Shown here: one piece after another, positions 1 through 64,000 of the stretch
How positions within the stretch are numbered: position 1 is the stretch's first letter
Layout: each line of letters opens with the position of its first letter
Source: Loxodes magnus
Lineage: Eukaryota > Ciliophora > Karyorelictea > Loxodida > Loxodidae
Assembly (NCBI GenBank): GCA_946699065.1
Contig: CAMPDV010000198.1
Span: 62,001-126,000 of the forward strand
DNA: 64,000 nt
Reading direction: 5' to 3'
Position numbers and translations under genes: made by a program
The notes under the pieces: generated by a model
The model's input: the letters and a program-made list of their open reading frames with translations, nothing else
Databases searched by the model: none
What the model was told of the DNA's origin: nothing

Positions 1-244
1 ATACGATGAACTCTGAATCACTGGATATAGCCACAGATCATACATAACTAGTGTGACCACTCATGGTCTTACAGGTACCTGTCTTGACGTCCCATAGTCT
101 CACCGTCTAATCATCACTTCCCGATATGATGAACTCTGAATCACTGGATATAGCCACAGATCATACATAACTAGTGTGACCACTCATGATCTTACAGGTA
201 CCTGTCTTGACGTCCCATAGTCTCACCGTCTAATCATAACTTCC

Positions 245-2456
245 CGATACGATGAACTCTGAATCACTGGATATAGCCACAGATCATACATAACTAGTGT
301 GACCACTCATGGTCTTACAGGTACCTGTCTTGACGTCCCATAGTCTCACCGTCTAATCATAACTTCCGATACGATGAACTCTGAATCACTGGATATAGCC
401 ACAGCATATACATAACTAGTGTGACCACTCATGGTCTTGCAGGTACCTGTCTTGACGTCCCATAGTCTCACCGTCTAATCATAACTTCCCGATATGATGA
501 ACTCTGAATCACTGGATATAGCCACAGATCATACAGAACTAGTGTGACCACTCATGGTCTTACAGGTACCTGTCTTAACGTCCCATAGTCTCACCGTCTA
601 ATCATAACTTCCCGATACGATGAACTCTGAATCACTGGATATAGCCACAGATAATACATAACTAGTGTGACCACTCATGGTCTTACAGGTACCTGTCTTG
701 ACGTCCCATAGTCTCACCGTCTAATCATAACTTCCCGATACGATGAACTCTGAATCACTGGATATAGCCACAGATGATACATAACTAGTGTGACCACTCA
801 TGGTCTTACAGGTACCTGTCTTGACGTCCCATAGTCTCACCGTCTAATCATAACTTCCCGATACGATGAACTCTGAATCACTGGATATAGACACAGATGA
901 TACAGAATCTGTGTGACCACTCATGATCTTACAGGTACCTGTCTTGACGTCCCATAGTCTCACCGTCTAATCATAACTTCCCGATACGATGAACTCTGAA
1001 TCACTGGATATAGCCACAGCATATACATAACTAGTGTGACCACTCATGGTCTTACAGGTACCTGTCTTGACGTCCCATAGTCTCACCGTCTAATCATAAC
1101 TTCCGATACGATGAACTCTGAATCACTGGATATAGCCACAGATCATACATAACTAGTGTGACCACTCATGGTTTTACAGGTACCTGTCTTGACGTCCCAT
1201 AGTCTCACCGTCTAATCATAACTTCCCGATACGATGAACTCTGAATCACTGGATATAGCCACAGCATATACATAACTAGTGTGACCACTCATGATCTTAC
1301 AGGTACCTGTCTTGACGTCCCATAGTCTCACCGTCTAATCATAACTTCCCGATACGATGAACTCTGAATCACTGGATATAGCCACAGATCATACATAACT
1401 AGTGTGACCACTCATGGTCTTACAGGTACCTGTCTTGACGTCCCATAGTCTCACCGTCTAATCATAACTTCCCGATACGATGAACTCTGAATCACTGGAT
1501 ATAGACACAGATGATACAGAATCTGTGTGACCACTCATGATCTTACAGGTACCTGTCTTGACGTCCCATAGTCTCACCGTCTAATCATAACTTCCCGATA
1601 CGATGAACTCTGAATCACTGGATATAGCCACAGATCATACATAACTAGTGTGACCACTCATGGTCTTACAGGTACCTGTCTTGACGTCCCATAGTCTCAC
1701 CGTCTAATCATAACTTCCGATACGATGAACTCTGAATCACTGGATATAGCCACAGCATATACATAACTAGTGTGACCACTCATGGTCTTGCAGGTACCTG
1801 TCTTGACGTCCCATAGTCTCACCGTCTAATCATAACTTCCCGATATGATGAACTCTGAATCACTGGATATAGCCACAGATCATACAGAACTAGTGTGACC
1901 ACTCATGGTCTTACAGGTACCTGTCTTAACGTCCCATAGTCTCACCGTCTAATCATAACTTCCCGATACGATGAACTCTGAATCACTGGATATAGCCACA
2001 GATAATACATAACTAGTGTGACCACTCATGGTCTTACAGGTACCTGTCTTGACGTCCCATAGTCTCACCGTCTAATCATAACTTCCCGATACGATGAACT
2101 CTGAATCACTGGATATAGCCACAGATGATACATAACTAGTGTGACCACTCATGGTCTTACAGGTACCTGTCTTGACGTCCCATAGTCTCACCGTCTAATC
2201 ATAACTTCCCGATACGATGAACTCTGAATCACTGGATATAGACACAGATGATACAGAATCTGTGTGACCACTCATGATCTTACAGGTACCTGTCTTGACG
2301 TCCCATAGTCTCACCGTCTAATCATAACTTCCCGATACGATGAACTCTGAATCACTGGATATAGCCACAGCATATACATAACTAGTGTGACCACTCATGG
2401 TCTTACAGGTACCTGTCTTGACGTCCCATAGTCTCACCGTCTAATCATAACTTCCC
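245..2456 (-). repeat. Duplicated 7-unit block, offset 1,351 bp
   Basis: Units at about 245-1105 recur in the same order at about 1596-2456. Shared rare markers include a G in gtcttgcagg (439 and 1790), the following gatatgatg unit with ttaacg, and the two 122-bp units. The offset equals 11 units minus two bases, as expected if two short units lie between the copies. Confidence 0.8.
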
Positions 2457-3170
2457 GATACGATGAACTCTGAATCACTGGATATATACACAGATCATAC
2501 AGAACTAGTGTGTCCACTGATGGTTTTACAGGTACCTGTCTTGACGTCCCATAGTCTCACCGTCTAATCATCACTTCCCGATATGATGAACTCTGAATCA
2601 CTGGATATAGCCACAGATGATACATAACTAGTGTGACCACTCATGGTCTTACAGGTACCTGTCTTGACGTCCCATAGTCTCACCGTCTAATCATAACTTC
2701 CGATACGATGAACTCTGAATCACTGGATATAGCCACAGATCATACATAACTAGTGTGACCACTCAAGGTCTTACAGGTACCTGTCTTAACGTCCCATAGT
2801 CTCACCGTCTAATCATAACTTCCCGATACGATGAACTCTGAATCACTGGATATAGCCACAGATGATACATAACTAGTGTGACCACTCATGGTCTTACAGG
2901 TACCTGTCTTGACGTCCCATAGTCTCACCGTCTAATCATAACTTCCCGATACGATGAACTCTGAATCACTGGATATAGCCACAGATCATACATAACTAGT
3001 GTGACCACTCATGGTCTTACAGGTACCTGTCTTGACGTCCCATAGTCTCACCGTCTAATCATAACTTCCCGATACGATGAACTCTGAATCACTGGATATA
3101 GCCACAGATGATACATAACTAGTGTGACCACTCATGGTCTTACAGGTACCTGTCTTGACGTCCCATAGTC

Positions 3171-3419
3171 TCACCGTCTAATCATAACTTCCGATACGAT
3201 GAACTCTGAATCACTGGATATAGCCACAGCATATACATAACTAGTGTGACCACTCATGGTCTTACAGGTACCTGTCTTGACGTTCCATAGTCTCACCGTC
3301 TCATCATAACTTCCCGATACGATGAACTCTGAATAACTGGATATAGCCACAGATAATACATAACTAGTGTGACCACTCATGATCTTACAGGTACCTGTCT
3401 TGACGTCCCATAGTCTCAC
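3171..3419 (-). pseudogene. Open two-blade WD40 segment ending in a frame slip
   Basis: Two blades are open: [25 protein letters not shown] with SSYSEF and SGSYDE, then LWN, HTSYVYAVA, and IVS. The lost-C short unit then shifts the frame to EVMIRR and stop. It contains the GAG (Glu) form of the D+1 codon, which differs from TAG by one base. The apparent start is GTG inside the blade. Confidence 0.45.
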
Positions 3420-5033
3420 CGTCTAATCATAACTTCCCGATACGATGAACTCTGAATCACTGGATATAGCCACAGATCATACATAACTAGTGTGACCACT
3501 CATGGTCTTACAGGTACCTGTCTTGACGTCCCATAGTCTCACCGTCTAATCATAACTTCCCGATACGATGAACTCTGAATCACTGGATATAGCCACAGCA
3601 TATACATAACTAGTGTGACCACTCATGGTCTTACAGGTACCTGTCTTGACGTCCCATAGTCTCACCGTCTAATCATAACTTCCGATACGATGAACTCTGA
3701 ATAACTGGATATAGCCACAGATAATACATAACTAGTGTGACCACTCATGATCTTACAGGTACCTGTCTTGACGTCCCATAGTCTCACCGTCTAATCATAA
3801 CTTCCGATACGATGAACTCTGAATCACTGGATATAGCCACAGCATATACATAACTAGTGTGACCACTCATGGTCTTACAGGTACCTGTCTTGACGTTCCA
3901 TAGTCTCACCGTCTTATCTCAACTTCCCGATACGATGAACTCTGAATCACTGGATATAGCCACAGATAATACAGAACTAGTGTGACCACTCATGGTCTTA
4001 CAGGTACCTGTCTTGACGTCCCATAGTCTCACCGTCTAATCATAACTTTCCGATACGATGAACTCTGAATAACTGGATATAGCCACAGATAATACATAAC
4101 TAGTGTGACCACTCATGATCTTACAGGTACCTGTCTTGACGTCCCATAGTCTCACCGTCTAATCATAACTTCCCGATACGATGAACTCTGAATCACTGGA
4201 TATAGCCACAGATCATACATAACTAGTGTGACCACTCATGGTCTTACAGGTACCTGTCTTGACGTCCCATAGTCTCACCGTCTAATCATAACTTCCCGAT
4301 ACGATGAACTCTGAATCACTGGATATAGCCACAGCATATACATAACTAGTGTGACCACTCATGGTCTTACAGGTACCTGTCTTGACGTCCCATAGTCTCA
4401 CCGTCTAATCATAACTTCCGATACGATGAACTCTGAATAACTGGATATAGCCACAGATAATACATAACTAGTGTGACCACTCATGATCTTACAGGTACCT
4501 GTCTTGACGTCCCATAGTCTCACCGTCTAATCATAACTTCCGATACGATGAACTCTGAATCACTGGATATAGCCACAGCATATACATAACTAGTGTGACC
4601 ACTCATGGTCTTACAGGTACCTGTCTTGACGTTCCATAGTCTCACCGTCTCATCATAACTTCCCGATACGATGAACTCTGAATAACTGGATATAGCCACA
4701 GATAATACATAACTAGTGTGACCACTCATGATCTTACAGGTACCTGTCTTGACGTCCCATAGTCTCACCGTCTAATCATAACTTCCCGATACGATGAACT
4801 CTGAATCACTGGATATAGCCACAGATCATACATAACTAGTGTGACCACTCATGGTCTTACAGGTACCTGTCTTGACGTCCCATAGTCTCACCGTCTAATC
4901 ATAACTTCCCGATACGATGAACTCTGAATCACTGGATATAGCCACAGCATATACATAACTAGTGTGACCACTCATGGTCTTACAGGTACCTGTCTTGACG
5001 TCCCATAGTCTCACCGTCTAATCATAACTTCCC
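3193..5033 (-). repeat. Nested duplications, offsets 736 and 1,349 bp
   Basis: A run of units marked by gaataactgg plus catgatctt, then a gatcatac unit, then a gcatatac unit begins near 3316, 4052 and 4665. The first two copies extend over about five units (offset 736 = 6 units minus two bases). The block from 3193 to 3684 also recurs at 4542-5033 (offset 1,349 = 11 units minus four bases). This looks like recent local unequal exchange. Confidence 0.75.
4520..4768 (-). pseudogene. Second copy of the two-blade segment at 3.2 kb
   Basis: It is identical in translation to the segment 1,349 bp earlier, including the Glu form and the frame slip, and arose by block duplication. Confidence 0.45.
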
Positions 5034-8000
5034 GATACGATGAACTCTGAATCACTGGATATAGCCACAGATCATACATAACTAGTGTGACCACTCATGG
5101 TCTTACAGGTACCTGTCTTGACGTCCCATAGTCTCACCGTCTAATCATAACTTCCCGATACGATGAACTCTGAATCACTGGATATAGCCACAGATCATAC
5201 ATAACTAGTGTGACCACTCATGGTCTTACAGGTACCTGTCTTGACGTCCCATAGTCTCACCGTATTATCTCAACTTCCCGATACGATGAACTCTGAATCA
5301 CTGGATATAGCCACAGATCATACATAACTAGTGTGACCACTCATGGTCTTACAGGTACCTGTCTTGACGTCCCATAGTCTCACCGTCTAATCTGCACTTT
5401 CCGATACTATGAACTCTGAATCACTGGATATAGCCACAGATCATACATAACTAGTTTGACCACTCATGGTCTTACAGGTACCTGTCTTGACGTCCCATAG
5501 TCTCACCGTCTAATCATAACTTCCCGATACGATGAACTCTGAATCACTGGATATAGACACAGATGATACAGAATCTGTGTGACCACTCATGGTCTTACAG
5601 GTACCTGTCTTGACGTCCCATAGTCTCACCGTCTAATCATAACTTCCCGATACGATGAACTCTGAATCACTGGATATAGCCACAGATCATACATAACTAG
5701 TGTGACCACTCATGGTCTTACAGGTACCTGTCTTGACGTCCCATAGTCTCACCGTCTAATCATAACTTCCCGATACGATGAACTCTGAATCACTGGATAT
5801 AGCCACAGATCATACATAACTAGTGTGACCACTCAAGGTCTTACAGGTACCTGTCTTGACGTCCCATAGTCTCACCGTCTAATCATAACTTCCGATACGA
5901 TGAACTCTGAATCACTGGATATAGCCACAGCATATACATAACTAGTGTGACCACTCATGGTCTTACAGGTACCTGTCTTAACGTCCCATAGTCTCACCGT
6001 ATTATCTCAACTTCCCGATACGATGAACTCTGAATCACTGGATATAGCCACAGATGATACAGAATCTGTGTGACCACTCATGGTCTTACAGGTACCTGTC
6101 TTGACGTCCCATAGTCTCACCGTCTAATCATAACTTCCCGATACGATGAACTCTGAATCACTGGATATAGCCACAGCATATACATAACTAGTGTGACCAC
6201 TCATGATCTTACAGGTACCTGTCTTGACGTCCCATAGTCTCACCGTCTAATCATCACTTCCCGATACGATGAACTCTGAATCACTGGATATAGACACAGA
6301 TGATACAGAATCTGTGTGACCACTCATGGTCTTACAGGTACCTGTCTTGACTTCCCATAGTCTCACCGTCTAATCATAACTTCCCGATACGATGAACTCT
6401 GAATCACTGGATATAGCCACAGATAATACATAACTAGTGTGACCACTCATGGTCTTACAGGTACCTGTCTTGACGTCCCATAGTCTCACCGTCTAATCTG
6501 CACTTCCCGATACGATGAACTCTGAATCACTGGATATAGACACAGATGATACAGAACTAGTTTGACCACTCATGGTCTTACAGGTACCTGTCTTGACGTC
6601 CCATAGTCTCACCGTCTAATCATAACTTCCCGATACGATGAACTCTGAATCACTGGATATAGACACAGATGATACAGAATCTGTGTGACCACTCATGGTC
6701 TTACAGGTACCTGTCTTGACGTCCCATAGTCTCACCGTCTAATCTCTACTTCCCGATACGATGAACTCTGAATCACTGGATATAGCCACAGATCATACAA
6801 CATTAGTGTGACCACTCATGGTCTTACAGGTACCTGTCTTGACGTCCCATAGTCTCACCGTCTAATCATAACTTCCCGATACGATGAACTCTGAATCACT
6901 GGATATAGCCACAGATAATACAGAACTAGTTTGACCACTCATGGTCTTACAGGTACCTGTCTTGACGTCCCATAGTCTCACCGTCTAATCTGCACTTTCC
7001 GATACTATGAACTCTGAATCACTGGATATAGCCACAGCATATACATAACTAGTTTGACCACTCATGGTCTTACAGGTACCTGTCTTGACGTCCCATAGTC
7101 TCACCGTCTAATCATAACTTCCCGATACGATGAACTCTGAATCACTGGATATATACACAGATCATACAGAACTAGTGTGTCCACTGATGGTTTTACAGGT
7201 ACCTGTCTTGACGTCCCATAGTCTCACCGTCTAATCTCTACTTCCCGATACGATGAACTCTGAATCACTGGATATAGCCACAGATCATACAACATTAGTG
7301 TGACCACTCATGGTCTTACAGGTACCTGTCTTGACGTCCCATAGTCTCACCGTCTAATCATAACTTCCCGATACGATGAACTCTGAATCACTGGATATAG
7401 CCACAGCATATACATAACTAGTGTGACCACTCATGGTCTTACAGGTACCTGTCTTGACGTCCCATAGTCTCACCGTCTAATCATAACTTCCCGATACGAT
7501 GAACTCTGAATCACTGGATATATACACAGATCATACATAACTAGTGTGTCCACTGATGGTCTTACAGGTACCTGTCTTGACGTCCCATAGTCTCACCGTC
7601 TAATCATAACTTCCCGATACGATGAACTCTGAATCACTGGATATAGCCACAGCATATACATAACTAGTGTGACCACTCATGGTCTTACAGGTACCTGTCT
7701 TGACGTCCCATAGTCTCACCGTCTAATCATAACTTCCGATACGATGAACTCTGAATAACTGGATATAGCCACAGATAATACATAACTAGTGTGACCACTC
7801 ATGGTCTTACAGGTACCTGTCTTGACGTCCCATAGTCTCACCGTCTAATCATAACTTCCCGATACGATGAACTCTGAATCACTGGATATAGCCACAGCAT
7901 ATACATAACTAGTGTGACCACTCATGGTCTTACAGGTACCTGTCTTGACGTCCCATAGTCTCACCGTCTAATCATAACTTCCCGATACGATGAACTCTGA

Positions 8001-11000
8001 ATCACTGGATATAGCCACAGATCATACAACATTAGTGTGACCACTCATGGTCTTACAGGTACCTGTCTTGACGTCCCATAGTCTCACCGTCTAATCATAA
8101 CTTCCCGATACGATGAACTCTGAATCACTGGATATAGCCACAGATCATACATAACTAGTGTGACCACTCATGGTCTTACAGGTACCTGTCTTGACGTCCC
8201 ATAGTCTCACCGTCTAATCATAACTTCCCGATACGATGAACTCTGAATCACTGGATATAGCCACAGATCATACATAACTAGTGTGACCACTGATGGTCTT
8301 ACAGGTACCTGTCTTGACGTCCCATAGTCTCACCGTCTAATCATAACTTCCCGATACGATGAACTCTGAATCACTGGATATAGCCACAGATCATACATAA
8401 CTAGTGTGACCACTCATGGTCTTACAGGTACCTGTCTTGACGTCCCATAGTCTCACCGTCTAATCATAACTTCCCGATACGATGAACTCTGAATCACTGG
8501 ATATATACACAGATCATACATAACTAGTGTGTCCACTGATGGTCTTACAGGTACCTGTCTTGACGTCCCATAGTCTCACCGTCTAATCATAACTTCCCGA
8601 TACGATGAACTCTGAATCACTGGATATAGCCACAGATCATACATAACTAGTGTGACCACTCATGGTCTTACAGGTACCTGTCTTGACGTCCCATAGTCTC
8701 ACCGTCTAATCATAACTTCCCGATACGATGAACTCTGAATCACTGGATATAGCCACAGATCATACATAACTAGTGTGACCACTCATGGTCTTACAGGTAC
8801 CTGTCTTGACGTCCCATAGTCTCACCGTCTAATCATAACTTCCCGATACGATGAACTCTGAATCACTGGATATAGCCACAGATCATACATAACTAGTGTG
8901 ACCACTCATGGTCTTACAGGTACCTGTCTTGACGTCCCATAGTCTCACCGTCTAATCATAACTTCCCGATACGATGAACTCTGAATCACTGGATATAGCC
9001 ACAGATCATACATAACTAGTGTGACCACTCATGGTCTTACAGGTACCTGTCTTGACGTCCCATAGTCTCACCGTCTAATCATAACTTCCCGATACGATGA
9101 ACTCTGAATCACTGGATATATACACAGATCATACATAACTAGTGTGTCCACTGATGGTCTTACAGGTACCTGTCTTGACGTCCCATAGTCTCACCGTCTA
9201 ATCATAACTTCCCGATACGATGAACTCTGAATCACTGGATATAGCCACAGCATATACATAACTAGTGTGACCACTCATGGTCTTACAGGTACCTGTCTTG
9301 ACGTCCCATAGTCTCACCGTCTAATCATAACTTCCCGATACGATGAACTCTGAATCACTGGATATATACACAGATGATACAGAATCTGTGTGACCACTCA
9401 TGGTCTTACAGGTACCTGTCTTGACGTCCCATAGTCTCACCGTCTAATCATAACTTCCCGATACGATGAACTCTGAATCACTGGATATAGCCACAGCATA
9501 TACATAACTAGTGTGACCACTCATGGTCTTACAGGTACCTGTCTTGACGTCCCATAGTCTCACCGTCTAATCATAACTTCCCGATACGATGAACTCTGAA
9601 TCACTGGATATAGCCACAGATCATACAACATTAGTGTGACCACTCATGGTCTTACAGGTACCTGTCTTGACGTCCCATAGTCTCACCGTCTAATCATAAC
9701 TTCCCGATACGATGAACTCTGAATCACTGGATATAGCCACAGATCATACATAACTAGTGTGACCACTCATGGTCTTACAGGTACCTGTCTTGACGTCCCA
9801 TAGTCTCACCGTCTAATCATAACTTCCCGATACGATGAACTCTGAATCACTGGATATATACACAGATCATACATAACTAGTGTGTCCACTGATGGTCTTA
9901 CAGGTACCTGTCTTGACGTCCCATAGTCTCACCGTCTAATCATAACTTCCCGATACGATGAACTCTGAATCACTGGATATAGCCACAGATCATACATAAC
10001 TAGTGTGACCACTCATGGTCTTACAGGTACCTGTCTTGACGTCCCATAGTCTCACCGTCTAATCATAACTTCCCGATACGATGAACTCTGAATCACTGGA
10101 TATAGCCACAGATCATACATAACTAGTGTGACCACTCATGGTCTTACAGGTACCTGTCTTGACGTCCCATAGTCTCACCGTCTAATCATAACTTCCCGAT
10201 ACGATGAACTCTGAATCACTGGATATAGCCACAGATCATACATAACTAGTGTGACCACTCATGGTCTTACAGGTACCTGTCTTGACGTCCCATAGTCTCA
10301 CCGTCTAATCATAACTTCCCGATACGATGAACTCTGAATCACTGGATATATACACAGATCATACATAACTAGTGTGTCCACTGATGGTCTTACAGGTACC
10401 TGTCTTGACGTCCCATAGTCTCACCGTCTAATCATAACTTCCCGATACGATGAACTCTGAATCACTGGATATAGCCACAGATGATACAGAATCTGTGTGA
10501 CCACTCATGGTATTACATGTACCTGTCTTGACGTCCCATAGTCTCACCGTCTAATCATAACTTCCCGATACGATGAACTCTGAATCACTGGATATAGACA
10601 CAGATGATACAGAATCTGTGTGACCACTCATGATCTTACAGGTACCTGTCTTGACGTCCCATAGTCTCACCGTCTAATCATAACTTCCCGATACGATGAA
10701 CTCTGAATCACTGGATATAGCCACAGCATATACATAACTAGTGTGACCACTCATGGTCTTACAGGTACCTGTCTTGACGTCCCATAGTCTCACCGTCTAA
10801 TCATAACTTCCCGATACGATGAACTCTGAATCACTGGATATAGCCACAGATCATACAACATTAGTGTGACCACTCATGGTCTTACAGGTACCTGTCTTGA
10901 CGTCCCATAGTCTCACCGTCTAATCATAACTTCCCGATACGATGAACTCTGAATCACTGGATATAGCCACAGATCATACATAACTAGTGTGACCACTCAT

Positions 11001-12026
11001 GGTCTTACAGGTACCTGTCTTGACGTCCCATAGTCTCACCGTCTAATCATAACTTCCCGATACGATGAACTCTGAATCACTGGATATAGCCACAGATCAT
11101 ACATAACTAGTGTGACCACTCATGGTCTTACAGGTACCTGTCTTGACGTCCCATAGTCTCACCGTCTAATCATAACTTCCCGATACGATGAACTCTGAAT
11201 CACTGGATATAGCCACAGATCATACATAACTAGTGTGACCACTCATGGTCTTACAGGTACCTGTCTTGACGTCCCATAGTCTCACCGTCTAATCATAACT
11301 TCCCGATACGATGAACTCTGAATCACTGGATATATACACAGATCATACATAACTAGTGTGTCCACTGATGGTCTTACAGGTACCTGTCTTGACGTCCCAT
11401 AGTCTCACCGTCTAATCATAACTTCCCGATACGATGAACTCTGAATCACTGGATATAGCCACAGCATATACATAACTAGTGTGACCACTCATGGTCTTAC
11501 AGGTACCTGTCTTGACGTCCCATAGTCTCACCGTCTAATCATAACTTCCCGATACGATGAACTCTGAATCACTGGATATAGCCACAGATAATACATAACT
11601 AGTGTGACCACTCATGGTCTTACAGGTACCTGTCTTGACGTCCCATAGTCTCACCGTCTAATCATAACTTCCCGATACGATGAACTCTGAATCACTGGAT
11701 ATAGCCACAGATAATACAGAACTAGTGTGTCCACTGATGGTCTTACAGGTACCTGTCTTGACGTCCCATAGTCTCACCGTCTAATCATAACTTCCCGATA
11801 CGATGAACTCTGAATCACTGGATATAGCCACAGATCATACATAACTAGTGTGACCACTCATGGTCTTACAGGTACCTGTCTTGACGTCCCATAGTCTCAC
11901 CGTCTAATCATAACTTCCCGATACGATGAACTCTGAATCACTGGATATAGCCACAGATCATACATAATTTGTGTGACCACTCATGGTCTTACAGGTACCT
12001 GTCTTGACGTCCCATAGTCTCACCGT

Positions 12027-12269
12027 CTAATCATAACTTCCCGATACGATGAACTCTGAATCACTGGATATAGCCACAGCATATACATAACTAGTGTGAC
12101 CACTCATGGTCTTACAGGTACCTGTCTTGACGTTCCATAGTCTCACCGTATTATCTCTACTTCCCGATACGATGAACTCTGAATCACTGGATATAGCCAC
12201 AGATGATACATAACTAGTGTGACCACTCATGGTCTTACAGGTACCTGTCTTGACGTCCCATAGTCTCAC
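12027..12269 (-). pseudogene. Open two-blade WD40 segment
   Basis: The blades read HTSYVSSVA with SGSRDN, then LWN, HTSYVYAVA and SGSYD before TAG. It shows the Ser (TCA) and Tyr-Ala (TAT GCT) forms of the strand-a site side by side. The start codon would be the internal GTG of TVRLW. Confidence 0.45.
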
Positions 12270-14417
12270 CGTCTAATCATCACTTCCCGATATGATGAAC
12301 TCTGAATCACTGGATATAGCCACAGATCATACATAACTAGTGTGACCACTGATGGTCTTACAGGTACCTGTCTTGACGTCCCATAGTCTCACCGTCTAAT
12401 CATAACTTCCCGATACGATGAACTCTGAATCACTGGATATAGCCACAGATCATACATAACTAGTGTGACCACTCATGGTCTTACAGGTACCTGTCTTGAC
12501 GTCCCATAGTCTCACCGTCTAATCATAACTTCCCGATACGATGAACTCTGAATCACTGGATATAGCCACAGATCATACATAACTAGTGTGACCACTCATG
12601 GTCTTACAGGTACCTGTCTTGACGTCCCATAGTCTCACCGTCTAATCATAACTTCCCGATACGATGAACTCTGAATCACTGGATATAGCCACAGATCATA
12701 CATAACTAGTGTGACCACTGATGGTCTTACAGGTACCTGTCTTGACGTCCCATAGTCTCACCGTCTAATCATAACTTCCCGATACGATGAACTCTGAATC
12801 ACTGGATATAGCCACAGATCATACATAACTAGTGTGACCACTCATGGTCTTACAGGTACCTGTCTTGACGTCCCATAGTCTCACCGTCTAATCATAACTT
12901 CCCGATACGATGAACTCTGAATCACTGGATATATACACAGATCATACATAACTAGTGTGTCCACTGATGGTCTTACAGGTACCTGTCTTGACGTCCCATA
13001 GTCTCACCGTCTAATCATAACTTCCCGATACGATGAACTCTGAATCACTGGATATAGCCACAGATCATACATAACTAGTGTGACCACTCATGGTCTTACA
13101 GGTACCTGTCTTGACGTCCCATAGTCTCACCGTCTAATCATAACTTCCCGATACGATGAACTCTGAATCACTGGATATAGACACAGATGATACAGAATCT
13201 GTGTGACCACTCATGATCTTACAGGTACCTGTCTTGACGTCCCATAGTCTCACCGTCTAATCATAACTTCCCGATACGATGAACTCTGAATCACTGGATA
13301 TAGCCACAGCATATACATAACTAGTGTGACCACTCATGGTCTTACAGGTACCTGTCTTGACGTCCCATAGTCTCACCGTCTAATCATAACTTCCCGATAC
13401 GATGAACTCTGAATCACTGGATATAGCCACAGATAATACATAACTAGTGTGACCACTCATGTTCTTACAGGTACCTGTCTTAACGTCCCATAGTCTCACC
13501 GTCTAATCATAACTTCCCGATACGATGAACTCTGAATCACTGGATATAGCCACAGCATATACATAACTAGTGTGACCACTCATGGTCTTACAGGTACCTG
13601 TCTTGACGTCCCATAGTCTCACCGTCTAATCATAACTTCCCGATACGATGAACTCTGAATCACTGGATATAGACACAGATGATACAGAATCTGTGTGACC
13701 ACTCATGATCTTACAGGTACCTGTCTTGACGTCCCATAGTCTCACCGTCTAATCATAACTTCCCGATACGATGAACTCTGAATCACTGGATATAGCCACA
13801 GCATATACATAACTAGTGTGACCACTCATGGTCTTACAGGTACCTGTCTTGACGTCCCATAGTCTCACCGTCTAATCATAACTTCCCGATACGATGAACT
13901 CTGAATCACTGGATATAGCCACAGATCATACAACATTAGTGTGACCACTCATGGTCTTACAGGTACCTGTCTTGACGTCCCATAGTCTCACCGTCTAATC
14001 ATAACTTCCCGATACGATGAACTCTGAATCACTGGATATAGCCACAGATCATACATAACTAGTGTGACCACTCATGGTCTTACAGGTACCTGTCTTGACG
14101 TCCCATAGTCTCACCGTCTAATCATAACTTCCCGATACGATGAACTCTGAATCACTGGATAACGCCACCGATAATACATAATGTGTGTGACCACTCATGG
14201 TCTTACAGGTACCTGTCTTGACGTCCCATAGTCTCACCGTCTAATCATAACTTCCCGATACGATGAACTCTGAATCACTGGATATAGCCACAGCATATAC
14301 ATAACTAGTGTGACCACTGATGGTCTTACAGGTACCTGTCTTGACGTCCCATAGTCTCACCGTATTATCTCAACTTCCCGATACGATGAACTCTGAATCA
14401 CTGGATATAGCCACAGA

Positions 14418-14606
14418 TCATACAGAATCTGTGTGACCACTCATGGTCTTACAGGTACCTGTCTTGACGTTCCATAGTCTCACCGTATTATCTCTACTTC
14501 CCGATACGATGAACTCTGAATCACTGGATATAGCCACAGATGATACAGAATATATGTGACCACTCATGGTCTTACAGGTACCTGTCTTGACGTTCCATAG
14601 TCTCAC
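14418..14606 (-). pseudogene. Open WD40 segment with the GHIYSV variant
   Basis: The first blade has GHIYSVSSVA, the only form seen with Ile after GH, then SGSRDN and LWN. The second blade stops at TGA after HTDSV. It is copied exactly at 17,000-17,188. Confidence 0.45.
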
Positions 14607-16999
14607 CGTCTAATCATAACTTCCGATACGATGAACTCTGAATCACTGGATATAGCCACAGATGATACATAACTAGTGTGACCACTCATGGTCTTACAGG
14701 TACCTGTCTTGACGTCCCATAGTCTCACCGTCTAATCATCACTTCCCGATATGATGAACTCTGAATCACTGGATATAGCCACAGATCATACATAACTAGT
14801 GTGACCACTCATGGTCTTACAGGTACCTGTCTTGACGTCCCATAGTCTCACCGTCTAATCATAACTTCCCGATACGATGAACTCTGAATCACTGGATATA
14901 TACACAGATCATACAGAACTAGTGTGTCCACTGATGGTCTTACAGGTACCTGTCTTGACGTCCCATAGTCTCACCGTCTAATCATAACTTCCCGATACGA
15001 TGAACTCTGAATCCACGGATATAGCCACAGCATATACATAACTAGTGTGACCACTCATGGTCTTACAGGTACCTGTCTTGACGTCCCATAGTCTCACCGT
15101 CTAATCTCCACTTCCCGATACGATGAACTCTGAATCACTGGATATAGCCACAGATCATACATAACTAGTGTGACCACTCATGGTCTTACAGGTACCTGTC
15201 TTGACGTCCCATAGTCTCACCGTCTAATCATAACTTCCCGATACGATGAACTCTGAATCACTGGATATAGACACAGATGATACAGAATCTGTGTGACCAC
15301 TCATGATCTTACAGGTACCTGTCTTGACGTCCCATAGTCTCACCGTCTAATCATAACTTCCCGATACGATGAACTCTGAATCACTGGATAACGCCACCGA
15401 TAATACATAATGTGTGTGACCACTCATGGTCTTACAGGTACCTGTCTTGACGTCCCATAGTCTCACCGTCTAATCATAACTTCCCGATACGATGAACTCT
15501 GAATCACTGGATATAGCCACAGCATATACATAACTAGTGTGACCACTCATGGTCTTACAGGTACCTGTCTTGACGTCCCATAGTCTCACCGTCTAATCAT
15601 AACTTCCCGATACGATGAACTCTGAATCACTGGATATAGCCACAGATCATACAACATTAGTGTGACCACTCATGGTCTTACAGGTACCTGTCTTGACGTC
15701 CCATAGTCTCACCGTCTAATCATAACTTCCCGATACGATGAACTCTGAATCACTGGATATAGCCACAGATCATACATAACTAGTGTGACCACTCATGGTC
15801 TTACAGGTACCTGTCTTGACGTCCCATAGTCTCACCGTCTAATCATAACTTCCCGATACGATGAACTCTGAATCACTGGATAACGCCACCGATAATACAT
15901 AATGTGTGTGACCACTCATGGTCTTACAGGTACCTGTCTTGACGTCCCATAGTCTCACCGTCTAATCATAACTTCCCGATACGATGAACTCTGAATCACT
16001 GGATATAGCCACAGCATATACATAACTAGTGTGACCACTCATGTTCTTACAGGTACCTGTCTTAACGTCCCATAGTCTCACCGTCTAATCATAACTTCCC
16101 GATACGATGAACTCTGAATCACTGGATATAGCCACAGCATATACATAACTAGTGTGACCACTCATGGTCTTACAGGTACCTGTCTTGACGTCCCATAGTC
16201 TCACCGTCTAATCATAACTTCCCGATACGATGAACTCTGAATCACTGGATATAGACACAGATGATACAGAATCTGTGTGACCACTCATGATCTTACAGGT
16301 ACCTGTCTTGACGTCCCATAGTCTCACCGTCTAATCATAACTTCCCGATACGATGAACTCTGAATCACTGGATATAGCCACAGCATATACATAACTAGTG
16401 TGACCACTCATGGTCTTACAGGTACCTGTCTTGACGTCCCATAGTCTCACCGTCTAATCATAACTTCCCGATACGATGAACTCTGAATCACTGGATATAG
16501 CCACAGATCATACAACATTAGTGTGACCACTCATGGTCTTACAGGTACCTGTCTTGACGTCCCATAGTCTCACCGTCTAATCATAACTTCCCGATACGAT
16601 GAACTCTGAATCACTGGATATAGCCACAGATCATACATAACTAGTGTGACCACTCATGGTCTTACAGGTACCTGTCTTGACGTCCCATAGTCTCACCGTC
16701 TAATCATAACTTCCCGATACGATGAACTCTGAATCACTGGATAACGCCACCGATAATACATAATGTGTGTGACCACTCATGGTCTTACAGGTACCTGTCT
16801 TGACGTCCCATAGTCTCACCGTCTAATCATAACTTCCCGATACGATGAACTCTGAATCACTGGATATAGCCACAGCATATACATAACTAGTGTGACCACT
16901 GATGGTCTTACAGGTACCTGTCTTGACGTCCCATAGTCTCACCGTATTATCTCAACTTCCCGATACGATGAACTCTGAATCACTGGATATAGCCACAGA

Positions 17000-17188
17000 T
17001 CATACAGAATCTGTGTGACCACTCATGGTCTTACAGGTACCTGTCTTGACGTTCCATAGTCTCACCGTATTATCTCTACTTCCCGATACGATGAACTCTG
17101 AATCACTGGATATAGCCACAGATGATACAGAATATATGTGACCACTCATGGTCTTACAGGTACCTGTCTTGACGTTCCATAGTCTCAC
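17000..17188 (-). pseudogene. Second copy of the GHIYSV segment
   Basis: It has the same translation as 14,418-14,606, offset 2,582 bp, and is part of the 21-unit tandem duplication. Confidence 0.45.
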
Positions 17189-20100
17189 CGTCTAATCATA
17201 ACTTCCGATACGATGAACTCTGAATCACTGGATATAGCCACAGATGATACATAACTAGTGTGACCACTCATGGTCTTACAGGTACCTGTCTTGACGTCCC
17301 ATAGTCTCACCGTCTAATCATCACTTCCCGATATGATGAACTCTGAATCACTGGATATAGCCACAGATCATACATAACTAGTGTGACCACTCATGGTCTT
17401 ACAGGTACCTGTCTTGACGTCCCATAGTCTCACCGTCTAATCATAACTTCCCGATACGATGAACTCTGAATCACTGGATATATACACAGATCATACAGAA
17501 CTAGTGTGTCCACTGATGGTCTTACAGGTACCTGTCTTGACGTCCCATAGTCTCACCGTCTAATCATAACTTCCCGATACGATGAACTCTGAATCCACGG
17601 ATATAGCCACAGCATATACATAACTAGTGTGACCACTCATGGTCTTACAGGTACCTGTCTTGACGTCCCATAGTCTCACCGTCTAATCTCCACTTCCCGA
17701 TACGATGAACTCTGAATCACTGGATATAGCCACAGATCATACATAACTAGTGTGACCACTCATGGTCTTACAGGTACCTGTCTTGACGTCCCATAGTCTC
17801 ACCGTCTAATCATAACTTCCCGATACGATGAACTCTGAATCACTGGATATAGACACAGATGATACAGAATCTGTGTGACCACTCATGATCTTACAGGTAC
17901 CTGTCTTGACGTCCCATAGTCTCACCGTCTAATCATAACTTCCCGATACGATGAACTCTGAATCACTGGATAACGCCACCGATAATACATAATGTGTGTG
18001 ACCACTCATGGTCTTACAGGTACCTGTCTTGACGTCCCATAGTCTCACCGTCTAATCATAACTTCCCGATACGATGAACTCTGAATCACTGGATATAGCC
18101 ACAGCATATACATAACTAGTGTGACCACTCATGGTCTTACAGGTACCTGTCTTGACGTCCCATAGTCTCACCGTCTAATCATAACTTCCCGATACGATGA
18201 ACTCTGAATCACTGGATATAGCCACAGATCATACAACATTAGTGTGACCACTCATGGTCTTACAGGTACCTGTCTTGACGTCCCATAGTCTCACCGTCTA
18301 ATCATAACTTCCCGATACGATGAACTCTGAATCACTGGATATAGCCACAGATCATACATAACTAGTGTGACCACTCATGGTCTTACAGGTACCTGTCTTG
18401 ACGTCCCATAGTCTCACCGTCTAATCATAACTTCCCGATACGATGAACTCTGAATCACTGGATAACGCCACCGATAATACATAATGTGTGTGACCACTCA
18501 TGGTCTTACAGGTACCTGTCTTGACGTCCCATAGTCTCACCGTCTAATCATAACTTCCCGATACGATGAACTCTGAATCACTGGATATAGCCACAGCATA
18601 TACATAACTAGTGTGACCACTCATGGTCTTACAGGTACCTGTCTTGACGTCCCATAGTCTCACCGTATTATCTCAACTTCCCGATACGATGAACTCTGAA
18701 TCACTGGATATAGCCACAGATAATACAGAACTAGTGTGACCACTCATGGTCTTACAGGTACCTGTCTTGACGTCCCATAGTCTCACCGTATTATCTCAAC
18801 TTCCCGATACGATGAACTCTGAATCACTGGATATAGCCACAGATAATACAGAACTAGTGTGTCCACTGATGGTCTTACAGGTACCTGTCTTGACGTCCCA
18901 TAGTCTCACCGTCTAATCATAACTTCCCGATACGATGAACTCTGAATCACTGGATATAGCCACAGATCATACAGAACTAGTGTGACCACTCATGGTCTTA
19001 CAGGTACCTGTCTTGACGTCCCATAGTCTCACCGTCTAATCATAACTTCCCGATACGATGAACTCTGAATCACTGGATATAGCCACAGCATATACATAAC
19101 TAGTGTGACCACTCAAGGTCTTACAGGTACCTGTCTTAACGTCCCATAGTCTCACCGTCTAATCATAACTTCCGATACGATGAACTCTGAATCACTGGAT
19201 ATAGCCACAGATGATACATAACTAGTGTGACCACTCATGGTCTTACAGGTACCTGTCTTGACGTCCCATAGTCTCACCGTCTAATCATCACTTCCCGATA
19301 TGATGAACTCTGAATCACTGGATATAGCCACAGATCATACATAACTAGTGTGACCACTCATGGTCTTACAGGTACCTGTCTTGACGTCCCATAGTCTCAC
19401 CGTCTAATCATAACTTCCCGATACGATGAACTCTGAATCACTGGATATAGACACAGATGATACAGAATCTGTGTGACCACTCATGATCTTACAGGTACCT
19501 GTCTTGACGTCCCATAGTCTCACCGTCTAATCATAACTTCCCGATACGATGAACTCTGAATCACTGGATATAGCCACAGCATATACATAACTAGTGTGAC
19601 CACTCATGGTCTTACAGGTACCTGTCTTGACGTCCCATAGTCTCACCGTCTAATCATAACTTCCCGATACGATGAACTCTGAATCACTGGATATAGCCAC
19701 AGATCATACATAACTAGTGTGACCACTCATGGTCTTACAGGTACCTGTCTTGACGTCCCATAGTCTCACCGTCTAATCATAACTTCCCGATACGATGAAC
19801 TCTGAATCACTGGATATAGCCACAGATAATACAGAACTAGTGTGTCCACTGATGGTCTTACAGGTACCTGTCTTGACGTCCCATAGTCTCACCGTCTAAT
19901 CATAACTTCCCGATACGATGAACTCTGAATCACTGGATATAGCCACAGCATATACATAACTAGTGTGACCACTCAAGGTCTTACAGGTACCTGTCTTAAC
20001 GTCCCATAGTCTCACCGTCTAATCATAACTTCCGATACGATGAACTCTGAATCACTGGATATAGCCACAGATGATACAGAATCTGTGTGACCACTCATGG

Positions 20101-21489
20101 TCTTACAGGTACCTGTCTTGACGTCCCATAGTCTCACCGTCTAATCATAACTTCCCGATACGATGAACTCTGAATCACTGGATATAGACACAGATGATAC
20201 AGAATCTGTGTGACCACTCATGGTCTTACAGGTACCTGTCTTGACGTCCCATAGTCTCACCGTCTAATCTGCACTTCCCGATACGATGAACTCTGAATCA
20301 CTGGATATAGCCACAGATAATACAGAACTAGTGTGTCCACTGATGGTCTTACAGGTACCTGTCTTGACGTCCCATAGTCTCACCGTCTAATCATCACTTC
20401 CCGATACGATGAACTCTGAATCACTGGATATAGCCACAGCATATACATAACTAGTGTGACCACTCATGGTCTTACAGGTACCTGTCTTGACGTCCCATAG
20501 TCTCACCGTCTAATCATCACTTCCCGATACGATGAACTCTGAATCACTGGATATAGCCACAGATGATACAGAATCTGTGTGACCACTCATGGTATTACAT
20601 GTACCTGTCTTGACGTCCCATAGTCTCACCGTCTAATCATAACTTCCCGATACGATGAACTCTGAATCACTGGATATAGACACAGATGATACAGAATCTG
20701 TGTGACCACTCATGGTCTTACAGGTACCTGTCTTGACGTCCCATAGTCTCACCGTATATCATAACTTCCCGATACGATGAACTCTGAATCACTGGATATA
20801 GCCACAGATAATACAGAACTAGTGTGTCCACTGATGGTCTTACAGGTACCTGTCTTGACGTCCCATAGTCTCACCGTATTATCTCAACTTCCCGATACGA
20901 TGAACTCTGAATCACTGGATATAGCCACAGATAATACAGAACTAGTGTGTCCACTGATGGTCTTACAGGTACCTGTCTTGACGTCCCATAGTCTCACCGT
21001 CTAATCATAACTTCCCGATACGATGAACTCTGAATCACTGGATATAGCCACAGATCATACATAACTAGTGTGACCACTGATGTTCTTACAGGTACCTGTC
21101 TTGACGTCCCATAGTCTCACCGTCTAATCATAACTTCCCGATACGATGAACTCTGAATCACTGGATATAGCCACAGATAATACATAACTAGTGTGACCAC
21201 TCATGGTCTTACAGGTACCTGTCTTGACGTCCCATAGTCTCACCGTCTAATCATAACTTCCCGATACGATGAACTCTGAATCACTGGATATAGCCACAGA
21301 TCATACATAACTAGTGTGACCACTCATGGTCTTACAGGTACCTGTCTTGACGTCCCATAGTCTCACCGTCTAATCATAACTTCCCGATACGATGAACTCT
21401 GAATCACTGGATATAGACACAGATGATACAGAATCTGTGTGACCACTCATGATCTTACAGGTACCTGTCTTGACGTCCCATAGTCTCAC

Positions 21490-22356
21490 CGTATTATCTC
21501 AACTTCCCGATACGATGAACTCTGAATCACTGGATATAGCCACAGATAATACAGAACTAGTGTGTCCACTGATGGTCTTACAGGTACCTGTCTTGACGTC
21601 CCATAGTCTCACCGTATTATCTCAACTTCCCGATACGATGAACTCTGAATCACTGGATATAGCCACAGATAATACAGAACTAGTGTGTCCACTGATGGTC
21701 TTACAGGTACCTGTCTTAACGTCCCATAGTCTCACCGTATTATCTCAACTTCCCGATACGATGAACTCTGAATCACTGGATATAGCCACAGATAATACAG
21801 AACTAGTGTGTCCACTGATGGTCTTACAGGTACCTGTCTTGACGTCCCATAGTCTCACCGTATTATCTCAACTTCCCGATACGATGAACTCTGAATCACT
21901 GGATATAGCCACAGATAATACAGAACTAGTGTGTCCACTGATGGTCTTACAGGTACCTGTCTTAACGTCCCATAGTCTCACCGTATTATCTCAACTTCCC
22001 GATACGATGAACTCTGAATCACTGGATATAGCCACAGATAATACAGAACTAGTGTGTCCACTGATGGTCTTACAGGTACCTGTCTTGACGTCCCATAGTC
22101 TCACCGTATTATCTCAACTTCCCGATACGATGAACTCTGAATCACTGGATATAGCCACAGATAATACAGAACTAGTGTGTCCACTGATGGTCTTACAGGT
22201 ACCTGTCTTAACGTCCCATAGTCTCACCGTATTATCTCAACTTCCCGATACGATGAACTCTGAATCACTGGATATAGCCACAGATAATACAGAACTAGTG
22301 TGTCCACTGATGGTCTTACAGGTACCTGTCTTGACGTCCCATAGTCTCACCGTCTA
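21490..22356 (-). pseudogene. Seven-unit WD40 block with TGA as the only stop
   Basis: Seven consecutive near-identical units have Asn (AAT) after the conserved Asp in place of TAG, and Leu (TTA) in strand a in place of TGA. Each unit has one in-frame stop, TGA, between SGS and DNT. Apart from that codon the frame is open for 867 bp and reads [20 protein letters not shown], then [20 protein letters not shown]. Neighbouring units elsewhere have AGA (Arg) at this codon, one base from TGA. Units alternate between ttgacg and ttaacg (a silent Val change), so the block is a dimer of 246 bp repeated about three times. Under the standard code it is dead. If UGA were Trp, the site would read [12 protein letters not shown], a very typical WD40 sequence. 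No Met start context is seen. Confidence 0.55.
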
Positions 22357-23339
22357 ATCATAACTTCCCGATACGATGAACTCTGAATCACTGGATATAG
22401 ACACAGATGATACAGAATCTGTGTGACCACTCATGATCTTACAGGTACCTGTCTTGACGTCCCATAGTCTCACCGTCTAATCATAACTTCCCGATACGAT
22501 GAACTCTGAATCACTGGATATAGCCACAGATCATACATAACTAGTGTGACCACTCATGGTCTTACAGGTACCTGTCTTGACGTCCCATAGTCTCACCGTC
22601 TAATCTCCACTTCCCGATACGATGAACTCTGAATCACTGGATATAGCCACAGATCATACATAACTAGTGTGACCACTCATGGTCTTACAGGTACCTGTCT
22701 TGACGTCCCATAGTCTCACCGTCTAATCATAACTTCCCGATACGATGAACTCTGAATCACTGGATATAGCCACAGATGATACATAACTAGTGTGACCACT
22801 CATGGTCTTACAGGTACCTGTCTTGACGTCCCATAGTCTCACCGTCTAATCATAACTTCCCGATACGATGAACTCTGAATCACTGGATATAGCCACAGAT
22901 CATACATAACTAGTGTGACCACTCATGGTCTTACAGGTACCTGTCTTGACGTCCCATAGTCTCACCGTCTAATCATAACTTCCCGATACGATGAACTCTG
23001 AATCACTGGATATAGCCACAGCATATACATAACTAGTGTGACCACTCAAGGTCTTACAGGTACCTGTCTTGACGTCCCATAGTCTCACCGTATTATCTCA
23101 ACTTCCCGATGCGATGAACTCTGAATCACTGGATATAGCCACAGATAATACAGAACTAGTGTGTCCACTGATGGTCTTACAGGTACCTGTCTTGACGTCC
23201 CATAGTCTCACCGTATTATCTCAACTTCCCGATACGATGAACTCTGAATCACTGGATATAGCCACAGATAATACAGAACTAGTGTGTCCACTGATGGTCT
23301 TACAGGTACCTGTCTTGACGTCCCATAGTCTCACCGTCT

Positions 23340-24195
23340 AATCATAACTTCCTGATACGATGAACTCTGAATCACTGGATATAGCCACAGATCATACATA
23401 ACTAGTGTGACCACTCATGGTCTTACAGGTACCTGTCTTGACGTTCCATAGTCTCACCGTATTATCTCTACTTCCCGATACGATGAACTCTGAATCACTG
23501 GATATAGCCACAGATCATACAGAATCTGTGTGACCACTCATGGTCTTACAGGTACCTGTCTTGACGTTCCATAGTCTCACCGTATTATCTCTACTTCCCG
23601 ATACGATGAACTCTGAATCACTGGATATAGCCACAGATCATACAACATTAGTGTGACCACTCAAGGTCTTACAGGTACCTGTCTTGACGTCCCATAGTCT
23701 CACCGTCTAATCATAACTTCCCGATACGATGAACTCTGAATCACTGGATATAGCCACAGATAATACAGAATCTGTGTGACCACTCATGGTCTTACAGGTA
23801 CCTGTCTTGACGTTCCATAGTCTCACCGTCTTATCTCAACTTCCCGATACGATGAACTCTGAATCACTGGATATAGCCACAGATAATACAGAATCTGTGT
23901 GACCACTCATGGTCTTACAGGTACCTGTCTTGACGTCCCATAGTCTCACCGTATTATCTCAACTTCCCGATACGATGAACTCTGAATCACTGGATATAGC
24001 CACAGATGATACAGAATCTGTGTGACCACTCATGGTCTTACAGGTACCTGTCTTGACGTTCCATAGTCTCACCGTATTATCTCTACTTCCCGATACGATG
24101 AACTCTGAATCACTGGATATAGCCACAGATAATACAGAACTAGTGTGTCCACTGATGGTCTTACAGGTACCTGTCTTGACGTCCCATAGTCTCAC
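23340..24195 (-). pseudogene. Stop-poor WD40 run rich in Asn/Lys and LWN units
   Basis: From 24,195 downward this run has two blades fully open (23,959-24,195): HTSSVLSVA with SGSRDN, then LWN and HTDSVSSVA. It then continues through units with TGA before DNT or DKT and only one TAG near 23,705. Several units have LWN for LWD and HTDSV for HTSYV. Three units in the lower half keep TGA in strand a. It is one of the few places where the D+1 site is mostly Asn or Lys. The first codon of the open part is GTG within TVRLW, not an initiator. Confidence 0.5.
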
Positions 24196-27078
24196 CGTCT
24201 AATCTGCACTTCCCGATACGATGAACTCTGAATCACTGGATATAGACACAGATGATACAACATTAGTGTGACCACTCATGGTCTTACAGGTACCTGTCTT
24301 GACGTCCCATAGTCTCACCGTCTAATCATCACTTCCCGATATGATGAACTCTGAATCACTGGATATAGCCACAGATCATACATAACTAGTGTGACCACTC
24401 ATGGTTTTACAGGTACCTGTCTTGACGTCCCATAGTCTCACCGTATATCATAACTTCCCGATACGATGAACTCTGAATCACTGGATATAGCCACAGATCA
24501 TACAGAACTAGTTTGACCACTCATGGTCTTACAGGTACCTGTCTTGACGTCCCATAGTCTCACCGTCTAATCATAACTTCCCGATACGATGAACTCTGAA
24601 TCACTGGATATAGCCACAGATCATACATAACTAGTGTGACCACTCATGGTCTTACAGGTACCTGTCTTGACGTCCCATAGTCTCACCGTATTATCTCAAC
24701 TTCCCGATACGATGAACTCTGAATCACTGGATATAGCCACAGATGATACAGAATATATGTGACCACTCATGGTCTTACAGGTACCTGTCTTGACGTCCCA
24801 TAGTCTCACCGTCTAATCTGCACTTTCCGATACTATGAACTCTGAATCACTGGATATAGCCACAGCATATACATAACTAGTGTGACCACTCATGGTCTTA
24901 CAGGTACCTGTCTTGACGTCCCATAGTCTCACCGTCTAATCATAACTTCCCGATACGATGAACTCTGAATCACTGGATATAGACACAGATGATACAGAAT
25001 CTGTGTGACCACTCATGGTCTTACAGGTACCTGTCTTGACGTCCCATAGTCTCACCGTCTAATCATAACTTCCCGATACGATGAACTCTGAATCACTGGA
25101 TATAGCCACAGATCATACATAACTAGTGTGACCACTCATGGTCTTACAGGTACCTGTCTTGACGTCCCATAGTCTCACCGTCTAATCATAACTTCCCGAT
25201 ACGATGAACTCTGAATCACTGGATATAGCCACAGCATATACATAACTAGTTTGACCACTCATGGTCTTACAGGTACCTGTCTTGACGTCCCATAGTCTCA
25301 CCGTCTAATCATAACTTCCCGATACGATGAACTCTGAATCACTGGATATAGACACAGATGATACAGAATCTGTGTGACCACTCATGGTCTTACAGGTACC
25401 TGTCTTGACGTCCCATAGTCTCACCGTCTAATCTGCACTTCCCGATACGATGAACTCTGAATCACTGGATATAGCCACAGATCATACATAACTAGTGTGA
25501 CCACTCATGGTCTTACAGGTACCTGTCTTGACGTCCCATAGTCTCACCGTCTAATCTGCACTTCCCGATACTATGAACTCTGAATCACTGGATATAGCCA
25601 CAGATCATACATAACTAGTGTGACCACTCATGGTTTTACAGGTACCTGTCTTGACGTCCCATAGTCTCACCGTCTAATCATAACTTCCCGATACGATGAA
25701 CTCTGAATCACTGGATATAGCCACAGATCATACATAACTAGTGTGACCACTCATGGTCTTACAGGTACCTGTCTTGACGTCCCATAGTCTCACCGTCTAA
25801 TCATAACTTCCCGATACGATGAACTCTGAATCACTGGATATAGCCACAGATCATACATAACTAGTGTGACCACTCATGGTCTTACAGGTACCTGTCTTGA
25901 CGTCCCATAGTCTCACCGTCTAATCATAACTTCCCGATACGATGAACTCTGAATCACTGGATATAGCCACAGATCATACATAACTAGTGTGACCACTCAT
26001 GGTCTTACAGGTACCTGTCTTGACGTCCCATAGTCTCACCGTCTAATCATAACTTCCCGATACGATGAACTCTGAATCACTGGATATAGCCACAGATAAT
26101 AAATAACTAGTGTGACCACTCATGGTTTTACAGGTACCTGTCTTGACGTCCCATAGTCTCACCGTCTAATCATAACTTCCCGATACGATGAACTCTGAAT
26201 CACTGGATATAGCCACAGATCAAACATAACTAGTTTGACCACTCATGGTTTTACAGGTACCTGTCTTGACGTCCCATAGTCCCACCGTCTAATCATCACT
26301 TCCCGATACGATTAACTCTGAATCACTGGATATAGCCACAGATCATACATAACTAGTGTGACCACTCATGGTTTTACAGGTACCTGTCTTGACGTCCCAT
26401 AGTCTCACCGTATATCATAACTTCCCGATACGATGAACTCTGAATCACTGGATATAGCCACAGCATATACATAACTAGTTTGACTACTCATGGTCTTACA
26501 GGTACCTGTCTTGACGTCCCATAGTCTCACCGTCTAATCATAACTTCCCGATACGATGAACTCTGAATCACTGGATATAGACACAGATGATACAGAACTA
26601 GTTTGACCACTCATGGTCTTACAGGTACCTGTCTTAACGTCCCATAGTCTCACCGTATATCATAACTTCCCGATACGATGAACTCTGAATCACTGGATAT
26701 AGCCACAGATCATAGAACATTAGTGTGACCACTCAAGGTCTTACAGGTACCTGTCTTGACGTCCCATAGTCTCACCGTCTAATCATAACTTCCCGATACG
26801 ATGAACTCTGAATCACTGGATATAGCCACAGATCATACATAACTAGTGTGACCACTCATGGTCTTACAGGTACCTGTCTTGACGTCCCATAGTCTCACCG
26901 TCTAATCATAACTTCCCGATACGATGAACTCTGAATCACTGGATATAGACACAGATGATACAGAATCTGTGTGACCACTCATGATCTTACAGGTACCTGT
27001 CTTGACGTCCCATAGTCTCACCGTCTAATCATAACTTCCCGATACGATGAACTCTGAATCACTGGATATAGCCACAGA

Positions 27079-27267
27079 TCATACATAACTAGTGTGACCA
27101 CTCATGGTTTTACAGGTACCTGTCTTGACGTCCCATAGTCTCACCGTATAATCATAACTTCCCGATACGATGAACTCTGAATCACTGGATATAGACACAG
27201 ATGATACAGAACTAGTTTGACCACTCATGGTCTTACAGGTACCTGTCTTGACGTCCCATAGTCTCAC
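27079..27267 (-). pseudogene. Open WD40 segment with the Tyr form at D+1
   Basis: The first blade has GQTSSVSSVS, with Gln for the structural His of the GH pair, then SGSYDY from TAT at the D+1 codon. The second blade stops at TGA after HTSYV. This Tyr form is the likely parent of the gtatatcat short units. Confidence 0.45.
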
Positions 27268-27499
27268 CGTCTAATCATAACTTCCCGATACGATGAACTC
27301 TGAATCACTGGATATAGCCACAGATCATACAACATTAGTGTGACCACTCATGGTCTTACAGGTACCTGTCTTGACGTCCCATAGTCTCACCGTCTAATCA
27401 TAACTTCCCGATACTATGAACTCTGAATCACTGGATATAGCCACAGATGATACAGAATCTGTGTGACCACTCATGGTCTTACAGGTACCTGTCTTGACG

Positions 27500-30400
27500 T
27501 CCCATAGTCTCACCGTCTAATCTGCACTTCCCGATACGATGAACTCTGAATCACTGGATATAGCCACAGATCATACATAACTAGTGTGACCACTCATGGT
27601 CTTACAGGTACCTGTCTTGACGTCCCATAGTCTCACCGTATATCATAACTTCCCGATACGATGAACTCTGAATCACTGGATATAGCCACAGATGATACAT
27701 AACTAGTTTGACCACTCATGGTCTTACAGGTACCTGTCTTGACGTCCCATAGTCTCACCGTATATCATAACTTCCCGATACGATGAACTCTGAATCACTG
27801 GATATAGCCACAGATCATAGAACATTAGTGTGACCACTCAAGGTCTTACAGGTACCTGTCTTGACGTCCCATAGTCTCACCGTCTAATCATAACTTCCCG
27901 ATACGATGAACTCTGAATCACTGGATATAGCCACAGATCATACATAACTAGTGTGACCACTCATGGTCTTACAGGTACCTGTCTTGACGTCCCATAGTCT
28001 CACCGTCTAATCATAACTTCCCGATACGATGAACTCTGAATCACTGGATATAGCCACAGATCATACAACATTAGTGTGACCACTCATGGTTTTACAGGTA
28101 CCTGTCTTGACGTCCCATAGTCTCACCGTATATCATAACTTCCCGATACGATGAACTCTGAATCACTGGATATAGCCACAGATCATACATAACTAGTTTG
28201 ACCACTCATGGTCTTACAGGTACCTGTCTTGACGTCCCATAGTCTCACCGTATAATCATAACTTCCCGATACGATGAACTCTGAATCACTGGATATAGCC
28301 ACAGATCATACATAACTAGTTTGACCACTCATGGTCTTACAGGTACCTGTCTTGACGTCCCATAGTCTCACCGTCTAATCATAACTTCCCGATACGATGA
28401 ACTCTGAATCACTGGATATAGCCACAGATCATACAACATTAGTGTGACCACTCATGGTCTTACAGGTACCTGTCTTGACGTCCCATAGTCTCACCGTCTA
28501 ATCATAACTTCCCGATACTATGAACTCTGAATCACTGGATATAGCCACAGATCATACATAACTAGTGTGACCACTCATGGTTTTACAGGTACCTGTCTTG
28601 ACGTCCCATAGTCTCACCGTATATCATAACTTCCCGATACGATGAACTCTGAATCACTGGATATAGCCACAGCATATACATAACTAGTTTGACCACTCAT
28701 GGTCTTACAGGTACCTGTCTTGACGTCCCATAGTCTCACCGTCTAATCATAACTTCCCGATACGATGAACTCTGAATCACTGGATATAGACACAGATGAT
28801 ACAGAATCTGTGTGACCACTCATGGTCTTACAGGTACCTGTCTTGACGTCCCATAGTCTCACCGTCTAATCTGCACTTCCCGATACGATGAACTCTGAAT
28901 CACTGGATATAGCCACAGATCATACATAACTAGTGTGACCACTCATGGTTTTACAGGTACCTGTCTTGACGTCCCATAGTCTCACCGTATATCATAACTT
29001 CCCGATACGATGAACTCTGAATCACTGGATATAGCCACAGCATATACATAACTAGTTTGACCACTCATGGTCTTACAGGTACCTGTCTTGACGTCCCATA
29101 GTCTCACCGTCTAATCATAACTTCCCGATACGATGAACTCTGAATCACTGGATATAGACACAGATGATACAGAATCTGTGTGACCACTCATGGTCTTACA
29201 GGTACCTGTCTTGACGTCCCATAGTCTCACCGTCTAATCTGCACTTCCCGATACGATGAACTCTGAATCACTGGATATAGCCACAGATCATACATAACTA
29301 GTGTGACCACTCATGGTTTTACAGGTACCTGTCTTGACGTCCCATAGTCTCACCGTATATCATAACTTCCCGATACGATGAACTCTGAATCACTGGATAT
29401 AGCCACAGCATATACATAACTAGTGTGACCACTCATGGTCTTACAGGTACCTGTCTTGACGTCCCATAGTCTCACCGTCTAATCATAACTTCCCGATACG
29501 ATGAACTCTGAATCACTGGATATAGACACAGATGATACAGAATCTGTGTGACCACTCATGGTCTTACAGGTACCTGTCTTGACGTCCCATAGTCTCACCG
29601 TCTAATCATAACTTCCCGATACGATGAACTCTGAATCACTGGATATAGCCACAGCATATACATAACTAGTGTGACCACTCAAGGTCTTACAGGTACCTGT
29701 CTTGACGTCCCATAGTCTCACCGTATTATCTCAACTTCCCGATACGATGAACTCTGAATCACTGGATATAGCCACAGATAATACAGAACTAGTGTGTCCA
29801 CTGATGGTCTTACAGGTACCTGTCTTGACGTCCCATAGTCTCACCGTCTAATCATAACTTCCCGATACTATGAACTCTGAATCACTGGATATAGCCACAG
29901 ATCATACATAACTAGTGTGACCACTCATGGTCTTACAGGTACCTGTCTTGACGTCCCATAGTCTCACCGTCTAATCATAACTTCCCGATACGATGAACTC
30001 TGAATCACTGGATATAGACACAGATGATACAGAACTAGTTTGACCACTCATGGTCTTACAGGTACCTGTCTTGACGTCCCATAGTCTCACCGTCTAATCA
30101 TAACTTCCCGATACGATGAACTCTGAATCACTGGATATAGACACAGATGATACAACATTAGTGTGACCACTCATGGTCTTACAGGTACCTGTCTTGACGT
30201 CCCATAGTCTCACCGTCTAATCATAACTTCCCGATACTATGAACTCTGAATCACTGGATATAGCCACAGATCATACATAACTAGTGTGACCACTCATGGT
30301 CTTACAGGTACCTGTCTTAACGTCCCATAGTCTCACCGTATATCATAACTTCCCGATACGATGAACTCTGAATCACTGGATATAGCCACAGCATATACAT

Positions 30401-33400
30401 AACTAGTTTGACCACTCATGGTCTTACAGGTACCTGTCTTGACGTCCCATAGTCTCACCGTCTAATCATAACTTCCCGATACGATGAACTCTGAATCACT
30501 GGATATAGACACAGATGATACAGAATCTGTGTGACCACTCATGGTCTTACAGGTACCTGTCTTGACGTCCCATAGTCTCACCGTCTAATCTGCACTTCCC
30601 GATACGATGAACTCTGAATCACTGGATATAGCCACAGATCATACATAACTAGTGTGACCACTCATGGTCTTACAGGTACCTGTCTTGACGTCCCATAGTC
30701 TCACCGTCTAATCTGCACTTCCCGATACGATGAACTCTGAATCACTGGATATAGCCACAGATCATACATAACTAGTGTGACCACTCATGGTTTTACAGGT
30801 ACCTGTCTTGACGTCCCATAGTCTCACCGTCTAATCATAACTTCCCGATACGATGAACTCTGAATCACTGGATATAGCCACAGATGATACATAACTAGTG
30901 TGACCACTCATGGTCTTACAGGTACCTGTCTTGACGTCCCATAGTCTCACCGTATTATCTCAACTTCCCGATACGATGAACTCTGAATCACTGGATATAG
31001 CCACAGATCATACATAACTAGTGTGACCACTCATGGTCTTACAGGTACCTGTCTTGACGTCCCATAGTCTCACCGTCTAATCATAACTTCCCGATACGAT
31101 GAACTCTGAATCACTGGATATAGCCACAGCATATACATAACTAGTTTGACCACTCATGGTCTTACAGGTACCTGTCTTGACGTCCCATAGTCTCACCGTA
31201 TATCATAACTTCCCGATACGATGAACTCTGAATCACTGGATATAGCCACAGATCATAGAACATTAGTGTGACCACTCAAGGTCTTACAGGTACCTGTCTT
31301 GACGTCCCATAGTCTCACCGTCTAATCATAACTTCCCGATACGATGAACTCTGAATCACTGGATATAGCCACAGATCATACATAACTAGTTTGACCACTC
31401 ATGGTCTTACAGGTACCTGTCTTGACGTCCCATAGTCTCACCGTATATCATAACTTCCCGATACGATGAACTCTGAATCACTGGATATAGCCACAGATCA
31501 TAGAACATTAGTGTGACCACTCAAGGTCTTACAGGTACCTGTCTTGACGTCCCATAGTCTCACCGTCTAATCATAACTTCCCGATACGATGAACTCTGAA
31601 TCACTGGATATAGCCACAGATCATACATAACTAGTGTGACCACTCATGGTCTTACAGGTACCTGTCTTGACGTCCCATAGTCTCACCGTCTAATCATAAC
31701 TTCCCGATACGATGAACTCTGAATCACTGGATATAGCCACAGATCATACAACATTAGTGTGACCACTCATGGTTTTACAGGTACCTGTCTTGACGTCCCA
31801 TAGTCTCACCGTATATCATAACTTCCCGATACGATGAACTCTGAATCACTGGATATAGCCACAGATGATACAGAATCTGTGTGACCACTCATGGTCTTAC
31901 AGGTACCTGTCTTGACGTCCCATAGTCTCACCGTCTAATCATAACTTCCCGATACGATGAACTCTGAATCACTGGATATAGACACAGATGATACAGAATC
32001 TGTGTGACCACTCATGGTCTTACAGGTACCTGTCTTGACGTCCCATAGTCTCACCGTCTAATCTGCACTTCCCGATACGATGAACTCTGAATCACTGGAT
32101 ATAGCCACAGATCATACATAACTAGTGTGACCACTCATGGTCTTACAGGTACCTGTCTTGACGTCCCATAGTCTCACCGTATATCATAACTTCCCGATAC
32201 GATGAACTCTGAATCACTGGATATAGCCACAGATGATACATAACTAGTTTGACCACTCATGGTCTTACAGGTACCTGTCTTGACGTCCCATAGTCTCACC
32301 GTATATCATAACTTCCCGATACGATGAACTCTGAATCACTGGATATAGCCACAGATCATAGAACATTAGTGTGACCACTCAAGGTCTTACAGGTACCTGT
32401 CTTGACGTCCCATAGTCTCACCGTCTAATCATAACTTCCCGATACGATGAACTCTGAATCACTGGATATAGCCACAGATCATACATAACTAGTGTGACCA
32501 CTCATGGTCTTACAGGTACCTGTCTTGACGTCCCATAGTCTCACCGTCTAATCATAACTTCCCGATACGATGAACTCTGAATCACTGGATATAGCCACAG
32601 ATCATACAACATTAGTGTGACCACTCATGGTTTTACAGGTACCTGTCTTGACGTCCCATAGTCTCACCGTATATCATAACTTCCCGATACGATGAACTCT
32701 GAATCACTGGATATAGCCACAGATCATACATAACTAGTTTGACCACTCATGGTCTTACAGGTACCTGTCTTGACGTCCCATAGTCTCACCGTATATCATA
32801 ACTTCCCGATACGATGAACTCTGAATCACTGGATATAGCCACAGATCATACATAACTAGTTTGACCACTCATGGTCTTACAGGTACCTGTCTTGACGTCC
32901 CATAGTCTCACCGTCTAATCATAACTTCCCGATACGATGAACTCTGAATCACTGGATATAGCCACAGATCATACATAACTAGTGTGACCACTCATGGTCT
33001 TACAGGTACCTGTCTTGACGTCCCATAGTCTCACCGTCTAATCATAACTTCCCGATACTATGAACTCTGAATCACTGGATATAGCCACAGATCATACATA
33101 ACTAGTGTGACCACTCATGGTTTTACAGGTACCTGTCTTGACGTCCCATAGTCTCACCGTATATCATAACTTCCCGATACGATGAACTCTGAATCACTGG
33201 ATATAGCCACAGCATATACATAACTAGTTTGACCACTCATGGTCTTACAGGTACCTGTCTTGACGTCCCATAGTCTCACCGTCTAATCATAACTTCCCGA
33301 TACGATGAACTCTGAATCACTGGATATAGACACAGATGATACAGAATCTGTGTGACCACTCATGGTCTTACAGGTACCTGTCTTGACGTCCCATAGTCTC

Positions 33401-35125
33401 ACCGTCTAATCTGCACTTCCCGATACGATGAACTCTGAATCACTGGATATAGCCACAGCATATACATAACTAGTGTGACCACTCATGGTTTTACAGGTAC
33501 CTGTCTTGACGTCCCATAGTCTCACCGTATATCATAACTTCCCGATACGATGAACTCTGAATCACTGGATATAGCCACAGCATATACATAACTAGTGTGA
33601 CCACTCATGGTCTTACAGGTACCTGTCTTGACGTCCCATAGTCTCACCGTCTAATCATAACTTCCCGATACGATGAACTCTGAATCACTGGATATAGACA
33701 CAGATGATACAGAATCTGTGTGACCACTCATGGTCTTACAGGTACCTGTCTTGACGTCCCATAGTCTCACCGTCTAATCATAACTTCCCGATACGATGAA
33801 CTCTGAATCACTGGATATAGCCACAGCATATACATAACTAGTGTGACCACTCAAGGTCTTACAGGTACCTGTCTTGACGTCCCATAGTCTCACCGTATTA
33901 TCTCAACTTCCCGATACGATGAACTCTGAATCACTGGATATAGCCACAGATAATACAGAACTAGTGTGTCCACTGATGGTCTTACAGGTACCTGTCTTGA
34001 CGTCCCATAGTCTCACCGTCTAATCATAACTTCCCGATACTATGAACTCTGAATCACTGGATATAGCCACAGATCATACATAACTAGTGTGACCACTCAT
34101 GGTCTTACAGGTACCTGTCTTGACGTCCCATAGTCTCACCGTCTAATCATAACTTCCCGATACGATGAACTCTGAATCACTGGATATAGCCACAGATCAT
34201 ACATAACTAGTTTGACCACTCATGGTCTTACAGGTACCTGTCTTGACGTCCCATAGTCTCACCGTCTAATCATAACTTCCCGATACGATGAACTCTGAAT
34301 CACTGGATATAGACACAGATGATACAACATTAGTGTGACCACTCATGGTCTTACAGGTACCTGTCTTGACGTCCCATAGTCTCACCGTCTAATCATAACT
34401 TCCCGATACTATGAACTCTGAATCACTGGATATAGCCACAGATCATACATAACTAGTGTGACCACTCATGGTCTTACAGGTACCTGTCTTAACGTCCCAT
34501 AGTCTCACCGTATATCATAACTTCCCGATACGATGAACTCTGAATCACTGGATATAGCCACAGCATATACATAACTAGTTTGACCACTCATGGTCTTACA
34601 GGTACCTGTCTTGACGTCCCATAGTCTCACCGTCTAATCATAACTTCCCGATACGATGAACTCTGAATCACTGGATATAGACACAGATGATACAGAATCT
34701 GTGTGACCACTCATGGTCTTACAGGTACCTGTCTTGACGTCCCATAGTCTCACCGTCTAATCTGCACTTCCCGATACGATGAACTCTGAATCACTGGATA
34801 TAGCCACAGATCATACATAACTAGTGTGACCACTCATGGTCTTACAGGTACCTGTCTTGACGTCCCATAGTCTCACCGTCTAATCTGCACTTCCCGATAC
34901 GATGAACTCTGAATCACTGGATATAGCCACAGATCATACATAACTAGTGTGACCACTCATGGTTTTACAGGTACCTGTCTTGACGTCCCATAGTCTCACC
35001 GTCTAATCATAACTTCCCGATACGATGAACTCTGAATCACTGGATATAGCCACAGATCATACATAACTAGTGTGACCACTCATGGTCTTACAGGTACCTG
35101 TCTTGACGTCCCATAGTCTCACCGT
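27500..35125 (-). repeat. Duplicated block of about 3.1-3.5 kb, offsets 4,541 then 4,172 bp
   Basis: Short-unit positions and neighbouring markers at 27,639 and 27,761 recur at 32,180 and 32,302 (offset 4,541). Those at 28,988, 29,356 and 30,339 recur at 33,160, 33,528 and 34,511 (offset 4,172), and the Asn unit at 30,952 recurs at 35,124. The change of offset equals three units including one short unit, so one copy gained or lost three units after duplication. Confidence 0.75.
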
Positions 35126-38100
35126 ATTATCTCAACTTCCCGATACGATGAACTCTGAATCACTGGATATAGACACAGATGATACAGAACTAGTTTGACC
35201 ACTCATGGTCTTACAGGTACCTGTCTTGACGTCCCATAGTCTCACCGTCTAATCATAACTTCCCAATACGATGAACTCTGAATCACTGGATATAGACACA
35301 GATGATACAACATTAGTGTGACCACTCATGGTCTTACAGGTACCTGTCTTGACGTCCCATAGTCTCACCGTCTAATCATAACTTCCCGATACGATGAACT
35401 CTGAATCACTGGATATAGCCACAGATCATACAGAACTAGTGTGACCACTCATGGTCTTACAGGTACCTGTCTTGACGTCCCATAGTCTCACCGTCTAATC
35501 ATAACTTCCCGATACGATGAACTCTGAATCACTGGATATAGCCACAGCATATACATAACTAGTTTGACCACTCATGGTCTTACAGGTACCTGTCTTGACG
35601 TCCCATAGTCTCACCGTCTAATCATAACTTCCCGATACGATGAACTCTGAATCACTGGATATAGACACAGATGATACAGAATCTGTGTGACCACTCATGG
35701 TCTTACAGGTACCTGTCTTGACGTTCCATAGTCTCACCGTCTTATCATCACTTCTCGATACGATGAACTCTGAATCACTGGATATAGCCACAGATCATAC
35801 ATAACTAGTGTGACCACTCATGGTCTTACAGGTACCTGTCTTGACGTCCCATAGTCTCACCGTCTAATCTGCACTTCCCGATACTATGAACTCTGAATCA
35901 CTGGATATAGCCACAGATCATACATAACTAGTGTGACCACTCATGGTTTTACAGGTACCTGTCTTGACGTCCCATAGTCTCACCGTCTAATCATAACTTC
36001 CCGATACGATGAACTCTGAATCACTGGATATAGCCACAGATCATACATAACTAGTGTGACCACTCATGGTCTTACAGGTACCTGTCTTGACGTCCCATAG
36101 TCTCACCGTCTAATCATAACTTCCCGATACGATGAACTCTGAATCACTGGATATAGCCACAGATCATACATAACTAGTGTGACCACTCATGGTCTTACAG
36201 GTACCTGTCTTGACGTCCCATAGTCTCACCGTATTATCTCAACTTCCCGATACGATGAACTCTGAATCACTGGATATAGCCACAGATCATACATAACTAG
36301 TGTGACCACTCATGGTCTTACAGGTACCTGTCTTGACGTCCCATAGTCTCACCGTCTAATCATAACTTCCCGATACGATGAACTCTGAATCACTGGATAT
36401 AGACACAGATCATACAGAACTAGTTTGACCACTCATGGTCTTACAGGTACCTGTCTTGACGTCCCATAGTCTCACCGTATATCATAACTTCCCGATACGA
36501 TGAACTCTGAATCACTGGATATAGCCACAGATCATACAACATTAGTGTGACCACTCAAGGTCTTACAGGTACCTGTCTTGACGTCCCATAGTCTCACCGT
36601 ATATCATAACTTCCCGATACGATGAACTCTGAATCACTGGATATAGCCACAGATCATAGAACATTAGTGTGACCACTCAAGGTCTTACAGGTACCTGTCT
36701 TGACGTCCCATAGTCTCACCGTCTAATCATAACTTCCCGATACGATGAACTCTGAATCACTGGATATAGCCACAGATCATACATAACTAGTGTGACCACT
36801 CATGGTCTTACAGGTACCTGTCTTGACGTCCCATAGTCTCACCGTCTAATCATAACTTCCCGATACGATGAACTCTGAATCACTGGATATAGACACAGAT
36901 GATACAACATTAGTGTGACCACTCATGGTCTTACAGGTACCTGTCTTGACGTCCCATAGTCTCACCGTCTAATCATAACTTCCCGATACGATGAACTCTG
37001 AATCACTGGATATAGACACAGATGATACAACATTAGTGTGACCACTCATGGTCTTACAGGTACCTGTCTTGACGTCCCATAGTCTCACCGTCTAATCATA
37101 ACTTCCCGATACTATGAACTCTGAATCACTGGATATAGCCACAGATCATACATAACTAGTGTGACCACTCATGGTCTTACAGGTACCTGTCTTAACGTCC
37201 CATAGTCTCACCGTATATCATAACTTCCCGATACGATGAACTCTGAATCACTGGATATAGCCACAGCATATACATAACTAGTTTGACCACTCATGGTCTT
37301 ACAGGTACCTGTCTTGACGTCCCATAGTCTCACCGTCTAATCATAACTTCCCGATACGATGAACTCTGAATCACTGGATATAGACACAGATGATACAGAA
37401 TCTGTGTGACCACTCATGGTCTTACAGGTACCTGTCTTGACGTCCCATAGTCTCACCGTCTAATCTGCACTTCCCGATACGATGAACTCTGAATCACTGG
37501 ATATAGCCACAGATCATACATAACTAGTGTGACCACTCATGGTCTTACAGGTACCTGTCTTGACGTCCCATAGTCTCACCGTCTAATCTGCACTTCCCGA
37601 TACGATGAACTCTGAATCACTGGATATAGCCACAGATCATACATAACTAGTGTGACCACTCATGGTTTTACAGGTACCTGTCTTGACGTCCCATAGTCTC
37701 ACCGTCTAATCATAACTTCCCGATACGATGAACTCTGAATCACTGGATATAGCCACAGATCATACATAACTAGTGTGACCACTCATGGTCTTACAGGTAC
37801 CTGTCTTGACGTCCCATAGTCTCACCGTATTATCTCAACTTCCCGATACGATGAACTCTGAATCACTGGATATAGACACAGATGATACAGAACTAGTTTG
37901 ACCACTCATGGTCTTACAGGTACCTGTCTTGACGTCCCATAGTCTCACCGTCTAATCATAACTTCCCAATACGATGAACTCTGAATCACTGGATATAGAC
38001 ACAGATGATACAACATTAGTGTGACCACTCATGGTCTTACAGGTACCTGTCTTGACGTCCCATAGTCTCACCGTCTAATCATAACTTCCCGATACGATGA

Positions 38101-39580
38101 ACTCTGAATCACTGGATATAGCCACAGATCATACAGAACTAGTGTGACCACTCATGGTCTTACAGGTACCTGTCTTGACGTCCCATAGTCTCACCGTCTA
38201 ATCATAACTTCCCGATACGATGAACTCTGAATCACTGGATATAGCCACAGCATATACATAACTAGTTTGACCACTCATGGTCTTACAGGTACCTGTCTTG
38301 ACGTCCCATAGTCTCACCGTCTAATCATAACTTCCCGATACGATGAACTCTGAATCACTGGATATAGACACAGATGATACAGAATCTGTGTGACCACTCA
38401 TGGTCTTACAGGTACCTGTCTTGACGTTCCATAGTCTCACCGTCTTATCATCACTTCTCGATACGATGAACTCTGAATCACTGGATATAGCCACAGATCA
38501 TACATAACTAGTGTGACCACTCATGGTCTTACAGGTACCTGTCTTGACGTCCCATAGTCTCACCGTCTAATCTGCACTTCCCGATACTATGAACTCTGAA
38601 TCACTGGATATAGCCACAGATCATACATAACTAGTGTGACCACTCATGGTTTTACAGGTACCTGTCTTGACGTCCCATAGTCTCACCGTCTAATCATAAC
38701 TTCCCGATACGATGAACTCTGAATCACTGGATATAGCCACAGATCATACATAACTAGTGTGACCACTCATGGTCTTACAGGTACCTGTCTTGACGTCCCA
38801 TAGTCTCACCGTCTAATCATAACTTCCCGATACGATGAACTCTGAATCACTGGATATAGCCACAGATCATACATAACTAGTGTGACCACTCATGGTCTTA
38901 CAGGTACCTGTCTTGACGTCCCATAGTCTCACCGTATTATCTCAACTTCCCGATACGATGAACTCTGAATCACTGGATATAGCCACAGATCATACATAAC
39001 TAGTGTGACCACTCATGGTCTTACAGGTACCTGTCTTGACGTCCCATAGTCTCACCGTCTAATCATAACTTCCCGATACGATGAACTCTGAATCACTGGA
39101 TATAGACACAGATCATACAGAACTAGTTTGACCACTCATGGTCTTACAGGTACCTGTCTTGACGTCCCATAGTCTCACCTCTAATCATAACTTCCCGATA
39201 CGATGAACTCTGAATCACTGGATATAGCCACAGATCATACAACATTAGTGTGACCACTCAAGGTCTTACAGGTACCTGTCTTGACGTCCCATAGTCTCAC
39301 CGTATATCATAACTTCCCGATACGATGAACTCTGAATCACTGGATATAGCCACAGATCATAGAACATTAGTGTGACCACTCAAGGTCTTACAGGTACCTG
39401 TCTTGACGTCCCATAGTCTCACCGTCTAATCATAACTTCCCGATACGATGAACTCTGAATCACTGGATATAGCCACAGATCATACATAACTAGTGTGACC
39501 ACTCATGGTCTTACAGGTACCTGTCTTGACGTCCCATAGTCTCACCGTCTAATCATAACTTCCCGATACGATGAACTCTG
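34280..39580 (-). repeat. 22-unit tandem duplication, 2,703 bp
   Basis: Adjacent copies run from about 34,280-36,980 and 36,980-39,580. Rare markers recur at 2,703 bp: tcccaatacg (35,261/37,964), cttctcgata (35,751/38,454), the ttaacg plus gtatatcat unit (34,511/37,214), and gatcatagaacatt (about 36,650/39,354). The copies differ at about 39,179, where the second has accctaatc-like loss of a G instead of the gtatatcat form. Confidence 0.88.
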
Positions 39581-40285
39581 AATCACTGGATATAGCCACA
39601 GATAATACATAATCTGTGTGACCACTCATGGTCTTACAGGTACCTGTCTTGACGTCCCATAGTCTCACCGTCTAATCATAACTTCCCGATACGATGAACT
39701 CTGAATCACTGGATATAGCCACAGATCATACATAACTAGTGTGACCACTCATGGTCTTACAGGTACCTGTCTTGACGTCCCATAGTCTCACCGTATATCA
39801 TAACTTCCCGATACGATGAACTCTGAATCACTGGATATAGCCACAGATCATACAACATTAGTGTGACCACTCATGGTCTTACAGGTACCTGTCTTGACGT
39901 CCCATAGTCTCACCGTCTAATCATAACTTCCCGATACGATGAACTCTGAATCACTGGATATAGCCACAGATCATACATAACTAGTGTGACCACTCATGGT
40001 CTTACAGGTACCTGTCTTGACGTCCCATAGTCTCACCGTCTAATCATAACTTCCCGATACGATGAACTCTGAATCACTGGATATAGCCACAGATCATACA
40101 GAACTAGTTTGACCACTCATGGTCTTACAGGTACCTGTCTTGACGTCCCATAGTCTCACCGTCTAATCATAACTTCCCGATACGATGAACTCTGAATCAC
40201 TGGATATAGCCACAGATCATACATAACTAGTGTGACCACTCATGGTCTTACAGGTACCTGTCTTGACGTCCCATAGTCTCACCGT

Positions 40286-41020
40286 CTAATCATAACTTCC
40301 CGATACGATGAACTCTGAATCACTGGATATAGCCACAGATAATACAGAACTAGTGTGACCACTCATGGTCTTACAGGTACCTGTCTTGACGTTCCATAGT
40401 CTCACCGTATTATCTCTACTTCCCGATACGATGAACTCTGAATAACTGGATATAGCCACAGATAATACAGAACTAGTGTGACCACTCATGGTCTTACAGG
40501 TACCTGTCTTGGCGTTCCATAGTCTCACCGTCTTATCTCAACTTCCCGATACGATGAACTCTGAATCACTGGATATAGCCACAGATAATACATAATCTGT
40601 GTGACCACTCATGGTCTTACAGGTACCTGTCTTGACGTTCCATAGTCTCACCGTCTTATCTCTACTTCCCGATACGATGAACTCTGAATCACTGGATATA
40701 GCCACAGATAATACAGAACTAGTGTGACCACTCAAGGTCTTACAGGTACCTGTCTTGACGTCCCATAGTCTCACCGTCTAATCATAACTTCCCGATACGA
40801 TGAACTCTGAATCACTGGATATAGCCACAGATAATACAGAACTAGTGTGACCACTCATGGTCTTACAGGTACCTGTCTTGACGTCCCATAGTCTCACCGT
40901 ATAATCATAACTTCCCGATACGATGAACTCTGAATCACTGGATATAGACACAGATGATACAGAACTAGTTTGACCACTCATGGTCTTACAGGTACCTGTC
41001 TTGACGTCCCATAGTCTCAC
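40286..41020 (-). pseudogene. Six-unit WD40 run with only two stops
   Basis: This is the most intact stretch with amino-acid diversity. Six blades run on the minus strand from 41,020 to 40,286 in one frame, broken only by one TAG (near 40,776) and one TGA (near 40,533). The blades differ at the face positions: [33 protein letters not shown] followed by YDY, RDK or RDN; LWD or LWN; and one LWNAK. One blade has SSYSEF for SSDSEF. Apparent starts of open segments here are GTG (the Val of TVRLW), not ATG, so none is a credible initiation site. A propeller usually needs about seven blades, so even this run would be one short. It is flanked on both sides by units with TGA in strand a. Confidence 0.55.
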
Positions 41021-41391
41021 CGTCTAATCATAACTTCCCGATACGATGAACTCTGAATCACTGGATATAGCCACAGATCATACATAACTAGTGTGACCAC
41101 TCATGGTCTTACAGGTACCTGTCTTGACGTCCCATAGTCTCACCGTATATCATAACTTCCCGATACGATGAACTCTGAATCACTGGATATAGCCACAGAT
41201 CATACAACATTAGTGTGACCACTCAAGGTCTTACAGGTACCTGTCTTGACGTCCCATAGTCTCACCGTCTAATCATAACTTCCCGATACGATGAACTCTG
41301 AATCACTGGATATAGCCACAGATCATACAACATTAGTGTGACCACTCAAGGTCTTACAGGTACCTGTCTTGACGTCCCATAGTCTCACCGT

Positions 41392-41634
41392 CTAATCATA
41401 ACTTCCCGATACGATGAACTCTGAATCACTGGATATAGCCACAGATAATACAGAACTAGTGTGTCCACTGATGGTCTTACAGGTACCTGTCTTGACGTCC
41501 CATAGTCTCACCGTATAATCATAACTTCCCGATACGATGAACTCTGAATCACTGGATATAGACACAGATGATACAGAACTAGTTTGACCACTCATGGTCT
41601 TACAGGTACCTGTCTTGACGTCCCATAGTCTCAC
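41392..41634 (-). pseudogene. Open two-blade WD40 segment (GQTSS / GHTSS)
   Basis: The blades read GQTSSVSSVS with SGSYDY, then [14 protein letters not shown] and SGSYD before TAG. The combination resembles the segment ending at 41,020, with Met changed to Ile before SGH. Confidence 0.45.
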
Positions 41635-44600
41635 CGTCTAATCTGCACTTCCCGATACGATGAACTCTGAATCACTGGATATAGACACAGATGATACAAC
41701 ATTAGTGTGACCACTCATGGTCTTACAGGTACCTGTCTTGACGTTCCATAGTCTCACCGTCTAATCATAACTTCCCGATACGATGAACTCTGAATCACTG
41801 GATATAGCCACAGATCATACATAACTAGTGTGACCACTCATGGTCTTACAGGTACCTGTCTTGACGTCCCATAGTCTCACCGTCTAATCATAACTTCCCG
41901 ATACGATGAACTCTGAATCACTGGATATAGCCACAGCATATACATAACTAGTTTGACCACTCATGGTCTTACAGGTACCTGTCTTGACGTCCCATAGTCT
42001 CACCGTCTAATCATAACTTCCCGATACGATGAACTCTGAATCACTGGATATAGACACAGATGATACAGAATCTGTGTGACCACTCATGGTCTTACAGGTA
42101 CCTGTCTTGACGTCCCATAGTCTCACCGTCTAATCTGCACTTCCCGATACGATGAACTCTGAATCACTGGATATAGCCACAGATAATACAGAACTAGTTT
42201 GACCACTCATGGTCTTACAGGTACCTGTCTTGACGTCCCATAGTCTCACCGTCTAATCTGCACTTTCCGATACTATGAACTCTGAATCACTGGATATAGC
42301 CACAGCATATACATAACTAGTTTGACCACTCATGGTCTTACAGGTACCTGTCTTGACGTCCCATAGTCTCACCGTCTAATCATAACTTCCCGATACGATG
42401 AACTCTGAATCACTGGATATAGACACAGATGATACAGAATCTGTGTGACCACTCATGGTCTTACAGGTACCTGTCTTGACGTCCCATAGTCTCACCGTCT
42501 AATCATCACTTCCCGATACGATTAACTCTGAATCACTGGATATAGCCACAGATCATACATAACTAGTGTGACCACTCATGGTCTTACAGGTACCTGTCTT
42601 GACGTCCCATAGTCTCACCGTCTAATCATCACTTCCCGATACGATGAACTCTGAATAACTGGATATAGCCACAGATCATACATAACTAGTGTGACCACTC
42701 ATGGTTTTACAGGTACCTGTCTTGACGTCCCATAGTCTCACCGTCTAATCATAACTTCCCGATACGATGAACTCTGAATCACTGGATATAGCCACAGCAT
42801 ATACATAACTAGTGTGACCACTCATGGTTTTACAGGTACCTGTCTTGACGTCCCATAGTCTCACCGTATATCATAACTTCCCGATACGATGAACTCTGAA
42901 TCACTGGATATAGCCACAGATGATACAGAACTAGTTTGACCACTCATGGTCTTACAGGTACCTGTCTTGACGTCCCATAGTCTCACCGTCTAATCATAAC
43001 TTCCCGATACGATGAACTCTGAATCACTGGATATAGCCACAGATAATAAATAACTAGTGTGACCACTCATGGTTTTACAGGTACCTGTCTTGACGTCCCA
43101 TAGTCTCACCGTCTAATCATAACTTCCCGATACGATGAACTCTGAATCACTGGATATAGCCACAGATCATACATAACTAGTTTGACCACTCATGGTCTTA
43201 CAGGTACCTGTCTTGACGTCCCATAGTCTCACCGTCTAATCATAACTTCCCGATACGATGAACTCTGAATCACTGGATATAGACACAGATGATACAGAAT
43301 CTGTGTGACCACTCATGGTCTTACAGGTACCTGTCTTGACGTCCCATAGTCTCACCGTCTAATCTGCACTTCCCGATACGATGAACTCTGAATCACTGGA
43401 TATAGCCACAGATCATACATAACTAGTGTGACCACTCATGGTCTTACAGGTACCTGTCTTGACGTCCCATAGTCTCACCGTCTAATCTGCACTTCCCGAT
43501 ACGATGAACTCTGAATCACTGGATATAGCCACAGATCATACATAACTAGTGTGACCACTCATGGTTTTACAGGTACCTGTCTTGACGTCCCATAGTCTCA
43601 CCGTCTAATCATAACTTCCCGATACGATGAACTCTGAATCACTGGATATAGACACAGATGATACAGAACTAGTTTGACCACTCATGGTCTTACAGGTACC
43701 TGTCTTGACGTCCCATAGTCTCACCGTCTAATCATAACTTCCCGATACGATGAACTCTGAATCACTGGATATAGCCACAGATGATACAGAATCTGTGTGA
43801 CCACTCATGGTCTTACAGGTACCTGTCTTGACGTCCCATAGTCTCACCGTATATCATAACTTCCCGATACGATGAACTCTGAATCACTGGATATAGCCAC
43901 AGATCATACAGAACTAGTTTGACCACTCATGGTCTTACAGGTACCTGTCTTGACGTCCCATAGTCTCACCGTCTAATCATAACTTCCCGATACGATGAAC
44001 TCTGAATCACTGGATATAGCCACAGATCATACAGAACTAGTTTGACCACTCATGGTTTTACAGGTACCTGTCTTGACGTTCCATAGTCTCACCGTCTTAT
44101 CTCAACTTCCCGATACGATTAACTCTGAATCACTGGATATAGCCACAGATCATACATAACTAGTGTGACCACTCATGGTCTTACAGGTACCTGTCTTGAC
44201 GTCCCATAGTCTCACCGTCTAATCATCACTTCCCGATACGATGAACTCTGAATAACTGGATATAGCCACAGATCATACATAACTAGTGTGACCACTCATT
44301 GTCTTACAGGTACCTGTCTTGACGTCCCATAGTCTCACCGTCTAATCATAACTTCCCGATACGATGAACTCTGAATCACTGGATATAGCCACAGCATATA
44401 CATAACTAGTGTGACCACTCATGGTCTTACAGGTACCTGTCTTGACGTCCCATAGTCTCACCGTCTAATCATAACTTCCCGATACGATTAACTCTGAATC
44501 ACTGGATATAGACACAGATGATACAGAACTAGTTTGACCACTCATGGTCTTACAGGTACCTGTCTTAACGTCCCATAGTCTCACCGTCTAATCATAACTT

Positions 44601-47600
44601 CCCGATACGATGAACTCTGAATCACTGGATATAGACACAGATCATACATAACTAGTGTGACCACTCATGGTCTTACAGGTACCTGTCTTGACGTCCCATA
44701 GTCTCACCGTCTAATCTGCACTTCCCGATACGATGAACTCTGAATCACTGGATATAGCCACAGATCATACAACATTAGTGTGACCACTCATGGTCTTACA
44801 GGTACCTGTCTTGACGTCCCATAGTCTCACCGTCTAATCATAACTTCCCGATACGATGAACTCTGAATCACTGGATATAGCCACAGATAATACAGAACTA
44901 GTTTGACCACTCATGGTCTTACAGGTACCTGTCTTGACGTCCCATAGTCTCACCGTCTAATCTGCACTTCCCGATACGATGAACTCTGAATCACTGGATA
45001 TAGCCACAGATGATACATAACTAGTTTGACCACTCATGGTCTTACAGGTACCTGTCTTGACGTCCCATAGTCTCACCGTCTAATCATAACTTCCCGATAC
45101 GATGAACTCTGAATCACTGGATATAGCCACAGATCATACAGAACTAGTTTGACCACTCATGGTCTTACAGGTACCTGTCTTGACGTCCCATAGTCTCACC
45201 GTCTAATCATAACTTCCCGATACGATGAACTCTGAATCACTGGATATAGCCACAGATCATACAGAACTAGTTTGACCACTCATGGTCTTACAGGTACCTG
45301 TCTTGACGTCCCATAGTCTCACCGTCTAATCATAACTTCCCGATACGATGAACTCTGAATCACTGGATATAGCCACAGATCATACATAACTAGTGTGACC
45401 ACTCATGGTCTTACAGGTACCTGTCTTGACGTCCCATAGTCTCACCGTCTAATCATAACTTCCCGATACGATGAACTCTGAATCACTGGATATAGCCACA
45501 GATAATACATAACTAGTGTGACCACTCATGGTCTTACAGGTACCTGTCTTGACGTCCCATAGTCTCACCGTATATCATAACTTCCCGATACGATGAACTC
45601 TGAATCACTGGATATAGCCACAGATAATACAGAATCTGTGTGACCACTCATGGTTTTACAGGTACCTGTCTTGACGTCCCATAGTCTCACCGTCTAATCA
45701 TAACTTCCCGATACGATGAACTCTGAATCACTGGATATAGCCACAGATCATACATAACTAGTGTGACCACTCATGGTTTTACAGGTACCTGTCTTGACGT
45801 CCCATAGTCTCACCGTCTAATCATAACTTCCCGATACGATGAACTCTGAATCACTAGATATAGCCACAGATCATACAGAACTAGTTTGACCACTCATGGT
45901 CTTACAGGTACCTGTCTTGACGTCCCATAGTCTCACCGTCTAATCATAACTTCCCGATACGATGAACTCTGAATCACTGGATATAGCCACAGCATATACA
46001 TAACTAGTGTGACCACTCAAGGTCTTACAGGTACCTGTCTTAACGTCCCATAGTCTCACCGTCTAATCATAACTTCCCGATACGATGAACTCTGAATCAC
46101 TGGATATAGCCACAGATCATACATAACTAGTGTGACCACTCATGGTCTTACAGGTACCTGTCTTGACGTCCCATAGTCTCACCGTATTATCTCAACTTCC
46201 CGATACGATGAACTCTGAATCACTGGATATAGCCACAGATCATACATAACTAGTGTGACCACTCATGGTCTTACAGGTACCTGTCTTGACGTCCCATAGT
46301 CTCACCGTCTAATCTGCACTTCCCGATACGATGAACTCTGAATCACTGGATATAGCCACAGATCATACATAACTAGTGTGACCACTCATGGTCTTACAGG
46401 TACCTGTCTTGACGTCCCATAGTCTCACCGTCTAATCATAACTTCCCGATACGATGAACTCTGAATCACTGGATATAGCCACAGATAATACAGAACTAGT
46501 TTGACCACTCATGGTCTTACAGGTACCTGTCTTGACGTCCCATAGTCTCACCGTCTAATCATAACTTCCCGATACGATGAACTCTGAATCACTGGATATA
46601 GCCACATCAGATATATAATCTGTGTGACCACTCATGGTTTTACAGGTAACTGTCTTGACGTCCCATAGTCCCACCGTCTAATCATAACTTCCCGATACGA
46701 TGAACTCTGAATCACTGGATATAGCCACAGATAATACAACATTAGTGTGACCACTCATGGTCTTACAGGTACCTGTCTTGACGTCCCATAGTCTCACCGT
46801 CTAATCTGCACTTCCCGATACGATGAACTCTGAATCACTGGATATAGCCACAGATAATACAGAACTAGTTTGACCACTCATGGTCTTACAGGTACCTGTC
46901 TTGACGTCCCATAGTCTCACCGTCTAATCTGCACTTCCCGATACGATGAACTCTGAATCACTGGATATAGCCACAGATCATACAACATTAGTGTGACCAC
47001 TCATGGTCTTACAGGTACCTGTCTTGACGTCCCATAGTCTCACCGTCTAATCATAACTTCCCGATACGATGAACTCTGAATCACTGGATATAGCCACAGA
47101 TAATACAGAACTAGTTTGACCACTCATGGTCTTACAGGTACCTGTCTTGACGTCCCATAGTCTCACCGTCTAATCTGCACTTCCCGATACGATGAACTCT
47201 GAATCACTGGATATAGCCACAGATGATACATAACTAGTTTGACCACTCATGGTCTTACAGGTACCTGTCTTGACGTCCCATAGTCTCACCGTCTAATCAT
47301 AACTTCCCGATACGATGAACTCTGAATCACTGGATATAGCCACAGATCATACAGAACTAGTTTGACCACTCATGGTCTTACAGGTACCTGTCTTGACGTC
47401 CCATAGTCTCACCGTCTAATCATAACTTCCCGATACGATGAACTCTGAATCACTGGATATAGCCACAGATCATACAGAACTAGTTTGACCACTCATGGTC
47501 TTACAGGTACCTGTCTTGACGTCCCATAGTCTCACCGTCTAATCATAACTTCCCGATACGATGAACTCTGAATCACTGGATATAGCCACAGATCATACAT

Positions 47601-48521
47601 AACTAGTGTGACCACTCATGGTCTTACAGGTACCTGTCTTGACGTCCCATAGTCTCACCGTCTAATCATAACTTCCCGATACGATGAACTCTGAATCACT
47701 GGATATAGCCACAGATCATACATAACTAGTGTGACCACTCATGGTCTTACAGGTACCTGTCTTGACGTCCCATAGTCTCACCGTATATCATAACTTCCCG
47801 ATACGATGAACTCTGAATCACTGGATATAGCCACAGATAATACAGAATCTGTGTGACCACTCATGGTTTTACAGGTACCTGTCTTGACGTCCCATAGTCT
47901 CACCGTCTAATCATAACTTCCCGATACGATGAACTCTGAATCACTGGATATAGCCACAGATCATACATAACTAGTGTGACCACTCATGGTTTTACAGGTA
48001 CCTGTCTTGACGTCCCATAGTCTCACCGTCTAATCATAACTTCCCGATACGATGAACTCTGAATCACTGGATATAGCCACAGATCATACATAACTAGTGT
48101 GACCACTCATGGTCTTACAGGTACCTGTCTTGACGTCCCATAGTCTCACCGTCTAATCATAACTTCCCGATACGATGAACTCTGAATCACTGGATATAGC
48201 CACAGATCATACAACATTAGTGTGACCACTCATGGTCTTACAGGTACCTGTCTTGACGTCCCATAGTCTCACCGTCTAATCATAACTTCCCGATACGATG
48301 AACTCTGAATCACTGGATATAGCCACATCAGATATATAATCTGTGTGACCACTCATGGTTTTACTGGTAACTGTCTTGACGTCCCATAGTCCCACCGTCT
48401 AATCATAACTTCCCGATACGATGAACTCTGAATCACTGGATATAGCCACAGATCATACATAACTAGTGTGACCACTCATGGTCTTACAGGTACCTGTCTT
48501 GACGTCCCATAGTCTCACCGT

Positions 48522-48764
48522 CTAATCATAACTTCCCGATACGATGAACTCTGAATCACTGGATATAGCCACAGATAATACATAACTAGTGTGACCACTC
48601 ATGGTCTTACAGGTACCTGTCTTGACGTCCCATAGTCTCACCGTATAATCATAACTTCCCGATACGATGAACTCTGAATCACTGGATATAGACACAGATG
48701 ATACAGAACTAGTTTGACCACTCATGGTCTTACAGGTACCTGTCTTGACGTCCCATAGTCTCAC
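48522..48764 (-). pseudogene. Open two-blade WD40 segment (GQTSS / GHTSY)
   Basis: The blades read GQTSSVSSVS with SGSYDY, then GHTSYVLSVA and SGSYD before TAG. It is a third occurrence of the Tyr-linked pair. Confidence 0.45.
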
Positions 48765-51700
48765 CGTCTAATCTGCACTTCCCGATACGATGAACTCTGA
48801 ATCACTGGATATAGACACAGATGATACAACATTAGTGTGACCACTCATGGTCTTACAGGTACCTGTCTTGACGTCCCATAGTCTCACCGTCTAATCATAA
48901 CTTCCCGATACGATGAACTCTGAATCACTGGATATAGCCACAGATCATACAACATTAGTGTGACCACTCAAGGTCTTACAGGTACCTGTCTTGACGTCCC
49001 ATAGTCTCACCGTCTAATCATAACTTCCCGATACGATGAACTCTGAATCACTGGATATAGCCACAGATCATACAACATTAGTGTGACCACTCAAGGTCTT
49101 ACAGGTACCTGTCTTGACGTCCCATAGTCTCACCGTCTAATCTGCACTTCCCGATACGATGAACTCTGAATCACTGGATATAGCCACAGATCATACAGAA
49201 CTAGTTTGACCACTCATGGTCTTACAGGTACCTGTCTTGACGTCCCATAGTCTCACCGTCTAATCATAACTTCCCGATACGATGAACTCTGAATCACTGG
49301 ATATAGCCACAGATAATACATAACTAGTGTGACCACTCATGGTCTTACAGGTACCTGTCTTGACGTCCCATAGTCTCACCGTCTAATCATAACTTCCCGA
49401 TACGATGAACTCTGAATCACTGGATATAGACACAGATGATACAGAACTAGTTTGACCACTCATGGTCTTACAGGTACCTGTCTTGACGTCCCATAGTCCC
49501 ACCGTCTAATCATAACTTCCCGATACGATGAACTCTGAATCACTGGATATAGCCACAGATAATACAACATTAGTGTGACCACTCATGGTCTTACAGGTAA
49601 CTGTCTTGACGTCCCATAGTCCCACCGTCTAATCATAACTTCCCGATACGATGAACTCTGAATCACTGGATATAGCCACAGATCATACATAACTAGTGTG
49701 ACCACTCATGGTCTTACAGGTACCTGTCTTGACGTCCCATAGTCTCACCGTCTAATCATAACTTCCCGATACGATGAACTCTGAATCACTGGATATAGCC
49801 ACAGATCATACATAACTAGTGTGACCACTCATGGTCTTACAGGTACCTGTCTTGACGTCCCATAGTCTCACCGTCTAATCATAACTTCCCGATACGATGA
49901 ACTCTGAATCACTGGATATAGCCACATCAGATATATAATCTGTGTGACCACTCATGGTTTTACAGGTAACTGTCTTGACGTCCCATAGTCCCACCGTCTA
50001 ATCATAACTTCCCGATACGATGAACTCTGAATCACTGGATATAGCCACAGATAATACAACATTAGTGTGACCACTCATGGTCTTACAGGTACCTGTCTTG
50101 ACGTCCCATAGTCTCACCGTCTAATCTGCACTTCCCGATACGATGAACTCTGAATCACTGGATATAGCCACAGATAATACAGAACTAGTTTGACCACTCA
50201 TGGTCTTACAGGTACCTGTCTTGACGTCCCATAGTCTCACCGTCTAATCATAACTTCCCGATACGATGAACTCTGAATCACTGGATATAGCCACATCAGA
50301 TATATAATCTGTGTGACCACTCATGGTTTTACAGGTAACTGTCTTGACGTCCCATAGTCCCACCGTCTAATCATAACTTCCCGATACGATGAACTCTGAA
50401 TCACTGGATATAGCCACAGATAATACAACATTAGTGTGACCACTCATGGTCTTACAGGTACCTGTCTTGACGTCCCATAGTCTCACCGTCTAATCTGCAC
50501 TTCCCGATACGATGAACTCTGAATCACTGGATATAGCCACAGATAATACAGAACTAGTTTGACCACTCATGGTCTTACAGGTACCTGTCTTGACGTCCCA
50601 TAGTCTCACCGTCTAATCATCACTTCCCGATACGATGAACTCTGAATAACTGGATATAGCCACAGATCATACATAACTAGTGTGACCACTCATGGTTTTA
50701 CAGGTACCTGTCTTGACGTCCCATAGTCTCACCGTCTAATCATAACTTCCCGATACGATGAACTCTGAATCACTGGATATAGCCACAGATGATACAGAAT
50801 CTGTGTGACCACTCATGGTCTTACAGGTACCTGTCTTGACGTCCCATAGTCTCACCGTCTAATCATAACTTCCCGATACGATGAACTCTGAATCACTAGA
50901 TATAGCCACAGATCATACAGAACTAGTTTGACCACTCATGGTCTTACAGGTACCTGTCTTGACGTCCCATAGTCTCACCGTCTAATCATAACTTCCCGAT
51001 ACGATGAACTCTGAATCACTGGATATAGCCACAGATAATACATAACTAGTGTGACCACTCATGGTCTTACAGGTACCTGTCTTGACGTCCCATAGTCTCA
51101 CCGTCTAATCATAACTTCCCGATACGATGAACTCTGAATCACTGGATATAGCCACAGATAATACATAACTAGTGTGACCACTCATGGTCTTACAGGTACC
51201 TGTCTTGACGTCCCATAGTCTCACCGTATATCATAACTTCCCGATACGATGAACTCTGAATCACTGGATATAGCCACAGATGATACAGAATCTGTGTGAC
51301 CACTCATGGTTTTACAGGTACCTGTCTTGACGTCCCATAGTCTCACCGTCTAATCATAACTTCCCGATACGATGAACTCTGAATCACTGGATATAGCCAC
51401 AGATCATACATAACTAGTGTGACCACTCATGGTCTTACAGGTACCTGTCTTGACGTCCCATAGTCTCACCGTCTAATCATAACTTCCCGATACGATGAAC
51501 TCTGAATCACTGGATATAGCCACAGATCATACAGAACTAGTTTGACCACTCATGGTCTTACAGGTACCTGTCTTGACGTCCCATAGTCTCACCGTCTAAT
51601 CATAACTTCCCGATACGATGAACTCTGAATCACTGGATATAGCCACAGATCATACATAACTAGTGTGACCACTCATGGTCTTACAGGTACCTGTCTTGAC

Positions 51701-52086
51701 GTCCCATAGTCTCACCGTATTATCTCAACTTCCCGATACGATGAACTCTGAATCACTGGATATAGCCACAGATCATACATAACTAGTTTGACCACTCATG
51801 GTCTTACAGGTACCTGTCTTGACGTCCCATAGTCTCACCGTCTAATCATAACTTCCCGATACGATGAACTCTGAATCACTGGATATAGCCACAGCATATA
51901 CATAACTAGTGTGACCACTCATGGTTTTACAGGTACCTGTCTTGACGTCCCATAGTCTCACCGTATATCATAACTTCCCGATACGATGAACTCTGAATCA
52001 CTGGATATAGCCACAGATCATACAGAACTAGTTTGACCACTCATGGTCTTACAGGTACCTGTCTTGACGTCCCATAGTCTCACCGT

Positions 52087-52329
52087 CTAATCATAACTTC
52101 CCGATACGATGAACTCTGAATCACTGGATATAGCCACATCAGATATATAATCTGTGTGACCCCTCATGGTTTTACAGGTAACTGTCTTGACGTCCCATAG
52201 TCTCACCGTCACATCATCACTTCCCGATACGATGAACTCTGAATCACTGGATATAGCCACAGATAATACAACATTAGTGTGACCACTCATGGTCTTACAG
52301 GTACCTGTCTTGACGTCCCATAGTCTCAC
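52087..52329 (-). pseudogene. Open two-blade WD40 segment with the most diverged unit
   Basis: The first blade reads HTNVVLSVA with SGSDDV; here GTG (Val) fills the D+1 site, the only case seen. The second blade is of the diverged subtype: VKTVTCKTMRGH, TDYISDVA, with Gly-to-Val in KTGT and Ser-to-Arg before GH. It is the sole copy of this unit in an otherwise open pair. Confidence 0.45.
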
Positions 52330-52455
52330 CGTCTAATCTGCACTTCCCGATACGATGAACTCTGAATCACTGGATATAGCCACAGATAATACAGAACTAG
52401 TTTGACCACTCATGGTCTTACAGGTACCTGTCTTGACGTCCCATAGTCTCACCGT

Positions 52456-52698
52456 CTAATCATAACTTCCCGATACGATGAACTCTGAATCACTGGATAT
52501 AGCCACAGATAATACAGAACTAGTGTGTCCACTGATGGTCTTACAGGTACCTGTCTTGACGTCCCATAGTCTCACCGTATAATCTGCACTTCCCGATACG
52601 ATGAACTCTGAATCACTGGATATAGCCACAGATAATACAGAACTAGTTTGACCACTCATGGTCTTACAGGTACCTGTCTTGACGTCCCATAGTCTCAC
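52456..52698 (-). pseudogene. Open two-blade WD40 segment with SGSADY
   Basis: The blades read [10 protein letters not shown] with SGSADY, then [14 protein letters not shown] and SGSYD before TAG. It is copied exactly 4,641 bp downstream. Confidence 0.45.
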
Positions 52699-55600
52699 CG
52701 TCTAATCTGCACTTCCCGATACGATGAACTCTGAATCACTGGATATAGCCACAGATAATACAGAACTAGTTTGACCACTCATGGTCTTACAGGTACCTGT
52801 CTTGACGTCCCATAGTCTCACCGTCTAATCATAACTTCCCGATACGATGAACTCTGAATCACTGGATATAGCCACAGATAATACAGAACTAGTTTGACCC
52901 CTCATGGTTTTACAGGTACCTGTCTTGACGTCCCATAGTCTCACCGTCTAATCTGCACTTCCCGATACGATGAACTCTGAATCACTGGATATAGCCACAG
53001 ATCATACAACATTAGTGTGACCACTCATGGTCTTACAGGTACCTGTCTTGACGTCCCATAGTCTCACCGTCTAATCTGCACTTCCCGATACGATGAACTC
53101 TGAATCACTGGATATAGCCACAGATAATACAGAACTAGTTTGACCACTCATGGTCTTACAGGTACCTGTCTTGACGTCCCATAGTCTCACAGTCTTATCT
53201 CAACTTCCCGATACGATGAACTCTGAATCACTGGATATAGCCACAGATAATACAGAACTAGTTTGACCACTCATGGTCTTACAGGTACCTGTCTTGACGT
53301 CCCATAGTCTCACCGTCTAATCATAACTTCCCGATACGATGAACTCTGAATCACTGGATATAGCCACAGATCATACAGAACTAGTTTGACCACTCATGGT
53401 CTTACAGGTACCTGTCTTGACGTCCCATAGTCTCACCGTCTAATCATAACTTCCCGATACGATGAACTCTGAATCACTGGATATAGCCACAGATCATACA
53501 TAACTAGTGTGACCACTCATGGTCTTACAGGTACCTGTCTTGACGTCCCATAGTCTCACCGTCTAATCATAACTTCCCGATACGATGAACTCTGAATCAC
53601 TGGATATAGCCACAGATAATACATAACTAGTGTGACCACTCATGGTCTTACAGGTACCTGTCTTGACGTCCCATAGTCTCACCGTCTAATCTGCACTTCC
53701 CGATACGATGAACTCTGAATCACTGGATATAGCCACAGATCATACATAACTAGTGTGACCACTCATGGTCTTACAGGTACCTGTCTTGACGTCCCATAGT
53801 CTCACCGTCTAATCATAACTTCCCGATACGATGAACTCTGAATCACTGGATATAGACACAGATGATACAGAATCTGTGTGACCACTCATGGTCTTACAGG
53901 TACCTGTCTTGACGTCCCATAGTCTCACCGTCTAATCATAACTTCCCGATACGATGAACTCTGAATCACTGGATATAGACACAGATGATACAGAATCTGT
54001 GTGACCACTCATGGTCTTACAGGTACCTGTCTTGACGTCCCATAGTCTCACCGTCTAATCATAACTTCCCGATACGATGAACTCTGAATCACTGGATATA
54101 GCCACATCAGATATATAATCTGTGTGACCACTCATGGTTTTACAGGTAACTGTCTTGACGTCCCATAGTCTCACCGTATTATCTCAACTTCCCGATACGA
54201 TGAACTCTGAATCACTGGATATAGCCACAGATCATACATAACTAGTGTGACCACTCATGGTCTTACAGGTACCTGTCTTGACGTCCCATAGTCTCACCGT
54301 CTAATCATAACTTCCCGATACGATGAACTCTGAATCACTGGATATAGCCACAGATCATACATAACTAGTGTGACCACTCATGGTCTTACAGGTACCTGTC
54401 TTGACGTCCCATAGTCTCACCGTCTAATCATAACTTCCCGATACGATGAACTCTGAATCACTGGATATAGCCACAGATAATACATAACTAGTGTGACCAC
54501 TCATGGTCTTACAGGTACCTGTCTTGACGTCCCATAGTCTCACCGTCTAATCTGCACTTCCCGATACGATGAACTCTGAATCACTGGATATAGCCACAGA
54601 TCATACATAACTAGTGTGACCACTCATGGTCTTACAGGTACCTGTCTTGACGTCCCATAGTCTCACCGTCTAATCATAACTTCCCGATACGATGAACTCT
54701 GAATCACTGGATATAGACACAGATGATACAGAATCTGTGTGACCACTCATGGTCTTACAGGTACCTGTCTTGACGTCCCATAGTCTCACCGTCTAATCAT
54801 AACTTCCCGATACGATGAACTCTGAATCACTGGATATAGACACAGATGATACAGAATCTGTGTGACCACTCATGGTCTTACAGGTACCTGTCTTGACGTC
54901 CCATAGTCTCACCGTCTAATCTGCACTTCCCGATACGATGAACTCTGAATCACTGGATATAGCCACAGATAATACAGAACTAGTTTGACCACTCATGGTC
55001 TTACAGGTACCTGTCTTGACGTCCCATAGTCTCACCGTCTAATCTGCACTTCCCGATACGATGAACTCTGAATCACTGGATATAGCCACAGATCATACAT
55101 AACTAGTGTGACCACTCATGGTCTTACAGGTACCTGTCTTGACGTCCCATAGTCTCACCGTCTAATCATAACTTCCCGATACGATGAACTCTGAATCACT
55201 GGATATAGCCACAGATAATACAACATATGTGTGACCACTCATGGTCTTACAGGTACCTGTCTTGACGTCCCATAGTCTCACCGTCTAATCATAACTTCCC
55301 GATACGATGAACTCTGAATCACTGGATATAGCCACAGATAATACATAACTAGTGTGACCACTCATGGTCTTACAGGTACCTGTCTTGACGTCCCATAGTC
55401 TCACCGTCTAATCATAACTTCCCGATACGATGAACTCTGAATCACTGGATATAGCCACAGATAATACAGAACTAGTGTGACCACTCATGGTTTTACAGGT
55501 ACCTGTCTTGACGTCCCATAGTCTCACCGTCTAATCTGCACTTCCCGATACGATGAACTCTGAATCACTGGATATAGCCACAGATAATACAGAACTAGTT

Positions 55601-56285
55601 TGACCACTCATGGTCTTACAGGTACCTGTCTTGACGTCCCATAGTCTCACCGTCTAATCATAACTTCCCGATACGATGAACTCTGAATCACTGGATATAG
55701 CCACAGATAATACATAACTAGTGTGACCACTCATGGTCTTACAGGTACCTGTCTTGACGTCCCATAGTCTCACCGTATTATCTCAACTTCCCGATACGAT
55801 GAACTCTGAATCACTGGATATAGCCACAGATCATACAGAATCTGTGTGACCACTCATGGTCTTACAGGTACCTGTCTTGACGTCCCATAGTCTCACCGTC
55901 TAATCATAGCTTCCCGATACGATGAACTCTGAATCACTGGATATAGCCACAGATCATACATAACTAGTGTGACCACTCATGGTCTTACAGGTACCTGTCT
56001 TGACGTCCCATAGTCTCACCGTCTAATCATAACTTCCCGATACGATGAACTCTGAATCACTGGATATAGCCACAGATCATACATAACTAGTGTGACCACT
56101 CATGGTCTTACAGGTACCTGTCTTGACGTCCCATAGTCTCACCGTCTAATCATAACTTCCCGATACGATGAACTCTGAATCACTGGATATAGCCACATCA
56201 GATACATAACTAGTGTGACCACTCATGGTCTTACAGGTACCTGTCTTGACGTCCCATAGTCTCACCGTCTAATCATAACTTCCCG

Positions 56286-56375
56286 ATACGATGAACTCTG
56301 AATCACTGGATATAGCAAAAGATAATACATATGTCTTGACGTCCCATAGTCTCACCGTCTAATCTGCACTTCCCG
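56286..56375 (-). repeat. 90-bp WD40 unit, first copy
   Basis: The spacing between landmarks is 90 bp, 33 bp less than normal. The missing part covers the end of strand c to the d-a loop ([11 protein letters not shown] region), removing exactly 11 codons and keeping the frame. The join reads DVKT then YVLSFAIS on the minus strand, with SFA in place of the usual SVA. A blade lacking strand d and the GH turn could not fold as a normal WD40 blade. Confidence 0.85.
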
Positions 56376-57096
56376 ATACGATGAACTCTGAATCACTGGA
56401 TATAGCCACAGATAATACAGAACTAGTTTGACCACTCATGGTCTTACAGGTACCTGTCTTGACGTCCCATAGTCTCACCGTCTAATCATAACTTCCCGAT
56501 ACGATGAACTCTGAATCACTGGATATAGCCACAGATAATACAGAACTAGTGTGTCCACTCATGGTCTTACAGGTACCTGTCTTGACGTCCCATAGTCTCA
56601 CCGTCTAATCATAACTTCCCGATACGATGAACTCTGAATCACTGGATATAGCCACAGATAATACAGAACTAGTGTGTCCACTCATGGTCTTACAGGTACC
56701 TGTCTTGACGTCCCATAGTCTCACCGTCTAATCTGCACTTCCCGATACGATGAACTCTGAATCACTGGATATAGCCACAGATCATACATAACTAGTGTGA
56801 CCACTCATGGTCTTACAGGTACCTGTCTTGACGTCCCATAGTCTCACCGTCTAATCATAACTTCCCGATACGATGAACTCTGAATCACTGGATATAGCCA
56901 CAGATAATACAACATTAGTGTGACCACTCATGGTCTTACAGGTACCTGTCTTGACGTCCCATAGTCTCACCGTCTAATCTGCACTTCCCGATACGATGAA
57001 CTCTGAATCACTGGATATAGCCACAGATAATACAGAACTAGTTTGACCACTCATGGTCTTACAGGTACCTGTCTTGACGTCCCATAGTCTCACCGT

Positions 57097-57339
57097 CTAA
57101 TCATAACTTCCCGATACGATGAACTCTGAATCACTGGATATAGCCACAGATAATACAGAACTAGTGTGTCCACTGATGGTCTTACAGGTACCTGTCTTGA
57201 CGTCCCATAGTCTCACCGTATAATCTGCACTTCCCGATACGATGAACTCTGAATCACTGGATATAGCCACAGATAATACAGAACTAGTTTGACCACTCAT
57301 GGTCTTACAGGTACCTGTCTTGACGTCCCATAGTCTCAC
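57097..57339 (-). pseudogene. Second copy of the SGSADY segment
   Basis: It is identical in translation to 52,456-52,698, carried by the 38-unit tandem duplication. Confidence 0.45.
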
Positions 57340-60300
57340 CGTCTAATCTGCACTTCCCGATACGATGAACTCTGAATCACTGGATATAGCCACAGATAAT
57401 ACAGAACTAGTTTGACCACTCATGGTCTTACAGGTACCTGTCTTGACGTCCCATAGTCTCACCGTCTAATCATAACTTCCCGATACGATGAACTCTGAAT
57501 CACTGGATATAGCCACAGATAATACAGAACTAGTTTGACCCCTCATGGTTTTACAGGTACCTGTCTTGACGTCCCATAGTCTCACCGTCTAATCTGCACT
57601 TCCCGATACGATGAACTCTGAATCACTGGATATAGCCACAGATCATACAACATTAGTGTGACCACTCATGGTCTTACAGGTACCTGTCTTGACGTCCCAT
57701 AGTCTCACCGTCTAATCTGCACTTCCCGATACGATGAACTCTGAATCACTGGATATAGCCACAGATAATACAGAACTAGTTTGACCACTCATGGTCTTAC
57801 AGGTACCTGTCTTGACGTCCCATAGTCTCACAGTCTTATCTCAACTTCCCGATACGATGAACTCTGAATCACTGGATATAGCCACAGATAATACAGAACT
57901 AGTTTGACCACTCATGGTCTTACAGGTACCTGTCTTGACGTCCCATAGTCTCACCGTCTAATCATAACTTCCCGATACGATGAACTCTGAATCACTGGAT
58001 ATAGCCACAGATCATACAGAACTAGTTTGACCACTCATGGTCTTACAGGTACCTGTCTTGACGTCCCATAGTCTCACCGTCTAATCATAACTTCCCGATA
58101 CGATGAACTCTGAATCACTGGATATAGCCACAGATCATACATAACTAGTGTGACCACTCATGGTCTTACAGGTACCTGTCTTGACGTCCCATAGTCTCAC
58201 CGTCTAATCATAACTTCCCGATACGATGAACTCTGAATCACTGGATATAGCCACAGATAATACATAACTAGTGTGACCACTCATGGTCTTACAGGTACCT
58301 GTCTTGACGTCCCATAGTCTCACCGTCTAATCTGCACTTCCCGATACGATGAACTCTGAATCACTGGATATAGCCACAGATCATACATAACTAGTGTGAC
58401 CACTCATGGTCTTACAGGTACCTGTCTTGACGTCCCATAGTCTCACCGTCTAATCATAACTTCCCGATACGATGAACTCTGAATCACTGGATATAGACAC
58501 AGATGATACAGAATCTGTGTGACCACTCATGGTCTTACAGGTACCTGTCTTGACGTCCCATAGTCTCACCGTCTAATCATAACTTCCCGATACGATGAAC
58601 TCTGAATCACTGGATATAGACACAGATGATACAGAATCTGTGTGACCACTCATGGTCTTACAGGTACCTGTCTTGACGTCCCATAGTCTCACCGTCTAAT
58701 CATAACTTCCCGATACGATGAACTCTGAATCACTGGATATAGCCACATCAGATATATAATCTGTGTGACCACTCATGGTTTTACAGGTAACTGTCTTGAC
58801 GTCCCATAGTCTCACCGTATTATCTCAACTTCCCGATACGATGAACTCTGAATCACTGGATATAGCCACAGATCATACATAACTAGTGTGACCACTCATG
58901 GTCTTACAGGTACCTGTCTTGACGTCCCATAGTCTCACCGTCTAATCATAACTTCCCGATACGATGAACTCTGAATCACTGGATATAGCCACAGATCATA
59001 CATAACTAGTGTGACCACTCATGGTCTTACAGGTACCTGTCTTGACGTCCCATAGTCTCACCGTCTAATCATAACTTCCCGATACGATGAACTCTGAATC
59101 ACTGGATATAGCCACAGATAATACAGAACTAGTTTGACCACTCATGGTCTTACAGGTACCTGTCTTGACGTCCCATAGTCTCACCGTCTAATCATAACTT
59201 CCCGATATGATGAACTCTGAATCACTGGATATAGCCACAGATCATACATAACTAGTGTGACCACTCATGGTCTTACAGGTACCTGTCTTGACGTCCCATA
59301 GTCTCACCGTCTAATCATAACTTCCCGATACGATGAACTCTGAATCACTGGATATAGCCACAGATCATACAGAACTAGTGTGACCACTCATGGTCTTACA
59401 GGTACCTGTCTTGACGTCCCATAGTCCCACCGTCTAATCATAACTTCCCGATACGATGAACTCTGAATCACTGGATATAGCCACAGATAATACAACATTA
59501 GTGTGACCACTCATGGTCTTACAGGTACCTGTCTTGACGTCCCATAGTCTCACCGTCTAATCTGCACTTCCCGATACGATGAACTCTGAATCACTGGATA
59601 TAGCCACAGATAATACAGAACTAGTTTGACCACTCATGGTCTTACAGGTACCTGTCTTGACGTCCCATAGTCTCACCGTCTAATCTGCACTTCCCGATAC
59701 GATGAACTCTGAATCACTGGATATAGCCACAGATCATACATAACTAGTGTGACCACTCATGGTCTTACAGGTACCTGTCTTGACGTCCCATAGTCTCACC
59801 GTCTAATCATAACTTCCCGATACGATGAACTCTGAATCACTGGATATAGCCACAGATAATACAACATATGTGTGACCACTCATGGTCTTACAGGTACCTG
59901 TCTTGACGTCCCATAGTCTCACCGTCTAATCATAACTTCCCGATACGATGAACTCTGAATCACTGGATATAGCCACAGATAATACATAACTAGTGTGACC
60001 ACTCATGGTCTTACAGGTACCTGTCTTGACGTCCCATAGTCTCACCGTCTAATCATAACTTCCCGATACGATGAACTCTGAATCACTGGATATAGCCACA
60101 GATAATACAGAACTAGTGTGACCACTCATGGTTTTACAGGTACCTGTCTTGACGTCCCATAGTCTCACCGTCTAATCTGCACTTCCCGATACGATGAACT
60201 CTGAATCACTGGATATAGCCACAGATAATACAGAACTAGTTTGACCACTCATGGTCTTACAGGTACCTGTCTTGACGTCCCATAGTCTCACCGTCTAATC

Positions 60301-60926
60301 ATAACTTCCCGATACGATGAACTCTGAATCACTGGATATAGCCACAGATAATACATAACTAGTGTGACCACTCATGGTCTTACAGGTACCTGTCTTGACG
60401 TCCCATAGTCTCACCGTATTATCTCAACTTCCCGATACGATGAACTCTGAATCACTGGATATAGCCACAGATCATACAGAATCTGTGTGACCACTCATGG
60501 TCTTACAGGTACCTGTCTTGACGTCCCATAGTCTCACCGTCTAATCATAGCTTCCCGATACGATGAACTCTGAATCACTGGATATAGCCACAGATCATAC
60601 ATAACTAGTGTGACCACTCATGGTCTTACAGGTACCTGTCTTGACGTCCCATAGTCTCACCGTCTAATCATAACTTCCCGATACGATGAACTCTGAATCA
60701 CTGGATATAGCCACAGATCATACATAACTAGTGTGACCACTCATGGTCTTACAGGTACCTGTCTTGACGTCCCATAGTCTCACCGTCTAATCATAACTTC
60801 CCGATACGATGAACTCTGAATCACTGGATATAGCCACATCAGATACATAACTAGTGTGACCACTCATGGTCTTACAGGTACCTGTCTTGACGTCCCATAG
60901 TCTCACCGTCTAATCATAACTTCCCG

Positions 60927-61016
60927 ATACGATGAACTCTGAATCACTGGATATAGCAAAAGATAATACATATGTCTTGACGTCCCATAGTCTCACCGTC
61001 TAATCATAACTTCCCG
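60927..61016 (-). repeat. 90-bp WD40 unit, second copy
   Basis: It has the same 33-bp loss and the same local substitutions as the copy 4,641 bp earlier, so it was carried by the 38-unit duplication and is not an independent deletion. Confidence 0.85.
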
Positions 61017-61499
61017 ATACGATGAACTCTGAATCACTGGATATATACACAGAATATACATAACTAGTGTGACCACTCATAGTCTTACAGGTACCTGTCT
61101 TGACGTCCCATAGTCTCACCGTCTAATCATAACTTCCCGATACGATGAACTCTGAATCACTGGATATAGCCACAGATAATACAGAACTAGTGTGTCCACT
61201 CATGGTCTTACAGGTACCTGTCTTGACGTCCCATAGTCTCACCGTCTAATCATAACTTCCCGATACGATGAACTCTGAATCACTGGATATAGCCACAGAT
61301 AATACAGAACTAGTGTGTCCACTCATGGTCTTACAGGTACCTGTCTTGACGTCCCATAGTCTCACCGTCTAATCTGCACTTCCCGATACGATGAACTCTG
61401 AATCACTGGATATAGCCACAGATCATACATAACTAGTGTGACCACTCATGGTCTTACAGGTACCTGTCTTGACGTCCCATAGTCTCACCGTCTAATCAT

Positions 61500-64000
61500 A
61501 ACTTCCCGATACGATGAACTCTGAATCACTGGATATAGCCACAGATAATACAGAACTAGTTTGACCACTCATGGTCTTACAGGTACCTGTCTTGACGTCC
61601 CATAGTCTCACCGTCTAATCATAACTTCCCGATACGATGAACTCTGAATCACTGGATATAGCCACAGATAATACAACATATGTGTGACCACTCATGGTCT
61701 TACAGGTACCTGTCTTGACGTCCCATAGTCTCACCGTCTAATCATAACTTCCCGATACGATGAACTCTGAATCACTGGATATAGCCACAGATAATACATA
61801 ACTAGTGTGACCACTCATGGTCTTACAGGTACCTGTCTTGACGTCCCATAGTCTCACCGTCTAATCATAACTTCCCGATACGATGAACTCTGAATCACTG
61901 GATATAGCCACAGATAATACAGAACTAGTGTGACCACTCATGGTTTTACAGGTACCTGTCTTGACGTCCCATAGTCTCACCGTCTAATCTGCACTTCCCG
62001 ATACGATGAACTCTGAATCACTGGATATAGCCACAGATCATACAGAATCTGTGTGACCACTCATGGTCTTACAGGTACCTGTCTTGACGTCCCATAGTCT
62101 CACCGTCTAATCATAGCTTCCCGATACGATGAACTCTGAATCACTGGATATAGCCACAGATCATACATAACTAGTGTGACCACTCATGGTCTTACAGGTA
62201 CCTGTCTTGACGTCCCATAGTCTCACCGTCTAATCATAACTTCCCGATACGATGAACTCTGAATCACTGGATATAGCCACAGATCATACATAACTAGTGT
62301 GACCACTCATGGTCTTACAGGTACCTGTCTTGACGTCCCATAGTCTCACCGTATATCATAACTTCCCGATACGATGAACTCTGAATCACTGGATATAGCC
62401 ACAGATGATACATAACTAGTTTGACCACTCATGGTCTTACAGGTACCTGTCTTGACGTCCCATAGTCTCACCGTCTAATCATAACTTCCCGATACGATGA
62501 ACTCTGAATCACTGGATATAGCCACAGATAATACAGAACTAGTGTGACCACTCATGGTCTTACAGGTACCTGTCTTGACGTCCCATAGTCTCACCGTCTA
62601 ATCTGCACTTCCCGATACGATGAACTCTGAATCACTGGATATAGCCACAGATCATACAGAATCTGTGTGACCACTCATGGTCTTACAGGTACCTGTCTTG
62701 ACGTCCCATAGTCTCACCGTCTAATCATAGCTTCCCGATACGATGAACTCTGAATCACTGGATATAGCCACAGATCATACATAACTAGTGTGACCACTCA
62801 TGGTCTTACAGGTACCTGTCTTGACGTCCCATAGTCTCACCGTCTAATCATAGCTTCCCGATACGATGAACTCTGAATCACTGGATATAGCCACAGATCA
62901 TACATAACTAGTGTGACCACTCATGGTCTTACAGGTACCTGTCTTGACGTCCCATAGTCTCACCGTCTAATCATAACTTCCCGATACGATGAACTCTGAA
63001 TCACTGGATATAGCCACAGATCATACATAACTAGTGTGACCACTCATGGTCTTACAGGTACCTGTCTTGACGTCCCATAGTCTCACCGTCTAATCATAAC
63101 TTCCCGATACGATGAACTCTGAATCACTGGATATAGCCACATCAGATACATAACTAGTGTGACCACTCATGGTCTTACAGGTACCTGTCTTGACGTCCCA
63201 TAGTCTCACCGTCTAATCATAACTTCCCGATACGATGAACTCTGAATCACTGGATATAGCAAAAGATAATACATATGTCTTGACGTCCCATAGTCTCACC
63301 GTCTAATCATAACTTCCCGATACGATGAACTCTGAATCACTGGATATATACACAGAATATACATAACTAGTATGACCACTCATAGTCTTACAGGTACCTG
63401 TCTTGACGTCCCATAGTCTCACCGTCTAATCATAACTTCCCGATACGATGAACTCTGAATCACTGGATATAGCCACAGATAATACAGAACTAGTGTGTCC
63501 ACTCATGGTCTTACAGGTACCTGTCTTGACGTCCCATAGTCTCACCGTCTAATCATAACTTCCCGATACGATGAACTCTGAATCACTGGATATAGCCACA
63601 TCAGATACATAACTAGTGTGACCACTCATGGTCTTACAGGTACCTGTCTTGACGTCCCATAGTCTCACCGTCTAATCATAACTTCCCGATACGATGAACT
63701 CTGAATCACTGGATATATACACAGAATATACAACATTAGTGTGACCACTCATGGTCTTACAGGTACCTGTCTTGACGTCCCATAGTCTCACCGTCTAATC
63801 ATAACTTCCCGATACGATGAACTCTGAATCACTGGATATAGCCACAGATAATACAGAACTAGTTTGACCACTCATGGTCTTACAGGTACCTGTCTTGACG
63901 TCCCATAGTCTCACCGTCTAATCATAACTTCCCGATACGATGAACTCTGAATCACTGGATATATACACAGAATATACAACATTAGTGTGACCACTCATGG
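61500..64000 (-). repeat. Mosaic of shorter copies at the right edge
   Basis: Units here repeat pieces of the preceding 38-unit block in altered order. The caacatatg unit and the next two recur 1,812 bp after 59,862. The gatcatacagaatctg plus tagcttcccg pair occurs near 62,040 and again near 62,650. The 90-bp unit recurs 2,303 bp after its second copy. Units with tatacacagaatatac (strand a reading VYSVYIS) cluster here at about 61,016, 63,319, 63,710 and 63,960. They are rare elsewhere, so this subtype may continue beyond the window. Confidence 0.7.
63230..63319 (-). repeat. 90-bp WD40 unit, third copy
   Basis: This is identical in form to the two earlier copies. It lies 2,303 bp after the second and is followed by the tatacacagaatatac unit as at 61,016, which suggests it derives from the second copy. 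Confidence 0.85.

Follow-up and report, generated by a model that had tools for sequence, protein, structure and literature searches.

The window, meaning the whole stretch of 64,000 nucleotides of Loxodes magnus analysed here, is very probably a satellite derived from the coding sequence of a single ciliate WD40 blade that is read with genetic code table 27, with the apparent in-frame stops being Trp and Gln codons at variable sites of the blade. A 41-codon WD40 unit is repeated in tandem on the minus strand over the entire window (1..64000; the first TRF row lists 458 copies with a period of 123). Splitting of this strand by cyclic alignment gave 522 units, 467 of which are gap-free, with 137 distinct sequences. 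The window is part of a longer array of 1,073 units (C198:1-131512) that starts at the contig end. One 23-mer of the unit has 392,811 exact copies in the genome assembly searched (705,730,643 bases), and its reversed control has 0. The satellite of this unit amounts to about 48 Mb, or 7% of the assembly. As part of these long, very-high-copy tandem arrays, the window is satellite DNA.

When positions 60500-63999 are read with table 27, Pfam WD40 is matched at 1.4e-164 (528 bits against a cut-off of 27). Single-base deletions are present in 50 of the 522 units, and three 90-bp units, each identified by a TRF row and an in-frame alignment gap of 33 nt, lie in the minus-strand regions 63186..63365, 60883..61062 and 56242..56419. 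Seven consecutive frame-intact units (61486..62346, minus strand), read with table 27, are predicted to fold as a seven-bladed propeller (AlphaFold2, single sequence; pLDDT 92.9, pTM 0.90), and the first PDB match of the model is 5yzv (TM 0.92). The segment 62188..63083 (minus strand), in which five frame-intact units precede one that has lost a single base (unit 13, 122 bases), served as a control. Its pLDDT is 87-94 per ten-residue block over residues 31-210 and 33-45 from residue 241, the confidence collapsing after the frameshifted unit.

Stop-type codons and the genetic code

A full tabulation of codons per column identified 703 stop-type codons in the window, all at codons 21 (TGA in 236/522 units), 37 (TGA in 37/521) and 39 (TAG in 430/521), with none at the other 38 codons of the 522 units and no TAA at any codon. 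The original prediction, made from the letters alone, that all in-frame stops fall at three of 41 codons and that TAA is missing is therefore correct for the window. It had also described TTA, TCA and TGA as common at the V-x-SV site, and codon 21 indeed carries TGA (236), TTA (116), TCA (92), TAT (67) and TCT (11). At codon 39, 442 of 521 units have G as the third base and the other 79 have T; none has A. Among the 467 full units, 15 contain no stop-type codon, 241 contain one and 211 contain two.

The three-codon pattern holds strictly in the window and is not a rule beyond it. In the longer array of 1,073 units, TAG occurs at codon 11 in 2 units. Four of the 49 stop-type codons in the arrays on C6 and C4 (40 units) lie elsewhere, at codons 3, 29 and 35, and two of these are TAA. 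TAA is also present at homologous codons of 126-bp arrays, and at codons 19, 22, 29 and 39 of units belonging to genes. A looser filter gave 37 gene units with 25 stop-type codons, 23 of them at the six variable codons described below; the other two are at codon 29 and at codon 41 of a frameshifted unit.

The original prediction implied a contrast with random decay, which is not significant. The 34 conserved window codons show 0 stop-making changes where 1.66 would be expected (P=0.18; only variants present in at least 2 units). Of 20,000 simulations with the array's own spectrum, 67% had at most three stop columns and 52% lacked TAA. Given this spectrum, the confinement of stop-type codons is not improbable. 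The location of change within the unit is far from even, with 3.3 single-base changes per variable codon in the window versus 0.94 elsewhere. Of 32 distinct changes at the conserved window codons, 11 are synonymous (8.2 expected), as under neutral drift. The array is nevertheless not cleanly neutral, because pN/pS in pairwise comparison of distinct units at these codons is 0.55. Random decay as the cause of the pattern is ruled out by the identity of the codons, which are sense codons, and the statistics favour neither side.

The genome uses the karyorelict code, table 27, in which TAA and TAG encode Gln and TGA is either Trp or a context-dependent stop. The genome paper gives the L. magnus MAC assembly as 706 Mbp with table 27, in which TGA inside genes is Trp and terminates only close to the 3' end of the mRNA (PMC11441545). 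Tubulin matches in the genome contain up to 13 in-frame TAA codons and cathepsin matches up to 7 TGA codons. In 157 comparisons involving nine cathepsins, TGA is matched by Trp 97 times, and in the PDB alignment solved relatives carry Trp where the motifs SC-x-AF, NS-x-G and x-GE have stop-type codons. In an alignment of eight tubulins, the same columns contain CAA or CAG (Gln) in some copies and TAA or TAG in others. The assignment of Gln rests on the tubulins and the published code and is weakly visible in the cathepsins, in which Gln ties with Lys for TAA (55 and 55 of 392 comparisons) and is close to Lys for TAG (28 and 30 of 237). Nothing in the code differs here from the known table, which accounts for the stop-type codons.

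Both explanations first offered for the pattern, early stops spread by homogenisation or special sites, shared the premise that the codons stop translation, and this premise fails. Homogenisation is real and the sites are hypervariable, but the codons are not stops. By largely fixing a single codon for each residue at a given site, homogenisation explains why Gln at codon 39 of the window is TAG. A splice reading of the motif GTGAGA...TTAG in the unit was dropped, since the motif codes for V-R-L-W-D and D-Q and published Loxodes introns average 19 bp in the same paper (PMC11441545). The apparent paradox of in-frame stops is thus removed, and the case illustrates how the wrong code misleads the reading of a sequence.

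The WD40 gene family and its variable codons

The WD40 unit of the window also forms the middle blades of proteins encoded by a gene family with about 301 motif loci in the genome. Genes fetched from 13 loci encode a pentapeptide stretch and usually seven WD40 blades (10 of 13 by a by-eye count). The upstream starts of three genes encode a kinase in one and a RING-like segment in two, the RING-like matches being below the Pfam cut-off (18.9 and 18.2 bits versus 25.2). Among the matches listed for 100 motif loci, a kinase lies 910-952 bp upstream at 13, a RING-like segment lies 1066-1350 bp upstream at 25, and neither module is found at 62; none of the 100 has both modules together or a module on the wrong side or wrong strand. 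The kinase pairing used all 71 kinase matches on contigs up to C399. A genome-wide search gave 31 NACHT matches, all of which exceed the cut-off (best E 6.7e-7). C198 carries none of them, and none is closer than 60 kb to any of the 13 gene loci. Membership of the NLR family was ruled out on the absence of NACHT near arrays or genes; the loci examined have kinase or RING-like modules instead.

Synonymous divergence (8 genes, 28 pairs, out of 11 loci) differs along the gene. The pentapeptide stretch has a pS of 0.64, blade 1 of 0.43, blades 6-7 of 0.27 and the middle blades of 0.094. The middle blades are homogenised between loci, that is, they undergo concerted evolution. The flanks of the middle blades have pN/pS of 0.20-0.34.

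Most of the amino-acid variation among blades is held by about six codons of the unit (18, 19, 21, 22, 37 and 39), and the hypervariable codons 21, 37 and 39 sample Trp (TGA) and Gln (TAG) along with other residues. Since blade variation is concentrated in this way, the stop-type codons of the window array occur only at these three. Strong positive selection has been reported at codons 7, 9, 25 and 27 of the WD40 repeats of Podospora HET-D/HET-E (PMC1805685). In the register predicted from them (codons 19, 21, 37 and 39), pN is 0.555 and pS 0.194, and this pN ranks first of 41 cyclic shifts (next 0.362). Codons 21, 37 and 39 are three of the four positively selected codons in this register. 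Gene units that passed a strict filter (23 units from 12 of the 13 loci) have pN/pS of 3.73 at the six variable codons versus 0.32 at the other 35, where the unit pairs are not independent and the six codons were picked after the data had been seen, only the four-codon register having been fixed beforehand. An excess of amino-acid change is thus shown at the variable codons. By homology, these codons probably form the face of the blade that contacts binding partners.

Origin of the array and rival explanations

The favoured explanation is that diversifying selection in the gene family produced the variable-codon pattern, that the middle blades were homogenised between gene loci, and that middle-blade units gave rise by amplification to arrays with hundreds of thousands of copies, the direction from gene to array being the probable one. 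A decayed coding array, in which true early stops at three codons were spread by homogenisation, is extremely improbable. Strong homogenisation of the array (137 distinct sequences in its 467 full units) and single-base deletions that make much of it unreadable in one frame fit this explanation, but the same codons are found in gene units whose flanks are under constraint by the pN/pS given above, stop-type codons are also in frame in tubulin and cathepsin, and Trp at codon 21 matches several blades of the solved repetitive WD40 protein 2ymu. Translation of long in-frame arrays as many-bladed giant proteins is very unlikely. The seven window units with a confident predicted fold and the 126-bp arrays on C6957 and C1503 (10-kb stretches), which have no frameshift in 157 full units, are consistent with it. 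Against it, the frame of the window is broken once per 8.9 units on average, a figure that treats the two partial end units as breaks, most of the fetched genes have seven blades, and no Pfam family was found at E 0.01 in three frames of the 4.5 kb beyond the 5' edge of the array, where an upstream gene was sought. The window array probably makes no protein.

A silent archive, in which arrays act as a donor store and gene conversion supplies receptor-like genes with new blades, in the manner of silent cassettes for surface-antigen genes, is possible though doubtful. Synonymous sites are shared between middle blades of different contigs but not between their flanks. Eighteen of 29 gene units are at most 7 bases from their closest match among 1,035 sampled array units, and each of these matches is as close as, or closer than, any unit of another sampled gene. 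Such nearness is expected, however, from an array sample far larger than the gene sample, and the remaining 11 gene units are 11-24 bases from the nearest array unit. Orientation is consistent with an archive, as 26 of the 27 motif loci that lie no more than 50 kb from a left contig end point outward, and the arrays on C198 and C119 do likewise. The sampled array units (about 0.3% of copies) contain just one of the 29 residue combinations of the gene units, no transfer event was observed, and gene-to-gene conversion could homogenise the blades without arrays. The wider proposal, a hypervariable receptor system of Loxodes with hundreds of kinase- or RING-like-headed propellers, blades drawn from a genome-wide pool and the roughly 48-Mb satellite as a standing archive, is rather unlikely. 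If the archive reading were true, the satellite would be a functional library and not junk. Under the favoured reading of a blade-derived satellite, about 7% of the genome encodes a foldable variable module, which raises the question of whether satellite DNA can store protein variants for active genes.

Comparison with known systems

No paper with both Loxodes and WD40 was found in a literature search, and the terms WD40, WD-repeat, kinase and satellite are all absent from the main text of the genome paper. Among the papers listed for ciliate WD40 kinases, coding-derived WD40 satellites or ciliate hypervariable WD40, nothing on point was found besides PMC6564038, whose passages name WD40 only as one of seven common domains. 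This paper describes the 90-bp-exon LRR genes of Tetrahymena, built from one repeated coding unit of very high copy number with pericentromeric and subtelomeric enrichment. Tetrahymena LRR genes and Loxodes WD40 genes are thus both ciliate families from one high-copy repeated coding unit. The LRR units of Tetrahymena are in separate exons, and no hypervariable WD40 satellite appears in the passages (PMC6564038).

The solved structures closest to the window units belong to repetitive WD40 proteins of bacteria: 2ymu is nearest by sequence and PkwA (5yzv), which combines a bacterial kinase with WD40, by fold. In passages on bacterial WD40 proteins, highly repetitive blades with diverse hotspot sites are described, and some WD40 genes also encode kinases (PMC5587647). 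Unlike in Loxodes, no satellite is mentioned in these passages.

A close parallel is that of the het-d and het-e genes of Podospora anserina (HNWD, HIC WD40), in which, as in Loxodes, near-identical units are homogenised between loci (PMC1805685). The same four codons, paired around two conserved codons, are diversified in both systems, according to the passages of that paper for Podospora and to the register test for Loxodes, and Podospora WD40 repeats have been typed by seven variable positions (PMC12222747). Functional het-d/het-e alleles usually have 11 repeats, whereas Loxodes genes usually have seven blades, and the satellite of the WD40 unit in Loxodes has no counterpart mentioned for het-d/het-e in the passages. 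The fungal genes encode NACHT, whereas the Loxodes loci examined encode kinase or RING-like modules. The Loxodes genes form a recognition-type ciliate gene family that shares the four variable codons of fungal allorecognition genes but carries kinase or RING-like heads.

Confinement of stop-type codons in the array

A tandemly repeated 123-base unit fills the minus strand of the window. Cyclic alignment recovered 522 units (467 gap-free, 137 distinct) with a 41-residue consensus, in which w stands for TGA and q for TAG. As the original prediction held, stop-type codons (TAA, TAG and TGA) are confined to three of the 41 codons and TAA is absent; tabulation over the 522 units placed TAG at codon 39 alone, directly after Asp38 (430), and TGA at codons 21 and 37 alone (236 and 37, respectively). 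The codons TGA, TTA and TCA, said to be common at codon 21, are so (as is TAT). TAA is missing there though it lies one step from several of these common codons. Bases 2 and 3 of codon 21 are strongly linked; history is enough to account for the absence of TAA, while a bias against Gln at this codon could still exist in the window units. At codon 39, the third base is G in 442, T in 79 and A in none of 521 units; Gln is written TAG there because third bases are nearly frozen. The full array (C198:1-131512) runs to 1,073 units, and codon 11 is TAG in two of those beyond the window. In two other arrays, six variable codons (18, 19, 21, 22, 37 and 39) hold 45 of 49 stop-type codons and other codons four. 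The confinement is strong, not absolute.

The confinement is not improbable on its own. At 34 conserved codons, no stop-making change was observed against 1.66 expected from the substitution spectrum of the array itself, taken from variants present in at least two units (P = 0.18), and among 20,000 simulations with the array's spectrum, 67% gave three or fewer stop columns and 52% lacked TAA. Shared ancestry of the repeats reduces the 703 stop-type codons to a handful of events. The striking feature is the location of the variation: the seven variable codons of the window average 3.3 single-base changes each, versus 0.94 for the other 34.

Most frameshifted units of the array (C198) fall mid-array, in units 144-760, which include the window; these represent two kinds of deletion, with 34 units apiece, and resemble amplified founders. 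The sole standard-code open reading frame of at least 150 aa (302 aa, window 21449-22357, plus strand) is antisense to the array and probably an accident of the repeat.

Genetic code and predicted fold

The ordinary explanation for the "stops" is a known alternative code. In the assembly containing the window (705,730,643 bases), tubulin matches are rich in in-frame TAA and TAG codons and include some TGA, and cathepsin matches likewise carry in-frame stop-type codons. In eight tubulins, the same columns hold a normal Gln codon in some copies and TAA or TAG in others. Nine cathepsin stretches, mostly chosen from 154 matches for richness in stop-type codons, placed TGA opposite Trp in 97 of 157 comparisons, TAA opposite Gln and Lys in 55 each of 392, and TAG opposite Lys in 30 and Gln in 28 of 237. 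In one cathepsin aligned with solved structures, the conserved Trp of SC-W-AF and that of NS-W-G coincide with stop-type codons. Passages of PMC11441545 describe the L. magnus macronuclear assembly (706 Mbp, 231 Mbp of tandem repeats) and state NCBI table 27. The codons originally read as stops are thus sense codons, and Trp and Gln are two among many residues sampled at the variable sites. Nine consecutive tubulin matches at C441:147748-175110, spaced by 3,342 bases, form a tandem tubulin cluster.

Translated with table 27, units 14-20 (61486-62346) are predicted from single-sequence input to form a seven-bladed propeller (pLDDT 92.9, pTM 0.90), and among solved structures this model first matches the WD40 domain of PkwA, a bacterial kinase (TM 0.92). 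For the adjoining stretch, model confidence is high up to a 1-base deletion and 33-45 thereafter.

A second WD40 satellite family, with the 126-bp unit KVWDFQTGSCLRTFTGHADSVLSIAISPDQKWIVSASYDKTI, is variable at homologous codons. Its arrays (L029, C6957:1-10000; L034, C1503:92001-102000; L030-L033 on contig C119; L035-L036 on contig C9) contain TAA, at codons 22, 38 and 40. Two 10-kb stretches comprise 157 full units and no frameshifts.

Gene family and place in the genome

The genome contains 392,811 exact copies of one 23-mer from the unit (reversed control, 0), which at 123 bases per copy amounts to about 48 Mb of satellite. Some small clusters of the unit are genes. Among 13 gene loci, ten contain seven blades (by eye; one stretch stops within blade 7), one contains six, one is frameshifted and one enters a masked stretch. 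Small clusters L048 and L052 are short, unlike the seven-blade form. A pentapeptide stretch lies upstream of the blades (PF00805, 2.4e-16, in the one gene scanned). The gene on contig C5 encodes an N-terminal protein kinase (PF07714, 4.8e-44), and those on C2 and C3 open with a RING-like segment rich in Cys (E 0.0015 and 0.0025, both short of the Pfam cut-off); their longer frames gave no Pfam match. A degenerate DNA motif for EHPHI-x-TGH identified 301 loci (reversed control, 0). Of the 100 motif loci listed, the kinase lies 910-952 bases upstream in at least 13 and the RING-like segment 1066-1350 bases upstream in at least 25; among the module matches listed (at most 150 per list), none of these loci has both modules or a misplaced one, and 62 have neither.

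One contig carries five spaced motif loci whose 27-base matches are identical (C331:32025, 85993, 126588, 199951 and 323322), perhaps a segmental duplication. Upstream of a 17-kb array, L053 (C4:2224501-2226600) has a kinase-like tail by eye, with no Pfam match, and diverged WD40 repeats in a different frame; the array may have grown out of a broken gene here.

Orientation was counted for 67 motif loci on C2-C201 among the 100 listed. Of the 27 that lie no more than 50 kb from a left contig end, 26 have minus-strand orientation and so point outward (P = 2e-7); further in, C2 provides an exception with a minus-strand locus 66 kb short of its right end, and C27 provides two. The arrays of C198 and C119 reach contig ends in the same sense, and AT-rich repeats of another kind occupy the ends of C27 and C81. 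This suggests a subtelomeric location; the contig ends may be mere repeat breaks. Loxodes telomeres have eluded detection, according to passages of PMC11441545, and contig ends with outward motif loci may lead to chromosome ends.

Selection at variable codons and the fungal parallel

In 28 pairwise comparisons of eight genes, pS falls from 0.64 for the pentapeptide stretch through 0.43 for blade 1 and 0.27 for blades 6-7 to 0.094 for the middle blades, which are the part most shared between loci. The flanks of the middle blades show pN/pS of 0.20-0.34, and the family members therefore look like selected genes. The six variable codons have a pN/pS of 3.73 across 23 gene units, and the 35 others have 0.32. 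A looser filter (37 units) placed 23 of 25 stop-type codons at the six; the exceptions are TAA at codon 29 and TGA at codon 41, the latter taken to sit in a frameshifted unit. The window array gives mixed signals: at conserved codons, the distinct changes resemble neutral ones (11 of 32 synonymous versus 8.2 expected), and distinct units compared in pairs yield a pN/pS of 0.55. With 50 of 522 units frameshifted, the array is probably not translated, and it would be either a recent derivative of selected sequence or in exchange with it. The alternative-code codons mark an unusual pair, a satellite of hypervariable WD40 blades and a receptor-like gene family of the same blade; the genes may function as receptors and the satellite may serve as a blade archive.

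In the WD40 unit of Podospora het-d/het-e, passages of PMC1805685 report strong positive selection at codons 7, 9, 25 and 27, the pairs flanking conserved codons 8 and 26. Val20 and Asp38 are likewise 18 apart, and aligning codon 8 with the former and codon 26 with the latter predicts codons 19, 21, 37 and 39. At these four, gene units of this genome show a pN of 0.555 and a pS of 0.194; by pN, the predicted register comes ahead of the other 40 cyclic shifts (runner-up, 0.362). In the window, codons 21, 19, 18, 37 and 39 are the five most diverse, and pN/pS at codons 19, 21, 37 and 39 is 5.25 among distinct units. The suggestion that the stop-bearing sites are special holds for their hypervariability and their first-ranked register, and fails for their being stops, since they carry Trp and Gln codons. 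The Loxodes gene units resemble Podospora het-d/het-e in that the diversified codons coincide in the predicted register.
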